Below are positions 1 through 64,000 of a stretch of DNA of 64,000 bases, piece after piece. How positions within the stretch are numbered: the first letter of the stretch is position 1; every line of letters starts with the position of its first letter. The stretch comes from Burkholderiales bacterium 39-55-53 (lineage in GTDB: Bacteria > Pseudomonadota > Gammaproteobacteria > Burkholderiales > Burkholderiaceae_C): assembly GCA_002282445.1 (NCBI GenBank), contig NCJK01000001.1, positions 930,001-994,000 on the forward strand, in the 5' to 3' direction. The notes under the pieces were generated by a model, which saw only the letters and a program-made list of their open reading frames with translations, did not search any database and was not told the origin of the DNA. The position numbers and the translations under genes are program-made.

Positions 1-700
1 GGCGCAACACATGCTGCGCATCTTCTGGGCGTGGCAATAAATTTGCGCCATGGTCATGCCAAGCGCGCAAGGCCAAGCCGAAAGCTTCGTCACACTGCAA
101 AGCCAGTGCGGCGCTCGCAGCAGGCAGCTGGGTGAATGCATGGCTTTGCTCCACACGCTGTGCGGCGTCGCCGCGAGGCTCGACTGCTTTGGCGGTCAGC
201 CCTGCCGCATGCGCCACCCGTTGCAGAGCTTCCACCATGGGACGAGGGGCAGCCTGTACCAAGTAACGCTGCTGGCCTGCGGGTGCGGACTCGGAGTCTG
301 GCACGAAGTCGATGCAGACCTCAGGTGCATGTGCAGGCAGCAGCGACTGCACCTCGGCTTGCAACTGAAATGCCACATCAGCCTGTGACAAATCTTGAGC
401 CAACGTGACCAAATGGTTGCTGACCAACGCATTGTCAAGCCCCAAGTAAGCTGCCTCGGGCTGGTAGTCCCCTACTTCTAAATAAGACTTCAACCACAAG
501 CCAAAGGCTGCTGAACGTATCACCTCACCATGCGATACCAAACCATCGGGCAAATCCAAGCGCTCGGCACAACACACACTGTCGGGCTCGCTGAGCGAAC
601 CACTCAGCACCACCACGCTGCAGACATCAGGGCCGACATCAAGCCCCAGCACGCTCAAACGGCGAGGGCGAGGCTTTGGCAACCAAGATGTCCAACGCAT
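1..700 (-). CDS. pilM: Type IV pilus assembly protein PilM (3' end cut by the window edge)
   Basis: The reading frame starts with ATG at 700 behind a good ribosome site (AAGGAAG, about 6 nt upstream) and stays open to base 1, giving 233 N-terminal residues. After a short basic leader it reads LSVLGLDVGPDV, an actin-fold phosphate-1-like segment typical of PilM. PilM is a cytoplasmic actin-like protein that binds the N-terminus of PilN and links the pilus motor to the inner-membrane alignment complex. It faces ponA head-to-head; in Burkholderiales pilMNOPQ commonly starts next to the PBP1A gene, so the rest of the operon should lie to the left. The assignment rests on the N-terminal motif and the context; the 3' part is not visible. 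Confidence 0.8.
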   Translation of the reverse strand, partial: MRWTSWLPKPRPRRLSVLGLDVGPDVCSVVVLSGSLSEPDSVCCAERLDLPDGLVSHGEVIRSAAFGLWLKSYLEVGDYQPEAAYLGLDNALVSNHLVTLAQDLSQADVAFQLQAEVQSLLPAHAPEVCIDFVPDSESAPAGQQRYLVQAAPRPMVEALQRVAHAAGLTAKAVEPRGDAAQRVEQSHAFTQLPAASAALALQCDEAFGLALRAWHDHGANLLPRPEDAQHVLR

Positions 701-802
701 GACACTTCCTTTGCGGGGCTTGAATAGAGGCCTGATTTCAACGCGTTGACAAGCGGCTGCGGAGGTGTTTGACTCGAGACTTTTGTGATGAAAGCGTGTT
801 TT

Positions 803-808
803 TATAAT
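803..808 (+). promoter_or_regulatory. -10 box of ponA
   Basis: A perfect TATAAT lies 11 bp before the ponA ATG. No good -35 hexamer stands 16-18 bp upstream. Start at the usual distance would give a 5' UTR of only about 4-7 nt, so ponA mRNA may be almost leaderless. Confidence 0.5.
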
Positions 809-819
809 CCTTCTCACTT

Positions 820-3195
820 ATGGCGACAAACCACACCCCCGAAGGTTCGAAAGAACACACCGCCGCACCTGCTGCGCCCCGCTCTTTGCTGAGTCATGTC
901 TTGCTCTGGACCTTTGGCATTGGGGCTGCAATGGCCTTGGTGGTGGCCTTGTTGGTCGCCGTTGCATTGGCCATGGCCTACCCTCAGCTGCCGGATGTCT
1001 CTGACTTGGCCGATTACCGTCCGAAGCTGTCGATGCGTGTGTACTCGGTCGAAGGCACACAGATTGGCGAGTTCGGCGAAGAGAAACGCAACCTGACCCC
1101 TTTCAAAGACATCCCCAAGGTGATGAAAGACGCCGTGCTGGCCATTGAAGACGCCCGCTTTTACCAACACGGTGGCGTGGACTACATCGGTTTGGCACGT
1201 GCAGCGTTGGCCAACTTAGGCCGTTCAAAAAGCCAAGGTGCATCCACCATCACCATGCAGGTGGCGCGCAATGTGTATTTGTCTTCTGAGAAAACTTTTA
1301 CGCGCAAAATTTACGAAATTTTGCTGACCAGCAAGCTCGAGCACATGCTCACGAAAGATCAGATTTTTGAAATCTATCTGAACCAAATTTATTTGGGTAA
1401 CCGCGCTTATGGTTTTGCAGCAGCATCTGAAGCCTACTTTGGCAAGCCTTTGAAGAACATCAGCATTGCCGAAGCCGCCATGTTGGCAGGCTTGCCCAAA
1501 GCGCCATCAGCCTACAACCCCATCGTCAATCCCAAGCGCGCACGCGCACGTCAGCTCTACATCATTGAGCGCATGGAAGAAAACGGCTTCATCACCGCAG
1601 AACAAGCGGCGGCGGCCAAACAGGAAGAGTTAAAGATCCGCACGGCCACCAGCAGCTTCAACACACACGCCGACTATGTGGCCGAAATGGCACGTCAGCT
1701 GATGTATGCGCAATATGGCCCTGAAATCTACACACGCGGTTTGAACGTGTACACCACCGTGCGCGCCAGCGATCAACAGGCAGCCTACTTTGCACTGCGT
1801 CGCGGCATCATGGACTATGAGCGCCGCCAACACTACCGTGGCCCTGAGCGCTTCATCAACTTACCGACCAAGCCCTCTGAATTGGAAGACGCGATTGACG
1901 ACGCATTGATTGAGCAAGGCGACAAAGGCGACTTGCTGGCTGCAGTCGTCCTCGAAGCCGCGCCTAAAAAGGTGCGCGTGATGCGCCAAAACAGCGAAGT
2001 GCTAGAAATCACGGGAGACGGCTTGCAGCCTGTGCAATCAGGCCTGTCTGACAAAGCTGCGCCCAACATCAAACTGCGTCCTGGCGCTTTGGTGCGCATC
2101 ACCAAGACCGCCAAAGGCGGCTGGGAAATTACCCAACTGCCTGAGGTGGAAGGTGCGTTTGTGTCCATCGACCCACGCGATGGCGCGATTCACGCGCTGG
2201 TGGGCGGCTTTGACTTCAACAAAAACAAATTCAACCACGTGACCCAAGCTTGGCGTCAGCCAGGCTCGAGCTTCAAGCCGTTCATCTACTCAGCAGCCCT
2301 AGAAAAAGGCTTCACGCCCATGACGGTGGTCAACGATGCACCCTTGTTCTTTGATGCCAGCGTGACAGGTGGCGCTCCTTGGGAACCCAAAAACTACGAC
2401 GGCACATTTGAAGGCCCCATGACCTTGCGCAAAGGCTTGGCCAAATCAAAGAACATGATTTCGATTCGTGTGCTGCAAGCCGTTGGCGCGCAAAACGCGC
2501 AAGACTGGATAGCCCAGTTTGGCTTTGATCCCGAAAAACACCCGCCTTACCTGACCATGGCACTCGGTGCGGGATCTGCTACCCCCATGCAAATGGTGGC
2601 AGGCTATTCGGTATTTGCCAATGGCGGCTACCGCGTGAACCCCTACCTCATCACCAAGGTCACCGACCAAATGGGCAAGGTGTTGTCGGAGTTCACACCG
2701 CCGGCCTTAGACGAATCAGCCCGCGCCATCGACGAACGCAACGCGTTTGTGATGACCAGTTTGCTGCAAGAAGTCACGCGCTCAGGCACAGCGGCACGTG
2801 CGCAGGCCACTTTGAAGCGCAACGACATTTACGGCAAAACAGGCACCACCAACGACTCGATGGATGCATGGTTTGCGGGCTACCACCCCACCCTCACCGC
2901 CGTCACATGGATTGGCTACGACACACCACGCAAACTGGGTGACCGCGAAACCGGTGGAGGCTTGAGCTTGCCCGTGTGGATCAGTTACATGCAACACGCG
3001 CTGCAAAACGTGCCGATTGCTGAACCTTCACCGCCAGCAGGACTGAGCCACGATGGTGGCGATTGGGCTTACACCGAGTTCAGCAGAGGCGGTGGCGTGA
3101 TCAACCTCGGGATGGACAGCAAGCCTGCTGGCAGCAACGAACAACTTCCAGCCAACGACGAGAAGAAAAAGATTCTCGATCTGTTCAAGAACTAA
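820..3195 (+). CDS. ponA: Penicillin-binding protein 1A (bifunctional transglycosylase/transpeptidase)
   Basis: A 791-residue class A PBP that polymerises and cross-links peptidoglycan at the inner-membrane surface. A short cytoplasmic tail is followed by one membrane anchor at about residues 24-53. The GT51 glycosyltransferase domain follows, with EDARFYQHGG (catalytic Glu at about 110) and ASTITMQVARN. Next comes an OB-like insert, then the transpeptidase domain with SSFK (nucleophile Ser at about 483), SKN (about 543-545) and KTGT (about 673-676). All catalytic motifs are intact and the length is normal for the family. The ATG at 820 is the only start that keeps the cytoplasmic tail and anchor, although it lacks a recognisable Shine-Dalgarno sequence. 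It is divergent from pilM and monocistronic, ending in an intrinsic terminator. Confidence 0.95.
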   Translation: MATNHTPEGSKEHTAAPAAPRSLLSHVLLWTFGIGAAMALVVALLVAVALAMAYPQLPDVSDLADYRPKLSMRVYSVEGTQIGEFGEEKRNLTPFKDIPKVMKDAVLAIEDARFYQHGGVDYIGLARAALANLGRSKSQGASTITMQVARNVYLSSEKTFTRKIYEILLTSKLEHMLTKDQIFEIYLNQIYLGNRAYGFAAASEAYFGKPLKNISIAEAAMLAGLPKAPSAYNPIVNPKRARARQLYIIERMEENGFITAEQAAAAKQEELKIRTATSSFNTHADYVAEMARQLMYAQYGPEIYTRGLNVYTTVRASDQQAAYFALRRGIMDYERRQHYRGPERFINLPTKPSELEDAIDDALIEQGDKGDLLAAVVLEAAPKKVRVMRQNSEVLEITGDGLQPVQSGLSDKAAPNIKLRPGALVRITKTAKGGWEITQLPEVEGAFVSIDPRDGAIHALVGGFDFNKNKFNHVTQAWRQPGSSFKPFIYSAALEKGFTPMTVVNDAPLFFDASVTGGAPWEPKNYDGTFEGPMTLRKGLAKSKNMISIRVLQAVGAQNAQDWIAQFGFDPEKHPPYLTMALGAGSATPMQMVAGYSVFANGGYRVNPYLITKVTDQMGKVLSEFTPPALDESARAIDERNAFVMTSLLQEVTRSGTAARAQATLKRNDIYGKTGTTNDSMDAWFAGYHPTLTAVTWIGYDTPRKLGDRETGGGLSLPVWISYMQHALQNVPIAEPSPPAGLSHDGGDWAYTEFSRGGGVINLGMDSKPAGSNEQLPANDEKKKILDLFKN

Positions 3196-3198
3196 CGA

Positions 3199-3228
3199 CA
3201 AGGGCGCTCAAAAGCGCCCTTGTTTCTT
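3199..3228 (+). terminator. Intrinsic terminator of ponA
   Basis: A perfect 10-bp stem (3199-3208 with 3213-3222) with a CAAA loop is followed by TTTCTTT. It sits 3 bp after the ponA stop. The convergent cyaY stop is 21 nt away and may use the same hairpin from the other side. Confidence 0.85.
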
Positions 3229-3243
3229 TATTGATACGTCAAG

Positions 3244-3573
3244 TTAAGCGCTGAAGGTGAGCGCGAGTCCTGTTTGAGTGCTGGCATCTTTGCTCAAGCG
3301 CTCAAAAAATTCACCTTGGCCTTTGGTGTCAGCCCATTGCTGGCCATCAAACTTGAAGTGATAACCGCCAGAACGGGCGGCTAACCATACCTCGTGCAGT
3401 GGCTTTTGCAGGTTGATGATGATCTGACTCTTGTTCTCAAACGTGAGCGTGATCATGCCGCCCACGCGCTGATTGTCGATGTCGGCATCGCCCTCGTCGT
3501 TGATGCGGTCACAAGCCAATTCGATGGCTTTGAGCAGAAGTTCTGCTCGGTCTAAGAATTCGAGATCGGTCAT
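3244..3573 (-). CDS. cyaY: Frataxin-like iron donor CyaY
   Basis: About 109 residues, the usual size of bacterial frataxin. It starts [11 protein letters not shown] and carries the conserved [21 protein letters not shown] strand region and the SGGYHF signature. CyaY binds iron and modulates the IscS/IscU iron-sulfur assembly machinery in the cytoplasm. I chose the ATG at 3573 because it matches the family N-terminus. Upstream in-frame ATGs at 3588 and 3621 would overlap or pass the lptM start. The gene faces lptM with only 13 bp between start codons. Confidence 0.9.
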
Positions 3574-3586
3574 TACAATTTGAGCC

Positions 3587-3895
3587 ATGGGTATTGAACA
3601 AAAGATTCTAGTCACGGGCACAAGCCTTCGTGCATGTGTGGCCTCTGCATTGTGCGCCAGCGCTTTACTGGTGGCCTGTGGTCAAAAGGGTGCGCTCTAC
3701 ATGCCCAACGACCCCGAGTTCAAGCAACGCGCCACTTTGCCGGAGATTGTGCGCCGCCAACTGCCAGGCAACACAGCCACACCTGCGGCTACCCCAGCTT
3801 CTGGCGCAGCATCAGCGCCTGCGACAGCACCCCGCAAACCCACAGCACCCGCTGCCCCATCCCCTGCCAGCGCAGCCTCTGCTGTTGGTCGTTAA
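3587..3895 (+). CDS. lptM: LPS-assembly lipoprotein LptM (YifL family)
   Basis: A 102-residue lipoprotein. A hydrophobic signal peptide ends in the lipobox LVAC (Cys at about 31), followed directly by the family hallmark GQKGALYMP. The remainder is a low-complexity Ala/Pro/Thr tail. LptM helps the LptDE outer-membrane LPS translocon reach its oxidised native form. The gene lies just upstream of lysA, with an 18-bp gap, and divergent from cyaY. The order cyaY-lptM-lysA is conserved in many Beta- and Gammaproteobacteria (dapF replaces lysA in enterics). Confidence 0.85.
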
Positions 3896-3913
3896 TTTTT
3901 TAAGAGCCGTCTG

Positions 3914-5191
3914 ATGACACACACCATGCTTGCCGGTGCGCCCTTTGTGGCCACGCAAAACAACGATTTGTATTTGGAAGGCGTCAAACTCGCCGACCTT
4001 GCACACGCACACGGCACGCCGCTGTTTGTGTATTCCAAAGCTGCCATGCTCAGCGCCCTTGCAGCCTACCAACGCGGCTTTGCCGGCCGCAACGCGCGCA
4101 TTTGCTACGCCATGAAGGCCAATTCATCACTCGCCGTGCTGCAAGTGTTTGCGCAAGCAGGTTGTGGTTTTGACATCGTGTCGGGCGGCGAGCTTGACCG
4201 CGTGATTGCGGCGGGCGGCGATGTTTCTAAAGTGATCTTCTCAGGCGTGGGCAAAACACGCGCTGAAATGCGCAAAGCTTTGGAAGTTGGCATTGCGTGC
4301 TTCAACGTCGAGAGCGAAGCCGAGTTGGAAGTGTTGAGCGATGTGGCACAAAGCATGGGTATGCGCGCGCCCATCAGCATCCGCGTCAACCCCAACGTGG
4401 ACGCCAAAACCCACCCCTACATTTCCACCGGCCTCAAAGGCAATAAGTTTGGTGTCGCGCATGAACGCGCTTTGGCCACTTACCAACGTGCCGCCAGCTT
4501 GCCTGGGCTTCAAGTGACAGGCATTGATTGCCACATCGGTTCGCAAATCACCGAATCCACGCCCTACCTCGACGCAATGGATCGCGTGTTGGACCTTGTG
4601 CAGGCCATCGAAGCGGCAGGCATTGCCATTCACCACATTGACTTTGGCGGCGGCTTAGGCATCAACTACAACGGCGACACGCCGCCTGCTGCAGACGAAC
4701 TGTGGGCGCAACTGTTGGCCAAACTCGACGCACGCGGCTACGGGCAACGCCAGCTGATGATTGAACCCGGTCGCTCCCTTGTGGGCAATGCTGGCGTGTG
4801 TTTGACCGAGGTGTTGTACTTGAAGCCAGGCGAGCAAAAGAACTTCTGCATCGTGGATGCCGCGATGAACGACCTGCCCCGCCCTGCGATGTACGAAGCA
4901 TTTCACCAAATCGTGCCAGTTTCGGCGCGTGCTGGTGAGGCAGTGACGTATGACGTGGTGGGCCCCGTGTGCGAGAGCGGAGATTGGCTGGGTCGTGACC
5001 GTCAACTGGCGGTGCAGTCTGGCGATTTGCTGGCAGTTCTGTCGACCGGCGCGTATTGCGTGGCGATGTCTAGCAACTACAACACGCGTGGACGTGCGGC
5101 TGAGATTTTGGTGGACGGAACCCAGGCGCATGTGATTCGTCGTCGTGAGACAGTGGCGGATCAGATGGCTTGCGAGTCGTTGGTTCGCTGA
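3914..5191 (+). CDS. lysA: Diaminopimelate decarboxylase
   Basis: 425 residues, normal for LysA. It removes CO2 from meso-diaminopimelate to give L-lysine, a PLP reaction in the cytoplasm. The PLP-lysine motif YAMKANSSLAVL has Lys at about 68. HIGSQ binds the cofactor phosphate region. CESGDWLG near the C-terminus carries the catalytic cysteine from the partner subunit. The ATG at 3914 is used; the in-frame ATG at 3926 is possible. It is probably cotranscribed with lptM and ends in an intrinsic terminator. Confidence 0.95.
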   Translation: MTHTMLAGAPFVATQNNDLYLEGVKLADLAHAHGTPLFVYSKAAMLSALAAYQRGFAGRNARICYAMKANSSLAVLQVFAQAGCGFDIVSGGELDRVIAAGGDVSKVIFSGVGKTRAEMRKALEVGIACFNVESEAELEVLSDVAQSMGMRAPISIRVNPNVDAKTHPYISTGLKGNKFGVAHERALATYQRAASLPGLQVTGIDCHIGSQITESTPYLDAMDRVLDLVQAIEAAGIAIHHIDFGGGLGINYNGDTPPAADELWAQLLAKLDARGYGQRQLMIEPGRSLVGNAGVCLTEVLYLKPGEQKNFCIVDAAMNDLPRPAMYEAFHQIVPVSARAGEAVTYDVVGPVCESGDWLGRDRQLAVQSGDLLAVLSTGAYCVAMSSNYNTRGRAAEILVDGTQAHVIRRRETVADQMACESLVR

Positions 5192-5214
5192 GTCTTTTAT
5201 CTCACCACCTTCGA

Positions 5215-5240
5215 AGCGAGCTCTTGGGCTCGCTTTTTCT
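5215..5240 (+). terminator. Intrinsic terminator of lysA
   Basis: A 7-bp stem AGCGAGC/GCTCGCT (5215-5221 with 5228-5234) and a 6-nt loop are followed by TTTTC, 24 bp after the lysA stop. Confidence 0.75.
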
Positions 5241-5298
5241 TTTGCGGCTGTTTTTTACGTTCCTACATTCGTGTGTTCGTGTGGGCTCGTTCGCTCCG

Positions 5299-5382
5299 CC
5301 ACGACGATCAGCCAGCACCTGACATGGCTCCCATCGCTGCGCGACGAATGTCGCCAAGTCAGGCGCTGACTGCTCGCCGTGG
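5299..5382 (+). repeat. Palindromic element A (core in + orientation)
   Basis: Arms 5299-5323 and 5358-5382 are imperfect inverted repeats (21 of 25 positions). They enclose a 34-nt core that contains GGCTCCCATCGCTGCGC then GACGAATGTCGCC. The core is shared with the elements at 12091 and 12330 and, in its outline, with those at 37751 and 37958. The element lies downstream of lysA and its terminator, with the core on the lysA sense strand. The 5241-5522 interval is otherwise without a gene; I see nothing else supportable in it. Confidence 0.75.
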
Positions 5383-5522
5383 CTTCGGGCTGGTTCACAT
5401 GGCAAGTCAAAGTCTTTGACGTGGATGCTGTGCTCTACGAATGGCGCAAGCCAACTTCAGCGTGAGTCATTGCGCTTAAATGCAAACAAAGTCGGCGTGA
5501 AACGGCTCACAACCAACAGGCC

Positions 5523-5602
5523 GATGTGGCTACGGGTGTGCGGCCCCTGACGACTTCTGGTACTCCAGCATGAGGAAGGGGCCGTGCGCCCGTGACCACA
5601 TC
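5523..5602 (-). repeat. Palindromic element G (core in - orientation, divergent subtype)
   Basis: Arms 5523-5548 and 5577-5602 are inverted repeats (21 of 26 positions) around a 28-nt core. Read on the minus strand the core runs CCTCATGCTGGAGTACC then AGAAGTCG, which keeps the CCTC..GCTG..CAGAA..GTCG outline of the other elements. The outer arm reaches the last bases of the msrQ stop codon. There is no T-run, so it is not a typical terminator. Confidence 0.6.
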
Positions 5603-6242
5603 AGCGAGTGAAACCACCCGAGCTAAACAAATGACGCCACAAAGAAGAGTGAACAACCCGCCACGCGAGCAAACCAAACAACACCGAAGCGTAAACAAAC
5701 ACCTCAGCAAAGTTACTCTTCCCAGCCCGCATCCAAAAGAAGTGCAACACCGCCAGCACTGCCACCACATACACAAGGCGATGCAACCACTGCCAGCGCT
5801 TAGCACCTAACCACCGAATGGCGCGATTGAACGAAGTCAATGCCAAAGGCGTGAGCAACACAAACGCACCAAACCCCACCAAGATGAACGGGCGCTTGGC
5901 GATGTCGACAGCAATATCTACCCACTCAAACCCCATATCTAGCCAGCTGTAACAAAGCAAATGCAGCACCACATAGAAATAGGTAAACAAGCCAAACATA
6001 CGCCGGAACTTGGCCAGCTCAGGCAAGCCCGACATCACACGCAATGGCGTCACAACCAAGGTGATGCAAAGCAAGCGCAGTGTCCAATCGCCGGTGGCTC
6101 GAATCAAATACTCTGCAGGGTTGGCGCCTAAAGCGTCATTGGCTGCACCCCACACCAGCCATGCGAAGGGCATCAAACATAAAAGCCACAGCAAGGGCTT
6201 GGCGCTGCGGTGTTGCAGAGTTTGACGAAGCATCGCGCTCAC
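5601..6242 (-). CDS. msrQ: Haem-binding membrane subunit MsrQ of the periplasmic methionine sulfoxide reductase
   Basis: 213 residues with about six membrane helices and the ferric-reductase-like (YedZ) fold. Candidate haem ligands are His94 (VVLHLLCY), His154 (QWLHRLVY) and His167 (AVLHFFW). MsrQ passes electrons from the respiratory chain through the inner membrane to MsrP. The frame opens with GTG at 6242, four bases after the msrP stop; an ATG at 6233 is an alternative start. Neither has a clear ribosome site, so translation is probably coupled to msrP. The stop codon overlaps palindromic element G. Confidence 0.9.
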   Translation of the reverse strand: MSAMLRQTLQHRSAKPLLWLLCLMPFAWLVWGAANDALGANPAEYLIRATGDWTLRLLCITLVVTPLRVMSGLPELAKFRRMFGLFTYFYVVLHLLCYSWLDMGFEWVDIAVDIAKRPFILVGFGAFVLLTPLALTSFNRAIRWLGAKRWQWLHRLVYVVAVLAVLHFFWMRAGKSNFAEVFVYASVLFGLLAWRVVHSSLWRHLFSSGGFTR

Positions 6243-6246
6243 GTGA

Positions 6247-7266
6247 TCAATAGTTTTTGCTCAGGTCCATGCCTGCATAGAGCTGACCCACTTGGGCCTC
6301 GTAGCCGTTGAACATCAAGCTCTTGCGCTTTTTAGTAAACAAACCGTCTTCACCAATGCGACGCTCGGTGGCTTGACTCCAACGGGGATGGTGCACCGTA
6401 GGATTCACGTTGGAATAAAAGCCGTACTCTTGTGGCGCTGAGCGGCCCCATGAGCTCACGGGTTGTTTCTCGACAAAGCGGATCTTCACCAAGCTCTTGG
6501 CACTCTTGAAACCATATTTCCATGGCACGACCAAGCGCACAGGCGCTCCGTTTTGATTGGGCAGGACTTCGCCGTACATGCCAAAGCTCAATAGCGTGAG
6601 CGGGTGCATGGCCTCGTCCATGCGCAAACCTTCCACATACGGCCAATCGAGCACACGCGAGCGCACACCGGGCATGGTTTTGGGGTCGGCTTGGGTGATG
6701 AACTCCACATACTTGGCGCTGCCCAAGGGCTCTACGCGCTTGATCAATTCAGCCAGCGAGTAACCCACCCAAGGGATGACCATCGACCAGCCTTCGACGC
6801 AGCGCAAGCGGTAAATACGCTCTTCCATAGGGCTGAGTTTGAGCAATGCATCTAGGTCGAAGCGGCCGGGCTTTTTGACAAGGCCTTCGACCTCCACCGT
6901 CCACGGCTTGGTTTGTAGGGTGTGGGCGTATCGAACAGGGTCCGATTTGTCCGTGCCAAATTCGTAAAAGTTGTTGTAACTGCTGGCGTCGGCATAGGAG
7001 GTGATTTTTTCCATGGTGTTAGCACCACTCACGCGGCTGACCGCGCCTGTCAACGGGGCCAACTTACCTGGTCTTACGACCGGGTCCGTGGTTTGAGCAA
7101 AGGCTTCACGTGCGGCCCAAGAGGCCATTGACAAGCCTGCTGCACCTGCGGCCACTTGCTTGAGCCAATCGCGTCGTTGGGCATACACCGTTTGGGGTGT
7201 GATCTCGCTGCTCAAAGGGTGCACGAAGCCAGAGTCTGAGCTGTTCGAAAATTGGTTCAAGCGCAC
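6247..7266 (-). CDS. msrP: Molybdopterin protein-methionine-sulfoxide reductase catalytic subunit MsrP
   Basis: 339 residues. A Tat signal ([15 protein letters not shown], twin Arg at about 31-32) is followed by a hydrophobic stretch and a cleavage site near AFAQ. The mature protein has the sulfite-oxidase-like fold with the Mo-ligand cysteine in [15 protein letters not shown] (about Cys156). MsrP reduces oxidised methionines of periplasmic proteins. The start is GTG at 7266, with AAAGGAG five bases upstream. It is first in a two-gene operon with msrQ. No thiol-stress operator is evident upstream. Confidence 0.95.
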
Positions 7267-7356
7267 GTGAACTCCTTTGAATTAAAAAGTGTTCGTATTG
7301 TGATGCATGCTCAACTAAGTTTCAGGCTTGGCGCAAATGACCTTAGTGCTGAAAAC

Positions 7357-7381
7357 AAAAAAGCTGGCACAAGGCCAGCTT
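7357..7381 (-). terminator. Intrinsic terminator of the cytochrome c4 gene
   Basis: An 8-bp stem AAGCTGGC/GCCAGCTT (7361-7368 with 7374-7381) has a 5-nt loop. On the minus strand it is followed by a T-rich run (TTTTTTGTTTT), as expected for transcription ending from the gene at 7405. The rest of 7267-7404 shows no gene. Confidence 0.8.
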
Positions 7382-7404
7382 TTAGAAGAGCTTGAAGCTC
7401 TGAA

Positions 7405-8058
7405 TTAACGCAAACCAGCGATGTAGTCTGACACTGCTTTGATTTCGCGGTCATTCAGCTTAGCGGCCACGCCACTCATTTGGGCGCTGTTGCCTCGGCC
7501 TACGTTTTGGCCTGCACCTTTGTTTCCGTGTTCACGGAAGGCGTTCAATTGCGCCATGGTGTAGTCAGCGTGTTGACCGGCCAAACGTGGGTATTGCGCG
7601 GGAATACCTGCGCCCGTTGGGCTATGGCAACCTGCACAAGCTGCAATTTGGCGATCAGCCACACCGCCGCGGTAAATGCGCTCACCCAAAACCACCAAGT
7701 CTTTTTCTTTGGCGAAGTTTTTAGTTGCTTCCTTCGAGCCCAACCAAGCTGCCACGTTCTTCATGTCAGCATCAGACAAACCAGCAGCCATGCCGCTCAT
7801 GATGGCGTTGGCTCGCTTGCCAGATTTGTATTCTTGCAACTGCTTGACCAAATAGTCTGGGTGTTGCTGGGCCAACTTGGGGTAAGCCGGAGAACCAGAG
7901 TTGCCATCTGCACCGTGGCAAGACGCGCAAACTGCTGTGTAAGTGGCTTCACCTTTGGCCAAATCAGCTTTGGCAACAGGCGCCACGGGATCGGCTGCGT
8001 GGGACAAAGCAGGCGCCACGAAAGCGGCGGCAATCAACAGGGAGGCAATCAGCTTCAT
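7405..8058 (-). CDS. Dihaem cytochrome c4
   Basis: 217 residues: signal peptide (cleavage near SHA|ADP) and two class I c-type domains. The haem motifs are CASCH (about 44-48) and CAGCH (about 141-145). Candidate axial Met residues follow in IMSGM and AQMSGV. Cytochrome c4 is a periplasmic electron carrier, usually feeding terminal oxidases or denitrification enzymes. The ATG at 8058 gives a proper signal peptide; an upstream in-frame codon at 8085 adds only a hydrophilic stretch. Divergent from engB, with 63 bp between starts. Confidence 0.9.
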   Translation of the reverse strand: MKLIASLLIAAAFVAPALSHAADPVAPVAKADLAKGEATYTAVCASCHGADGNSGSPAYPKLAQQHPDYLVKQLQEYKSGKRANAIMSGMAAGLSDADMKNVAAWLGSKEATKNFAKEKDLVVLGERIYRGGVADRQIAACAGCHSPTGAGIPAQYPRLAGQHADYTMAQLNAFREHGNKGAGQNVGRGNSAQMSGVAAKLNDREIKAVSDYIAGLR

Positions 8059-8121
8059 AGGTATTCTTTGGTTAATGGGTCTCAAAGACTTCGAAAAACT
8101 GTGGTGATTCTACAATGCCGT

Positions 8122-8889
8122 ATGAATCAGCCTGACCCACACGACACCCAAAACCCTATTGACAACCCCGAGGTGCCCGAAATCGCGGTCTTAAACGCTG
8201 AATTTGAGGCCCAACGCGAGGCTGATCGGGCCGCTGCCAAAGCCGCTTTCGAGCTGCTGGACCCCAAAGACCAAGCTAAATACGCCATGGGCTGGCTGCA
8301 TACCGCGCGGTTCTTGACCACCGCCGCACAACTGCACCACCTGCCAACCTACGACCTGCCCGAAATCGCCTTTGTCGGCCGCTCGAACGCTGGTAAATCC
8401 ACCTGCATCAACGTACTGACTCAACAAAAGCGTTTGGCCTTCGCCTCCAAAACGCCAGGCCGCACCCAACACATCAATTTGTTTGCCATGGGCCGCCAAG
8501 GCAAGACCGACGCCGTTTTGGCCGACTTGCCCGGCTATGGCTACGCCGCTGTGCCCAAACAAGACAAGATTCGTTGGCAACAAGTGATGGCCAACTATTT
8601 GCTCACTCGCCCTAACCTACGTGCGGTCGTTCTCATGTGCGATCCACGACATGGCTTGACTGAACTAGACGAAATTTTGTTGGACGTGATCCGCCCACGC
8701 GTGGAGGAAGGTTTGAAGTTTTTGGTGTTGCTGACCAAGGCCGACAAACTGAACAAAACCGATGGCGCAAAGGCGCTGCAAATCACCAAGCTGCAAGCCG
8801 GCGGCGGCGAGGTACGCCTGTTTTCAGCGCTGAAAAAGCAAGGTGTGGATGAAGTGGCGGCCACTTTGTACAAGTGGATGCACCCCTAA
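8122..8889 (+). CDS. engB: Ribosome biogenesis GTP-binding protein EngB (YsxC/YihA)
   Basis: A TrmE-Era-EngA-EngB-Septin family GTPase needed for 50S subunit assembly. G1 is GRSNAGKS, G3 lies in DLPGYGYA and G4 is TKAD. As written it has 255 residues, including about 55 acidic/Ala-rich residues before MGWLHTARFLTTA, where most homologues align. The ATG at 8122 has no ribosome site and sits 5 bp after a TACAAT box at 8111-8116. The true start may therefore be the in-frame ATG at 8287 (200 residues, nearer the family norm). Convergent with the acyltransferase pair. Confidence 0.9.
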   Translation: MNQPDPHDTQNPIDNPEVPEIAVLNAEFEAQREADRAAAKAAFELLDPKDQAKYAMGWLHTARFLTTAAQLHHLPTYDLPEIAFVGRSNAGKSTCINVLTQQKRLAFASKTPGRTQHINLFAMGRQGKTDAVLADLPGYGYAAVPKQDKIRWQQVMANYLLTRPNLRAVVLMCDPRHGLTELDEILLDVIRPRVEEGLKFLVLLTKADKLNKTDGAKALQITKLQAGGGEVRLFSALKKQGVDEVAATLYKWMHP

Positions 8890-8902
8890 TTCAACTTATC
8901 CC

Positions 8903-9769
8903 TCAGTAAAGCTCAGGGGTTCCCGGCGGTCGCGTCTTAAAACGCTTGTGCACCCAAAAATATTGAGCAGGCATGGTGTTGATGAACACCTCTAAGCGTT
9001 GGTTCATGGTCGCCGTGTCGGCCTCGGCATCCTCTGTTGGAAAATCAATCCAAGCTGGATGCACCACCACCTCGTAGCCCGTCTCTGTCATGCGGGTGAT
9101 CACAGGCACCACACGTGCTCGGCCCAGCTTGGCAAAGCGCGAAAGCGATGGCACTGTGGCAGCTAGCTCGCCATAGAACGGTACGAAAATAGACTCACTC
9201 GGCCCAAAGTTCATATCGGGCAGCAAATAAAGCAATTCGTTTTGACGCAAGGCAGCGACGATGGGCTTCACGCCATCTTCTCGGCGAAACAAACGCACAT
9301 GGCCAAAACGCTGACGCCCCTTTGCGACCCATGCATCCACCACCGCATTGGACTGTGGCGTGAAGATGGTGGTGAAGTGCAAAGGTAGGCTCATGGTGAG
9401 CGCTGTCCATCCCACATCCAGGCCCATGAAATGGGGTGCAAACAGCACAGTGGGCGAGGCGTCCGACAGAGCCGCTACTTCACCTGACAGCTTCACACGC
9501 GCTTGAATGCGCGCAGCACTGCGATGCCACAGCCAGCTGCGGTCTAACCACGCTTGAGCGAAATACACAAAGGTTTGTCGAGCCAGCACATCGCGTTCGA
9601 CATCACTCAAATGCGGAAAGCACACGCGCAAATTGATCTGCACCACACGGCGACGTGAAGGAATCACCACCAACAACAAAGCACCCAGGCCTGCGCCCAA
9701 AGCGCGTAGCCACGGCAAAGGCAAATAGCCCAAGGCACGTAGCAGTAACAAACCCAACTTGCTGAACAT
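8903..9769 (-). CDS. Lipid A biosynthesis acyltransferase (LpxL/LpxM family)
   Basis: 288 residues. An N-terminal hydrophobic anchor is followed by the HX4D catalytic motif of the family, APHFMGLDVGW (His about 113, Asp about 118). These enzymes add secondary acyl chains to lipid A precursors at the inner face of the cytoplasmic membrane. The ATG at 9769 is chosen because GAGGG lies nine bases before it; a GTG directly precedes it. It follows a paralogue whose stop is at 9773, so the two are translated as a coupled pair. Which acyl chain or position each uses cannot be read from the sequence. Confidence 0.85.
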   Translation of the reverse strand: MFSKLGLLLLRALGYLPLPWLRALGAGLGALLLVVIPSRRRVVQINLRVCFPHLSDVERDVLARQTFVYFAQAWLDRSWLWHRSAARIQARVKLSGEVAALSDASPTVLFAPHFMGLDVGWTALTMSLPLHFTTIFTPQSNAVVDAWVAKGRQRFGHVRLFRREDGVKPIVAALRQNELLYLLPDMNFGPSESIFVPFYGELAATVPSLSRFAKLGRARVVPVITRMTETGYEVVVHPAWIDFPTEDAEADTATMNQRLEVFINTMPAQYFWVHKRFKTRPPGTPELY

Positions 9770-9772
9770 CAC

Positions 9773-10639
9773 TTAGCCCTCGGCACGCGGCTGTTTGCCA
9801 CGCGCGTAGCCCCACATGTATTGGCTCGGCGCATCCAACACCATGCGTTCCACACCACGATTCACCGCCGCAGCCGCGGCTTCTGGCGACACTGTGGCGT
9901 CTTTCATTTCGGGGGCGTCAAACGGACGCATGTGCATGCAAAAGCCTTGGCCTATCGGCAAGCGCTCGCACCACGTCATGATGACCTGGGCGCCGGTTTG
10001 CTGCGCCAACTTGGCGAGCAAGGTCATGGTGTACACATCGCGACCAAAAAATGGCGCCCACACACCTTGCCCCAAAGGTGGCACTTGGTCGGGCAAGATG
10101 GCCGTGTAGCCGCCGTTGCGCAACGCGCGAATCAGCGTGCGCACGCCTGCCAACGAAGTGGGGGCTGAATCTAAATAAGGGCGCGTGCGTGCATTGGCCA
10201 CCAAGGGCTCTAACCATGCTTGGCGCGCAGGACGGAACAACGCAATCATGGGGCCATGAGCTGGGCCAAATTTTTCGGCAATGGCTTGCGCGCCAATCTC
10301 CCATGCACCAATGTGTGGCGACATGATGATGACACCCTTGCCAGCTTGCATGGCAGCTTCAAAATGTTCAGCGCCATCCCACTTCATCAAGCCATCAAGC
10401 TTTGTTTCATGCGGGCGCATCCACACCCAAGGCAGCTCGGCCACCATTGAACCAATGGCCGCCACCGCTGGGCGGGCATCACGCCATGCTACGCCTGCGG
10501 CTTGTACATTGGCTTGGAAATTTCGCCGATAACTGGGCGACAACCACCACACCATCCACCCTAGAACAGCGCCTAACCGCTGCATCAAAGGCAGGGGCAT
10601 GCGTGCTAAGAAATGAAAAATGCGGGTAGTGAGAGACAT
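9773..10639 (-). CDS. Lipid A biosynthesis acyltransferase (LpxL/LpxM family), first of a tandem pair
   Basis: 288 residues, a paralogue of the next gene. It has a membrane anchor at about 15-35 and the catalytic HX4E variant MSPHIGAWEIG (His about 109, Glu about 114). Ordinary LpxL enzymes have HX4D or HX4E, so both copies look active. The start ATG at 10639 is only about 8 bp from the -35 box of the oppositely oriented metK promoter, so the two transcription units share a very short control region. The order metK-divergent-acyltransferase pair is common in Burkholderiales. Confidence 0.85.
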   Translation of the reverse strand: MSLTTRIFHFLARMPLPLMQRLGAVLGWMVWWLSPSYRRNFQANVQAAGVAWRDARPAVAAIGSMVAELPWVWMRPHETKLDGLMKWDGAEHFEAAMQAGKGVIIMSPHIGAWEIGAQAIAEKFGPAHGPMIALFRPARQAWLEPLVANARTRPYLDSAPTSLAGVRTLIRALRNGGYTAILPDQVPPLGQGVWAPFFGRDVYTMTLLAKLAQQTGAQVIMTWCERLPIGQGFCMHMRPFDAPEMKDATVSPEAAAAAVNRGVERMVLDAPSQYMWGYARGKQPRAEG

Positions 10640-10646
10640 GAACTTT

Positions 10647-10674
10647 TTGATGACTTTGATAAATCCACTAGAAT
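10647..10674 (+). promoter_or_regulatory. Sigma70-type promoter of metK
   Basis: TTGATG (10647-10652), a 16-bp spacer and TAGAAT (10669-10674). Transcription should start near 10681, leaving a leader of about 150 nt before metK. Confidence 0.6.
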
Positions 10675-10680
10675 ATAGAT

Positions 10681-10834
10681 TGTCGCTGAGTTAAAGAACT
10701 ACTTGCAGGGCGACAACACACTTCGGTGTTCGGGCTAAGAGCAATCTGGGCCACTCTGCTAAAGCGTTCGCTAGGCTCCAAGTTTTCAGGGTCGGCAACG
10801 CCGAACAACCCATTAAAAACAAGGACCTTTTTTT
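10681..10834 (+). promoter_or_regulatory. Structured 5' leader of metK, class unknown
   Basis: About 154 non-coding nucleotides with several local hairpins. There is a GTCGC/GCGAC stem (about 10682-10714), an ACAC-TTCG-GTGT tetraloop hairpin at about 10720, an AGAG/CTCT stem and an AGCG/CGCT hairpin. A CGGC-AAC-GCCG hairpin flanked by GGGT/ACCC lies just before the ribosome site AAGGA (10821-10825). Read as a longer pairing, TTCGGTGTT near 10724 can also pair with AACGCCGAA near 10798. I do not recognise a SAM-I, SAM-II or SAH aptamer. Control of metK by its product would fit, but this is inference. Confidence 0.45.
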
Positions 10835-12019
10835 ATGTCTAGCAATTACCTCTTCACTTCTGAATCCGTTTCAGAAGGCCACCCAGACAAAGTGGCAGAC
10901 CAAATCTCTGACGCGATTTTGGACGCCATCTTCGAGCAAGACCCGCTCTCACGCGTGGCTGCCGAAACCCTGACCAACACCGGTTTGGTCGTATTGGCTG
11001 GCGAGATCACCACCAACGCGCACGTGGATTACATCCAAGTTGCACGCGACACCATCAAGCGCATCGGCTACGACAACACCGACTACGGCATTGACTACAA
11101 AGGTTGCGCTGTGATGGTTTGTTACGACAAGCAATCCAACGACATCGCCCAAGGCGTGGACCACGCGTCTGACGACCACCTCAACATCGGCGCGGGTGAC
11201 CAAGGCCTGATGTTTGGCTACGCTTGCAGCGAAACACCAGAGTTGATGCCTGCTCCTATCTACTACGCACACCGTTTGGTCGAGCGCCAAGCCCAGTTGC
11301 GCAAAGACGGCCGCTTGCCTTTCTTGCGCCCTGACGCCAAGAGCCAAGTGACCATGCGCTACGTGGACGGCAAGCCTCACAGCATTGACACCGTGGTGTT
11401 GTCCACCCAACACAGCCCTGACCAAAGCGAGTCAGCCACCAAGATGAAAGCCAGCTTCAACGAAGCCATCATCGAAGAGCTGATCAAACCCGTGTTGCCC
11501 AAAGAGTGGTTACAAGACACAAAGTTTTTGATCAACCCCACAGGCCGTTTCGTCATCGGCGGCCCACAAGGCGATTGCGGTTTGACTGGCCGCAAGATCA
11601 TTGTGGATACCTACGGCGGCGCATGCCCTCACGGCGGTGGCGCGTTCTCAGGCAAAGACCCATCGAAGGTGGACCGCTCTGCCGCATACGCTGCACGTTA
11701 CGTGGCCAAAAACATCGTGGCAGCTGGCTTGGCGACACAGTGCCAAGTGCAAGTGGCATACGCCATCGGCGTGGCACGCCCCATGAACATCACCGTGAAC
11801 ACCGCAGGTACTGGCGTGATCTCTGACGACAAGTTGTCAGCACTGGTGGCTGAGCACTTTGACCTGCGCCCCAAAGGCATCATTCAAATGCTTGACTTAC
11901 TGCGTCCAATCTACGCCAAGACAGCGGCTTACGGCCACTTTGGTCGTGAAGAGCCAGAATTTACATGGGAGCGTACTGACAAGGCTGCTGCATTGAAGGC
12001 TGCAGCCGGCGTGAAGTAA
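10835..12019 (+). CDS. metK: S-adenosylmethionine synthase
   Basis: 394 residues, standard MetK length. It makes SAM from methionine and ATP in the cytoplasm. Signature motifs are [14 protein letters not shown] at the N-terminus (ATP and Mg binding), [12 protein letters not shown] (about 118-129) and the P-loop-like [23 protein letters not shown]. The ATG at 10835 has AAGGA nine bases upstream. It is preceded by a long structured leader and followed by an intrinsic terminator. Functionally it pairs with the ahcY-tlyA-metF operon at 32.7-35.8 kb. Confidence 0.97.
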
Positions 12020-12043
12020 ACGCTGCTTTGCTTGTTTAGCTTG

Positions 12044-12078
12044 AAGGGTCTCTTGTGTTTACAAGGGACCCTTTTTCT
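12044..12078 (+). terminator. Intrinsic terminator of metK
   Basis: A 13-bp stem (12044-12056 with 12061-12073, one G-U pair) with a GTTT loop, followed by TTTCTTTG, 24 bp after the stop. Confidence 0.9.
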
Positions 12079-12090
12079 TTGTCCACAGGG

Positions 12091-12168
12091 ATGCGAGTTG
12101 GGGTAGGCAGACGCGGCTTACATCGCTTCGCGACGAATGGCGCCGCATCTGCCTACCCCAACTCGCAT
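12091..12168 (+). repeat. Palindromic element B (core in + orientation)
   Basis: A perfect 21-bp inverted repeat (12091-12111 with 12148-12168) encloses a 36-nt core containing GGCTTACATCGCTTCGC then GACGAATGGCGCC. The core is nearly identical to that of element C in the same gap, but the arms are different. The core lies on the sense strand of metK. Confidence 0.85.
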
Positions 12169-12184
12169 GCTGTTATTCGGAAAA

Positions 12185-12222
12185 GTTCAGGCGATCTGCG
12201 CTTGCAAAGCCAATGCCTGAAC
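12185..12222. repeat. Short inverted repeat
   Basis: GTTCAGGC at 12185-12192 pairs with GCCTGAAC at 12215-12222 around a 22-nt spacer. A second small hairpin (ACGGGC/GCCCGT) is at 12301-12318. The remainder of the 12020-12446 gap holds the metK terminator and elements B and C and no gene. Confidence 0.4.
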
Positions 12223-12329
12223 GTGGCTACAACGACATATCCACAAACGTACGCATTGTTTCTTTGCTTGCAGCTACGTTCGCCAAAACTAATTCACATG
12301 ACGGGCGTCATAGCCCGTTAACAAAAAGA

Positions 12330-12406
12330 AGCTTGGGTGGCGTACCCCAATAAGGCGCCATTCGTCGCGCAGCGATGTAAGCCGTTTGGGGTACGCCACC
12401 CAAGCT
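12330..12406 (-). repeat. Palindromic element C (core in - orientation)
   Basis: A perfect 21-bp inverted repeat (12330-12350 with 12386-12406) encloses a 35-nt core. On the minus strand the core reads CGGCTTACATCGCTGCGC then GACGAATGGCGCC, 30 nt shared with element B with one difference. The core is therefore on the sense strand of the ABC exporter gene, which ends 40 bp away. Confidence 0.85.
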
Positions 12407-12446
12407 GCGCTGCAACGTTAAATGCAAATAAGCAACGAAAGCAGAG

Positions 12447-14255
12447 TCAACCCTCAGAAGACTGCTGTAACGCCCACATCTGCGCATACCGCCCATTCAG
12501 CGCCAACAACTCCGAATGCGCACCTTGCTCCACAATGCGCCCCGCATCGAGCACCAAAATCTCATGCGCATCCACCACGGTGGACAAACGATGCGCAATC
12601 ACCAACGTGGTTTTATTCTGCGCAGCACTTTGCAGCTCGGCTTGAATGGCCCGCTCATTGGCACTGTCGAGTGCTGAAGTGGCTTCATCAAAAATCACAA
12701 TCGGCGGGTTCTTCAACAAGGTGCGCGCAATCGCCACGCGTTGCTTCTCGCCGCCAGACAACTTCAAACCACGCTCACCCACCATCGTGTCGTAGCCCTT
12801 GGGCGTGGCGGAAATGAAGTCGTGGATGTGCGCGGCCTTTGCGGCCTGCTCCACCTCGGCCTCAGTCGCATCGGTGCGGCCATAGGCGATGTTGTAGCGC
12901 ACGGTGTCGTTGAACAGCACGGTGTCTTGCGGCACGATGCCCATCGCGCGGCGCACGCTGCCTTGCGTGACTTGGCGAATGTCTTGGCCGTCTATGGTGA
13001 TCGCACCGCCGCCCACGTCATAGAAACGGAACAGCAAACGCGCCAAGGTGGATTTACCCGAACCCGAGGGTCCAACCACCGCCACCGTTTTACCCGCAGG
13101 AATTTCAAAGCTGATGCCGTGCAGGATGGGACGCGTGGCTTCATACGCAAACACCACCGAATCAAACTTCACCGTGGGCGAGCCGCTCAGCTGCAAAGCA
13201 GGCGCACGGGGTGCATCAGCCACTTCGCGCTCTTTTTCAAGCAAGGTGAACATGCGGTCTAGGTCAGTCAAGCTTTGTTTGATTTCTCGGTAAAGCACGC
13301 CCAAGAAGTTCAGCGGGATGTAGAGCTGAATCATGAAAGCGTTGATCATCACCAAATCACCCAAGGTCATCCGGCCATCGACCACGCCTTGCGTGGCCCT
13401 CCACAGCATGCCCACCAAGGCCACCGCGATGATGAGCTGTTGACCGGTGTTGAGCAACGACAACGAGGTTTGGGATTTCAAGCGAGCCAAGCGCAAAGCC
13501 TCTAGGCTTTTGTCGTAACGCGCAGCCTCAAAGGCTTCGTTGTTGAAATACTTCACCGTTTCGTAATTGAGCAACGAGTCCACAGCCTTGGTGTGGGCCG
13601 CTGAGTCAAATTCGTTGGCTTGGCGGCGAAAGTGCGTGCGCCATTCGGTCACTTGAATAGTGAACACGATGTACAACGCCAACGCAGCTAGCGTGATACC
13701 TGCAAACCACACATCAAACTTCACAGCCAAGATGCTCAGCACCAAGGCCACCTCAATCAGAGTGGGTACGACGCTGTAGAGTGAAAATGAAATGAGCGAC
13801 TCGATACCCCGCACGCCACGCTCAATGTCACGCGTCATGCCGCCGGTTTGGCGCTCTAAGTGGAAGCGTAGGCTCAGACCATGCAGATGCTGAAATGTTT
13901 CCAACGCAATTTGTCGCGCAGCTCCCTGCGTGGCCTTGGCAAACACCAACTCGCGCAGCTCGGTAAACGCGGACACAGACAAACGCAGCACACCGTACAC
14001 CAGCAGCAAAGACACGGGCACAACGATGACAGCCATTGGGTCATTTGGCTTGAACGACATCGCATCGATCAACTCTTTGAGCAGCAAAGGCACGCCCACG
14101 TTGGCCAACTTGGCACCCACCATGAAGGTCAATGCAGCGATCACCCGCCATTTGTATTGCCACAAATAGGGGAAGAGGCGTTTCAAGGTTTCGCTATCCG
14201 GGCGCTGTTTGACGTGTTGCCCGATGGGGGCCGAAGAATGGGCGTGATGACGCAT
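12447..14255 (-). CDS. ABC exporter of the ATM1/heavy-metal-tolerance type, fused TMD-NBD
   Basis: 602 residues from the ATG at 14255 (a TTG five codons upstream is a poorer start). An N-terminal six-helix exporter domain (about 40-340) is followed by one nucleotide-binding domain. That domain has GPSGSGKS (about 394-401), LSGGEKQR (about 498), DEATSALD (about 522) and the H-loop AHRLST. The opening TLKRLFPYLWQYKWRVIAAL and the DLVMINAFMIQLYIPLNFLGVLYREI segment match ATM1/HMT1-type half-transporters. These act as homodimers and export glutathione- or sulfur-containing conjugates. The substrate here is unknown. Divergent from yciA. Confidence 0.85.
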   Translation of the reverse strand: MRHHAHSSAPIGQHVKQRPDSETLKRLFPYLWQYKWRVIAALTFMVGAKLANVGVPLLLKELIDAMSFKPNDPMAVIVVPVSLLLVYGVLRLSVSAFTELRELVFAKATQGAARQIALETFQHLHGLSLRFHLERQTGGMTRDIERGVRGIESLISFSLYSVVPTLIEVALVLSILAVKFDVWFAGITLAALALYIVFTIQVTEWRTHFRRQANEFDSAAHTKAVDSLLNYETVKYFNNEAFEAARYDKSLEALRLARLKSQTSLSLLNTGQQLIIAVALVGMLWRATQGVVDGRMTLGDLVMINAFMIQLYIPLNFLGVLYREIKQSLTDLDRMFTLLEKEREVADAPRAPALQLSGSPTVKFDSVVFAYEATRPILHGISFEIPAGKTVAVVGPSGSGKSTLARLLFRFYDVGGGAITIDGQDIRQVTQGSVRRAMGIVPQDTVLFNDTVRYNIAYGRTDATEAEVEQAAKAAHIHDFISATPKGYDTMVGERGLKLSGGEKQRVAIARTLLKNPPIVIFDEATSALDSANERAIQAELQSAAQNKTTLVIAHRLSTVVDAHEILVLDAGRIVEQGAHSELLALNGRYAQMWALQQSSEG

Positions 14256-14293
14256 GTTGCACAATGCCAAAAAGTAATTCTTCGATTGTGCCT

Positions 14294-14704
14294 ATGTCTA
14301 CCTCTGCCAACCCACACGCTGTCCCCTTACCCACTGACCAAGAACTGGTGCTCAAAGTCATCCCTATGCCAGCCGACTGCAATCAAAACGGCGACATTTT
14401 TGGTGGCTGGGTCATGGCGCAGGTCGACTTGGCAGGCGCCGTTCTACCCGCACGCTATGCGCGAGGCCGTTTTGCCACGGTGGCGGTGAATGAGTTCATC
14501 TTCAAGCACCCCGTCAAAGTGGGCGATATCTTGAGCTTTTTCTCACGCGTGGTGCGCATCGGCAACACGTCCATCAATGTGAAGGTGGAAGTATTTGCGG
14601 AACGTTTCAGCGCCCAAGGTGAATACATGAAAGTGACCGAAGCCACCCTCACCTATGTGGCCATTGATGAGACGGGCAAGCCCCGCGTGATTCCGAAAGA
14701 CTGA
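14294..14704 (+). CDS. yciA: Acyl-CoA thioesterase, YciA-like hotdog protein
   Basis: 136 residues. The hotdog signature NGDIFGGWVMAQVDLAGA (about 35-52) carries the catalytic Asp, and FIFKHPVKVGD follows, as in YciA. These hexameric cytoplasmic enzymes hydrolyse a broad range of acyl-CoA esters. The ATG at 14294 matches the family N-terminus; an upstream in-frame ATG at 14264 would start only 8 bp from the divergent ABC gene. The gene ends two bases before the stop of a second, opposite-strand thioesterase. Confidence 0.85.
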   Translation: MSTSANPHAVPLPTDQELVLKVIPMPADCNQNGDIFGGWVMAQVDLAGAVLPARYARGRFATVAVNEFIFKHPVKVGDILSFFSRVVRIGNTSINVKVEVFAERFSAQGEYMKVTEATLTYVAIDETGKPRVIPKD

Positions 14705-14706
14705 GC

Positions 14707-15204
14707 TCAGGAAACGATGTAGGCGGCAGTGCCCGTGGACATCAGCGTGCCATCAGGCCCACGAAACTCCATGCGCGAGGTACCTACACGCGTGCCCACA
14801 CGCAAAGCGTGGGCATGGATGGTGAAGTGCTCGCCGATGCCTGGGCGCAAATAGTCCACCCGCAAATCAATCGTGCCAAGCTTGGCGAAGCGCTCTAGAC
14901 GCTCTGCAGGTGGTTCTTTCATGTGCTTGGCGGCCAAGCACGCCATCACGGCGGCGCTGCCAATGGCATCGAGTACAGCGCTGATCACGCCGCCATGGAT
15001 ACGGTTGTAGGCATAGTGCCCCACCAAGTCGGGGCGCATGTCGATGCGGGCCACCACTTCATCGGGAGTCACGCTGACAATCTTCAAGCCGAGCAACTTG
15101 TTGAAAACAATCTTCTCTTCGTAGATGTCGCGAAAGCTGTTCAAGTATTCGGGTTCAAACACCACAGCACTGGCCACGCCCGTGTTGGCAATCGTTGGCG
15201 ACAT
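14707..15204 (-). CDS. PaaI/YigI-like hotdog thioesterase
   Basis: 165 residues with one hotdog domain. NRIHGGVISAVLDAIGSAAV (about 67-86) is the HGG motif of PaaI-type thioesterases, and VDYLRPG lies on the following strand. It probably releases free acids from small acyl- or phenylacyl-CoA esters. It lies 21 bp downstream of an enoyl-CoA hydratase on the same strand, which suggests a shared role in acyl-CoA turnover. The exact substrate is not inferable. Confidence 0.8.
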   Translation of the reverse strand: MSPTIANTGVASAVVFEPEYLNSFRDIYEEKIVFNKLLGLKIVSVTPDEVVARIDMRPDLVGHYAYNRIHGGVISAVLDAIGSAAVMACLAAKHMKEPPAERLERFAKLGTIDLRVDYLRPGIGEHFTIHAHALRVGTRVGTSRMEFRGPDGTLMSTGTAAYIVS

Positions 15205-15225
15205 CGGGGTCTTTCGTTCAGAGAA

Positions 15226-15990
15226 TCAAAGCTTAGAGAAATCAGGCTTGCGCTTTTCCATGAAGGCGCCAAACGCCTCTTTGGCTGCGGGCTCTGTGAG
15301 CATGCGGCCAAACGAAGCGGCTTCTTCATTCATTTGTTTTTGCACCAGCGCAGCTTGACCAGCTTTCATCAAGCGCTTGGTTTCCAGCAACGACGACAAC
15401 GGCTTGGCTGCCAACTTACGGGCTTGCGCTTGCACATAGCTGTTCACTTCGGTGGGCGGCAACACGCGGTTGACCAAACCAATTTCCAAAGCCGCCTCAG
15501 CCATGAAAGGCTCGCCTAACAGCAGCGCTTCAGCGGCGCGGTGGTAACCCATCATTTGAGGTGCCAACAAGCTCGATGCTGCTTCTGGGCACACACCCAG
15601 GTTGACAAACGGCATGGCAAATGCCGCGTTGTCGCCTGCATAAACCAAATCACAATGGAACAACAGCGTGGTGCCGATGCCCACTGCCGGCCCGGCCACT
15701 GCCGCTAAGACAGGCTTTGGGAAAGCGGCGATGTTACGCAGCAAGCGGAACACAGGCGCGTCTTGCGATGACGGCGGGTTGTGCAAAAAGTCCGCAATGT
15801 CATTGCCCGCACAAAACACCGCCTCGTGCCCTTGAAACACCAACACGCGCACCTCAGGGTTGCGCTCGGCTTGCTCCACAGCGTCAGCCAGTGCGGTGTA
15901 CATCGCGGAGGTGAGTGAGTTCTTCTTGTCGACGCGGTTGAAAGTCAGGGTCATCACACCTGCATCGATGTGGCTCAAGATTTCGGACAT
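15226..15990 (-). CDS. Enoyl-CoA hydratase/isomerase family protein
   Basis: 254 residues, crotonase fold. The oxyanion-hole segments are AVFCAGNDIADF and VAGPAVGIGTTLLFHCDLVYA. The usual first catalytic Glu of canonical hydratases is not clear (VNLGVCPEAASSLLAPQMMG), so isomerase or other crotonase chemistry is possible. The ATG at 15990 has AGGAAA upstream and gives the normal start MSEILSHIDAGVMTLTF; upstream in-frame sequence is spurious. It sits between a DUF2147 gene and a thioesterase, all on the minus strand. Confidence 0.85.
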   Translation of the reverse strand: MSEILSHIDAGVMTLTFNRVDKKNSLTSAMYTALADAVEQAERNPEVRVLVFQGHEAVFCAGNDIADFLHNPPSSQDAPVFRLLRNIAAFPKPVLAAVAGPAVGIGTTLLFHCDLVYAGDNAAFAMPFVNLGVCPEAASSLLAPQMMGYHRAAEALLLGEPFMAEAALEIGLVNRVLPPTEVNSYVQAQARKLAAKPLSSLLETKRLMKAGQAALVQKQMNEEAASFGRMLTEPAAKEAFGAFMEKRKPDFSKL

Positions 15991-16001
15991 AGATTTCCTA
16001 A

Positions 16002-16454
16002 TTACTGGGCGCGCAGCCAAACTTGGGTGCGGTAGAACGGACCAATGTAGCCGCGCACTTGCAGCTTTTTGCCACCTTCTTGCGGCACCATCTTCACGGT
16101 GTATTCCTTGCCATTTTCTGGATCCAAGATTTGACCCCCGCCAGCCCACAGGTTTTCACCAGAAGCATCTGGTTTCACGCCACGGATGATTTCCATGCCA
16201 ATGATGGCTTGGCCCTTGCGGTCGTCTTTGCAGTCCTCACACGTCTTTTTGGCGTTGGGATCGTTGCGAAGCGACTTGACCACACGGCCGCTGAGTGCGC
16301 CGTCTTTGTCAACGATCTGGATTTCAGCTTTGGCTTCGCCCGTTTTATCGTCAATCGAATGCCATGTGCCCACAGGCGTCATTTGCGCAAAGCTGCTGCC
16401 AGCCGCGAACAGTGCCAAGGCCACGCATGATTTGAAAAAAGATGTTTTTGTCAT
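16002..16454 (-). CDS. DUF2147 family secreted protein
   Basis: 150 residues. A signal peptide with cleavage near SSFA|Q is followed by a DUF2147 domain: the PVGTWHSIDDKTGEAKAEIQI opening, a pair of cysteines (CEDC) in the middle, and IIGMEIIRGVKP. Family members are small periplasmic beta-barrel-like proteins of unknown function. It ends 11 bp before the enoyl-CoA hydratase start on the same strand and may be cotranscribed with it. Confidence 0.8.
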   Translation of the reverse strand: MTKTSFFKSCVALALFAAGSSFAQMTPVGTWHSIDDKTGEAKAEIQIVDKDGALSGRVVKSLRNDPNAKKTCEDCKDDRKGQAIIGMEIIRGVKPDASGENLWAGGGQILDPENGKEYTVKMVPQEGGKKLQVRGYIGPFYRTQVWLRAQ

Positions 16455-16489
16455 GGTTTGAATTTACTCCAATTGATTCACCAAACAAC

Positions 16490-18286
16490 TCAGGCAAACA
16501 CGGCTTCTGTCTCCATGAGCACAGCAGAGCCTGCGCGCGCGGTGATCATGAGAGATGCCGTCTCAGGGAAGAGCTTAGCAAAGTAAAAGCGTGCTGTTTG
16601 CAGCTTGGCTTGGTAGAACGGATCGCGGTTACCTTCGGCAATCTTTTGCAGGGCCACTTGCGCCATGCGTGCCCAGAAGTAGCCAAACACCAAATGGCCT
16701 GCCACACGCAAGTAGTCCACGGCGGCTGCGCCCACTTCGTCGGCGTTTTCCATGGCTTTGTAGCCGATCTCACCGGTGAACTGCGTCATCTGCTGGCCCA
16801 GCTTGGCCAGCGGGTTAACAAACTCGGCCATGTCTTCATCGCCTTGGGCCTCGGCCACCAGAGCGGCAATGTGTTTGCCAAACTTCTTGAGCGACGCGCC
16901 TTGGTTACCCAACACCTTGCGACCCAGCAAATCCAAGCTCTGGATGGTGTTGGTTCCTTCGTAAATCATGTTGATGCGTGCATCGCGCACGTATTGCTCC
17001 ATACCCCACTCACGAATGAAGCCATGGCCGCCAAACACTTGCATGCACGACGAGGTGGCCGTCCACGCGTTGTCAGTGATGAAGGCTTTCACAATGGGTG
17101 TGAGCAAAGCTACTTGTTCGGCTGACTCTGCACGCACGGCTTCGTCAGGGTGGTTCAGTTCGCGGTCAATCAACATCGCGCAGTGCAGCGCGAGTGCACG
17201 GCCACCTTCGGCATAAGCACGCGCTGTGAGCAGCATCTTGCGCACATCGGGATGCACCAGAATGCTGTCGGCTGGTTTGCTTGGATCTTTGGGACCTGTG
17301 AGGCTGCGCGACTGGATGCGGTCTTTGGCATAGGCCACTGCGTTTTGATAGGCCACCTCGGTCAAGCCCAAGGACTGCATGCCCACGCCAATACGTGCCG
17401 CATTCATCATCACAAACATCGCGGCCAAGCCTTTGTTGGGCTGACCCACCATCGTGCCCACTGCGCCGTCAAGCACCATCTGAGCTGTGGCGTTGCCGTG
17501 AATGCCCATCTTGTGCTCTAAGCCACCGCAGTAAATGCCGTTGCGCTCGCCCACGCTGCCATCGGCATTGACGTTGAACTTGGGCACCACAAACAAGCTG
17601 ATGCCTTTGCTGCCCGCAGGCGCATCAGGCAAACGTGCCAACACCAAGTGCACGATGTTGCTCACCATGTCGTGCTCGCCTGCGCTGATGAAGATCTTGT
17701 TGCCGGTGATGCGGTAAGTTCCGTCCGCTTGTGGCTCAGCTTTGGTACGCAAGAGACCGAGGTCTGTGCCGCAATGTGGCTCGGTCAAACACATGGTGCC
17801 GGTCCACTCGCCACTGGTGAGCTTGGGCAGATACAACGCTTTTTGCGCGTCCGTGCCGTGTGCATGCAAAGCCTCGTAGGCGCCGTGCGTGAGGCCTGGA
17901 TACATGGTCCAAGCCTGGTTGGCACTGTTGAGCATTTCGTAAAAACACTGGTTCACCACCACTGGCAAGCCTTGGCCACCGTAATCCGGGTCAGCGCTCA
18001 AGGCAGGCCAGCCACCTTGCACGTACTGGTCATACGCAGCTTTGAAACCATCGGGCGTTTTGACTTCGTGTGTGTCACGGTCAAGCACACAACCTTGTTC
18101 ATCGCCAATTTGGTTGAGCGGAAAAATCACTTCTGACGCAAACTTGCCGCCTTCTTCCAACACCGCAGCGATGGTGTCGGCATCTATGTCGGCATGCTTG
18201 GGCATTTGTTTGAGATCGTCTGTGACGTGCAGTACTTCGTGCAGCACAAATTGCATATCGCGCAGAGGTGGGGTGTAGCTAGGCAT
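16490..18286 (-). CDS. Acyl-CoA dehydrogenase, large (about 600-residue) DmdC/FadE-like class
   Basis: 598 residues: N-terminal helical extension, FAD-binding ACAD core and an extra C-terminal domain. LTEPHCGTDLGLLRTKA is the FAD/substrate loop, and MIYEGTNTIQSLDLLGRK holds the catalytic Glu (about 443). This architecture includes 3-methylmercaptopropionyl-CoA dehydrogenase DmdC and medium/long-chain FadE-like enzymes, so the substrate cannot be fixed. The ATG at 18286 follows GGAG at good spacing. The TetR gene ends 11 bp upstream, so the two form an operon. Confidence 0.88.
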   Translation of the reverse strand: MPSYTPPLRDMQFVLHEVLHVTDDLKQMPKHADIDADTIAAVLEEGGKFASEVIFPLNQIGDEQGCVLDRDTHEVKTPDGFKAAYDQYVQGGWPALSADPDYGGQGLPVVVNQCFYEMLNSANQAWTMYPGLTHGAYEALHAHGTDAQKALYLPKLTSGEWTGTMCLTEPHCGTDLGLLRTKAEPQADGTYRITGNKIFISAGEHDMVSNIVHLVLARLPDAPAGSKGISLFVVPKFNVNADGSVGERNGIYCGGLEHKMGIHGNATAQMVLDGAVGTMVGQPNKGLAAMFVMMNAARIGVGMQSLGLTEVAYQNAVAYAKDRIQSRSLTGPKDPSKPADSILVHPDVRKMLLTARAYAEGGRALALHCAMLIDRELNHPDEAVRAESAEQVALLTPIVKAFITDNAWTATSSCMQVFGGHGFIREWGMEQYVRDARINMIYEGTNTIQSLDLLGRKVLGNQGASLKKFGKHIAALVAEAQGDEDMAEFVNPLAKLGQQMTQFTGEIGYKAMENADEVGAAAVDYLRVAGHLVFGYFWARMAQVALQKIAEGNRDPFYQAKLQTARFYFAKLFPETASLMITARAGSAVLMETEAVFA

Positions 18287-18297
18287 GGTGTGTCTCC

Positions 18298-18984
18298 TTA
18301 CTTTTTGGATGAAGTGGTGCGCTTAGCGCTTGTTTTTGTAACGGTTGCTGCAGCGCTCACGCCATAGCGCTGCAAGATGTTTTCAAATCCTTTGAGGGTG
18401 CGCGCCAAGGATTTGGACGAACGCAAAAACCGGGCTTCGTATTGCAAAGCCAAGATCAGGCCGTGCAACTCAAACACCATTTGTTCGGCGTCGATGTCTG
18501 CGGCCAAGTGGCCTTCTTCGCGAGCCTGCACCACGGTGCGGTACACCGCGGCCAGCCAAGTTTTGACCGAGCTGGCCAAGGCATCGCGCACAGGGCCTGG
18601 GCGGTCATCAAACTCTGCCGCACCACTGATGTAGAGGCAGCCAGAATCGATCTCAGCAGACGTGCGCTTGGTCCAATTGGCAAATAACTGGCGCAAACGT
18701 GGCAAGCCACGTTCCACCTGCAAAATGGGCAAGAACACCTCGTTTTCAAAACGGATGTGATATTCACGCACCACCGAAATTTGTAGCTCTTCACGCGAAC
18801 CAAAATGGGCAAACACGCCCGACTTGCTCATGCGCGCTACCTCAGCCAAAGCTCCGATGCTCAGACCTTCCAAACCAATCTGCGTGGCCAAGCCCAAAGC
18901 AGCATCGACAATAGCGGCTTTGGTTTGCTGCCCTTTTTGGTGGGCGCGACTTTCGGTGGCTGCAGTTTTTTGGGATACGGTCAT
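18298..18984 (-). CDS. TetR/AcrR family regulator of the adjacent acyl-CoA dehydrogenase
   Basis: 228 residues. An N-terminal TetR helix-turn-helix, LSIGALAEVARMSKSGVFAHFGSREEL (about 41-67), is followed by a ligand-binding domain and a basic Ser/Thr/Lys-rich tail. A perfect 9-2-9 palindrome lies 12 bp before its start codon, so autorepression is likely. Cotranscription with an acyl-CoA dehydrogenase suggests that an acyl-CoA releases repression, as for other fatty-acid TetR proteins; the ligand itself is inferred. Confidence 0.85.
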   Translation of the reverse strand: MTVSQKTAATESRAHQKGQQTKAAIVDAALGLATQIGLEGLSIGALAEVARMSKSGVFAHFGSREELQISVVREYHIRFENEVFLPILQVERGLPRLRQLFANWTKRTSAEIDSGCLYISGAAEFDDRPGPVRDALASSVKTWLAAVYRTVVQAREEGHLAADIDAEQMVFELHGLILALQYEARFLRSSKSLARTLKGFENILQRYGVSAAATVTKTSAKRTTSSKK

Positions 18985-18995
18985 ACGAAATACGA

Positions 18996-19015
18996 AATAG
19001 AACGGTCGTTCTATT
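18996..19015. promoter_or_regulatory. Probable TetR operator
   Basis: AATAGAACG-GT-CGTTCTATT is a perfect inverted repeat with a two-base centre. It lies between the TetR gene start (18984) and the start of the divergent phosphatase gene (19050), so it could control both directions. Confidence 0.65.
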
Positions 19016-19049
19016 TTGCATGATTTTTGAATCTTTAAACTAAGACCCT

Positions 19050-19724
19050 ATGCACGCTACAAGAATTCTTGCCATCCGCCACGGGGAAACCCTATGGAAT
19101 GTGGATACCCGCATTCAAGGCCATCTGAACATTGATCTGAACGAAAGAGGCCGCTGGCAAGCCGAACGCGTAGGCCATGCCTTGGCCGAAGAGCCGATTC
19201 ATGCCATTTACAGCAGCGACTTGCAGCGCGCCTTTGAAACCGCCCGAGCCATTGCCACGGCGCCTGCCCGCTTGGCTGCCCGAACCCCATCGCCTGAGCG
19301 TGTGACGCCACACTTGCAATTGCGCGAACGGCATTTTGGCCACCTACAGGGAAAAACTTGGGCCGAGATTGAAACGGAATACCCAGATGAATGCCTACTT
19401 TGGCGCGGACGTGACCCGCACTGGGCCCCGATAGGCGGCGAGTCACTCACGGCTTTACGTGATCGCATTCGTACCTGCGTGGATGAATTGGCCAGTCAAC
19501 ATATCGGCGAGCAAATCGTTTTGGTCGCACACGGTGGTGTGATGGATGCACTCTATCGCTTAGCGACCAATCTACCGGTCGAAGCTCCGCGCGCTTGGCA
19601 TTTGGGCAATGCTGCCATCAATCGCTTGCTTTGGACACCACAAGGTTTGAGCTTGGTGTGCTGGGGGGATGTGTCGCACTTTGATGAGGCGCTGGGCGCG
19701 CCCCGCGACGAGACCACCACTTAA
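19050..19724 (+). CDS. Histidine phosphatase family protein (GpmB-like)
   Basis: 224 residues. The phosphohistidine motif IRHGETLWN (His about 11) opens the protein. [18 protein letters not shown] and [12 protein letters not shown] supply the other phosphate-pocket residues, including the second His. It is often annotated as a phosphoglycerate mutase GpmB, but small members of this family are mostly phosphatases with varied substrates. Its last four bases overlap the convergent ruvB stop. It is divergent from the TetR gene and shares the region with its operator. Confidence 0.85.
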
Positions 19725-20782
19725 TCTGTGGTGACATCGCCAATCGCCTTTGGCGGCGTGACACCCAAGTGGCGATACGCAGCCAAGGTGGCCATGCGGC
19801 CACGCGGCGTGCGTTGCAAGAAACCTTGCTGAATCAAATACGGCTCAATCACGTCTTCAATCGTGTCGCGCTCTTCGCCGATGCTGGCCGCGATGTTATC
19901 CAGCCCCACGGGGCCGCCGTCAAAGCGGTGAATCACTGCTTCCAACAATTTGCGGTCCATCAAATCGAAGCCTTGCGGGTCCACATCGAGCATGGCCAGC
20001 GCCTTGTTGGCCATCTCAAGGGTGATGCGACCATTGCCCTTCACATCAGCGTAATCGCGCACACGGCGCAGCAGGCGGTTCGCAATGCGTGGTGTGCCGC
20101 GTGAGCGACGCGCAATCTCAAACCCACCTTCCACATCCATGGGTGTGTCTAGCAAACCCGCGCTACGCACCACGATGCGTTGCAGCTCTTCGGCGGTGTA
20201 AAACTCTAGGCGCGACACGATGCCAAAACGGTCGCGCAGCGGGTTGGTCAACATGCCCGCACGGGTAGTAGCCCCCACCAAGGTAAAGGGCTGCAAGTCA
20301 AGCTTGATGCTTCGCGCAGCTGGACCTTCGCCAATCATGATGTCGATTTGGTAGTCCTCTAGCGCGGGATACAAAATCTCTTCCACCACAGGCGACAAGC
20401 GGTGAATCTCGTCGATGAAGAGCACATCGTTTTTCTCAAGGCCAGTGAGCAACGCCGCTAAATCTTTGGGCTTTTCCAACACAGGGCCGCTGGTAGAACG
20501 CAGGTTCACACCCAGCTCTTGCGCAATGATGTGGCTCAGCGTGGTCTTGCCCAAACCGGGTGGGCCAAACAGCAGCACATGGTCGAGTGCTTCGTTGCGC
20601 TTCTTGGCTGCACCAATGAAGATTTCAAGCTGCTCGCGCACCTTCATCTGGCCCACGTACTCTTGCAGCAGTTTGGGACGCAGGGCGCGTTCAATCGCTT
20701 CTTCGAAGGGCGACACGGGCGCAGCAGACACCACGCGCGAAGGCATGGGTGAAGGGGCGAAATCGTCTGTTTGGATACTCAT
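19721..20782 (-). CDS. ruvB: Holliday junction branch migration helicase RuvB
   Basis: 353 residues, AAA+ motor. Walker A is GPPGLGKT (about 73-80), Walker B is FIDEIHRL, sensor 1 lies in VGATTRAG, and the C-terminal winged helix reads TPRGRMAT. With RuvA it drives branch migration at recombination intermediates. It begins 3 bp after ruvA on the same strand. ruvC is not visible here. Confidence 0.97.
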
Positions 20783-20785
20783 GGT

Positions 20786-21358
20786 TTATTTGGCCAAAGA
20801 TTTCAGCGCCAGCTTGATGCCATCGCTCACGCCCACATCCGCTGGCAACGCCTTGAGCGCGGCAGCGGCTTCTTTGTCGTTGTAGCCCAGCGCCAGCAGC
20901 GCTTGCAAAATGTCGCTTTGATGGTCAGGCGTGGAAAACAGATGGGGGCCAAGGTCTGCGCCTAACTTGCCTTTGAGTTCGAGCAACAAACGCTCTGCCG
21001 TTTTCTTGCCAATGCCCGGCACTTTGGTGAGGCGGCCTGCATCTTGGTCAGACACAGCACGGGCCAACTCGTCGGCACTCAAGCCACTCAAGATGCCGAG
21101 GGCCATACGCGGGCCAACGCCTGAGATTTTGATGAGCAGGCGAAATGTTGCGCGCTCTGACGCAGCGCCAAAACCAAACAAGATTTGTGCATCTTCGCGA
21201 ACCACAAAGTGGGTGAGCAGTGATACTTTTTCACCCGTGGCGGGCAAGTTGTAAAACGTGCTCATGGGCACATCGACTTCGTAGCCAACGCCGTTGCAAT
21301 CCACCAAAACTTGGGGTGGATTTTTCTCGCTGAGAATGCCGCTTAATTTGCCAATCAC
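20786..21358 (-). CDS. ruvA: Holliday junction DNA-binding protein RuvA
   Basis: 190 residues: an N-terminal OB domain, the two helix-hairpin-helix motifs ([16 protein letters not shown] and [16 protein letters not shown]), and a C-terminal RuvB-contact domain ([22 protein letters not shown]). It binds four-way junctions as a tetramer. The start codon is GTG at 21358. It is first in a ruvAB operon and divergent from phoH, with a 41-bp gap. Confidence 0.95.
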
Positions 21359-21399
21359 ATCTTGCCTATCATTGGGGTAACTTTTGAGAGATTATCGAC

Positions 21400-22359
21400 T
21401 TGATTCTTCGCCACACCTTCACCCCGCATAACAACACCCGTCTGTCGCATTTATGCGGCCCTACTGACGAACACCTGCGCACCATCGAATTGGCCTTGGA
21501 CGTGAAAATCGCCCACCGCCATGAGCAGTTCAAAGTGGATGGCCACAAAGCCAAAGCCACCCGTGCCATGGAGGTGCTGCAAGCCTTGTATGAGCGTGCC
21601 GCCAAAGCGATCCCCCCCGAACAAGTACAGCTCATGTTGGCGGGCGACAGTGCGATGGAAGAAGAAGACATCCCCACACTGCAAACCCGTCGCACCGACT
21701 TGCGCCCACGCACCCCCACGCAGGCCGCCTACCTCGACAACATTGCCGCGCACGACATCAGCTTTGGCATTGGTCCCGCTGGTACGGGCAAAACCTATTT
21801 GGCTGTGGCTTGCGCGGTGGATGCACTTGAGCGCAGCGCGGTGCAACGCATTGTCCTGACCCGTCCAGCTGTAGAGGCTGGCGAAAAACTCGGCTTCTTG
21901 CCCGGTGACTTGGGTCAAAAAGTCGACCCGTATTTGCGCCCCTTGTATGACGCGCTGTATGACCTCATGGGCTACGACCGCGTGCAAAAAGCGTTTGAGC
22001 GCAACGCGATTGAAATTGCGCCACTCGCCTTCATGCGTGGCCGCACACTCAACAACGCCTTCGTCATCTTGGACGAGGCACAAAACACCACGCCTGAGCA
22101 AATGAAGATGTTCCTCACCCGCATTGGCTTTGGTGCCAAAGCGGTAGTGACGGGTGACGTGAGCCAGATTGACTTACCCAAAGGCCAACTGAGTGGATTG
22201 ATTGATGCCGAACGCGTGTTGAAACGCGTCAAAGGCATTTCAGTCACCCGCTTCACCAGCGCCGATGTGGTGCGCCACCCACTGGTGGCCCGCATCGTCG
22301 ACGCGTATGACGCCCAACGCACCGCCACCACAGGCGCTCCTTCACGCAAACAATCTTAA
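21400..22359 (+). CDS. phoH: PhoH-family ATPase (YbeZ)
   Basis: 319 residues. The P-loop ATPase domain carries GIGPAGTGKTYLA (about 123-135), the Walker B segment FVILDEAQNTT, and GDVSQIDLP. The start appears to be TTG at 21400, which gives the normal N-terminus MILRHTFTPHNN; no ATG is available before the conserved region. PhoH/YbeZ works with the neighbouring endoribonuclease YbeY in 16S rRNA maturation and ribosome quality control. ybeY follows after four bases. Confidence 0.9.
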   Translation: MILRHTFTPHNNTRLSHLCGPTDEHLRTIELALDVKIAHRHEQFKVDGHKAKATRAMEVLQALYERAAKAIPPEQVQLMLAGDSAMEEEDIPTLQTRRTDLRPRTPTQAAYLDNIAAHDISFGIGPAGTGKTYLAVACAVDALERSAVQRIVLTRPAVEAGEKLGFLPGDLGQKVDPYLRPLYDALYDLMGYDRVQKAFERNAIEIAPLAFMRGRTLNNAFVILDEAQNTTPEQMKMFLTRIGFGAKAVVTGDVSQIDLPKGQLSGLIDAERVLKRVKGISVTRFTSADVVRHPLVARIVDAYDAQRTATTGAPSRKQS

Positions 22360-22363
22360 AAAT

Positions 22364-22816
22364 ATGGCACTGCCCACCTTAGACCTCACCCTGCAATTTG
22401 GCGATGTGCCAAACGCAGCTCGCCACCGTGCTGAATTGCCCCGCGCGTTTGTGAACCGCTGCATTCGCAGCGCTTTGGCGCACGATGCAGAAATGACGGT
22501 GCGCATCGTCGACGCAGAAGAAGGTCAGGCTTTAAACAGAAGCTACCGCAAGAAGAACTACGCCACCAATGTGCTGACGTTTGACTATGCGCAAGCGCCG
22601 ATGGTCATGGCCGACCTTGTTCTATGTGCGCCCGTGGTGGCAGCTGAAGCCAAAGAGCAAGGCAAGTCGCTACAAGAGCACTACGCGCATTTGCTGATTC
22701 ATGGCGCGCTGCATGCCCAAGGCTATGACCATGAAACCTCTGAAAAAGATGCCATTGAGATGGAAACCTTAGAGATGTTCATCATGGCGAGCCTCGGTCT
22801 GCCTTGCCCTTACTGA
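22364..22816 (+). CDS. ybeY: Endoribonuclease YbeY (16S rRNA 3' processing)
   Basis: 150 residues. The zinc-binding motif HGALHAQGYDH has His113, His117 and His123, the family's catalytic site. It processes the 3' end of 16S rRNA and degrades defective ribosomes. The ATG at 22364 lies four bases after the phoH stop; an upstream in-frame ATG overlaps phoH and has no support. The order phoH-ybeY is conserved across proteobacteria. Confidence 0.93.
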   Translation: MALPTLDLTLQFGDVPNAARHRAELPRAFVNRCIRSALAHDAEMTVRIVDAEEGQALNRSYRKKNYATNVLTFDYAQAPMVMADLVLCAPVVAAEAKEQGKSLQEHYAHLLIHGALHAQGYDHETSEKDAIEMETLEMFIMASLGLPCPY

Positions 22817-22830
22817 CAAAGGACTCAGGC

Positions 22831-24243
22831 TCAACGGCCTGAGGCGTCTTCCAACAAACGCACTTTCACCGTCTTGCCTTTGACGCGTCCCGCACTCAAA
22901 CGCTTGACGGCCTCACGCGCGATGCCGCGCTCTACCGCCACGTAGGTGGAAAACTCATTCACGTTGATCTTGCCCACCTGCTCTTTGGTGAAGCCTGCAT
23001 CACCCGTGAGTGCGCCCAACACATCACCGGCACGAATCTTCTCTTTGCGACCGCCCACAATTTGCAGCGTTGCCATCGGCGGCTGCAAGATGCCTCCGGC
23101 GGCAGGCGTGAGGCTACTGAGCGTTGCCCAGGTGGACTCGCGGTTTTGCAAGAGTTCAATCTTGCCCACATTGCCCATCTCGTCCATGCTGGCCAGCGAC
23201 AAGGCCAAGCCTTCGGCGTCACCTCGGCCTGTGCGACCAATGCGGTGAATGTGCACCTCGGGATCGGGCGTCACGTCCACGTTGATGACGGCTTCTAAAT
23301 TGGCCACATCCAAGCCACGCGCAGCCACATCGGTGGCCACCAACACCGAACAGCTGCGATTGGCAAACTGCACCAACACTTGGTCACGCTCGCGTTGCTC
23401 CAATTCGCCAAACAAAGCCAAAGCACTGAAGCCCTGAGCTTGCAGCACAGTCACCAAATCACGGCATTGCTGCTTGGTGTTGCAAAACGCCAAGGTCGAC
23501 TCGGGGCGGAAGTGGTTGAGCAGTTGCGACACCGCATGCAAGCGTTCGTTGTTGCTCACCTCATAAAAAACCTGTTTGATTTTTTGCGCATCGTGCTGCG
23601 CTTGCACTTTGACGGTTTGCGGCTCGCGCATGAACTGCGACGCGAGCTTGGCAATGCCTTCGGGATAAGTAGCCGAGAACAACAAAGTTTGGCGGTCTTT
23701 GGGACACTGACGCGCCACCTTGGCGATGTCGTCAAAGAAGCCCATGTCCAACATGCGGTCGGCCTCGTCGAGCACCAACATCTTCAAGCCTTGCAGGCTG
23801 AGCGAGCCGCGTTCTAAGTGGTCCATGATGCGACCGGGCGTACCCACCACCACATGTGCGCCGTGCTCCAAGCTCACAGTCTGCCCACGCAAGGCCACGC
23901 CACCACACAGTGTGACCACTTTGATGTTGCCCACAGCACGGGCTAAGCGGCGAATCTCTTGCGTCACTTGATCGGCCAATTCGCGCGTAGGGCACAAGAT
24001 CATGGCTTGTGCATCGAACTGTGCTGGGTCGAGCTTCTCGACCAAAGGAATGCCAAAGGCAGCTGTCTTGCCACTGCCTGTGCTGGCTTGGGCAATCAGG
24101 TCACGCCCAGCCAAGGTGAGGGGCAAGCTCGCAGCTTGGATGGGGGTCATCTGGGTGTAACCCAGCTGCGTCAAGTTATCTAATGAAGAGGCCGCGAGGC
24201 TCAGGGAAGCAAAATTCGTAGCGGTATTTTTTGTATCGGTCAT
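22831..24243 (-). CDS. dbpA: DEAD-box ATP-dependent RNA helicase DbpA
   Basis: 470 residues. All helicase motifs are present: Q motif, [30 protein letters not shown] and [10 protein letters not shown]-terminal DbpA RNA-binding domain ([37 protein letters not shown]) recognises the 23S rRNA hairpin 92 region. DbpA acts in late 50S assembly. Its start codon overlaps the dtd stop (ATGA), so it is the third gene of a CDF-dtd-dbpA operon. Confidence 0.93.
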
Positions 24244-24686
24244 GCACCGATTATCGTGATTGGGATGGTCACGGGGCCATCGTTCACCAAATGAACTTTC
24301 ATGTCTGCGCCAAAGATGCCCGTTTGCACCTGTGGGTGCTGCGCTTTGGCTTGCGCCACAAACGCGTCGTACAAACGGCGGCCTTCGTCGGCGGGCGCAG
24401 CACTGGTGAAACTGGGGCGAGTACCGCTGCTGGTGTCAGCCGCCAAGGTAAACTGACTCACCACCAACAAACCGCCATTCACATCGGTCACGCTGCGGTT
24501 CATCTTGCCGGCTTCGTCGTAGAACACGCGTAATTTCAAAATTTTGTCGAGCATTTTTTGGCCCACCGCTTCGTTGTCGCCCTTTTCGGCACACAACAAC
24601 ACCATCAAGCCATGGGCAATTTCACCCACCGTTTGGCCATCGACCACCACTCGGGCTTCGCTCACGCGTTGCAAAACTGCTTTCAT
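24240..24686 (-). CDS. dtd: D-aminoacyl-tRNA deacylase
   Basis: 148 residues. The active-site motifs SQFTLAADT and NDGPVTIPI (with the cis Gly-Pro that gives chiral selectivity) are intact. It removes D-amino acids, and glycine, mischarged onto tRNA. Both ends overlap neighbours by an ATGA: its ATG with the stop of the CDF transporter upstream and its stop with the dbpA start. Confidence 0.95.
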
Positions 24687-25630
24687 GCGTCATCTTTCGG
24701 ATCATCGAAATGCGCCTCAACATCATTGGGCAACATTTGTATCGTGGCACGCAGACCTGGCACTGCCTTCATCAACGACTGCTCCACGTTGGCACGAAAC
24801 ATAGCAGCACGACCCAGCGTCCACTCAGCAGGCATGTGCATGTGCAAATCCACATAGCGGCGCTGCCCTGCTTTGCGGGTGATGAGGTGGTCAAAACGCA
24901 CGATGTGCGTATGGTCGGCTCCCGCCTCTTCGTGTGCCATCGACAAGTCGTGCAACACGGTGTTGATTTGCGCCAGCACCTCGGGCTCAACAGCTTCATC
25001 CATCAGGCCTTGCGAAGCACTCCAAATCAAATGCCAGCCTTCTTTGAGGATGTTGAGTGCCACACCAATGGCCACCACTGCATCGAGCCACAGCCAACCG
25101 CTGTAACTGACCAGCACAATGCCAACCACCACACCCGCCGAGGTCCACACATCCGTCACCAAATGACGCGCATCGGCCTCTAGCGCAATGGATCGGTGTG
25201 TTTTGGCAGCGCGAAACATGACCCATGCCAATAAGCCATTCAGTACGGAGCTGGCCACTGACAATGCCAAACCAAGCCCCACTTGCTCTAAGGGCTGGGG
25301 ATCAAAAATACGATGGCCCGCAGCCCACATGATGCCGAGTGAGGCCACCACGATGAGGATGCCCTCAAAGCCGGACGAAAAATACTCGGCTTTGTGGTGG
25401 CCATACGGATGGTCTTCGTCCGCAGGCATAGCGGCGACGGTCACCATCATCAAACCAAATATCGCGCTGGCTAAGTTAACCAACGACTCCATCGCATCGG
25501 ACAGCAACCCCACCGAACCGGTGAGATGCCACGCCAAAGTTTTGAGCGCGATGGTGATACACGCCACCACAACCGAAGCCCAAAGCAAGCCTTTGGGCGA
25601 GAGCCACTTTTCAAGGGTGTGGGTGTTCAT
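24683..25630 (-). CDS. Cation diffusion facilitator family metal transporter
   Basis: 315 residues: six membrane helices (about 12-230) and a cytoplasmic ferredoxin-like C-terminal domain. Metal-site remnants are [11 protein letters not shown] in TM2 (Asp45, with Ser49 where FieF has Asp), HPYGHHKAE in the loop, and [12 protein letters not shown] in TM5 (His and Asp). The protein exports divalent metal in exchange for protons. The altered TM2 position is typical of some CDF subgroups, so Zn, Fe, Mn or Co cannot be chosen. First gene of the operon with dtd and dbpA. Confidence 0.88.
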
Positions 25631-25653
25631 GCACGCAGTCTAGTGGCTGCCCG

Positions 25654-26898
25654 TTAAGCCAAGGTGACGCGCGCAAATTTGCGCTTGCCCACTTGCACCA
25701 CAAACGTACCGGCATCCAACTTCAAACCTTTGTCGCTGACCACGCTGGAGTCGACACGCACACCGCCGCCGTCGATCAAACGGTTGGCTTCGCTGCTAGA
25801 AGGGGCCAAGCCTGCGGCTTTGAGCAACGCGCCAATGCCCATGGGTGCGCCGCTGAGCGACACCTCTGGAATTTCATCGGGCACGCCACCTTTGCTGCGG
25901 TTGATAAAGTCTTGCTCGGCGGTTTCGGCAGCTGCTGCGCCATGGAAACGTGCGGTGATTTCTTTGGCCAAAGCCACCTTGGCGTCTTTGGGATTGCGAC
26001 CGCCTTCGATTTCCTTTTTCAAGGCTTCGATATCCGCCATCGACTTGAACGACAGCAAGGTGTACCAACGCCACATGAGTACGTCAGAGATGGACAACAC
26101 CTTGGCAAACATGGTGTTGGGTTCTTCGCTGATGCCGATGTAGTTGTTCTTGGACTTGGACATTTTCTCGACGCCGTCCAAGCCTTCAAGCAAAGGCATG
26201 GTCAAAATGCACTGCGCTTCTTGGCCGAATTCAGCTTGCAAATGGCGGCCCATGAGCAGGTTGAATTTTTGGTCTGTACCGCCCAATTCCAAATCAGACT
26301 TCAAAGCCACCGAGTCGTAGCCCTGCATGAGCGGGTACAAAAACTCGTGCACGCTGATGGGCGTGTTGGCATGGAAGCGGTCATGAAAATCGTTGCGCTC
26401 CATCATGCGCGCCACGGTGTACTTGGATGCCAACTGAATCATGCCCATCGAACCCAGTGGTATGCACCACTCGCTGTTGTAGCGAATTTCGGTTTTGGCA
26501 GGATCGAGCACCAACGAGGCTTGCTTGTAATACGTCTCGGCGTTCACCTTGATTTGCTCAGGTGTGAGCGGAGGACGCGTGCTGTTGCGGCCAGACGGAT
26601 CGCCAATCAAACTGGTGAAGTCACCAATCAAGAAAATCACTTGATGCCCCAAGTCTTGCAACTGGCGCATTTTGTTGAGCACCACGGTGTGGCCAATGTG
26701 AATGTCTGGCGCTGTAGGGTCCAAGCCCAATTTGATGCGCAGCGGTTGGCCCGTCGCCTCTGAGCGCGCGAGCTTTTTCACCCATGCGTCTTCGGGGATC
26801 AGTTCTTCGCAGCCACGCTTGGTCACAGCCAAGGCTTCGAGGACGCGGTCGGTCACTGGATGAGCGACGGAGGAGTTTTGTGCAGGTGCTTGATTCAT
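25654..26898 (-). CDS. tyrS: Tyrosyl-tRNA synthetase
   Basis: 414 residues, the longer TyrRS class found in many proteobacteria. The class I motifs are HIGH (about 64-67) and KMSKS (about 243). A C-terminal S4 RNA-binding domain ([17 protein letters not shown]) completes it. It charges tRNA-Tyr in the cytoplasm. It is divergent from the M23 peptidase gene, and about 120 bp lie between the two start codons. Confidence 0.96.
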
Positions 26899-27017
26899 AA
26901 GGATTTTTTACCATTCAAGGTATACTTGACGGTTTGGTGTTTGAGCCTGATTTTAGAGGCCCAAACGTTGAGGCTCTGGGCTTGGCTCCGCCTTCTACCA
27001 ACTGCCGGAGAAATACC

Positions 27018-28352
27018 TTGCAGCAATTCATTTCTTTGTGGGCCACGCGCCTGCAAAACATCTTGGGTACACCACGCCGCCGCGCCTTGGCTGGCGTCTC
27101 TATGGCCCTCTCCATCTTGGGTGGTGGCGCTTATGCCGTTGCCAGTTTAGAAGCTGGCGTTGCTGGCATGCCGTTGCAGCAAGTTGTGGAGAGCGTCAAC
27201 ACCTTGTCGCTGCCCAGCCTGTGGACTGACAAATCCTTGCAACTGTTCCGCTCTGACCTGACCCGCTCTAACGACACGGCAGATAGCCTGTTGTCGCGCC
27301 TTGGCCTGAGTGACCCTGAAGCCGCTACTTATTTGCGCAACGCGCGCACCGCACGCCAACAGTTCATTGGTCGCGCAGGCCGCATGGTCAGTGTAGAGGG
27401 CGACGCCGAACACCGACTCACACGCTTGACGGCTCGCTGGGCCAATGACGATGGCGAAAACTTCACGCGTTGGGTGATGGAGCGCAATGAAGAAGGCTTC
27501 GTGGAACGCCTTGAAACGGCACGACTCAACGTCAGCACACGCATGGGCAACGGCACGATCCAAAGCTCGTTGTTCGCTGCCACTGACGACGCAGATATTC
27601 CAGACAGCGTGGCCAACCAATTGGCCGACATCTTCGCGGGCGAGATCGACTTTCACCGCGACCTGCGCAAGGATGACCGCTTTGCCGTGGTGTACGAATC
27701 GCTCGAAGCCGATGGCGAAGTGCTGCGCGCTGGCCGTGTGCTGTCTGCCGAGTTTGTGAACAACGGTAAAACTCATCAAGCGTTTTGGTTCAAAGAAGCC
27801 AACGCCAAAGAAGGCGGCTACTACAACGCAGACGGCATGAGCTTGCGTCGCAGCTATCTGGCATCGCCTCTTGCCTTTTCACGCATGACCAGCGGTTTCA
27901 AAATGCGTTTCCACCCGATTCTGCAAACTTGGCGTGCCCACTTGGGCGTTGACTACGCAGCACCCACAGGCACACCGGTACGCAGCGTCGGCCAAGGCAT
28001 TGTGGATGTGGCAGGCTCGCAAGGCGGCTTTGGCAATGTGGTGATGGTCAAGCATGCCAATGGACACACAACGGTCTATGCGCACTTGAGCCGCATCAAC
28101 GTCAAACGTGGCCAATCGGTCATGCAGGGTCAAACCGTTGGTTTAGTGGGGTCTACAGGTTGGGCTACTGGCCCACACTTGCACTTTGAATTCCGCGTCA
28201 ACGGCAAGCAACAAGACCCTCGCATCATGGCTCGTCAAAGCACGGCCATCGAGGTGTCCGCTGCTGCTCGCGAGCAATTCAAACAACACACGACCATCGC
28301 CAAGGTGGACTTGGCCGCAGCAGCCAGCACTCAAGTCAGCCGCGCAGAATAA
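27018..28352 (+). CDS. M23 family (LytM/Peptidase_M23) cell-wall endopeptidase
   Basis: 444 residues from a TTG at 27018, chosen because GGAG lies seven bases upstream; the open frame continues to 26934 but without a ribosome site. The product opens MQQFISLWATRLQ. A membrane anchor follows (ALAGVSMALSILGGGAYAVA), then a periplasmic spacer and a LytM domain. Zinc ligands lie in FHPILQTWRAHLGVDYAAPTG (about 300-312) and HLHFE (about 387-391). These enzymes cleave peptidoglycan cross-links. anmK starts immediately after the stop, coupling wall cutting to wall-sugar recycling. Confidence 0.88.
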   Translation: MQQFISLWATRLQNILGTPRRRALAGVSMALSILGGGAYAVASLEAGVAGMPLQQVVESVNTLSLPSLWTDKSLQLFRSDLTRSNDTADSLLSRLGLSDPEAATYLRNARTARQQFIGRAGRMVSVEGDAEHRLTRLTARWANDDGENFTRWVMERNEEGFVERLETARLNVSTRMGNGTIQSSLFAATDDADIPDSVANQLADIFAGEIDFHRDLRKDDRFAVVYESLEADGEVLRAGRVLSAEFVNNGKTHQAFWFKEANAKEGGYYNADGMSLRRSYLASPLAFSRMTSGFKMRFHPILQTWRAHLGVDYAAPTGTPVRSVGQGIVDVAGSQGGFGNVVMVKHANGHTTVYAHLSRINVKRGQSVMQGQTVGLVGSTGWATGPHLHFEFRVNGKQQDPRIMARQSTAIEVSAAAREQFKQHTTIAKVDLAAAASTQVSRAE

Positions 28353-29480
28353 ATGTCTGCGTCCACCACGTCGAAGCAGCTTTTCATCGGCCTGATGTCA
28401 GGCACGTCGCTTGATGGCGTGGATGGCGTGTTGGCAGATTTCAGCGGCGCTCAGCCACGCGTTTTGGCACACCTTGCCATGCCATTTGCGCCAGCACTCA
28501 AACAAGAGTTGCTGGCACTCAACACCCCGTCTGACAATGAGTTGCATCGCGCAGCATTAGCCGCCAACGGCCTTGTGCGCGTGTATGCGCAAACCGTGCA
28601 AGCCTTGTTGGCAGACACGCAAACAGCAGCGAGCGATATTTGCGCCATCGGCGCACACGGCCAAACCGTGCGCCACCAACCAGGCGCGTTTGACGGCACA
28701 GGCTACACGCTGCAACTCAACAACCCCGCCCTCTTGGCTGAGCTCACCGGCATTGACGTCGTGGCCGATTTCCGAAGCCGCGATGTGGCCGCTGGTGGTC
28801 AAGGTGCACCTCTCGTTCCTGTGTTTCACCAAGGCATCTTTGGCCAAGCCAACTGCACGGTAGGCGTGCTGAACATCGGCGGCATTGCCAACCTCAGCGT
28901 GCTGCACGCCAATGGCGATGTGTTGGGTTTTGACTGCGGCCCTGGCAACGCACTGCTAGACCACTGGTGCGAAGCCCACACAGGTAAAGCCTTTGACAAC
29001 AACGGCGCATGGGGCGCTAGCGGCAACGTGATTGAGCCTTTGTTGCGAACCATGTTGGCCGAACCTTTTCTGCACCAAGCCCCCCCTAAAAGCACGGGGC
29101 GCGATTTATTCCACCCCACTTGGTTGGCGCACCAACTCAGCAGCTATACCAATGCGAATGCTGCTGACGTGCAAGCCACCCTCACCGAGTTCACCGCACG
29201 TGTCTGCGTGAACGATGTGCTGCGCCATGCAGCAGATGCCGCTGAACTCATCGTGTGTGGTGGTGGTGCTTTGAATGGGTTGCTGATGCAACGCTTGCAG
29301 GCTGGGCTGCCGAATGTGCGCGTGCTGTCGTCTGCTGCGCGTGGCATGCCACCTTTGCAAGTAGAAGCTGCCGCTTTTGCTTGGCTCGCTCGCCAAACCG
29401 TACTGGGCCTTCCAGGCAACCTACCAAAAGTAACGGGCGCACAAGGCGCCCGCATACTGGGTGGGATTTTTAAAGCCTGA
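28353..29480 (+). CDS. anmK: Anhydro-N-acetylmuramic acid kinase
   Basis: 375 residues. The GLMSGTSLDGVDG ATP-binding opening, IGAHGQTVRH, FDCGPGN and VCGGGALN motifs are all characteristic. AnmK phosphorylates and opens 1,6-anhydro-MurNAc released during peptidoglycan turnover. Its ATG directly follows the TAA of the M23 peptidase gene, so the two are translationally linked. It ends 18 bp from the convergent erpA stop. Confidence 0.95.
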   Translation: MSASTTSKQLFIGLMSGTSLDGVDGVLADFSGAQPRVLAHLAMPFAPALKQELLALNTPSDNELHRAALAANGLVRVYAQTVQALLADTQTAASDICAIGAHGQTVRHQPGAFDGTGYTLQLNNPALLAELTGIDVVADFRSRDVAAGGQGAPLVPVFHQGIFGQANCTVGVLNIGGIANLSVLHANGDVLGFDCGPGNALLDHWCEAHTGKAFDNNGAWGASGNVIEPLLRTMLAEPFLHQAPPKSTGRDLFHPTWLAHQLSSYTNANAADVQATLTEFTARVCVNDVLRHAADAAELIVCGGGALNGLLMQRLQAGLPNVRVLSSAARGMPPLQVEAAAFAWLARQTVLGLPGNLPKVTGAQGARILGGIFKA

Positions 29481-29498
29481 GCTTTAGGGATCTGTCGA

Positions 29499-29864
29499 TC
29501 AGGCTGAGAACGATGAGCCGCAGCCGCAGGTGGATGTTGCGTTGGGGTTCTTGATGACGAACTGTGCGCCTTGCAAGTCTTCTTTGTAGTCAATCTCAGC
29601 GCCCACCAAATATTGGTAGCTCATGGCGTCGACCAACAAAGACACACCGTTTTTGTTGATCGTGGTGTCGTCTTCGTTCACGATTTCATCGAACGTGAAA
29701 CCATATTGAAAACCTGAGCAGCCACCGCCCTGCACAAACACGCGCAATTTCAAATCAGGGTTGCCTTCTTCCGCGATCAAGTCGGCCACTTTGGCCGCCG
29801 CGCTGTCGGTGAAGACGAATGGGGATGGCATTTCTGTTTGGACGTTTTCGGCAACTGCGCTCAT
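29499..29864 (-). CDS. erpA: Iron-sulfur cluster insertion protein ErpA
   Basis: 121 residues, A-type carrier. The three cluster cysteines are in [11 protein letters not shown] (Cys49) and [10 protein letters not shown] (Cys113 and Cys115) at the C-terminus. ErpA delivers Fe-S clusters to apoproteins, including enzymes of isoprenoid synthesis. The ribosome site AGGAG precedes the ATG. It lies 167 bp downstream of rpsI on the same strand, beyond that gene's terminator. Confidence 0.95.
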
Positions 29865-29981
29865 GTGAGGACTCCTGAATCAATGCTTAAAAGTATATCG
29901 CTTTACTCGGGTATAGCGCAGTGCGTGGCTTAGAAACGCTGTTTGCAACATGGGCATTCACTAGACCCCACCAAGCAACAA

Positions 29982-30013
29982 AAAAGCCGCAAGGGCGAAC
30001 CCATGCGGCTTTT
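29982..30013 (-). terminator. Intrinsic terminator of rplM-rpsI
   Basis: A 10-bp stem AAAAGCCGCA/TGCGGCTTTT (29982-29991 with 30004-30013) with a 12-nt loop; read on the minus strand it is followed by T-rich sequence. It is 18 bp after the rpsI stop. Confidence 0.85.
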
Positions 30014-30031
30014 GGCAAAACAGAAAGCGGA

Positions 30032-30424
30032 TTAACGCTTGCTGAACTGCTTGCGGCGGCGAGCAGAGTGCAAGCCAACCTTTTTACGTTCGACTTCACG
30101 AGCATCGCGAGTCACGTAACCGGCTTGTGACAGGACGGGCTTCAAAGCTGCGTCGTAGTCGATCAAAGCGCGGGTAATACCGTGACGCACTGCACCAGCT
30201 TGGCCAGACTCACCACCACCGTGCACGTTGACTTGAATGTCAAATGCTTCAGCGTTGCTAGTCAAAACCAGAGGTTGCTTCGAAATCATGATCGAGGTTT
30301 GACGGCCGAAATATGCGGCGATGTCTTTACCGTTGATCGTGATTTTGCCGGAGCCTTTTTTCAGAAACACGCGAGCGACGCTTGATTTGCGACGGCCGGT
30401 GCCGTTGTTCCATTCACCAATCAT
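30032..30424 (-). CDS. rpsI: 30S ribosomal protein S9
   Basis: 130 residues, standard S9. [25 protein letters not shown] opens the protein, [20 protein letters not shown] lies in the middle, and the basic tail [11 protein letters not shown] reaches into the decoding region. Second gene of the rplM-rpsI operon, nine bases after rplM. Confidence 0.98.
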
Positions 30425-30433
30425 TTCAGCTCC

Positions 30434-30862
30434 TTAGATGTCCAGCACTTTAGGCTGTTGTGCGGTGTGTGGGTGCTCAGCACCGCCATACACCTTGAGC
30501 TTTTTGATCATGGCGTAGCCGAGTGGGCCTTTAGGCAACATGCCTTTAACGGCCTTCTCGAATGCGCGGCCAGGGTGCTTGGCTTGCATGTCGCGGAAGT
30601 TTGTAGCTGTGATACCGCCTGGATAACCAGAGTGACGGTAGTACACCTTGTCCAAAGACTTTGTACCAGTGACCTTGAGTTTGGATGCGTTGATGATGAC
30701 GATGAAGTCACCTGTATCGACGTGGGGTGTGTAAATGGCTTTGTGTTTGCCGCGTAAACGGAGAGCAACTTCGCTGGCTACTCGTCCGAGCACCTTATCG
30801 GTGGCGTCAATCACAAACCACTCATGCACCACGTCAGCGGGTTTTGCGCTGAATGTAGACAT
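30434..30862 (-). CDS. rplM: 50S ribosomal protein L13
   Basis: 142 residues, standard L13. [38 protein letters not shown] and the [14 protein letters not shown] tail are characteristic. First gene of the operon with rpsI. The leader is about 130 nt; an L13 autoregulatory site is plausible by analogy with E. coli, but I cannot identify one. Confidence 0.98.
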
Positions 30863-30999
30863 AGTTAAATCCTAAAAGGAGAGTTGGTTTGTAGGGTCCT
30901 TTTCCACGGTCGGCGTTCTTCTGTTGAGAACCTCTTAGGTGGGATGTGCCTTTTTCAAAGCCTCTGCCGCGGGACCACTCAAACGCTGCAGAGCCAAAG

Positions 31000-31029
31000 A
31001 TTATAAGCAAAATCAAACGCTTAGCGCAA
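31000..31029 (-). promoter_or_regulatory. Promoter of rplM-rpsI
   Basis: On the minus strand TTGCGC (31029-31024), an 18-bp spacer and a perfect TATAAT (31005-31000). The start should be near 30994, giving a leader of about 130 nt. The divergent rlmJ gene starts 44 bp from the -35 box. Confidence 0.6.
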
Positions 31030-31072
31030 ATTTGGCCCAAAGAAGGTGAATTGGCGGGTTACCATCCTGTTT

Positions 31073-31951
31073 ATGTTCAGTTATCGCCACGCTTTTCACG
31101 CCGGAAACCACGCCGACGTCCTCAAACACCTCACTTTGATTGCCACTTTGAAGCATTTGATGCAAAAAGACGCAGGCATTCAGTTTGTGGATACGCATGC
31201 GGGCGCTGGCCTGTACCGCTTGGACGGCGACTATGCTGAAAAAAGTGGCGAAGCCGCCGAGGGCATTTTGAAGGTGATCAACCTCAAAGGCCCTGCCGCC
31301 CTGACCGACTACCTAGACATGGTGGCCAGCTTCAATGCCAAAGGCAGCCACAAGATTTACCCAGGCTCGCCGTTCATCATCCACAAGCTGCTGCGCCACG
31401 AAGCGCGCGACCGCTTGAAGCTGTTTGAACTGCACCCCACCGACCACAAATCACTCACAGGCAATGTGCAGCAGCTGGAAGCTGGCCGCACGGTCAGCGT
31501 GGCGCGTGCGGATGGCTTTGAGTCACTCAAAGCATTGCTGCCACCACCTTTGTCGAGCACCGGCTCACGCCGCACCTGCGTGTTGATTGACCCCAGCTAC
31601 GAAATCAAGAATGACTATTACCGTGTGATTGATTGCATTCAAGACAGTTTGAAGCGATTTGCGACAGGCACGTACATCGTCTGGTACCCCATCGTGCCCC
31701 GCCCTGAAGCGCACGATTTGCCACGCAAACTCAAAGGTCTGTGCAGCCAAGTCAAAAAGCCATGGTTGCACGCCACGCTGGCGATTGGCCGCGAAACCAG
31801 CAGCAAAGACGCGGGCCTGAGCGCCAGCGGCATGTTCATCGTCAACCCACCTTTTGCGCTGAAGCCTTTGCTGAACGAAGCGCTGCCCGTGGTGGAAGAA
31901 GCTTTGGCCCGTGGGCCAGGTCGCGGCTGGACGGTGGAATCTGGCGGTTAA
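31073..31951 (+). CDS. rlmJ: 23S rRNA (adenine-2030-N6)-methyltransferase RlmJ
   Basis: 292 residues. The family opening MFSYRHAFHAGNHADVLKH is intact, VDTHAGAGLY lies in the SAM site and the catalytic DPSYE (DPPY-type, about 174-178) follows. It uses SAM to methylate A2030 in 23S rRNA. I use the ATG at 31073; an in-frame GTG at 31046 lies in the rplM promoter region and does not fit the family N-terminus. Confidence 0.93.
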   Translation: MFSYRHAFHAGNHADVLKHLTLIATLKHLMQKDAGIQFVDTHAGAGLYRLDGDYAEKSGEAAEGILKVINLKGPAALTDYLDMVASFNAKGSHKIYPGSPFIIHKLLRHEARDRLKLFELHPTDHKSLTGNVQQLEAGRTVSVARADGFESLKALLPPPLSSTGSRRTCVLIDPSYEIKNDYYRVIDCIQDSLKRFATGTYIVWYPIVPRPEAHDLPRKLKGLCSQVKKPWLHATLAIGRETSSKDAGLSASGMFIVNPPFALKPLLNEALPVVEEALARGPGRGWTVESGG

Positions 31952-31973
31952 GCGGTTTGTCTTGCGCACATGT

Positions 31974-32000
31974 AAAAGGCCTCGCAATGCGAGGCCTTTT
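31974..32000. terminator. Bidirectional terminator between rlmJ and ompW
   Basis: A perfect palindrome with A-tracts on the left and T-tracts on the right, AAAAGGCCTCGCA at 31974 and TGCGAGGCCTTTT ending at 32000. It can end both convergent transcripts. Confidence 0.9.
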
Positions 32001-32018
32001 GCTGGGGGAAGCTAATGC

Positions 32019-32618
32019 TTAGAAGCGGTAGCCAACGCCTACACCAACCAAGACTGGGTCGAGCTTTAGAGTACCAGCGTCCGTACCGCCGGCGTACACG
32101 TGGGTTTTCAGTTGAACCTTTTTGATATCAAAGTTCAACGAAACTTGTTTTGTCAAAGGCACGTCAACGCCTACCTGAAGTGCAAGACCAGAGCTATGCC
32201 CCTCAAGCGTCACATTATTAGTTCCTCCTAAAGCGCTAATTTGCTCTTTACAAATTTTTGTAAGATTCAAACCTGCACCGACATAAGGCTTAAATCCGTT
32301 GAAATTTGTGAAGTGATATTGACCCAGAAGCGTTGGAGGCAAATGCTTAAATGTGCCCAAATCTGAACCGTTTGAATACACATGCTGCTTTTGAGGAATC
32401 GTCAAGATCAACTCTGCAGCGATGTTTTTGTTAAAGAAGTAGCTGATATCTACCTCCGGAATGGTTTTGTTATCGACCGTCAAACCCAAGCCCGTTGTGT
32501 CTTTATTTGCCATATCTAAATGCACAGCACGCGCACGAACCAACCAAGGACTCTCTTGAGCAGCGACAGAACCAACAGCCAACATGCCAATAGCAGCGGC
32601 GATAAGAATTTTTTTCAT
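32019..32618 (-). CDS. ompW: OmpW family outer-membrane beta-barrel protein
   Basis: 199 residues. A signal peptide (MKKILIAAAIGMLAVGSVAAQ) is followed by the eight-stranded OmpW barrel, with SPWLVRARAVHL at the start of the mature protein, NKTIPEVDISYFFNKNIAAELIL, FKPYVGAGLN, and the C-terminal aromatic signature GVGYRF. The ATG at 32618 has AAGGAAG upstream; longer frames only add an implausible leader. OmpW forms small hydrophobic-solute channels. Base composition is noticeably more AT-rich than the neighbours, which is common for this gene. Two FNR-type sites lie upstream. Confidence 0.92.
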   Translation of the reverse strand: MKKILIAAAIGMLAVGSVAAQESPWLVRARAVHLDMANKDTTGLGLTVDNKTIPEVDISYFFNKNIAAELILTIPQKQHVYSNGSDLGTFKHLPPTLLGQYHFTNFNGFKPYVGAGLNLTKICKEQISALGGTNNVTLEGHSSGLALQVGVDVPLTKQVSLNFDIKKVQLKTHVYAGGTDAGTLKLDPVLVGVGVGYRF

Positions 32619-32686
32619 TTTTTGCTTCCTTGTACTCGGGTCTATTCCCGTGCTGTTGATTTCACAGCGATGAAGGAAGCAAGACA

Positions 32687-32700
32687 TTGACCCCGATCAA
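32687..32700 (-). promoter_or_regulatory. FNR/ANR box, proximal
   Basis: On the minus strand TTGATCGGGGTCAA, one mismatch from TTGAT-N4-ATCAA. A -10-like TGAAAT lies at the distance expected for a class II FNR promoter with the box centred at -41.5, giving a start about 34 nt before the ompW ATG. Confidence 0.75.
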
Positions 32701-32718
32701 GCCCTTAGACAAAGGTAT

Positions 32719-32732
32719 TTGATGAAGATCAA
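32719..32732. promoter_or_regulatory. FNR/ANR box, distal
   Basis: TTGATGAAGATCAA is a perfect match to the palindromic FNR consensus. Its centre is 32 bp, about three helical turns, from the proximal box. It lies 12 bp from the metF stop codon. Confidence 0.8.
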
Positions 32733-32743
32733 GCTACCGGCAG

Positions 32744-33583
32744 TTAGGCGGTGAATCCCAAATTTTTACAAATAGCCAACGTGGTGGCGCTTTGGTTCAT
32801 GCTGTAGAAATGCAGTCCAGGCGCACCGCCTGCACGCAACTGGTCACACAAGTCTGTGACCACTTCCAAGCCAAAAGCTTTGATGGACGCAATATCGTCG
32901 CCGTAACCTTGCAAACGCAAACGGATCCAACGGGGAATTTCTGCACCACATGCATCGGAGAAGCGCAACAACTGCGACGAGCTGGTGATGGGCATGATGC
33001 CGGGGATGATTGGGATTTCCACGCCCAACTTATCAGCATCTTCCACAAAACGGAAATACGCATCGCTGTTGTAAAAGTATTGGGTAATCGCTGAATCAGC
33101 ACCCGCCTTCACCTTGGTGGCAAAGGCTTGCAAATCTGCCTCAGCCGATTTGGCTTGAGGATGAATCTCTGGGTAGGCGGCCACTTCAATGCCAAAGTCA
33201 TCACCTGTCTCTGCACGAATGAAGGCCACCAGATCGCTGGCGTAATGAAACTCGCCGCCGGCGCCGTAGCCGCTGGGCAAATCGCCGCGCAAAGCCACCA
33301 AACGTTTGACGCCCATGGCTTTGAACTCGGCCAGTTGCTGGCGCACGCTGTCGCGTGTGGCGCCAATGCAAGAGAAGTGAGATGCGGCAGCCATGCCCTC
33401 GCCCAAGATCTCTTTCAGCGTCGAAATCGTGCCTGCTTGGGTAGAGCCTCCCGCACCGTAGGTGACCGAACAAAACTGCGGCTTGAGCGGGTACAACGCC
33501 TGACGCACCGCGCGCAACTTCTCTGCACCCTCTGGCGTCTTGGGTGGGAAAAACTCAATGCTCAAGCTGTTGTTCGTGTTCAT
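32744..33583 (-). CDS. metF: 5,10-methylenetetrahydrofolate reductase
   Basis: 279 residues, a TIM-barrel flavoprotein. The opening LSIEFFPPKTPEGAEKL carries the catalytic Glu, followed by VTYGAGGST, VALRGDLP and IIPGIMPI. It makes 5-methyl-THF, the methyl donor for homocysteine remethylation. The ATG at 33583 fits the family N-terminus; the longer frame has no support. It is the last gene of ahcY-tlyA-metF, which places SAH removal and homocysteine remethylation under one riboswitch. Confidence 0.95.
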   Translation of the reverse strand: MNTNNSLSIEFFPPKTPEGAEKLRAVRQALYPLKPQFCSVTYGAGGSTQAGTISTLKEILGEGMAAASHFSCIGATRDSVRQQLAEFKAMGVKRLVALRGDLPSGYGAGGEFHYASDLVAFIRAETGDDFGIEVAAYPEIHPQAKSAEADLQAFATKVKAGADSAITQYFYNSDAYFRFVEDADKLGVEIPIIPGIMPITSSSQLLRFSDACGAEIPRWIRLRLQGYGDDIASIKAFGLEVVTDLCDQLRAGGAPGLHFYSMNQSATTLAICKNLGFTA

Positions 33584-33605
33584 ATCCGTCTCACTTGTTG
33601 GCGCG

Positions 33606-34361
33606 TCATGCTCGACGCGCACCAATCCAAAATTCTTTATTACCATCGCCACCGGCAATGGCGCTGGGCCAATAGCCCAGCACATCTAAATTCAAAGTAG
33701 CACAGGCCTCGCGCAATCGCGCTTCAACTTGCACATAGCTGGCTTCGTCCTTGACCAAACCGCCTTTGCCAATGTCGCTGGGCTGCAGTTCAAACTGCGG
33801 TTTGACCAACATCAGCAGCGCCCCGCCCTTTTTCAACAAAGGCAGCAACGCGGGTAATACAAGGGTGAGCGAGATGAAAGACAAATCACCCACCACCAAA
33901 TCAAATCCTAGGGCCACATTGGGCACGCGCGCATCGTTAGGCTCTAGCTCGCGAGCGTTGATGCGCTCGACACACACAACACGCGCATCGTCGCGCAAAC
34001 GTGGATGCAACTGACCGTGCCCCACATCCAAGCCCACTACTTGCGCAGCGCCTTGCTGCAGCAAGCAATCGGTGAATCCGCCAGTGCTTTGCCCCACATC
34101 GAGGCAACGCAAACCTTGGGCCAATAGGCCACTGCTTTGCAGCGCACCTTCCAGCTTCAAACCACCGCGAGACACGTAACGTGCCTCAGCGTTGTCTAGC
34201 AAACGCACCTCACAAGGCAGTGGTAACTCGTCACCATTTTTGGAAACGCGTTGCCACGGCTTAGTGCCTAACCGCCACTCCACACCCGAGGTGATCAGCC
34301 GCTGCGCTTGAGAGCGCGAAGCGGCTAACCCACGTTCAAGAAGTAGCTGGTCAGCACGCAT
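33606..34361 (-). CDS. tlyA: TlyA family rRNA 2'-O-methyltransferase/haemolysin-like protein
   Basis: 251 residues. An N-terminal S4 RNA-binding domain (MRADQLLLERGLAASRSQAQRLI) is joined to an FtsJ-type SAM methyltransferase domain (LDVGQSTGGFTDCLLQQGA, then VGDLSFISL). In Mycobacterium TlyA methylates 16S and 23S rRNA; the target here is not known. It lies between ahcY and metF with short gaps (18 and 22 bp), so it is part of the SAH-controlled operon. Confidence 0.88.
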   Translation of the reverse strand: MRADQLLLERGLAASRSQAQRLITSGVEWRLGTKPWQRVSKNGDELPLPCEVRLLDNAEARYVSRGGLKLEGALQSSGLLAQGLRCLDVGQSTGGFTDCLLQQGAAQVVGLDVGHGQLHPRLRDDARVVCVERINARELEPNDARVPNVALGFDLVVGDLSFISLTLVLPALLPLLKKGGALLMLVKPQFELQPSDIGKGGLVKDEASYVQVEARLREACATLNLDVLGYWPSAIAGGDGNKEFWIGARRA

Positions 34362-34379
34362 CCGTGAAGTGCGAAGTGC

Positions 34380-35813
34380 TTAGTAGCGGTACGTGTCGGC
34401 TTTGTATGGGCCGTTCTTAGACACACCGATGTAAGCGGCTTGCTCGTCGCTCAACTCGGTCAGCTGAGCGCCAACTTTCTTGAGGTGCAAACGTGCCACT
34501 TTTTCATCGAGGTGCTTAGGCAACACATAAACCTTGCCTGCTTCGTATTGGTCTTGCTTGGTGAACAACTCGATCTGAGCGATCGTTTGGTTCGCAAAGC
34601 TAGAGCTCATCACAAAGCTGGGGTGGCCAGTGGCACAACCCAAGTTCACCAAGCGGCCTTTGGCCAACAAAGTAATCTTCTTGCCATCAGGGAAGATGAC
34701 GTGGTCGACTTGAGGCTTGATCTCGTCCCACTTGCACTTTTCCAACGAAGCCACATCGATTTCGTTGTCGAAGTGACCGATGTTGCAAACGATGGCTTCG
34801 TCTTTCATGGCGGCCATGTGCTCGTAGCGGATCACGTTCTTGTTGCCGGTGGCAGACACGAAGATGTCGCACTTGTCGGCGGCGTATTCCATGGTGACCA
34901 CTTTGTAGCCTTCCATGGCAGCTTGCAAGGCGTTGATTGGGTCGATCTCGGTCACCCACACTTGAGCGCTCAAAGCGCGCAAGGCTTGTGCAGAACCTTT
35001 GCCCACGTCGCCGTAGCCGGCCACGCAAGCCACTTTGCCTGCGATCATCACGTCGGTGGCGCGCTTGATAGAGTCCACCAAAGATTCGCGGCAGCCGTAC
35101 AAGTTGTCAAACTTGCTCTTGGTCACAGAGTCGTTCACGTTGATGGCGCGGAACATCAAGCTGCCTTTGGCGGCCATTTCGTTCAAGCGCAACACGCCTG
35201 TGGTGGTCTCTTCGGTCACGCCGATGATGTGCGCACCTTTGCGGCTGTACCAAGTAGGGTCCACAGCCAATTTGGCTTTGATGGCGTTGAACAAACAAGT
35301 TTCTTCTTCGCTGGTGGGGTTGGCGATCAAAGAAGCGTCGGTTTCAGCGCGCTTGCCCAAGTGCATCAACAAGGTGGCATCACCGCCGTCGTCCAAGATC
35401 ATGTTGGGGCCTTCGCCTTCGGTGCCTTTGGCGCCGAATTCAAAAATGCGGTGGGTGTAGTCCCAGTACTCGGCCAGGGTTTCGCCTTTGGTGGCGAACA
35501 CAGGAATGCCAGCTTCTGCGATGGCAGCAGCGGCGTGGTCTTGGGTAGAGAAGATGTTGCAAGAAGCCCAACGCACGTCAGCGCCCAAAGACTTCAAGGT
35601 TTCGATCAACACAGCCGTTTGAATGGTCATGTGCAAAGAACCAGTCACGCGAGCGCCTTTCAAAGGCTGCGCTTTGGCGAATTCTTCGCGGATGGCCATC
35701 AAACCGGGCATTTCGGTTTCGGCGACTTTGATTTCTTTGCGGCCCCAAGCGGCCAAGGACATGTCGGCCACGATGTAATCAGCGGCGGCGTTGGTATTAA
35801 GAACAGCGTTCAT
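34380..35813 (-). CDS. ahcY: Adenosylhomocysteinase
   Basis: 477 residues. It hydrolyses SAH to adenosine and homocysteine using bound NAD. The NAD-binding motif is [27 protein letters not shown] and [13 protein letters not shown] line the substrate site, and the conserved C-terminus is [12 protein letters not shown]. The ATG at 35813 has GGAG nine bases upstream and gives [15 protein letters not shown]; a start at 35843 is unsupported. It is the first gene of the operon with tlyA and metF and is led by an SAH riboswitch. Confidence 0.97.
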
Positions 35814-35914
35814 TTGTGAGACTCCAAAAGTTGGCAAAGCCACTAGCGGCGCGCGGTCAGCGTCATCTGGGAGTCCGAAGTATTCTTCGAGGAGCTCACC
35901 TCACGTCGACTAGT

Positions 35915-35993
35915 GGGTGAGCGCGGTTGGCAGTCCGAGCCTCACCTGTGAATTTGACCCTTGCGAGCCGACAGGCTGCAGCGCTCCTCGGAT
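35915..35993 (-). ncRNA. S-adenosylhomocysteine (SAH) riboswitch
   Basis: On the minus strand the conserved SAH aptamer blocks appear in order. CCGAGGAGCGCTGC is first, then a variable hairpin region, GAGGCTCGGACT, and CCAACCGCGCTCACCC. GAGCGC can pair with GCGCTC (P1), and CCGAG with CTCGG (the pseudoknot). A TAAAAT -10 box at 36001-36006 places the start at the first aptamer bases. About 100 nt downstream, GGTGAGC followed by GCTCCTCG (35898-35886) can pair with the aptamer's 3' and 5' strands, a likely expression platform. SAH should switch ahcY-tlyA-metF on. Confidence 0.9.
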
Positions 35994-36101
35994 AGGCAAG
36001 ATTTTAAACGAACTTCTAAAACCCCTGCTTGACCACGGCCCCAGCGCTATGATTCCCGCCTTGATTTGCCATTTTTAGGCGTCCCCTTTTATTTAGACCC
36101 C

Positions 36102-37733
36102 ATGAGCTCCTTTTTGAACGAAGTGCGCCGTCGCCGCACCTTTGCCATCATTTCTCACCCCGACGCGGGTAAAACCACGCTGACCGAAAAGCTGTTGCTG
36201 TTCTCGGGCGCGATTCAAATCGCGGGCGCCGTCAAAGGCCGCAAAGCCAGTCGCCACGCCACGTCTGACTGGATGGAAATCGAAAAGCAGCGCGGCATCT
36301 CGGTGGCCTCATCGGTGATGCAGATGCTCTATCGCGAGCACGTCATCAACTTGCTCGATACCCCCGGCCACAAAGACTTCTCGGAAGACACCTACCGCGT
36401 GCTCACCGCCGTGGACTCAGCCTTGATGGTGATTGACGCGGCCAATGGTGTGGAAGCGCAAACTCGCCGCTTGATTGAGGTGTGCCGTCAGCGCGACACG
36501 CCCATCATCACGTTTGTGAACAAGATGGACCGCGAAGTGCGCGACCCGCTCGACATCCTTGATGAAGTTGAACGCGAACTCGGCATGCCTTGCGTGCCCA
36601 TGACATGGCCTGTGGGCCAAGGCAAGTTGTTCGGCGGCATCATCAACTTGCGCACCCAAGCCATGACGGTGTTTGACTCTGGCTCTGAGCGTCTGCCACA
36701 AGACTTTGAAACGCACCCGCTGACCGAGCAAGCCCAACTGGCCGAACGCTTTGGCTTGGAATGGGCCACCGCCATGGAAAGCATGGAGCTGGCCACGGGC
36801 GCATCGCCCAAGTTCGACAAAGAAGCCTTCTTGGCCGGCAAGCAAACGCCCGTGTTCTTTGGCTCGGGCGTGAACAACTTTGGTGTGATGGAAGTGCTTG
36901 ACGCCTTGGTCGACCTCGCACCATCACCTCGGCCGCGCTTGAGCCATCTTGTTGTGAACAAACAAGCTGTCGAGAAAACGATCCAGCCCGAAGACGAAGG
37001 ATTTGCCGGCGTGGTGTTCAAGGTGCAAGCCAACATGGACGCCAACCACCGCGACCGCATTGCGTTTGTGCGCGTGGCCTCAGGCAAGTTCACGCCAGGT
37101 ATGAAGCTCAAGGTGCAACGCACCGCCAAAGAACTGCGCCCCACCAGCGTGGTGACCTTCATGTCGCAACGCCGCGAAGCTGTGGAAGAAGCGTATGCCG
37201 GCGACATCATCGGTTTCACTACACACGGCGGCGTGCAGTTGGGCGACACCATCACCGACGGACCCGCGTTGCAATTCACCGGTCTGCCGTTTTTCGCGCC
37301 TGAGTTGTTCATGACGGTGATTTTGAAAAACCCATTGCGCACCAAGCAACTCCAGCAAGGCTTGGACCAGTTGGGGGAAGAAGGCGCGATTCAGGTATTC
37401 AAACCCGAAGCCGGTGGCGCAATGTTGCTAGGCGCTGTGGGCCAGTTGCAGTTTGAAGTGGTGCAGCACCGCTTGAAGGCCGAATACGACTGTGATGTGA
37501 AGTTAGAGAGCTGCCAGTACACCGGCGCGCGTTGGATCACGGCTGACACGCCTGCTGAACTGCGTGAGTTCACTTATGCGTATCCGCAGCGTATGGCTTT
37601 GGATGCGGCCAACACGTTGGCGTATTTGTGCACGTCACCTTATGACGTGCGGTTGGCACAGGAACGTTTCCCTAAGATTCATTTCCATCCTTTGCGTGAG
37701 CATGCTGGGTTGGCTTTGTCTACTGCGGGTTGA
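36102..37733 (+). CDS. prfC: Peptide chain release factor 3
   Basis: 543 residues. A translational GTPase that recycles RF1/RF2. G1 is SHPDAGKTTLTEK (about 18-30), G2 lies in EKQRGISVASSVM, G3 is DTPGHKDF and G4 is NKMD. A C-terminal RF3 domain follows. The ATG at 36102 gives the family start MSSFLNEVRRRRTFAIIS; an in-frame ATG at 36066 adds 12 residues that look unlike the family. No strong ribosome site is visible. Divergent from the ahcY operon. Confidence 0.95.
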   Translation: MSSFLNEVRRRRTFAIISHPDAGKTTLTEKLLLFSGAIQIAGAVKGRKASRHATSDWMEIEKQRGISVASSVMQMLYREHVINLLDTPGHKDFSEDTYRVLTAVDSALMVIDAANGVEAQTRRLIEVCRQRDTPIITFVNKMDREVRDPLDILDEVERELGMPCVPMTWPVGQGKLFGGIINLRTQAMTVFDSGSERLPQDFETHPLTEQAQLAERFGLEWATAMESMELATGASPKFDKEAFLAGKQTPVFFGSGVNNFGVMEVLDALVDLAPSPRPRLSHLVVNKQAVEKTIQPEDEGFAGVVFKVQANMDANHRDRIAFVRVASGKFTPGMKLKVQRTAKELRPTSVVTFMSQRREAVEEAYAGDIIGFTTHGGVQLGDTITDGPALQFTGLPFFAPELFMTVILKNPLRTKQLQQGLDQLGEEGAIQVFKPEAGGAMLLGAVGQLQFEVVQHRLKAEYDCDVKLESCQYTGARWITADTPAELREFTYAYPQRMALDAANTLAYLCTSPYDVRLAQERFPKIHFHPLREHAGLALSTAG

Positions 37734-37750
37734 TTCGTTGCTTTTGTAGT

Positions 37751-37835
37751 GAAGAGAGGCTCAGTGGCATTGCCCTAGGCTCCTCTTCGCTGCGCTCAGA
37801 ATGTCGCTACGGGCAACACCACTGAGCCTCTCTTC
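37751..37835 (+). repeat. Palindromic element D (core in + orientation)
   Basis: A 17-bp perfect stem plus 6 bp beyond a 2x2 mismatch (37751-37775 with 37811-37835) encloses a 35-nt core with GGCTCCTCTTCGCTGCGC then TCAGAATGTCGCTAC. It starts 17 bp after the prfC stop, with the core on the prfC sense strand. No T-run follows. The rest of the 37734-38070 gap, apart from element E, shows no gene. Confidence 0.85.
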
Positions 37836-37957
37836 GCGTTGCACGCATCAGATTCGGGTACGGGTACAAACGTCCGCCCTCACACGAAAACTCTGGCATA
37901 CGGGACATCACTTCTGCGCCAACTTGACTGAGCGAAGTCATCCGCTCACAAACAAGT

Positions 37958-38022
37958 GCTGCGGGATAAGCCGTAGCGGCATTCTGAGCGCAGCGAAGAG
38001 GAGCCTAGGCTTATCCCGCAGC
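37958..38022 (-). repeat. Palindromic element E (core in - orientation)
   Basis: A perfect 15-bp stem (37958-37972 with 38008-38022) encloses a 35-nt core that is the reverse complement of element D's core at 34 of 35 positions, yet the arms are unrelated. The core lies on the uvrA sense strand, 48 bp after the uvrA stop. Confidence 0.85.
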
Positions 38023-38070
38023 TCGCAGCCACGTCAAAGCCAAAGCTCATCAAACCTAACGAAAGACGCG

Positions 38071-41000
38071 TTACGTTCGAGCCAACACTGGCTTCAAAGC
38101 AATACCCGTGTGTGTCCCCAAAGCCACCACCGCCTCAGGCGTATCAGCCGCCACGATCAAGCCACCGCCATCGCCACCTTCTGGCCCGAGGTCAATGATC
38201 CAATCCGCTTCGGCAATCACATCCAGGTCGTGCTCAATCACCACCACGCTGTGACCGCCATCCACCAAACGGTGCAACACGCGAATCAACTTATCCACGT
38301 CGGCCATGTGCAGGCCAACCGTAGGTTCGTCCAACACATACAACGTGTGCGGTGCTTTGTTGCCTCGGCGGGTCACGTCATCGCGTACTTTGCTTAGCTC
38401 CGTCACCAGTTTGATACGCTGCGCTTCACCGCCACTCAGCGTGGGTGAAGGCTGGCCCAAAGTTAAATAACCCAAGCCAACGTCTTTGAGCAGTTGCAGC
38501 GGATGTGCGATGTTGGGCATGGTGGCGAAGAACTCCACTGCCTCATCCACTTCCATTTGCAATACATCGCCAATGCTCTTGCCACGCCAGCTCACCGCCA
38601 AGGTCTCGGGGTTGAAGCGAGCACCGTGGCAGGTTTCGCACGGCACTTTCACGTCAGGTAAAAAGCTCATCTCAATCGTGCGCAGGCCTTGGCCTTCGCA
38701 AGTGTGACAACGCCCCTCGCCTGTGTTGAAGCTGAAACGCCCTGCGCCGTAGCCTCGGGCTTTAGCCTCTAATGTTTCAGCAAACAGTTTGCGAATCGTG
38801 TCCCAAAAACCAATGTAGGTTGCGGGGCATGAACGCGGTGTTTTGCCAATTGGCGTTTGGTCCACTTCCAACACGCGGTCAATGCTTTGATAGCCGTCAA
38901 GCCCTGTGCAGCCCGACCACCCAGGATGCTTACCTTCTTCATCCAGTTTGCGCCCCGCCTGCGTCGAACGCTGCGCCACAGCTGCAGCCACGTTATGCAA
39001 CAACACGTCGCGAGCAATCGTGGACTTACCAGAACCAGATACGCCGGTGACGGCAACCAATCGCTTGAGCGGAATCTCCACGCTCACGTCGTTCAAGTTA
39101 TGCAGAGAAGCACCTTCGAGCGACAGCCAATTCAACTCGGCGCCAGTCACTGCACGACGCGCCTGCAACGGATGCCGCATCGCATGCAACAAGTAGCGCC
39201 CCGTTTGCGACTCCGCTTGATCGGTGATGTCCTTCACAGAACCCTCACCCATCAACCGCCCACCTCGCTTACCCGCACTAGGCCCAATGTCAATGATGTG
39301 ATCCGCACGGCGAATGGTGTCTTCGTCGTGTTCCACCACCACCAGCGTGTTGCCCTTGTCACTCAGCAAGTGCAGCGCATTCAACAAAATTTGGTTGTCA
39401 CGCGCATGCAAGCCAATCGTGGGCTCGTCCAACACATAGCAAACGCCTTGCAAGTTGCTACCCAACTGAGCTGCCAAGCGAATGCGTTGCGCTTCGCCAC
39501 CGCTGAGCGTGGGCGCGCCACGGTCGAGCGTGAGGTAGTTCAAGCCCACTTGCTCTAAGAACTCCAAGCGGCTCTTGATTTCGGGCAGCAGGTCGCGCGC
39601 GATGTCGCCATCACGCCCTGTCATGGCTAGCTTCTCCACCCACTTACGAATCTCGGTCACGCTCAAACGTGCAATGTCGGTGATGCCCACACCTGCAAAC
39701 TTCACCGCACGCGCCGTGGCGTTCAGACGTGTGCCTTCGCAGCTTGGGCAAGCTACGTCCGCTAAATCGTCCACATCGGGCTCGGCGAAGGTTTGCTCGC
39801 GACCTTTGTCTTTGTCGTCGCGCACCGAGTCGTCCAACACTTTGCGCTGGTCTTTGTTGAGCTTCACGCCCGTGCCCACGCAATCGGGGCACCAGCCGTG
39901 TTTGCTGTTGTACGAGAACAAGCGCGGATCCAACTCGGCATACGAGGTATCGCACACAGGGCAGGCGCGCTTGGTGGAATAAACATCCAAGCGGCCGATG
40001 CTGTTGGTGTCCGTGCCGGCCTCCATGGCCTCACGCAACCCATCCAGCTGGCTCAGCACATGCACCACGCCTTTGCCATGCTCTAACGCGATGGTCAGCG
40101 CTAAGCGCAACGCGGTTTCGTTCTGTGCAGACACCTCAAGGCTGGCCACTGGCAATTCAATGGTGTGTTCTTTGAAACGGTCCAAACGTGGAAAGCCATT
40201 GGTTGGCAAAAAATGGCCATCCACACGCAGGTGCGTGTAGCCGCGCGGACGCGCCCAGTCGGCCAATTCGGTGTAAACACCTTTGCGATTCATCACCAAG
40301 GGGCTCATCAAACCAATGTGTTGGCCTTTGAATTCACGCATCAGCTGAGCCGCAATACGCTCTGCCGTTTGCGGTTGCACCGCTGCACCGTCATGCGTGC
40401 AATGCTGTGTACCAAGCTTGACGTACAACAAGCGCAAGAAATGCCACACCTCGGTGGTGGTCCCTACGGTGGACTTGCGGCCACCACGGCTCAAGCGCTG
40501 CTCAATCGCCACGGTAGGTGGAATGCCGTACACCGCATCCACTTCAGGGCGGCCTGCGGGCTGCACGATGCTGCGGGCATAGGCGTTGAGGCTTTCTAAA
40601 TAACGGCGCTGCCCCTCGTTGAACAAAATATCAAAAGCGAGCGTGGACTTACCCGACCCCGACACACCCGTGATGACGTTGAACTTGCCGCGTGGAATGT
40701 TCACGCTCAGGTTCTTGAGGTTGTGCTCTTTCGCGTTGATGATTTGAATCGCGCCATCGGCAATTGAAACGCCACGCGCAGCTTTTGCAAATCGTGCTGC
40801 ACCTTCGGCAGCCAGCAAACCTGCTGAGGCTTTCTCGCCATCAATCTCATACACCACGCCCATCGAAGCGGCGTAATCGCGCAAAGCTTTGCCCGTGTGC
40901 GATGTGGGGTGCAAGCGCACGTCTTCGGGCGTGCCCTCTGCCACCAACAAACCACCGGCATCGCCGCCTTCTGGGCCGAGGTCAATCAACCAATCGCTAG

Positions 41001-43881
41001 CGCGAATCACATCTAAGTTGTGCTCGATGACGATGAGCGAGTTGCCATCTTCCAGCAAGCGGCGCATGGCGCGCATGAGTTTGGCAATGTCGTCAAAGTG
41101 CAAGCCGGTGGTGGGCTCGTCGAACAAGAACAACACGCCTTTTTTGGCAAGCGATTGGCGGCTCGATGTTTTGGCTTTGGCGGCTTCGGCCAAGAAGCCT
41201 GCCAACTTCAAGCGTTGCGCTTCACCGCCGCTCAATGTTGGAACTGGTTGCCCTAGCTTCACATAGTCCAAGCCCACATCCACGATCGGCTGTAACGTAC
41301 GAACAACTTCACGGTCACCCGCAAAAATCTCCAGCGCTTCACCGACTGTGAGCTCCAACACGTCTGCTACGTTGAGGGTGATTCGTGTCGTGACTGCGGG
41401 GGCAACGTCTTGCTCCTCTTCGCTTCGCTCAGAATGTCGCTGCACCGTCGCCCCCGCAGCCACGCCACGAATCTCGCGCTCGATTTTGACCTCAAGAATT
41501 TCGGGCCTATACCTCTGACCGTTGCAGTCTTGGCAACGCAAATACACGTCGCTTAAAAATTGCATTTCAACGTGCTCGAACCCCGATCCGCCGCAAGTTG
41601 GGCAACGGCCATCACCGCTGTTAAAGCTGAACTTCGAAGCTGTGTAGCCACGTTGCTTAGACAATGGAGCAACTGCAAATATTTCGCGCACTGCGTCCCA
41701 CGCACCCACGTAGCTGGCGGGGTTGGAACGTGCGGTTTTACCGATGGGCGATTGGTCCACAAACACCACATCGCTCAAGTAGTCAGCGCCTAGCAAACGA
41801 TCATGTGCGCCTGGCGTTTCTGTGGCGCGGCCATAGTGGCGCAGCAAAGCTGGCGTGAGGATGTCTTGAACGAGGGTAGATTTGCCCGAGCCGCTGACGC
41901 CGGTGATACACACCAAGCGTTGCAGCGGGAATTCGATGCTGAGGTTTTGCAGGTTGTGCTCGCGTGCGCCTTCCAGAATCAAACGCGGCGTGTTGTCAGT
42001 CACCAAACGCTTGAGGCCTAAGCCAATGGTTTTGCGTGCGCCCAAATACGCACCCGTGAGCGTGTCGGCCGACTTCAAAGCTTCGGTTGTGCCATCAAAC
42101 ACAATTTGTCCGCCCTTCACGCCAGGGCCTGGGCCCATGTCGATGATGCGGTCCGCGCACATCATGACTGCAGGGTCGTGCTCCACCACTACCAGCGTGT
42201 TGCCCGCATTACGCAAGCGCAGCATGGCTTCGTTGATGCGATTCATGTCACGCGGGTGTAAGCCGATGCTGGGTTCGTCCAACACAAACAAGGTGTTGAC
42301 CAATGACGTGCCCAAGGCCGTGGTGAGGTTGATGCGTTGCACTTCTCCGCCGCTGAGCGTGCGGCTTTGGCGATCGAGGGTGAGGTAGCCAATACCCACA
42401 TCGCTGAGGTATTTCAAGCGCGTGCGAATTTCATCCATCAGCAAGTGCAAGGCTTGCGCGTCTGCGCCCGCCACATCTACCTGCGTGGCGTTGAAGAACT
42501 GGTGCAACTTGTCGATTGGCAAGAGCATCAAGTCATGCAGGCACAGGCCGGGCATGGCTTCGAGTTGCGCACGCGTCCATTGCACGCCTTGGGGCATGAA
42601 TCTCTTGGCAGGTGGCAACACCGCATCAGCGTGTTCTTTGGTACCGATACGCCACAGCAAGCTGTCGGTTTTCAAACGTGCGCCCGCGCAAGTGCCACAC
42701 GGGGTGTAGCTGCGGTACTTGGACAACAACACACGGATGTGCATCTTGTAGGCCTTGCTCTCCAAGTATTCGAAGAAGCGTTTGATGCCGTACCACTGGT
42801 GGTTCCACTTGCCTTTCCACAAAGGTGATCCATTGATCACCCAGTCCTTGTGCTCTTGGCTCAGCTTGTACCAAGGTGTGTCACGCGGAATGCCTTCGGC
42901 TTCGGCGTGGCGCATCAGGTCTTCTTGTGTTTCCACCCATGCGGGGGTTTGAATGGTTTTGATCGCACCGGCACGCAAGGTGAGCTTGTCGTTGGGAATC
43001 ACCAGTCCGTAGTCCACGCCAATGACGCGGCCAAAGCCTCGACAGGTTTCGCACGCACCCACGGCAGAGTTGAACGAGAACATGGAAGGGATGGGGTCGC
43101 TGTAGCGCAGGTCGCTGTCGGGGCAATGCAGGCCGGTGGAGAAGCGCCAAAGTTCGGGCGCTGCTTCTGCGTCCAATGACCAATACACATTGAGTCGACC
43201 ACCGCCGCGTTTGATGGCCAGCTCAATCGCTTCCACCACACGGGCTTGCTCGGTGTTACCCAGCTTGAAGCGGTCGGCCACCACATCCAGCAACTTGCGA
43301 GGACCTGTGGGCGTGGCCACTTCGCGCTCGGCGTGAATGCGGGTGAAGCCACTCGCACTGAGCCACTGCTCCACCTCGGCCGCCGTGGTGTTGGCGGGCA
43401 ACTCCACGGGGAAGGTCATGATGAGGCGAGGGTCTTGCGGTTGTGCGGAGCAGCGGCGTTGCAGCTCGGCATAAATGGTTTGCGGCGTGTCGTGCTGCAC
43501 GGGCTGCGCGGTTTGACGGTCAAACAAATTTCCAGCGCGAGCGATGAGCAACTTCAAGTGGTCGTTCAGCTCGGTCATCGTGCCCACGGTGGAGCGAGAG
43601 CTGCGCACAGGGTTGGTTTGGTCAATCGCAATCGCGGGGGGCACGCCTTCCACCTTGTCTACGGCGGGGCGGTCCATGCGGTCTAAAAACTGACGGGCGT
43701 AAGCGCTGAAGGTTTCCACATAGCGACGCTGGCCTTCGGCGTACAAGGTGTCAAACACCAAACTCGACTTGCCCGAACCACTGGGGCCGGTGACCACAGT
43801 CAGCTCGCCCGTGCGAATGTCGAGGTCTAAGTTTTTGAGGTTGTGCTGGCGTGCGCCACGAATGCGGATGGTGCCTGTCAT
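38071..43881 (-). CDS. uvrA: Double-length UvrA: two complete UvrA modules fused in one chain
   Basis: 1936 residues against about 940 for ordinary UvrA, the damage sensor of nucleotide excision repair. Module 1 (about 1-1040) and module 2 (about 1045-1936) each hold two ABC ATPase halves. Walker A motifs lie near residues 32, 665, 1072 and 1615, and four LSGGE(V/A)QR signatures with DEP Walker B segments are present. Zinc-type CxxC pairs occur in [41 protein letters not shown] and [13 protein letters not shown]. The first zinc site of module 1 reads LHCPDSD, so one Cys is missing. Between the second zinc site and the [10 protein letters not shown] helix of module 1 there is an extra stretch of about 35 residues encoded by palindromic element F. 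Double UvrAs are known in some bacteria; whether both modules load UvrB is not known to me. Confidence 0.9.
41394..41459 (+). repeat. Palindromic element F, in frame inside uvrA
   Basis: Arms 41394-41407 and 41446-41459 pair over 14 bp with one mismatch around a 38-nt core containing GCTCCTCTTCGCTTCGC then TCAGAATGTCGCTGC. This matches the D/E core. On the coding (minus) strand it reads [19 protein letters not shown], about residues 809-829 of UvrA. It is the only copy inside a gene and the only one whose core is antisense to the host gene. Confidence 0.85.
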
Positions 43882-43975
43882 GGCGGGACCTTTTGAAGTG
43901 TGGCCAATATTCTAGGGATTCACACGGGTCCAGTTTGGCATCGGGGCATTGCCAACCTTAAGCATTCAATTGCAA

Positions 43976-44143
43976 TTATTTAGCCGGCGAGGCCTCCGCT
44001 GACGCACTCGAAGCAGCCTCTGATGGCGGGTGTGCCATTTGCCCCGACGCGTCGCCAGACGAGGTCGCTTGTTGGTTCACGCCCGTCAACACCACGAGCA
44101 CAGAAAGCGCGCCGAACAACACCACACCAAATACCCGCTTCAT
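43976..44143 (-). CDS. Small predicted exported or membrane protein, unknown function
   Basis: 55 residues: MKRVFGVVLFGALSVLVVLTG is a signal or anchor sequence, followed by a short Ser/Ala/Pro-rich polar tail ending SPAK. It starts 11 bp after the stop of the MFS transporter on the same strand, with a weak ribosome site (AAAGGGCT), so it is probably cotranscribed. I know no family for it. It may be a small partner of the transporter or a chance frame. The 43882-43975 gap to uvrA shows nothing else. Confidence 0.45.
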   Translation of the reverse strand: MKRVFGVVLFGALSVLVVLTGVNQQATSSGDASGQMAHPPSEAASSASAEASPAK

Positions 44144-44154
44144 GTCACAGCCCT

Positions 44155-45813
44155 TTAGTGATCGGCATAAATATCCACGTCTTTGGTTTCTTTGACAAAG
44201 AGCAAGCAGACCACCAACGTGACGCCGATCACGCACACCGGGTACCAAAGCCCGCTGTACATATCCCCGCGGTAGGCCACGATGGCAAATGCCAATGTGG
44301 GCAAGAGTCCACCAAACCAGCCGTTGCCAATGTGATACGGCAAGGACATGGCGGTGTAACGCAAACGCGTGGGAAACATCTCTACCAGCATGGCCGCAAT
44401 CGGGCCATACACCATGGCCACCAACACCAACAAGAAAGTCAGCAGTGCCACAACCTTGGGCCGATTCACTTGATCTGGATCCGCCTTACCAGGGTAGCCG
44501 GCTTGCTCCAGCGCCAAAGCCACGGCGGCCTTGAACGCCGTGGAGGCGTCCCTTTCCTTGTCAGCAGACAAAGCTTGCGCGTTGTAACTTTCAACCACAA
44601 CCTGACCCACGTAAATTTGCGCCACTGTGCCGGCCGCAGCGGCTTCACGGTTGTAACTCACCGAATGGTTTGCCAATGTATGCGTCGCGATATCGCAAGA
44701 ACTGATCAGCTTGACTTCACCGATCGGATTGATCTGAAAGCTGCAGTCAGCGGGGTCAGCCACCACACGAACTTGGTTGCGCATTTGCGCCGCATGCAGT
44801 GCGGGATTGGCTGCTTGTGTCAGTTCAGCAAACACGTGGAAATACGAAGCGGCGGCCAAAACAAACCCCAGCATGATCACCGGTTTGCGCCCCACGCGAT
44901 CTGACAGTGCGCCAAACATCACAAAAAACGGCGTCGCAATCAACAACGCAATGGCCAACAACCAATTGGCCGTTCCTTCATCGACCTGTAGCGCTTGGGT
45001 CAAGAAGAACAAGGTGTAGAAATGTCCGGCATACCAAATGACGGCCTGCCCCGCCGTCAGGCCAAACAAGGCCACCAGCACTAAACGCAAGTTTTTCCAT
45101 TGGCCAAACGACTCCATCACAGGCGAGCGTGACACTTTGCCATCCGCTTTCATCTTCAAGAAAACTGGGGACTCATTCAAATTCAGTCGGATGTAGACCG
45201 ACACTGCCAGCAGCAAGATTGACAAAATAAAAGGCACGCGCCAGCCCCATTCTGCAAACTCAGCCTCGCCCACCAAATGTCGCGTTCCCATCACCACCAC
45301 CAGCGACAGCAACAAACCCAACGTGGCGGTGGTTTGAATCCACGAGGTGTATGCGCCACGTTTGCCGTGCGGGGCATGTTCGGCCACATAGGTCGCAGCA
45401 CCACCGTACTCGCCACCCATGGCAAAGCCTTGCAGCAATCGTAAATAAATCAACATCACTGGGGCCGCCGCACCAATACTGGCGTAGCTAGGCAAGATGC
45501 CCACCATGAAGGTGGACAAACCCATGATCAAAATTGTCAGCAAAAAGGTGTACTTGCGGCCAATCATGTCACCCAGTCGGCCAAAGAAAATTGCGCCAAA
45601 TGGTCGCACCACAAAGCCCGCGCCAAACGCGAGCAAGGCCGCCAGAAATGCAGCACTTGGATCTAAACTGCTAAAAAACTGCTTTGACAAGATGGCGGCT
45701 AAAGCGCCGTACAAGTAAAAGTCGTACCATTCAAAAACGGTACCCATAGAAGACGCCCACACCACGCGGCGCTCATCCATCGACATTGATTGGGCCGGTT
45801 TTTCACCAGACAT
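44155..45813 (-). CDS. MFS transporter of the metabolite:H+ symporter (MHS) type with a large loop insert
   Basis: 552 residues from the ATG at 45813 (GGGGAGT upstream). The N-terminal half is classical MHS: GTVFEWYDFYLYG in TM1, RPFGAIFFGRLGDMIGRKYTF between TM2 and TM3, and LLQGFAMGGEYGGAATYVAEHAP. The C-terminal half has LSDRVGRKPVIMLG. Between TM9 and TM10 about 100 extra residues contain two cysteines (PADCSFQ and ISSCDIA), enough for one disulfide if the loop is outside. MHS proteins take up small organic acids or osmolytes. The substrate is unknown. Divergent from the DUF294/CBS gene. Confidence 0.85.
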   Translation of the reverse strand: MSGEKPAQSMSMDERRVVWASSMGTVFEWYDFYLYGALAAILSKQFFSSLDPSAAFLAALLAFGAGFVVRPFGAIFFGRLGDMIGRKYTFLLTILIMGLSTFMVGILPSYASIGAAAPVMLIYLRLLQGFAMGGEYGGAATYVAEHAPHGKRGAYTSWIQTTATLGLLLSLVVVMGTRHLVGEAEFAEWGWRVPFILSILLLAVSVYIRLNLNESPVFLKMKADGKVSRSPVMESFGQWKNLRLVLVALFGLTAGQAVIWYAGHFYTLFFLTQALQVDEGTANWLLAIALLIATPFFVMFGALSDRVGRKPVIMLGFVLAAASYFHVFAELTQAANPALHAAQMRNQVRVVADPADCSFQINPIGEVKLISSCDIATHTLANHSVSYNREAAAAGTVAQIYVGQVVVESYNAQALSADKERDASTAFKAAVALALEQAGYPGKADPDQVNRPKVVALLTFLLVLVAMVYGPIAAMLVEMFPTRLRYTAMSLPYHIGNGWFGGLLPTLAFAIVAYRGDMYSGLWYPVCVIGVTLVVCLLFVKETKDVDIYADH

Positions 45814-45888
45814 ACTGACTCCCCATATTTGACTTTCACTTTTCACGCCATTGTGAAAATACATACTGACCATCCACTGACTCTACTT

Positions 45889-47736
45889 ATGACAACTGAC
45901 CAAGCCCTAAGCCAACACCAAGCATGGGTTACTACGCATCGCATCTGGGGGCTGATGAGTCCAGAGCATCAAAAAGCACTGCTTTCGCATGGTGAGTTAC
46001 ATCAATTCAACCAGGGATCCGAGGCATTCCCGGCTGGCACGTGGGGCGAGCAACTTCACATCATTTTGAGCGGCGATGCGGGCCTGAAGGATACGTCTCG
46101 CAATCAAACACACCCACTGCGCACAGGTGAGCACTTCGGCGCTGGCGTGACTAAGTTGGAATTGGTTCAAAACACACAAGTCATCGCAATCACAGACTTG
46201 ATGCTGATCAGCATCGATGTGTCCGTGCTGCATGAGTTTCTCGAAAATGAGCCCGCGCTGGCCCCCTTCTTTCCACTTCCGCTCAAACAGCCGCCACGCC
46301 AAAGCAACACACACACACACCACGAAAGTGACATGTTCAATGTGTCACTGGGTGACGTCATAAACCCACCCATCACCATCGGACTCAATGCCACGGCACA
46401 AGAGGCAGCTCAACTCATGCGTCAACATGGGGTGTCGTCGGTCATGCTGATTGATCGTGGTGCGCTGACCGGCGTCGTGACCGACCGCGACCTGCGCAAT
46501 CGTGTGGTGGCTGAAGGCTTGCCCTTGACGACACCGCTGCACCAAATTGCCACGCGCAATTTGCTCACCCTCAATACGGATGCCGCCGCGTTTGAAGCCA
46601 TGCTGCTGATGGCCAGGCACAACATCCACCACGTTCCAGTGATGCAAGGCACAGCCATTGCTGGTGTGGTCACAGCTTCCGACCTCAATCGCCAAAACGA
46701 TCTATCTGCGGTCTACATGACGCGGGATATCCATGATCAAAAGCACTTGGAAGGCTTGGTCAAAATTAGTCATAAATTGCGCCCCTTGCAGCAGCATTTG
46801 GCCGCGTCGCATGCCAGCGCGTACACCACGGGCCATGTCATCACCACCTTGACCGATGCGTTCACCACCCGACTGATCCAACTCGCAGAAAAAGAATTTG
46901 GCCCTCCACCTGTTCCCTACCTTTGGGTCGCAGCAGGCTCACAAGCACGCAATGAGCAGACCGCGAAATCAGACCAAGACAACTGCATGATTTTGGATGA
47001 CAGCTATGACGAATCCGCACATGGCGCTTATTTCAGAGCACTGACCCAAAGCGTCTGCGACGGATTAGATGCCTGCGGCTATGTGCACTGCCCGGGTGAG
47101 ATGATGGCCATGACTGACAAATGGCGTCAAACACTCTCCGTCTGGCGTAACTACTTTTGGGACTGGGTACACAAACCCGAACCCATGTCGCTCATGTTGA
47201 GCAGTGTCTTCTTCGACATGCGCCCCGTTTACGGCGCGACCGAGTTGATGGATGCCCTGCGCGTTGAGATGCTCAACAACACCAAGGGCAACACGCTGTT
47301 TTTGGGCCACATGGTGAGCAATGCACAAAAGCTTCGTCCGCCTCTCGGCTTATTTGGCGGCATCAGCCTGATTCGTCGCGGCGAACACGCAGGCACTGTT
47401 GACTTGAAGCACAACGGGCTTGCACCGATCGTCGACTTGGCGCGCATCTACGCGCTGGCCGGCGGTTTGTCAGAGGTCAACACACATGACCGACTGGAAA
47501 AAGCTGCCTCGTCTGGAGAAGTCAGCGAGCAAAGTGCTCGCGACTTGCGCGATGCCCTTGAGTTTTTGTCTACCCTGCGTATCCAGCACCAAACCGACCG
47601 CATGCTTGCAGGTTTGGAAGCCAATAACTACCTCGCACTACATGAACTGTCCAACTTCGAGCGCAGCCATTTGAAAGATGCGTTTGGTGTGATCCAGTCG
47701 CTGCAAACTGTTTTAGGCCAGCGCTACCACTTTTAA
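45889..47736 (+). CDS. Cyclic-nucleotide-type/CBS/DUF294 nucleotidyltransferase-like signalling protein
   Basis: 615 residues with four parts: an N-terminal cNMP-binding-like beta domain (about 20-130), a pair of CBS domains (about 158-270), a DUF294 nucleotidyltransferase-like domain, and a DUF294 C-terminal helical domain. GSQARNEQTAKSDQDN (about 350-365) is the GS..DxD-type active-site region. Such proteins resemble GlnD-type nucleotidyltransferases and are thought to sense nucleotides through CBS. They recur next to VC_2705-type symporters, DUF4212 and DnaQ-like exonucleases, as here. The ATG at 45889 is chosen over a frame that overlaps the MFS start. It is convergent with the exonuclease, three bases apart. 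Confidence 0.85.
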   Translation: MTTDQALSQHQAWVTTHRIWGLMSPEHQKALLSHGELHQFNQGSEAFPAGTWGEQLHIILSGDAGLKDTSRNQTHPLRTGEHFGAGVTKLELVQNTQVIAITDLMLISIDVSVLHEFLENEPALAPFFPLPLKQPPRQSNTHTHHESDMFNVSLGDVINPPITIGLNATAQEAAQLMRQHGVSSVMLIDRGALTGVVTDRDLRNRVVAEGLPLTTPLHQIATRNLLTLNTDAAAFEAMLLMARHNIHHVPVMQGTAIAGVVTASDLNRQNDLSAVYMTRDIHDQKHLEGLVKISHKLRPLQQHLAASHASAYTTGHVITTLTDAFTTRLIQLAEKEFGPPPVPYLWVAAGSQARNEQTAKSDQDNCMILDDSYDESAHGAYFRALTQSVCDGLDACGYVHCPGEMMAMTDKWRQTLSVWRNYFWDWVHKPEPMSLMLSSVFFDMRPVYGATELMDALRVEMLNNTKGNTLFLGHMVSNAQKLRPPLGLFGGISLIRRGEHAGTVDLKHNGLAPIVDLARIYALAGGLSEVNTHDRLEKAASSGEVSEQSARDLRDALEFLSTLRIQHQTDRMLAGLEANNYLALHELSNFERSHLKDAFGVIQSLQTVLGQRYHF

Positions 47737-47739
47737 CCG

Positions 47740-49881
47740 TCAGTACTTCAAACGCGCGTAATACGTTTTTTGGGCAGCGTCGCGCGCTTGCCCATACGTG
47801 TGGATACCTTTTTCAGCCAAAAGAGGGATCATGCGCAAGAAGACCTCGGCGGTCACCAACGCATCGCCCAAAGCCGTGTGACGGCCCAAGATAGTGATGT
47901 TCATGCGCTCCGCAATCGCCTCTAAGCGATGCGACTCTTGATGCGGATGAATCACCGCAGACAACATCAAAGTATCGAGCACGGGCTGATCAAAGCGCAG
48001 ACCCGTGGCCCGTTCTTGCAGCTGCAAAAACTTCATGTCAAACGCTGCGTTATGCGCCACCAGCACGGTGTCTGACGCATAGGCATGGAATGCAGGCAAG
48101 ACGTGTGCGATCTTGGGTTTGCCACTCACCATCTCTGGCGTGATGCCATGAATCGGAATGGTGGATTCTGGAATATGACGACCGGGATCGATCAACTGCT
48201 CAAACGCATCGTTGCGCAGCAACTTGCCGTTCACGATACGCGCAGCCCCAATCTGAATGATTTCATCACCTTGCGATGGGTTCAGTCCTGTGGTCTCGGT
48301 ATCGAACACGGTGTAGGTCAAGCTTGTCAACAAGCGGTCGTCCAACGCATGGTTTTGCTCAGCGTGTTGGAACAAATCAAAGTCATAAAACTCAGGACGA
48401 CTATCGGTCAGCAAGGCATGACTCGTCTCTGCTTCTTGCGCCTTGATGGCTGGCAACACGAATCGAAAAAATGCCTGATGCTTGGTGCGTTCACGCTCAA
48501 AAGCCAAAGCGGCACTGTGCCTGACCATCACATCACGCACCGACAGTGGGTTGTTGTCATTCCCCATGCGCATGGGGTCGAGCTCCCAACCCATCACTGT
48601 TTCGGTGCTCATGACTTGGCCTGACCAAATCAAATCCACATGAACCTTGTCTGCGGTTTGCGCACAACGCAACTCCAAGCGCTTGATACCAAACTCCTCG
48701 ACCAACCGCCCTGCAAGATAGGTCAGCGCCTGCACCACGCTGAAGCTGTCCACCTTGATCCACGCCGCCACATCGGATTCGGCAAGGCTGACATCACAAC
48801 CGACCTGCTGACGAATGCGCCGCTCGCTGGCATTGAGCAAATCCAACGCAGGCATTTCTTCCAGAGGCCAACGCGTCTTCATGTCCTCAGCCGCATGTTC
48901 AACAATGCGGCTCAAGTGCTCACGCATGTCTGAAACTTGAGCAGCCAAATCACCCACACCCGCGCTCGAAGGCAACTGTGCAAGACCCGCTTGCACCCGC
49001 AAGAGTGAGGTTTGCGTATCACCAACAAGAGAGAGCAACGCTTCTGTTCTTTGGCTTTCTTGCTCCACCATTTGCGTGACGTTGTCGAGCATCAACACAA
49101 AACCATTCAACTCCCCGCTGTCTTGCGCTTGCAGCACGGGGGCCATATGGATTCGCAGCAACTGACCTGACGCCGTGCTGGTTAAAAACTGCGTCGCCGG
49201 ATGCGCTGCACCACGGGCTAAGCGCAATTGAAGATTTTCTAAACCGTGCGCCAATGTGGCGCGGTCTAACACGGCATAAATAGATCGGCCTATCCCCATC
49301 CATTCCGCACCACCCGCCACGCTAGAAATACTCGCGAGGGTTCTGAATTGCAAACGCGCGCGGTTGTTGAACAACAAAATCCGCCCGTCCAAATTGCACA
49401 CCACCACGCTTTGCGACAGCTCTGACACCAAAGCCGCCAACCGGTTGCGCTCTTGTTGCACCACCTCGCTGGCTTTGGCGATTTGCACATCCACATTGAC
49501 ACGCCATTGATCGCGATTGGTAGCCAATGCATTGACCGCTTCAATCAAGCGTAAAAACTCAACAGACTCAGCATCAGGCGATGCGTCGATGCGCTCGCCA
49601 TTTGATGCGTTGGCCAACAAAGTGACCCGCTCTTGCAGCCTCACTGCGGCGCGGCCATAACGCGCATCCAGCTTTTGCCACACCCACACGACCACAGCCA
49701 GCATCAGCAGCCATGGCAACACCAACACGGGCCAACGCCCCTCTAAAAGCCCCAAGAGCACCGTTTGTTCTTGCTCAGCCAACGTGGACCACCAGAGCCC
49801 TAGACTGAGCAAACACGCAGCCACAAACAGCGCCATCGTCAGCGCGCTGGCCAGCACCCAAGCCTTGCTTTCTTGCTTCAT
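47740..49881 (-). CDS. Membrane sensor-like protein with C-terminal DnaQ/PolC-type 3'-5' exonuclease
   Basis: 713 residues. There are two N-terminal membrane helices (about 8-32 and 49-71), a linker, and a PAS-like domain (about 150-265, ERNRLAALVSELSQSVVVCNLDGRILLFNNRA). Next comes a region shaped like a histidine kinase but without an obvious phospho-His or N/G boxes. The C-terminal DEDDh exonuclease (about 520-710) has VFDTETTGLNPSQGDEIIQIG, HNAAFDMKFLQL and HTALGDALVTAEVFL, with all catalytic acidic residues. It looks like a sensor whose output is an exonuclease. It follows the 124-residue membrane gene by eight bases. Confidence 0.85.
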   Translation of the reverse strand: MKQESKAWVLASALTMALFVAACLLSLGLWWSTLAEQEQTVLLGLLEGRWPVLVLPWLLMLAVVVWVWQKLDARYGRAAVRLQERVTLLANASNGERIDASPDAESVEFLRLIEAVNALATNRDQWRVNVDVQIAKASEVVQQERNRLAALVSELSQSVVVCNLDGRILLFNNRARLQFRTLASISSVAGGAEWMGIGRSIYAVLDRATLAHGLENLQLRLARGAAHPATQFLTSTASGQLLRIHMAPVLQAQDSGELNGFVLMLDNVTQMVEQESQRTEALLSLVGDTQTSLLRVQAGLAQLPSSAGVGDLAAQVSDMREHLSRIVEHAAEDMKTRWPLEEMPALDLLNASERRIRQQVGCDVSLAESDVAAWIKVDSFSVVQALTYLAGRLVEEFGIKRLELRCAQTADKVHVDLIWSGQVMSTETVMGWELDPMRMGNDNNPLSVRDVMVRHSAALAFERERTKHQAFFRFVLPAIKAQEAETSHALLTDSRPEFYDFDLFQHAEQNHALDDRLLTSLTYTVFDTETTGLNPSQGDEIIQIGAARIVNGKLLRNDAFEQLIDPGRHIPESTIPIHGITPEMVSGKPKIAHVLPAFHAYASDTVLVAHNAAFDMKFLQLQERATGLRFDQPVLDTLMLSAVIHPHQESHRLEAIAERMNITILGRHTALGDALVTAEVFLRMIPLLAEKGIHTYGQARDAAQKTYYARLKY

Positions 49882-49889
49882 GTCACCCC

Positions 49890-50264
49890 TTACTCAGCCT
49901 TGGTGTCACCCTCAGCACTGGGCTTGGCCGGTGCGGCATGCGCATGGCGACCCAAGATAAAGCTAGCAAAGAATTTGCACCAAATCGTTGTGCCTGCAAT
50001 GGCTGTCCATGCGTCGTAATGCAACTCGCCCAACAGCACAAAAATAATCACCACCGTGGCCACAGTACCGGCCACCATGTTCACCACCATTTCATACGGG
50101 GCAAACTTTTCCGGATTGGGAGGAGACTCCCCACGTTTGAGCGCCACCTCAGAGAAATCACGCTTGTAAATAATTCGCCAAGCACGGCGGTACCAAAAGA
50201 ACGCCATTGGGAACAGCGCCAAAAAAAGCAACCACGTGATCACCACGCTCACATCAAAAACCAT
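49890..50264 (-). CDS. Small integral membrane protein of unknown function in the symporter cluster
   Basis: 124 residues with about three membrane helices (about 5-25, 58-80 and 86-106), a basic cytoplasmic segment RRAWRIIYKRDFSEVALKRGE and a soluble Ala/Pro/Lys tail. No known family recognised. It is downstream of the symporter's terminator and eight bases before the exonuclease gene, so it belongs to the exonuclease transcript. Its constant company suggests a membrane partner, but this is inference. Confidence 0.65.
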   Translation of the reverse strand: MVFDVSVVITWLLFLALFPMAFFWYRRAWRIIYKRDFSEVALKRGESPPNPEKFAPYEMVVNMVAGTVATVVIIFVLLGELHYDAWTAIAGTTIWCKFFASFILGRHAHAAPAKPSAEGDTKAE

Positions 50265-50312
50265 TCCAAACTCCAGTTGGCAACAGATCCAAGATCTCTG
50301 TCACTCATGAAA

Positions 50313-50345
50313 AAACCCTGTTAGCACGTAGTACCAACAGGGTTT
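50313..50345 (-). terminator. Intrinsic terminator of the DUF4212-symporter operon
   Basis: A 10-bp stem AAACCCTGTT/AACAGGGTTT (50313-50322 with 50336-50345); on the minus strand it is followed by TTTTTT. A second strong hairpin, TCACACC-TTGC-GGTGTGA, at 50352-50369 lies between it and the symporter stop. Confidence 0.85.
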
Positions 50346-50379
50346 CGATTGTCACACCTTGCGGTGTGATTTAGATCGA

Positions 50380-52185
50380 TTAGTGTGCACCGTCCACGGC
50401 TTTGGAGCCGCGAGGAATACGCACTGCCTCAACCATAGCTTGGATGTGCTCTGGTGGCTCTTTTGTGAACTTGTCCACAATGAATGCCACGGCAAAGTTC
50501 ACCATCGCGCCAACAGCACCGATCGCTTCAGGCGTGATGCCGAAGAAGCTATTAGCGCCACCGATCAGGCCCAAATACTCGGTGCCCTTGATGAACAAAA
50601 TACCCTTGTGTGCGAACACGTAGAACAGTGTCACAAACAAACCAGCCAACATACCAGCCATCGCGCCTTCTTTGTTCATCTTCTTAGAGAAGATACCCAT
50701 CATGATGGCGGGGAACAATGAAGAAGCAGCAATACCGAAGGCCAAGGCCACAGTACCAGCCGCGAAGCCTGGAGGGTTCAGACCGAGGTAACCAGCGATC
50801 ACGATAGCCACAGCCATAGAGATCTTGCCAGCCATCAACTCGCCTTTTTCGCTGATATCTGGAACGAAGACGTTCTTCACCAAGTCGTGAGACACGGCAG
50901 CAGAAATCGCCATCAACAAACCAGCAGCAGTAGACAACGCAGCAGCCAAGCCACCCGCAGCCACCAAAGCGATCACCCAGTTAGGCAACAACGCGATTTC
51001 AGGGTTGGCCAACACAATAATGTCGGCATTCACTGTCAATTCGTTGCCTTTCCAGCCAGCAGCTTCAGCTTTCGCTTTCACGTCTTCGCTCTTGGTCTTG
51101 TCGTTGTAGTACTGGATACGACCGTCGCCGTTCTTGTCTTCAAACTTCAAGAGACCAGTTTTTTCCCAACGCTTCATCCAATCTGGACGCTCGTCAGCTT
51201 TGATGCTGGATTCTTCAGCGAACAAGTCGCCACCAGAAGTAACCGCTGTGTTCACAGTGGCGTGCAAGTTCAACTTAGCCATTGCGCCAACAGCTGGTGC
51301 TGTGGTGTACAAGATAGCAATGAAGACCAAGGCCCAGCCAGCTGAGCTACGTGCGTCTTTCACAGTTTTCACTGTGAAGAAGCGCATGATCACGTGTGGC
51401 AAGCCAGCAGTACCGATCATCAATGACAGGGTGTACATGAACATGTTGAGCATGCTGCCTGGCATAGAAGTGGTGTACTTGCCAAAGCCAAGGTCAGTCA
51501 CCACTTGGTCGAGCTTAACAAGCAAGCTCACATCAGTGCCAACCATGTTAGCGCCCAAGCCCAACTGTGGCAAAGCCACGCCAGTCAACTGCAACGAGAT
51601 GAAGATCGCAGGGATGGTGTAAGCCAAGATCAACACAACATATTGAGCCACTTGGGTGTATGTGATGCCCTTCATGCCGCCGAACACAGCGTAGGCAAAC
51701 ACAATGGCCATACCAATGTAAATACCCATGTCACTGCTCACGCCCAAGAAGCGAGAGAACGCCACGCCCACACCAGTCATTTGACCAATGATGTATGTCA
51801 GAGACGCGACCAGCAAACAGACCACGGCCACGGTAGATGCGCCTTGAGAGTAAAAGCGATCACCGATGAACTGAGGCACTGTGAACTTGCCGAACTTGCG
51901 CAGGTACGGAGCCAGCAACATGGCCAGCAACACATAACCACCGGTCCAACCCATCAGGAACAAGCCACCGCCATAACCCATGTTGGAAATCAAACCAGCC
52001 ATAGAGATGAAGGAAGCTGCAGACATCCAGTCAGCCGCAGTGGCCATACCGTTCAGTCGTGGGCCGATGTTGCCGCCCGCTGCATAGAACTCGCTGGTAG
52101 AACCAGCACGAGCCCAAATAGCAATGCCGATGTACAGCGCGAAGCTGGCAAAGACAAAGATATAAATCGTTGTTTGTAAATCCAT
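50380..52185 (-). CDS. Sodium:solute symporter family protein (VC_2705 type)
   Basis: 601 residues, SSF/SLC5 fold with about 13 membrane helices, among them ADWMSAASFISMAGL in the sodium-site region. The ATG at 52185 has GAGG seven bases upstream. A soluble loop of about 90 residues (about 325-415) interrupts the helices and contains DKNGDGRIQYYN, which looks like a calcium-binding EF-hand loop. Family members next to DUF4212 take up acetate or other short organic acids with sodium; the substrate here is not proven. Cotranscribed with DUF4212 (12-bp gap). Confidence 0.88.
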   Translation of the reverse strand: MDLQTTIYIFVFASFALYIGIAIWARAGSTSEFYAAGGNIGPRLNGMATAADWMSAASFISMAGLISNMGYGGGLFLMGWTGGYVLLAMLLAPYLRKFGKFTVPQFIGDRFYSQGASTVAVVCLLVASLTYIIGQMTGVGVAFSRFLGVSSDMGIYIGMAIVFAYAVFGGMKGITYTQVAQYVVLILAYTIPAIFISLQLTGVALPQLGLGANMVGTDVSLLVKLDQVVTDLGFGKYTTSMPGSMLNMFMYTLSLMIGTAGLPHVIMRFFTVKTVKDARSSAGWALVFIAILYTTAPAVGAMAKLNLHATVNTAVTSGGDLFAEESSIKADERPDWMKRWEKTGLLKFEDKNGDGRIQYYNDKTKSEDVKAKAEAAGWKGNELTVNADIIVLANPEIALLPNWVIALVAAGGLAAALSTAAGLLMAISAAVSHDLVKNVFVPDISEKGELMAGKISMAVAIVIAGYLGLNPPGFAAGTVALAFGIAASSLFPAIMMGIFSKKMNKEGAMAGMLAGLFVTLFYVFAHKGILFIKGTEYLGLIGGANSFFGITPEAIGAVGAMVNFAVAFIVDKFTKEPPEHIQAMVEAVRIPRGSKAVDGAH

Positions 52186-52197
52186 ATTCAACCTCTT

Positions 52198-52455
52198 TTA
52201 ATCTTCGTGAACATCAAATTCACGATCGATTTCGTTCATACGCTTGGCGTACCAGAAAATCTGAGCAATGAAGATGTAAATGGAGCCTTGCTGAGCAAAC
52301 CAGAAGCCCAGTGGATAACCACCCAGCTTAAAGTTGTTCAACTGTTCCGCGAACAAGATACCGGCACCAAATGAAACCAAGAACCAAACAACCAAGATGT
52401 TGATCAGCAGTTTCACTGTGGCATTCCAGTAGGCATGACTGTTGTCGTCCTTCAT
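52198..52455 (-). CDS. DUF4212 small membrane subunit of the symporter
   Basis: 85 residues with two membrane helices (LLINILVVWFLVSFGAGILFA and FWFAQQGSIYIFIAQIFWYA) and an acidic C-terminus. The arrangement and the NNFKLGGYPLGFWFAQQGS loop are those of DUF4212/TIGR03647 proteins, which are always found directly before VC_2705-type symporters. The ATG at 52455 has AGAGGTT upstream; a longer frame to 52536 lacks support. The 52456-52656 region upstream shows no gene and no promoter I trust. Confidence 0.85.
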   Translation of the reverse strand: MKDDNSHAYWNATVKLLINILVVWFLVSFGAGILFAEQLNNFKLGGYPLGFWFAQQGSIYIFIAQIFWYAKRMNEIDREFDVHED

Positions 52456-52656
52456 GAATAACCTCTTTCTTACGTTATGACAGTCGACAAACACTTTGCC
52501 TGTCGATCGGACACACGCTGTGGCTTGAGTCCACATCGGTACGCTGACTGTCGCGAAGGTAGCTTACGGATTTCTGATTTTTCGTAAGGAAGCAGCGTCT
52601 TCAAGGGAAAACACCGAGTGTTTTTTTGACACCACACAACAGCCAAGGGCAAACCC

Positions 52657-53298
52657 CTACGCCGTTTGGCGAATCACACCTTGACGAATCTGCCCTGCAG
52701 CTTGCCATGGCCCATCAAACCATTGATCTGCATCAATGCAGGCGCGCATCATGGGCAAGGCATCCAAGCCCCAAAACACTTTGTCGTCCACGCAAAAAGT
52801 GGGCACGCCAAACACACCGCGCGCAATGGCATCTTCGGTGTTGGCTTTGAGTTGGTTTTTCACCTCAGGCTCGTCGACAGCGCGCTGAGGTGCTAGTTGC
52901 TGCGTGAGTGTCTGCAAACGTGCTGCATCGTCGGCCGCTGCACCGCCTTGCCACACATGGTTGAAGATGGTTTCGCACACGTATCGATTGGGCTCGCCAT
53001 CAGCGCTGCAAGCCACGGCCAAGCGCAACAAGGCCAGCGGATTGAAAGGATGCGACTGAGGCATGTCCATCGCCACACCGAGTTGTTTGGCTTGCCACAA
53101 CACTTGGCGATACGTCCACTCACGCTTGCCTGGAATTTCAGCGGGCCCAAGTTGGCCGTTGTGTTTGAGCATGGCTGCAAACAACACGGGCTTATAGACC
53201 ACACGGTGACTCACGCCCTCCAAGCTTTGGGGCAATGCCTCAAAAGCGAGGTAGGCATATGGGGAAATGAAGTCGATGTAACAAGTGATGGTTTTCAT
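52657..53298 (-). CDS. 2-hydroxychromene-2-carboxylate isomerase family protein (DsbA-fold, kappa GST-like)
   Basis: 213 residues, thioredoxin fold of the kappa class. ITCYIDFISPYAYLAFEAL holds the catalytic Ser (about 12), and GVFGVPTFCVDDKVFWGLDALPMM is the cis-Pro segment. Relatives isomerise hydroxychromene carboxylates or use glutathione; the true substrate is not evident and there are no aromatic-degradation genes nearby. The ATG at 53298 fits the family; it lies 20 bp downstream of the DUF1289 gene at the end of the liu run. Confidence 0.83.
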   Translation of the reverse strand: MKTITCYIDFISPYAYLAFEALPQSLEGVSHRVVYKPVLFAAMLKHNGQLGPAEIPGKREWTYRQVLWQAKQLGVAMDMPQSHPFNPLALLRLAVACSADGEPNRYVCETIFNHVWQGGAAADDAARLQTLTQQLAPQRAVDEPEVKNQLKANTEDAIARGVFGVPTFCVDDKVFWGLDALPMMRACIDADQWFDGPWQAAGQIRQGVIRQTA

Positions 53299-53318
53299 GA
53301 CCGTCGATCCCAAGAGAG

Positions 53319-53585
53319 TCAAGCTTGCAGTTTGGCTTGCAAACGATGTTGTATCAAACGCCAGATGTCACGCTTGGCTTCGGGGTCGCGATGCCCCCAG
53401 CCTGTTATTTCGTCAAGCGTACGGAAACAGCCTTCGCACAGGCCTGACTGATCTGACATGCGACACACCGAGATGCAGGGCGAGCGCGGTGTCTCTTCTT
53501 TATCCAACTCACGCGCAGCCATTTGAAGCAGGCGTTGCTCTGCGGGCGAGAGCCGAGCATTGAAAGAGAAGATACGGTCCAACAT
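53319..53585 (-). CDS. DUF1289 small cysteine protein
   Basis: 88 residues. The C-terminal half has the DUF1289 pattern PCISVCRMSDQSGLCEGCFRTLDEI, with Cys37, Cys41, Cys50 and Cys53, followed by W and a basic tail. The four cysteines suggest a metal or Fe-S site. The function is unknown. It lies 30 bp after the HMG-CoA lyase gene on the same strand and may be the fifth gene of that operon. Confidence 0.8.
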   Translation of the reverse strand: MLDRIFSFNARLSPAEQRLLQMAARELDKEETPRSPCISVCRMSDQSGLCEGCFRTLDEITGWGHRDPEAKRDIWRLIQHRLQAKLQA

Positions 53586-53615
53586 GATTGAGGATTGTCC
53601 GCGACCCGCGCCAAG

Positions 53616-54536
53616 CTAGGCTGAACGCTTATTCAAAACCGCGCGTGACACGCGGGAATTGGTCTGCCGGCCCAAAGCCTCACTGATGAACACACCTGCG
53701 TCAATCAACTGATCGAGGTCAATGCCGGTCTCAATGCCCATGCCGTGCATCATGTAGACCAGATCTTCGGTGGCCACATTGCCGGTAGCCCCTTTGGCAT
53801 AAGGGCAACCACCCAAACCCGCCACTGATGATTGGAAATTCCAAACGCCCATTTGCAACGCAGCCAAAGTGTTGGACAAGGCTTGGCCATAGGTGTCATG
53901 GAAATGGCCCGACACGTCGTTGAGAGCATAGTGCTTGAGCGTGGCCTCCATGGCGGCTTGCACTTTGCGCGGCGTACCGACGCCAATGGTGTCGGCCACA
54001 TCCACACGTTGAATGCCGATGCTCTTCATCAAACCTGCCAAGTAGCCGACGCGCTCGGGCGCAATGTCGCCTTCGTATGGGCAACCCACGGTGCAGCTCA
54101 TCGCACCACGCACGGCAATGCCGGCGTCGCGTGCGGCTTTGACCACGGGGGCGAAACGCTCCATGCTTTCGGCAATTGAGCAGTTGATGTTCTTTTGGCT
54201 GAACGCTTCGCTGGCTGCACCAAACACCACGATTTCGTCAGGCTTGGTTTTCAACGCAGCTTCAAAGCCTTGCAGGTTGGGTGTGAGCACCGAGTAGCGC
54301 ACACCCGCTTCACGGTGAATGCCCGCCATCACCTCGGCGTTGTCCGCCATTTGCGGCACCCATTTGGGCGACACAAAACTGGTGACTTCAATTTCCTTCA
54401 GCCCCGCCGCTTGCAAGCGATGCACCAGCTCCACCTTGACGGCGGCACGCACAGGCTGTTTTTCGTTTTGCAGACCGTCACGCGGGCCCACATCAATCAA
54501 GCGCACGCGACGCGGCACATTCATCACCATGGTCAT
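53616..54536 (-). CDS. liuE: Hydroxymethylglutaryl-CoA lyase
   Basis: 306 residues, TIM barrel of the DRE-TIM family. DVGPRDGLQNEK opens the active site, and GLGGCPYAKGATGNVATEDLVYM holds the catalytic Cys loop. It splits HMG-CoA into acetoacetate and acetyl-CoA, the last step of leucine breakdown. Its ATG overlaps the stop of the methylcrotonyl-CoA carboxylase alpha gene (ATGA). Confidence 0.95.
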   Translation of the reverse strand: MTMVMNVPRRVRLIDVGPRDGLQNEKQPVRAAVKVELVHRLQAAGLKEIEVTSFVSPKWVPQMADNAEVMAGIHREAGVRYSVLTPNLQGFEAALKTKPDEIVVFGAASEAFSQKNINCSIAESMERFAPVVKAARDAGIAVRGAMSCTVGCPYEGDIAPERVGYLAGLMKSIGIQRVDVADTIGVGTPRKVQAAMEATLKHYALNDVSGHFHDTYGQALSNTLAALQMGVWNFQSSVAGLGGCPYAKGATGNVATEDLVYMMHGMGIETGIDLDQLIDAGVFISEALGRQTNSRVSRAVLNKRSA

Positions 54537-56566
54537 ACCTTCAATTTCAAAAGCTCTTCGCCTTCGGCCACTTGGTCACCCGGCGCATAAAGCAATTCCA
54601 ACACTTCACCGTCCGCAGGTGCGGCGATGGTGTGCTCCATTTTCATCGCTTCCATAACAGCCAGCGGCTGACCGGCCTTGACTTTGTCACCTGCGGCAAC
54701 TGCAAACGACACCACCTTACCGGGCATTGGCGCTGTCAAGCGGCCGCCGGCCTCTTGAGCTTCACCCGCGTGGGCCAAAGCATCGACCACGGTGATGCGT
54801 GTGGCGCCTTGGGGCGCAAACACATGGGCCACATCGTCATGGCCTTGTGCTTCATGGAACACCTGCACGCGGGCTGTGTGGCCCGCAAAGCTGATGTGCA
54901 AGGCGTCACCATCTGCGCGATAGGTCAGCTCGCCTTGCGCATCATTTACTCGCAACTGCAAGCTGCCGTCATGTGCGTAGGTCAGCATCGCATTGTGTGT
55001 ATCGCCATGAAACACAAACCCAAAGTTGCGAGTAGCCACGCCATAAACGCGCCAGCCATCACGACTGCTGAATGGGTCGTTACCTTTCAAGGCTTCTTCG
55101 CAATACAGCGTGTTGGCCACCACCGATGCAGCGGCAAGTGCGAGGCCCAAAGGCTCTTGCGCAAACAAGGCTTTTTCTTCACGTTGAATCAACGCGGTGT
55201 CGAGCTTGGCTGTGGCGAATGAATCGGTGTGGATGATGTGGCGCAAGAACTGCACATTGGTCGTCAAGCCCACGATGCGGGTTTGCGACAGGGCTTCGTC
55301 CAAACGCGCCAATGCTTGTTCACGCGTGTCGCCGTGCACGATGAGCTTGGCCACCATCGAGTCGTAAAACGGGCTGATGCTGTCGCCTTCGCGCACGCCG
55401 TCGTCAATGCGAATCGCTGCGCCTGCGCCACTCGTGCTCGGGATTTCAAAGCTACTGCATGCAGGCTTGCGGTACACCGCCAAAGTGCCTGTGGCTGGCA
55501 AGAAATTGTTATCGGGGTTCTCGGCGCAAATGCGTGCTTCGATGGCGTGACCATGAATGCGCAAATCGCTTTGCTGCAAAGGCAGCGGCTCGCCGCTGGC
55601 CACGCGCAGCTGCCACTCCACCAAGTCGAGGCCGGTGATGGCTTCGGTCACGGGGTGCTCTACCTGCAAACGCGTGTTCATCTCCATGAAGAAAAACTTC
55701 ATGGACTCAGGTTTGTCATACGCGGTTTGCTCCACGATGAATTCCACCGTGCCTGCGCCCACGTAGTTCACTGCCTTTGCTGCGGCCACAGCGGCTTCGC
55801 CCATCTGCTTACGCAGGGCTTCGGTCATGCCGGGTGCGGGGGCTTCTTCCAACACCTTTTGGTGGCGGCGCTGCACAGAGCAATCGCGCTCAAACAAATA
55901 CACGCAGTTGCCGTGGGTATCGCCAAACACTTGAACTTCAATGTGGCGCGGGCGTTGCACGTATTTCTCAATCAACACCGCGTCGTCGCCAAAGCTGTTG
56001 ATGGCTTCGCGTTTGCAGCTGGCCAATGCATCGGCAAACTCGGCGCTGCTGTTGACCACGCGCATGCCTTTACCGCCGCCGCCTGCGCTGGCTTTGATGA
56101 GCGCGGGGTAGCCAATGCGGTCGGCTTCGCGTTGCAGCAACGAAGGGTCTTGGTCGGCTGCGTGGTAGCCGGGCACCAAGGGCACGCCTGCTTTTTCCAT
56201 GAGCTGTTTCGATTCGGCTTTCAAGCCCATCGCCAAAATGGCAGAGGCCGGTGGGCCAATGAACACGAGGCCTGCGGCGGCACATGCTTTGGCGAAGTCT
56301 TCGTTCTCGCTCAAAAAGCCGTAGCCTGGGTGCACCGCTTGTGCGCCCGTGTCTCTGGCCGCTTGCAAGATGCGCTCCCAGCGCAAGTAGCTGTCTTTGG
56401 GTGCGCTGCCGCCGATGTGCACGGCTTCGTCGCACACCTGCACATGTTTGGCTTGTGCGTCGGCGTCCGAATACACGGCCACGGTTTTGATGCCCATGCG
56501 GCGTGCGGTAGCCGCCACTCGGCAGGCGATTTCGCCACGGTTGGCAATCAGAATTTTCTTAAACAT
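54533..56566 (-). CDS. liuD: 3-methylcrotonyl-CoA carboxylase, biotin carboxylase/biotin carrier subunit
   Basis: 677 residues. Biotin carboxylase (ATP-grasp) domain with KASAGGGGKGMRVV and FFMEMNTRLQVEHPVTE; then a linker domain; then a C-terminal biotinyl domain with AMKMEH (biotinylated Lys about 642). The length and the partner liuB distinguish it from acetyl-, propionyl- and geranyl-CoA carboxylases, though geranyl-CoA carboxylase is a close relative. It carboxylates 3-methylcrotonyl-CoA in leucine catabolism. Confidence 0.93.
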   Translation of the reverse strand: MFKKILIANRGEIACRVAATARRMGIKTVAVYSDADAQAKHVQVCDEAVHIGGSAPKDSYLRWERILQAARDTGAQAVHPGYGFLSENEDFAKACAAAGLVFIGPPASAILAMGLKAESKQLMEKAGVPLVPGYHAADQDPSLLQREADRIGYPALIKASAGGGGKGMRVVNSSAEFADALASCKREAINSFGDDAVLIEKYVQRPRHIEVQVFGDTHGNCVYLFERDCSVQRRHQKVLEEAPAPGMTEALRKQMGEAAVAAAKAVNYVGAGTVEFIVEQTAYDKPESMKFFFMEMNTRLQVEHPVTEAITGLDLVEWQLRVASGEPLPLQQSDLRIHGHAIEARICAENPDNNFLPATGTLAVYRKPACSSFEIPSTSGAGAAIRIDDGVREGDSISPFYDSMVAKLIVHGDTREQALARLDEALSQTRIVGLTTNVQFLRHIIHTDSFATAKLDTALIQREEKALFAQEPLGLALAAASVVANTLYCEEALKGNDPFSSRDGWRVYGVATRNFGFVFHGDTHNAMLTYAHDGSLQLRVNDAQGELTYRADGDALHISFAGHTARVQVFHEAQGHDDVAHVFAPQGATRITVVDALAHAGEAQEAGGRLTAPMPGKVVSFAVAAGDKVKAGQPLAVMEAMKMEHTIAAPADGEVLELLYAPGDQVAEGEELLKLKV

Positions 56567-56590
56567 CTTTGAATCCTTTTTCCGAGAAGC

Positions 56591-57370
56591 TCACAGCAAC
56601 CACGAAGGCTTGCGCTTTTGCAAAAAGGACTGCACGCCCTCTTTGCCTTCTGCACTTGAACGAATGTCGGCAATGCCCGCCACGGTGTGCGCCACCAAGG
56701 CGTCGTCTATCTCGCGCTCGGCCACGTCTTGCACCAAGCGTTTGCAGGCTCGTGCGGCGTTGGGGCTGGCACTGACCAAGGCGCTGGTCAACTCGGCCAC
56801 TTTGGCGTCCAGCGCATCCGCGGCAACCATTTCGTGGACCAAGCCAATGCGATACGCCTCGGCCGCGCTGAAACGCTCGGCTGTTAGGAAGTAGCGGTGC
56901 GACGCACGCGCACCCATGGCGCGAATCACATAAGGGCTAATGGTGGCGGGGATGAGCCCCAGCTTCACCTCGCTCAAGCAATAGGTAGCGGTGTCAACAC
57001 TCACGGCCATGTCACACGCAGCGACCAAGCCCACGCCACCGGCAAACACATCTCCCTGCACGCGGGCAATGGTTGGTTTGGGGCATTCGTAAATCGCACG
57101 CAACATGGCGGCGAGCTGACCTGCATCGGCGAGGTTTTCGTCGCGCGTGTAGTCGGCCATGCGGCGCATCCAGTTCAGGTCCGCACCTGCGCAAAACGCG
57201 GGGCCTTCTGCGGCTAGCACTACGCAGCGCACATCGGCGGCTAGTCCAGCGTCGATGAATGCGGCTTTCAACTCGGCGATCACTTCATCGTTGAAGGCGT
57301 TGCGCACGTCGGGGCGGCTGAGGGTGATGGTGCGAATCGCACCTTGATTGGTCATGGTGAGGGCATTCAT
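56591..57370 (-). CDS. liuC: 3-methylglutaconyl-CoA hydratase (enoyl-CoA hydratase family)
   Basis: 259 residues, crotonase fold. PDVRNAFNDEVIAEL, AEGPAFCAGADLNWMRRM and VQGDVFAGGVGLVAACDMAVS form the CoA and oxyanion sites. Its position between liuB and liuD marks it as the hydratase of the leucine pathway, converting 3-methylglutaconyl-CoA to HMG-CoA. It starts 12 bp after the liuB stop. Confidence 0.92.
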   Translation of the reverse strand: MNALTMTNQGAIRTITLSRPDVRNAFNDEVIAELKAAFIDAGLAADVRCVVLAAEGPAFCAGADLNWMRRMADYTRDENLADAGQLAAMLRAIYECPKPTIARVQGDVFAGGVGLVAACDMAVSVDTATYCLSEVKLGLIPATISPYVIRAMGARASHRYFLTAERFSAAEAYRIGLVHEMVAADALDAKVAELTSALVSASPNAARACKRLVQDVAEREIDDALVAHTVAGIADIRSSAEGKEGVQSFLQKRKPSWLL

Positions 57371-57382
57371 ATCAATCCCCCA

Positions 57383-58990
57383 TCACATGCGGAACAAACC
57401 AAACTTGGTCTCAGGGATGGGCGCGTTCAACGACGCACTCAAACCCAAAGCCAAGACACGGCGTGTGTCAGCGGGGTCAATCACACCGTCGTCCCACAGG
57501 CGTGCGGTGGCGAAATAGGGGTGGCCTTGCTCTTCGTACTGCTGGCGAATCGGGTCTTTGAAAGCTTGCTCTTCCTCGGCGCTCCATTGACCGCCCTTGC
57601 CTTCAATGCCATCACGCTTGACCGTGGCCAACACGCTGGCCGCTTGCTCGCCGCCCATGACCGAGATGCGGGCGTTTGGCCACATCCACAAAAAGCGTGG
57701 ACTGAAAGCGCGTCCACACATGCCGTAGTTGCCCGCGCCAAAACTGCCGCCAATGATGACCGTGAACTTAGGCACAGCCGCGGTAGCCACAGCCGTGACC
57801 ATCTTCGCGCCGTTGCGTGCAATGCCTTCGTTTTCGTACTTGCGCCCCACCATGAAGCCGGTGATGTTTTGCAAAAACACGAGTGGGATTTTGCGTTGGC
57901 AACACAGCTCAATGAAGTGCGTGCCTTTTAAGGCCGACTCGCTGAACAAGATGCCGTTGTTGGCGATGATGCCCACCGGCATGCCTTCGATGCGCGCAAA
58001 GCCGCACACCAAGGTCGTTCCAAATCGAGCTTTAAATTCGTCAAACTCACTGCCATCCACGATGCGCGCAATGATCTCGCGCACGTCAAAGGGCTTGCGT
58101 GTGTCGGTGGGAATGACGCCATACAACTCTTGCGCGTCGTACTTCGGTGGCACAGGCGCGTGCGTAGCAATGTTGGGCTGCTTTTGCGCGTTGAGGCTTT
58201 TCACGCATTGGCGTGCCAGCGCCAGCGCATGCACATCGTTTTGCGCGAGGTGATCGGCCACACCGGACAGACGGGTGTGCACATCGCCACCGCCTAGGTC
58301 TTCGGCCGTCACCACTTCGCCAGTGGCCGCCTTCACCAAAGGCGGGCCGCCCAAAAAGATGGTGCCTTGGTTTTTCACAATGATGGTTTCATCGCTCATG
58401 GCCGGCACATACGCGCCGCCGGCCGTGCAACTGCCCATCACCACCGCGATTTGCGCCAACCCTTGGGCGCTCATGTTCGCTTGGTTAAAGAAGATGCGGC
58501 CAAAGTGATCGCGATCAGGAAACACCTCATCTTGGTTGGGCAGGTTTGCGCCGCCTGAGTCCACCAAGTAAATGCAAGGCAAGTTGTTTTGCTGCGCGAT
58601 TTCTTGCGCACGCAAATGCTTCTTTACCGTGAGTGGGTAATACGTGCCGCCCTTCACAGTGGCGTCGTTGCACACGATCATGCAGTCCACGCCGCTCACG
58701 CGGCCGATGCCGACGATCAAGCCTGCGCACGGCGCGTCGTTGTTGTACATGTTGAGCGCAGCGAGTGGGGCGACCTCTAAAAATGGCGTGCCGGGGTCGA
58801 GCAACATTTGGACGCGATCGCGGGGCAACAGCTTGCCGCGTGCGGTGTGTTTGGCACGTGCAGCCTCGCCGCCGCCGACGGCGATTTTTTCGAGATGGGC
58901 TTTGAGGTCGTCCACCACCGTGCGCATGGCAGCGGCGTTGGCCGCGAAATCGGCAGAGCGTGGGTTGAGCTGGGAATGCAAAACAGTCAT
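57383..58990 (-). CDS. liuB: 3-methylcrotonyl-CoA carboxylase, carboxyltransferase subunit
   Basis: 535 residues, tandem crotonase-like carboxyltransferase domains. [22 protein letters not shown] near the N-terminus, [17 protein letters not shown] and [16 protein letters not shown] near the C-terminus are characteristic of MccB. The ATG at 58990 gives the normal N-terminus; the open frame reaching 59149 runs into the divergent regulator. First gene of liuBCDE. liuA (isovaleryl-CoA dehydrogenase), which usually precedes it, is missing at this spot. Confidence 0.94.
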
Positions 58991-59087
58991 CGTGTTTGTC
59001 CTTGAACGGCGTTGGACCAAGCTTAGGCCGTTTGATGCCACGCCATGCGTCAGATGGGTTGCAAATCCTGCCACAATGAGGCTCCCT

Positions 59088-60125
59088 ATGGTTAGTCCTA
59101 GCCCCACCACCGAAACTGCGCCTGCACTGGGCCGCGCGGAGACGCCCATTGCTTTTATTCAGGCCATTGCCGCTGCTTACGAGCAGCGCGGCTTGCGCGT
59201 GGACGACGCGTTGAAGCAGGCACAAATCGAGCCAAAACTTATCAAGAAAAACAATGCCCGAGTGACGGCCATGCAGATGGAGCTGATCTCAGGTCTCGCC
59301 ATGCAAGAGCTGGACGACGAAGGCCTAGGTTGGTTCAGTCGTCGTTTGCCTTGGGGCAGCTACGGCATGCTGGTACGCGCCTCGCTTACCTCGCCCACAT
59401 TGGGATTGGCACTGGCTCGCTGGTGCAGGCACCACGGCTTGTTGACCGATGACATTCAGCTGAGCCTGACTGAGCGCAACGGTGTGGCCACCTTGCAGCT
59501 GGATGAGGCTCGCTACCTCGGTGTGTTCCGCGAGTTTTGCGTGGTCTCGGTGCTGCGCAATGCACTAGGTGTGGCCTGTTGGCTGACCGATTCGCGCATC
59601 CCACTCACGGCCACACACCTGCGCTTTGCGCCACCCGCACATGCCGACAGCTACCACGTGTTGTTTGATGGGCCCACACATTTCAATGCGACTGCTAACT
59701 GCTTGCAGTTTGATGCGGGTTACTTGGCCCTGCCGGTGCGCCGAGACGAAGCCGCGCTGCAACAGATGCTGCAACGCGCCCTGCTGTTGACCGTGCGCCC
59801 CTATCGACGTGACCGCTTGTTGGTAGAAAAGGTGCGCCAAACCTTGGCGCAACACCCCGAGCACAGCCGCAATGCCGAGGACTTAGCTGCGTGGCTGAAT
59901 ATGTCGCCCCGCACCCTGCACCGTCAACTGCAAGAGGAAGGCGCGAGCCTTCAACAGCTCAAAGACAGCGTGCGCGAGCAACGTGCGCGTGCGCTGCTGC
60001 TGCGCACCAATAAGCCGCTCAAGCAAATCGCGGCTGAGGTGGGGTTCTCGAATGAGAAGAGTTTTATTCGCGCATTCAAGTCATGGACGGGCCAAGCACC
60101 TGAAGCCTTCCGACAAAGCGCCTGA
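59088..60125 (+). CDS. AraC family transcriptional regulator, likely of the liu operon
   Basis: 345 residues. The N-terminal domain is of the arabinose-binding-like (OruR/ArgR-type) class found in AraC regulators of fatty and amino-acid catabolism. The C-terminal double helix-turn-helix holds [23 protein letters not shown] and [24 protein letters not shown]. The ATG at 59088 is the best start; an ATG four codons upstream is possible. It is divergent from liuB across 97 bp, so it probably controls that operon. Pseudomonas uses a MerR-type LiuR instead. Confidence 0.85.
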
Positions 60126-60144
60126 GCCAAGCGCGTCACTCACT

Positions 60145-60789
60145 TTAGATGCGCAACGCATTCATGTGCGAAAACACACGACTAGCGCCAGCCTGCGTCA
60201 ACACATCGGTGGGTGCAAGTGGCGGCGCATAAGCCCACACCGTTGAGCCCGCCGCCACACCTGCCGTGATGCCCACTGAGGTATCTTCAACCACCAAACA
60301 ACGTGCAGGATCCACTTGCAGATGCGCGGCAGCGGCTAGGTACACATCGGGAAAAGGTTTGCTGCGCGGCATTTCATGGCCACTGAAGATGCGGCCTTCA
60401 AAGAACTGCGCAAGGCCCACGCGCTGCAACATCATCTCGACCTTGTATCGGTCTGCGCCTGAGGCCACAGCAATACGACCTTCGCAGCGTTCGTACACAT
60501 GACGCACAGCGTCGTGAATGCCGTCAATAGCGGTGATTTCGTTTTCTAAGCGGATGTTGCGACGGCGATAGAACTCGTCCATGAATGCGTCGGTCAGGGG
60601 CTTGCCTGTGTGCGACTCAATCAAGTTCGCTCGGCTACGCACGGTGTGACCCACAAAGTGCGCCATGCATTCGGCCAAGCTCAGGTGCCAGCCGTTTTCA
60701 TCCAGCATGTCACGCAGTGCGCCGCAGGTGATGGCTTCGCTGTCGACCAGCACGCCATCGCAATCAAATAAAACTGCTTCAAATGTCAT
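60145..60789 (-). CDS. HAD-family phosphatase/phosphohexomutase (subfamily IA)
   Basis: 214 residues. Motif I is [11 protein letters not shown] (nucleophile Asp9, acid Asp11), motif II lies in VASGADR, and motifs III/IV in [10 protein letters not shown] and [12 protein letters not shown]. The helical cap follows motif I. Members include beta-phosphoglucomutase, phosphoglycolate phosphatase and YieH-like enzymes; the substrate is unknown. Its ATG overlaps the stop of the ychJ-like gene (ATGA). Confidence 0.85.
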
Positions 60790-61187
60790 CGCTGTTCACC
60801 ATCCACATAAAACCAACGGCCGTCCTCACGCACAAAGCGGCTGCGCTCGTACAAGCGCACGGCGCGGCCGTCCAAGCGATAGCGGGCCACAAACTCCACC
60901 TCGGCCGTGTCAGCACCTGTGGTCTTGTGCTCGCGCACTTCCAACCCAAGCCATTTCGCACCCGCATCAAAGTCTAGCGATGCAGGGCGGGTGCTGCTGT
61001 GCCATGTGGCCAGCAAATAGTCGGCACGCTCCAACACAAACGCGCTGTAGCGCGAACGCATGAGATGCTCTGCGTCAGGTGCGGGAGCATCGCTGAAGTG
61101 ATCGACATAACGGCCGCAGCAATCGGCATAGGCCGCGGCGCGTTTCTTGGCATCGACACGCCCGCAGGGGCAAGCGTGAGCGGTCAT
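60786..61187 (-). CDS. YchJ family metal-binding protein
   Basis: 133 residues. The N-terminal SEC-C-like segment [24 protein letters not shown] has cysteines at 6, 8, 23 and 24. The YchJ domain follows with [27 protein letters not shown] and a beta-rich end WFYVDGEQR. Function unknown. The ATG at 61187 shares its A with the stop of the upstream acyl-CoA dehydrogenase (TGATG), so it is translationally coupled to it. Confidence 0.85.
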
Positions 61188-62317
61188 CAAGCCAAAGCGC
61201 GTTGGATGATGATTTTTTGCACGTCGCTGGTGCCTTCGTATATTTGGCACACACGCACATCGCGGTAAATGCGCTCGACGGGGAAGTCGCTCACCACGCC
61301 GTAGCCGCCCAAGGTTTGAATGGCCACGCTGCAGACTTGCTCTGCCGTTTCGCTGGCAAAGAGTTTGGCCATGGCAGCTTCTTTCAGGCAGGGCAAACCG
61401 GCATCGCGTAAGCTGGCAGCGTGGTACATGAGTTGACGTGCGGCTTCAAGCTGCGTGGCGCAATCGGCCAAGCGAAAACCCACGGCTTGGTGGTTGAAGA
61501 TGGCGGTGCCAAAGCTCACGCGGTCTTTGCTGTATTGCAGCGCTGCTTCAAACGCGCTGCGCGCCATGCCAATGCTTTGAGCGGCGATGCCGATGCGGCC
61601 GCCCTCTAAAGCGGACAAGGCGATCTTGTAGCCCTCGCCTTCCGCGCCGATCAAGTTTTCGGCAGGGATGCGGCAGTTGTCAAAGTTGATTTGTGCGGTG
61701 TCGCTGCTGTGCTGACCCAGCTTGTCTTCGAGGCGCGCGACTTGGTAGCCGGGTGCGCTGGTGGGCACGATGAACGCGCTCATGCCCTTTTTTCCTGCGC
61801 CTTTGTCGGTCACCGCGATGACGATGGCCACATGGCCGTTTTTGCCACTGGTGATAAATTGCTTCACGCCGTTGATGACGTATTCGTCGCCTTCCTTAGT
61901 CGCCGTCGTACGCAGCGCGGAAGCATCAGACCCCACATGCGGCTCGGTCAAGCAGAACGCGCCGAGCATATTGCCTTGCGCCAATTCGGTGAGCCATTGC
62001 TTCTTTTGCGCATCGTTGCCGTAGCGCATGAGGATGGCACTCACTGGGCAGTTGGTCACGCTGATGGCGGTGCTGGTGCCGCCATCGCCTGCGGCGATTT
62101 CTTCTAAAACAATCGCGAGCGTGGTGTAGTCCAAGCCAGCGCCACCCAAGTCTTCGGGCACGCAAATGCCGTAAGCGCCGAGTGCGGCCAAGCCTTTGTG
62201 CACCTCGTGCGGGAAGGTGTGCTCCTTGTCCCACTTGGCGGCGTTGGGCCACAGCTCTTGCTGCGCAAAGTCGCGCACGGCATCGCGAATCATGGTCTGG
62301 TCGGGGGTGAGCAACAT
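61187..62317 (-). CDS. Acyl-CoA dehydrogenase (short/branched-chain type)
   Basis: 376 residues, typical short-chain [21 protein letters not shown] and FITSGKNG bind FAD and substrate. The catalytic Glu is in [12 protein letters not shown] (about 361). Whether it is a butyryl-, isobutyryl- or isovaleryl-CoA enzyme cannot be settled; it could cover the missing liuA step but is separated from liuB by the AraC, HAD and YchJ genes. It lies 36 bp after the SDR gene, in line with the thiolase. Confidence 0.9.
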
Positions 62318-62353
62318 GGCTTTATCCGTTATGAAGTGAATGAGTGAAAGACG

Positions 62354-63019
62354 TCACCAAGCAATGGTGCTGCCGTCGTAAGACAAAAACTGCCCAGCTT
62401 GTTCGGGCTTGATGTGCGCCAGCGTTTGGCGCATGCGCGTGACGGCTTGCTCAGGCGTGAGCGTGGCATTGGCCCCGCCCATCTCGGTTTGTACCCAGCC
62501 TGGATGCATGGCCACCATGCGTAGGCGTGGGTACTCGGGCTGCGAGGTGCGCACCACCATGTTGAGCGCGGCTTTGCTGATGCGGTACAACGCCGCATCG
62601 CTGCTGCGCGTGCCTTGCAAGCTGCCCATCACGCTGCTGATGCAAGCGAACACACCATCTGCGGCTTCGACCATCGGCGCGACTTGTGGGATGACCATCA
62701 TCGCGCCCATGACGTTGGTGTGCATGACGCGATCAAAGGCGTCTTTCGTGGGCGGGGTGTTGGCGGCGTTGTGGTCAATGACGCCAGCCACATACAAAGC
62801 GAGGTCTAGCTTTTCGCCATCCAGCATCCACTCAAACGAGCTGACGCTGATGGGGTTCGCCACATCGACGCGCAAGCATTGCGCGCCGAGAGCTTGGATA
62901 CGATCGCGCCCCGCATCGTCACGCGCAGTGGCAATGACGCGCCAGCCGTCCACCACGTATTGACGAACCAGCTCGAGCCCAATGCCGCGCGACGCGCCGA
63001 TGATGAGTGCGGTTGGCAT
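62354..63019 (-). CDS. Short-chain dehydrogenase/reductase
   Basis: 221 residues. The cofactor motif is GASRGIG (about 8-14); the active-site Ser lies in ISSVMGS and the YxxxK motif is YRISK. RVIATARDDAG after strand 2 favours NADP(H). It is short for an SDR and resembles the C-factor/CsgA-like group. It lies nine bases after the thiolase stop and before an acyl-CoA dehydrogenase, so a role in acyl-CoA metabolism is likely but unspecified. Confidence 0.85.
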   Translation of the reverse strand: MPTALIIGASRGIGLELVRQYVVDGWRVIATARDDAGRDRIQALGAQCLRVDVANPISVSSFEWMLDGEKLDLALYVAGVIDHNAANTPPTKDAFDRVMHTNVMGAMMVIPQVAPMVEAADGVFACISSVMGSLQGTRSSDAALYRISKAALNMVVRTSQPEYPRLRMVAMHPGWVQTEMGGANATLTPEQAVTRMRQTLAHIKPEQAGQFLSYDGSTIAW

Positions 63020-63028
63020 GTCGAAAAC

Positions 63029-64000
63029 TTAGACGAGTTCGAGCGCGACGGCTGTGCCTTCACCGCCGCCAATGCACAAGGTGGCCAAGCCTTTTTTCAG
63101 GCCGCGTGCTTTGAGCGCGTGAATCAGCGTGACCATGATGCGCGCACCCGATGCACCGATGGGGTGACCCAAAGCACAGGCACCACCGTTGACGTTGACT
63201 TTGTCGTGCGACACGTTGAGCTCTTTCATCAAAGCCATGGGCACGACTGCGAAGGCTTCGTTGACCTCCCACAGGTCCACGTCTTCCACTTTCCAGCCGG
63301 CTTTGGCCAAGGCTTTTTGTGTGGCACCAACGGGGGCGGTGGCAAACCACTCAGGCTCTTGCGCGTGGGTGGCGTGGCTCACGATGCGGGCCAATGGCTT
63401 GCAACCCAATTGTTTGGCAGTGCTCTCGCGCATCAACACCATGGCTGCGCCACCGTCGTTGATGGACGAGCTAGAGGCCGCCGTGATGGTGCCGTCTTTT
63501 TTGAACGCGGGCTTGAGCGATGAGATTTTGTCGAGCTTGATTTTTCCTGGACCTTCGTCAATCGACACCACGGTTTCGCCTGCGCGAGTCTTGACAGTGA
63601 CAGGCGTGATTTCTGTGGCGAATGCACCGCTTTCGGTCGCGGCTTTGGCGCGTTGCACGCTGGCCGTGGCAAATGCGTCTTGCTCGGCGCGTGTGAAGCT
63701 GTACTTGGCTGCGCAGTCTTCACCAAAGGTGCCCATGCTGCGGCCTGGTTCGTAGGCGTCTTCCAAACCGTCGAGCATCATGTGATCAAAGATGCGGTCG
63801 TGGCCAATGCGATAGCCGCCACGGCCCTTGAGCATGAGGTAAGGCGCGTTGGTCATGCTCTCCATGCCACCGGCCACCAAGACATCGTGTGTGCCTGCGA
63901 TCAACATGTCGTGCGCGAACATCGCTGCACGCATGCCAGAGCCACACATCTTGGACAAGGTCACTGCGCCAGCCGACTTGGGCAAACCGCCTTTGAACGC
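63029..64000 (-). CDS. Acetyl-CoA acetyltransferase (thiolase), 5' end beyond the window
   Basis: 323 C-terminal residues are visible, out of about 390. The nucleophile Cys is in LSKMCGSGMRA, the substrate Asn/His in NEAF and GHPIGASGARI, and the second catalytic Cys in CIGGGEGTA. It condenses two acetyl-CoA or cleaves acetoacetyl-CoA. The frame is open to base 64000, beginning within AFKGGLPKSAG. First visible gene of the thiolase-SDR-ACAD-ychJ-HAD run. It could also act on acetoacetate-derived products of the liu pathway. Confidence 0.93.
   Translation of the reverse strand, partial: AFKGGLPKSAGAVTLSKMCGSGMRAAMFAHDMLIAGTHDVLVAGGMESMTNAPYLMLKGRGGYRIGHDRIFDHMMLDGLEDAYEPGRSMGTFGEDCAAKYSFTRAEQDAFATASVQRAKAATESGAFATEITPVTVKTRAGETVVSIDEGPGKIKLDKISSLKPAFKKDGTITAASSSSINDGGAAMVLMRESTAKQLGCKPLARIVSHATHAQEPEWFATAPVGATQKALAKAGWKVEDVDLWEVNEAFAVVPMALMKELNVSHDKVNVNGGACALGHPIGASGARIMVTLIHALKARGLKKGLATLCIGGGEGTAVALELV

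What the first reader, a model, noticed from the sequence alone, without database searches (positions are those of the whole stretch)
5299..38022. A family of palindromes with one conserved core and a different arm pair in every copy
Seven elements (5299, 5523, 12091, 12330, 37751, 37958 and 41394) share a 28-38 nt core. The common outline is GGCT(C/T)..CGCTKCGC..GAATG(T/G)CGC. In each the core is enclosed by 14-26 bp arms that pair with each other, yet the arms share no sequence between copies: D and E have cores 34/35 identical and unrelated arms. Conserved loop plus self-complementary variable arms is the reverse of most REP elements, whose stems are conserved. It suggests selection on an RNA or DNA hairpin with a fixed loop, or insertion that generates new inverted repeats from the target.
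Basis: seen in the sequence. Interest (0 to 1): 0.8.

Follow-up and report, generated by a model that had tools for sequence, protein, structure and literature searches.

The report
Conserved-tip hairpins with free-sequence stems
These are repeated hairpins in Comamonadaceae bacteria in which a small tip is conserved while the long stem may have almost any sequence as long as it still pairs on one particular strand, which makes them an unusual relative of the known bacterial REP repeats.

Summary
Six of the seven window elements share one core (fam1); the 5523 element has a second core (fam2) in the same architecture. The core is the tip of a stem of about 15-30 bp; 228 of 231 copies examined have at least 14 bp. 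Arms differ between most copies but are inherited: in orthologues, arms are 92% identical, cores 97%, flanks 63% (94 of 112 pairs). Pairing is kept by compensatory change (66 copies: 90.2% of cells paired, shuffled 57.5%). Arm mismatches are strand-specific: 360 would be G.U on one strand, 52 on the other. So selection sees one folded strand. Neighbouring fam2 copies form inverted pairs (50 of 52); most copies are intergenic, but fam1 lies in frame in uvrA and valS. The fam1 tip motif also occurs as a naked TGTC-tagged REP without arms (0 of 90 copies with arms). Best reading: a REP-class repeat whose tip stands on a shape-selected, sequence-free stem, acting as folded RNA more likely than ssDNA. 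The factor is unknown. Target-copying insertion is not supported.

The parts
5298..5383 (-). element A, fam1; arms 5298-5328 and 5353-5383, core between; favoured folding strand is minus
   Evidence: similar arms at L002 and L007
5520..5605 (+). element B, fam2 (different core); core 5549-5576; favoured strand plus; partner of A
   Evidence: model R1 73.1 bits, E 2.6e-16 at 5525-5600
12091..12168 (-). element D, fam1; favoured strand minus
   Evidence: orthologues in G080 and G158
12330..12406 (+). element E, fam1; favoured strand plus; partner of D
   Evidence: orthologue in G080 with nearly the same arms
37751..37835 (-). element F, fam1; favoured strand minus
37958..38022 (+). element G, fam1; favoured strand plus; partner of F
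41380..41473 (-). element H, fam1, inside the uvrA coding sequence; favoured strand minus, which is the uvrA mRNA strand
38071..43881 (-). host gene of element H: 1936-aa UvrA-like protein; linker stretch 56 aa where 17 relatives have 32-33 aa

Best explanation
A REP-class interspersed repeat with two layers. The tip is a conserved module. In fam2 it is a C-G pair, then an internal loop with invariant G,A on both sides (best read as two sheared G.A pairs plus a U.U/U-A tract), then a four-pair mini-stem. In fam1 it is a GC-GNA-GC mini-hairpin related to the widespread TGTC/CGTC-tagged REP. The tip sits on a roughly 25-bp helix whose sequence is free but whose pairing is kept by selection on one strand only. 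SHOWN: architecture, strand specificity, compensatory evolution, conservation at fixed loci beyond that of the flanks, inverted pairing. INFERRED: the folded strand is RNA (readthrough or 3'-UTR transcripts, and the uvrA and valS mRNAs) and is bound by a protein that reads the tip and needs a long helix below it. Stem sequence drifts pair by pair through G.U intermediates until paralogues look unrelated; occasional whole-arm replacement adds to this. Copies spread at some time, probably as pairs; many now stand at fixed loci shared between species.
For: Arm mismatches: 360 are G.U on the favoured strand, 52 on the other (231 elements; per element 167 against 9, 55 equal; with repeated contexts removed, 301 against 51). 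RNA folding energy is lower on the favoured strand in 47 of 48 fam1 and 215 of 232 fam2 copies. Orthologues (94 of 112 pairs used): one-sided changes between W-C and favoured-strand G.U 142, the opposite kind 22, other mismatches 61; two-sided W-C to W-C 64, of which 44 are transitions on both sides. Alignment of 66 diverse fam2 copies: covariation 0.792 against 0.188 shuffled and at most 0.184 when slid; C27-G50 also covaries (63 C-G, 3 U-A). At the 12 kb locus both hairpins are almost unchanged between two species whose spacers do not align. Both in-frame copies (uvrA, valS) have the favoured strand as mRNA. In the home genus 18 of 19 unpaired representatives have the favoured strand in sense to an adjacent or host gene.
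Against: In named relatives, unpaired intergenic copies show no orientation bias to genes (13 against 14; 3 inside predicted genes and 5 at contig edges not counted; gene calls are heuristic), so transcription of the favoured strand is not assured. No transcript data were available. No factor was identified and Rfam has no match at gathering scores. A single-strand DNA substrate would give the same asymmetry. Not every orthologue is kept: one (e102_G158) has lost its stem. The 18 orthologous pairs left out have arms under 65% identical; some are indel or register effects, but some are wholly replaced, which simple drift explains poorly.
Confidence: 0.55

Rival explanations
1. Single-strand DNA element: a REPIN/BIME-like repeat processed as folded ssDNA by an HUH (Y1) enzyme, which would also read one strand only and ignore gene orientation.
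For: Inverted pairs; few divergent contexts (4 of 46 classified pairs, 5 of 65 classified intergenic singles); patchy distribution; copies inside uvrA and valS, as reported for REPs in repair and tRNA synthetase genes (PMC3733652). TnpAREP acts on folded single-stranded REP and not on its inverse (PMC8266576, passages). Some fam2 copies sit inside GGGGTCAG palindromes like the repeats near the Y1 gene.
Against: The Y1 gene is present in genomes with and without the elements (mostly one copy), absent in one that has them (G107), and none of 17 Y1 loci carries either core within about 1.5 kb. No relative of the G000 Y1 protein in loci L001-L209 other than its own. Orthologous hairpins stay paired at fixed loci by compensatory change, which stationary mobile DNA would not need.
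Confidence: 0.3
2. Mutational upkeep: quasi-palindrome template switching copies one arm onto the other, so arms stay complementary without selection.
For: Whole-arm replacement at orthologous loci with the same core (e3/e80, e15/e44, uvrA e48); replaced arms mostly not found at other loci.
Against: Predicts no difference between G.U and A.C mismatches; observed 360 against 52. Does not explain arms being far more conserved between species than flanks.
Confidence: 0.08
3. The core inserts into the tips of hairpins that already exist, or copies its target, so each copy shows the arms of its target.
For: GGGGTCAG palindromes occur with and without the core (L122:602 against L122:4048). Di Nocera 2013 describes REPs inside longer palindromes.
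Against: Long palindromes without the core are rare: in 867 kb of loci there were 143, of which 126 match the fam2 core (inflated, because the loci were chosen for that core); by inspection the other 17 are 7 variant cores, 1 fam1-like, 8 GGGGTCAG and 1 unrelated. The uvrA arms do not match 17 unoccupied linkers (weak). Arms are inherited and sometimes shared between loci.
Confidence: 0.05

Closest known systems
CGTC-tagged REP repeats (Di Nocera et al. 2013, PMC3733652; include RPE-4, RPE-6 and dRS3)
   Same: fam1 tip: four-base tag then ATTCTGAGC-GNA-GCGAAG in one subtype; inverted dimers; mostly intergenic; in-frame copies in repair and tRNA synthetase genes; no dedicated transposase known
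   Different: tag is CGAC/CGCC/CGGC/AGAC, never CGTC (0 of 48); the tail differs; the tip sits on a roughly 25-bp free-sequence stem, whereas 0 of 90 copies of the naked motif on viral contigs have such arms
REPs nested in longer palindromes (A. variabilis GTAG-15, H. neapolitanus CGTC-1, T. roseum GTAG-23; same paper)
   Same: a REP inside a longer palindrome; for A. variabilis and H. neapolitanus no empty palindromes were found
   Different: there the surrounding palindrome fits a consensus, and in the first two it holds REP dimers; here each single tip has largely its own arms
REPIN/BIME pairs with TnpAREP (RAYT)
   Same: two hairpins in inverted orientation with a spacer; recognition of one folded strand is plausible
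   Different: no GTAG at the foot of the stem as a family feature, no cognate RAYT found, core starts mostly 106-297 bp apart, stem not conserved
Rickettsia palindromic elements
   Same: in-frame palindromic insertions into housekeeping genes (as described in PMC3733652)
   Different: RPE sequences were not compared here

Membership tests
CGTC-tagged REP | terminal CGTC (often TGTC or CCTC) tag | tested here: not met
   fam1 tags: CGAC 28, CGCC 18, CGGC 1, AGAC 1 of 48
CGTC-tagged REP | short stem of 8-9 bp with A-T pairs first, loop of 4-5, short tail | tested here: inconclusive
   the ATTC half is present, but the 3' partner AGAAT of the naked motif is replaced by AGAGGAGC or GTAAGCC (read)
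CGTC-tagged REP | dimers predominantly HH (tags outside) | tested here: not met
   in '+-' pairs (50 of 52 fam2 neighbours; the fam1 pairs) the ATT-proximal end of the favoured strand faces inward
GTAG REP / REPIN with RAYT | GTAG tag at the end of the hairpin | tested here: not met
   not conserved in the fam2 alignment; GTAG stands directly before the tip in 10 of 48 fam1 copies only
GTAG REP / REPIN with RAYT | cognate RAYT gene flanked by the repeat | tested here: not met
   0 of 17 Y1 loci carry the cores within about 1.5 kb; Y1 presence does not track the elements over 15 genomes
Repeat nested in a palindrome | REP-like core inside a longer inverted repeat | tested here: met
   228 of 231 copies with stems of at least 14 bp
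Intrinsic terminator | U-run directly 3' of the hairpin | tested here: not met
   T4 or longer within 15 nt after the stem on the favoured strand: 0 of 280; on the other strand 15 of 280
Rfam RNA family | match at gathering score | tested here: not met
   95 kb searched, only SAH and ZMP-ZTP riboswitches found
Rickettsia palindromic element | sequence similarity to an RPE consensus | not tested
   no RPE sequences were compared

The most novel reading that the evidence does not exclude
A class of repeated structural element in which selection fixes only a tip module with facing G/A columns and the shape of a long helix on one strand, so that nearly every locus carries a private stem. It would be an RNA (or ssDNA) signal bound by an unknown host factor, derived in part from a widespread REP core, and conserved better than the intergenic DNA around it.
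Probability: 0.35. Interest if true: 0.75.

Novelty: new variant of a known kind. Interest (0 to 1): 0.62.

Why it matters
REP repeats are usually defined by a conserved stem, so consensus searches can miss families whose stem is free. Here more than two hundred paralogous and orthologous copies make a natural compensatory-mutation experiment, which says that a bacterial REP-like repeat is seen by selection as one folded strand. That bears on the old question of whether such repeats are selfish DNA or working parts. The two in-frame copies carry the same fold through the coding sequences of uvrA and valS.

Tried and rejected
Rejected or dead ends. Intrinsic terminator: no U-run after the stem on the favoured strand. 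Known Rfam RNA: none at gathering scores. Cognate RAYT: none found. Strict 3'-UTR rule: true for 18 of 19 unpaired representatives in the home genus, not in named relatives. Target-derived arms: no support in uvrA. Empty site at 5.3 kb: G080 lacks element A, but the neighbouring terminator is missing too, so it is not a clean empty site. fam2 on viral contigs: 0 stretches. Literature: HSERSEE and six core strings gave 0 papers; searches listed REP papers among others but, in the listings seen, none that describes conserved-tip, variable-stem repeats in Comamonadaceae. PMC3733652: parts 1-4 of 8 read plus a term search; PMC12306157: abstract and outline only; PMC8266576: 12 passages only. The first gene-context calling was too noisy and was replaced. 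K-turn and SECIS readings of the fam2 internal loop are from memory and did not fit well; not claimed. Rows dropped: one search left out 18 of 112 orthologous pairs (arms under 65% identical; some, such as e7/e55 and those with e88, partly through indels or register). The alignment used 66 of the 69 non-redundant copies kept from 160 candidates that were screened against GGGGTCAG flanks; I left out L099, L141 and one L171 copy by hand. The first two are among the shortest-stemmed copies, so the pairing figure leans slightly high. In one search the measure 'pairs with a change on both sides' does not discriminate (25 observed, 23.5 shuffled), because the arms vary so much. In one search, 24 of the 31 uvrA loci given were parsed. 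In one search, the 90 copies come from the 80 loci listed out of 90 stretches found.
Full report
CHECK. The seven hairpins are in the window. Six share one core (fam1). The element at 5523 is different: its core, TCCTCATGCTGGAGTACCAGAAGTCGTC in core orientation, defines a second family, fam2. In the home genome (G000, 2.56 Mb) the fam1 pattern has 16 places at up to 3 mismatches, two of which look like chance; two more loci have fam1-like tips with another mini-hairpin (L002, L007). fam2 has 11 pattern places, and the later covariance model finds 16. Nearly all cores cap a long stem. In a set of 231 copies (56 from G000 and a sister species G080, 175 from named relatives) the median stem is 26 bp and 228 have at least 14 bp. 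fam2 stems score 21.5 on average, arms swapped between copies 4.5. Long palindromes without such a core are rare: in 867 kb of related loci 143 were found, 126 with the fam2 core (a share inflated because the loci were chosen for it); by inspection the other 17 are 7 variant cores, 1 fam1-like core, 8 GGGGTCAG palindromes and 1 unrelated. In the window itself, all six that the scan listed are fam1.

STRAND. Totals: 360 against 52, with 147 other mismatches; elements 167 against 9 with 55 equal; after removing repeated contexts 301 against 51. RNA folding is more stable on that strand in 262 of 280 copies (47 of 48 fam1, 215 of 232 fam2, 2 ties). I call it the favoured strand. On it fam2 reads GACGAUUU-CUGG-UACN-CCAG-(C/U)AUGAGGA and fam1 GCGNCAUUC-...GCGNAGC...-GAGGAGC or -GUAAGCC. 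Pairs hold both orientations at one locus, so a replication or transcription strand bias in mutation does not easily explain the asymmetry.

EVOLUTION. In five species of the home genus, 108 elements fall into 33 orthologous groups and 9 singletons. Over 94 of 112 orthologous pairs (18 left out because arms were under 65% identical) arms are 91.9% identical, cores 96.7%, and 25-nt flanks on each side 63.1% without gaps, which understates flank identity where there are indels. One-sided changes go between Watson-Crick and favoured-strand G.U 142 times, the opposite kind 22 times, other mismatches 61 times; two-sided Watson-Crick replacements number 64, of which 44 are the double transitions that a G.U intermediate allows. 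At the 12 kb locus the two hairpins hardly differ between G000 and G080 while the spacer does not align. At other loci the core stays and the arms are largely changed: C1:120237 (with an intermediate in a named MAG, L125), uvrA, C9:99443 and C1:594685. Replaced arms were not found at other loci apart from short 15-19 nt matches in flank or core-proximal sequence, except that the G080 arm at the 594 kb locus resembles the one at the 123 kb locus. Maintenance is not universal: the G158 orthologue of element F has lost its stem (e102).

COVARIATION. An ungapped alignment of 66 diverse fam2 copies gives 90.2% standard pairs (shuffled 57.5%; slid by 1-3 columns at most 47.0%), 596 two-sided cells (shuffled 190.5) and covariation 0.792 (shuffled 0.188, slid at most 0.184). 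The count of pairs with two-sided changes does not discriminate (25 observed, 23.5 shuffled), because the arms vary so much. Related rows inflate the shuffle comparison, but the slid controls keep relatedness. RNAalifold recovers the same stem and adds a C27-G50 pair that covaries (63 C-G, 3 U-A). Invariant columns include G28, A29, G48 and A49, which face each other, plus U31, U32 and parts of the mini-stem. That they form sheared G.A pairs is my inference. Copies with other mini-stems keep the GAUUU and AUGA sides in most cases seen. The model finds the fam2 window element with 73.1 bits (E 2.6e-16) and scores each of the six fam1 elements higher on its favoured strand than on the other.

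DISTRIBUTION. fam2 occurs in 9 of 150 sampled genomes of the family at up to 3 mismatches (8 of 141 genera), in 12 of 61 genus genomes by another exact pattern and, by the model with strict filters, in 4 of 300 genomes of the order, all in the same family. fam1 beyond the home genus is four lone one-mismatch hits against three hits of the reversed-pattern control, so fam1 looks confined to the genus in this sample of 150. The host's name was not established. Adjacent fam2 elements within 600 bp are '+-' in 50 of 52 cases, and extra partners found by structure lie on the same side. Divergent gene contexts are few (4 of 46 classified pairs, 5 of 65 classified intergenic singles).

GENES. Element H lies in uvrA. 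Among the 24 uvrA loci that could be parsed (of 31 given), the linker stretch is 56 aa with the fam1 core in G000, G182, G158, G160 and G080, 56 aa with a degenerate core in G152, 51 aa with a GGGGTCAG palindrome in G159, and 32-33 aa in 17 others. The three solved UvrA chains whose alignments were shown lack the extra stretch. A second copy lies in frame in valS in G000 and G160, read in another frame (the gene name is recalled from the sequence). In both genes the favoured strand is the mRNA. In the home genus 18 of 19 unpaired representatives are in sense to an adjacent or host gene; in named relatives there is no such bias (13 against 14). The three window pairs A/B, D/E and F/G each lie between convergent ORFs.

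WHAT IT IS. The fam1 tip matches a widespread naked motif, TGTCATTCTGAGCGNAGCGAAGAATC, which fits the tag-stem-loop-tail description of CGTC/TGTC REPs (Di Nocera 2013). In 90 copies on viral contigs (80 loci read of 90 stretches) the tag is TGTC in 79, and none has flanking arms scoring 10 or more. So a REP-like tip has gained, in this lineage, a long stem of free sequence. fam2 shares the architecture; I suspect but did not prove common descent with fam1. Membership in the CGTC family is not claimed, because the tag and dimer orientation fail. The Y1 transposase found in 14 of 15 genomes does not track the elements, and none of 17 Y1 loci carries the cores nearby.

HOW IT WORKS. The evidence demands that one folded strand matters. 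I favour RNA, because wobble pairs are tolerated about seven times more on that strand, orthologous copies are maintained at fixed loci, and both in-frame copies are in sense. ssDNA handled by an HUH enzyme remains a serious rival, because gene orientation is not consistent in the named relatives. Template switching alone cannot make the strand asymmetry, and target copying finds no support.

Noticed in passing
window 35912-35995: SAH riboswitch on the minus strand, 52.2 bits; also found in the G080 orthologue L086.
   Followed up: no
window 38071-43881: uvrA-like ORF of 1936 aa, about twice the length of the solved UvrA chains, with UvrA similarity in both halves; long ORFs of similar size occur at the matches in many genus members.
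   Followed up: partly
L215 (G159) and L225, L227, L229, L232, L234: At the uvrA linker that holds element H, G159 carries a GGGGTCAG palindrome in frame, and L225, L227, L229 and L232 (less clearly L234) carry a single stretch resembling half of it at normal linker length.
   Followed up: partly
L122:4048-4149 against L122:602; L201:4659; L101: GGGGTCAGATCAACATTAATTT palindromes exist with and without the fam2 core at their centre; three closely similar core-bearing copies within 8 kb of L101 suggest recent movement.
   Followed up: partly
G000:C1:922298-922636 (about 7.4 kb before the window): Y1 transposase gene with GGGGTCAG-type repeats beside it; Y1 genes in 14 of 15 genomes tested, and 16 of 17 Y1 loci hold at least one GGGGTCAG.
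   Followed up: partly
L020 and L266: In-frame fam1 element in valS (gene name recalled from the sequence) of G000 and G160.
   Followed up: yes
L166: fam2 element in a record labelled Singulisphaera, possibly a contaminated MAG.
   Followed up: no
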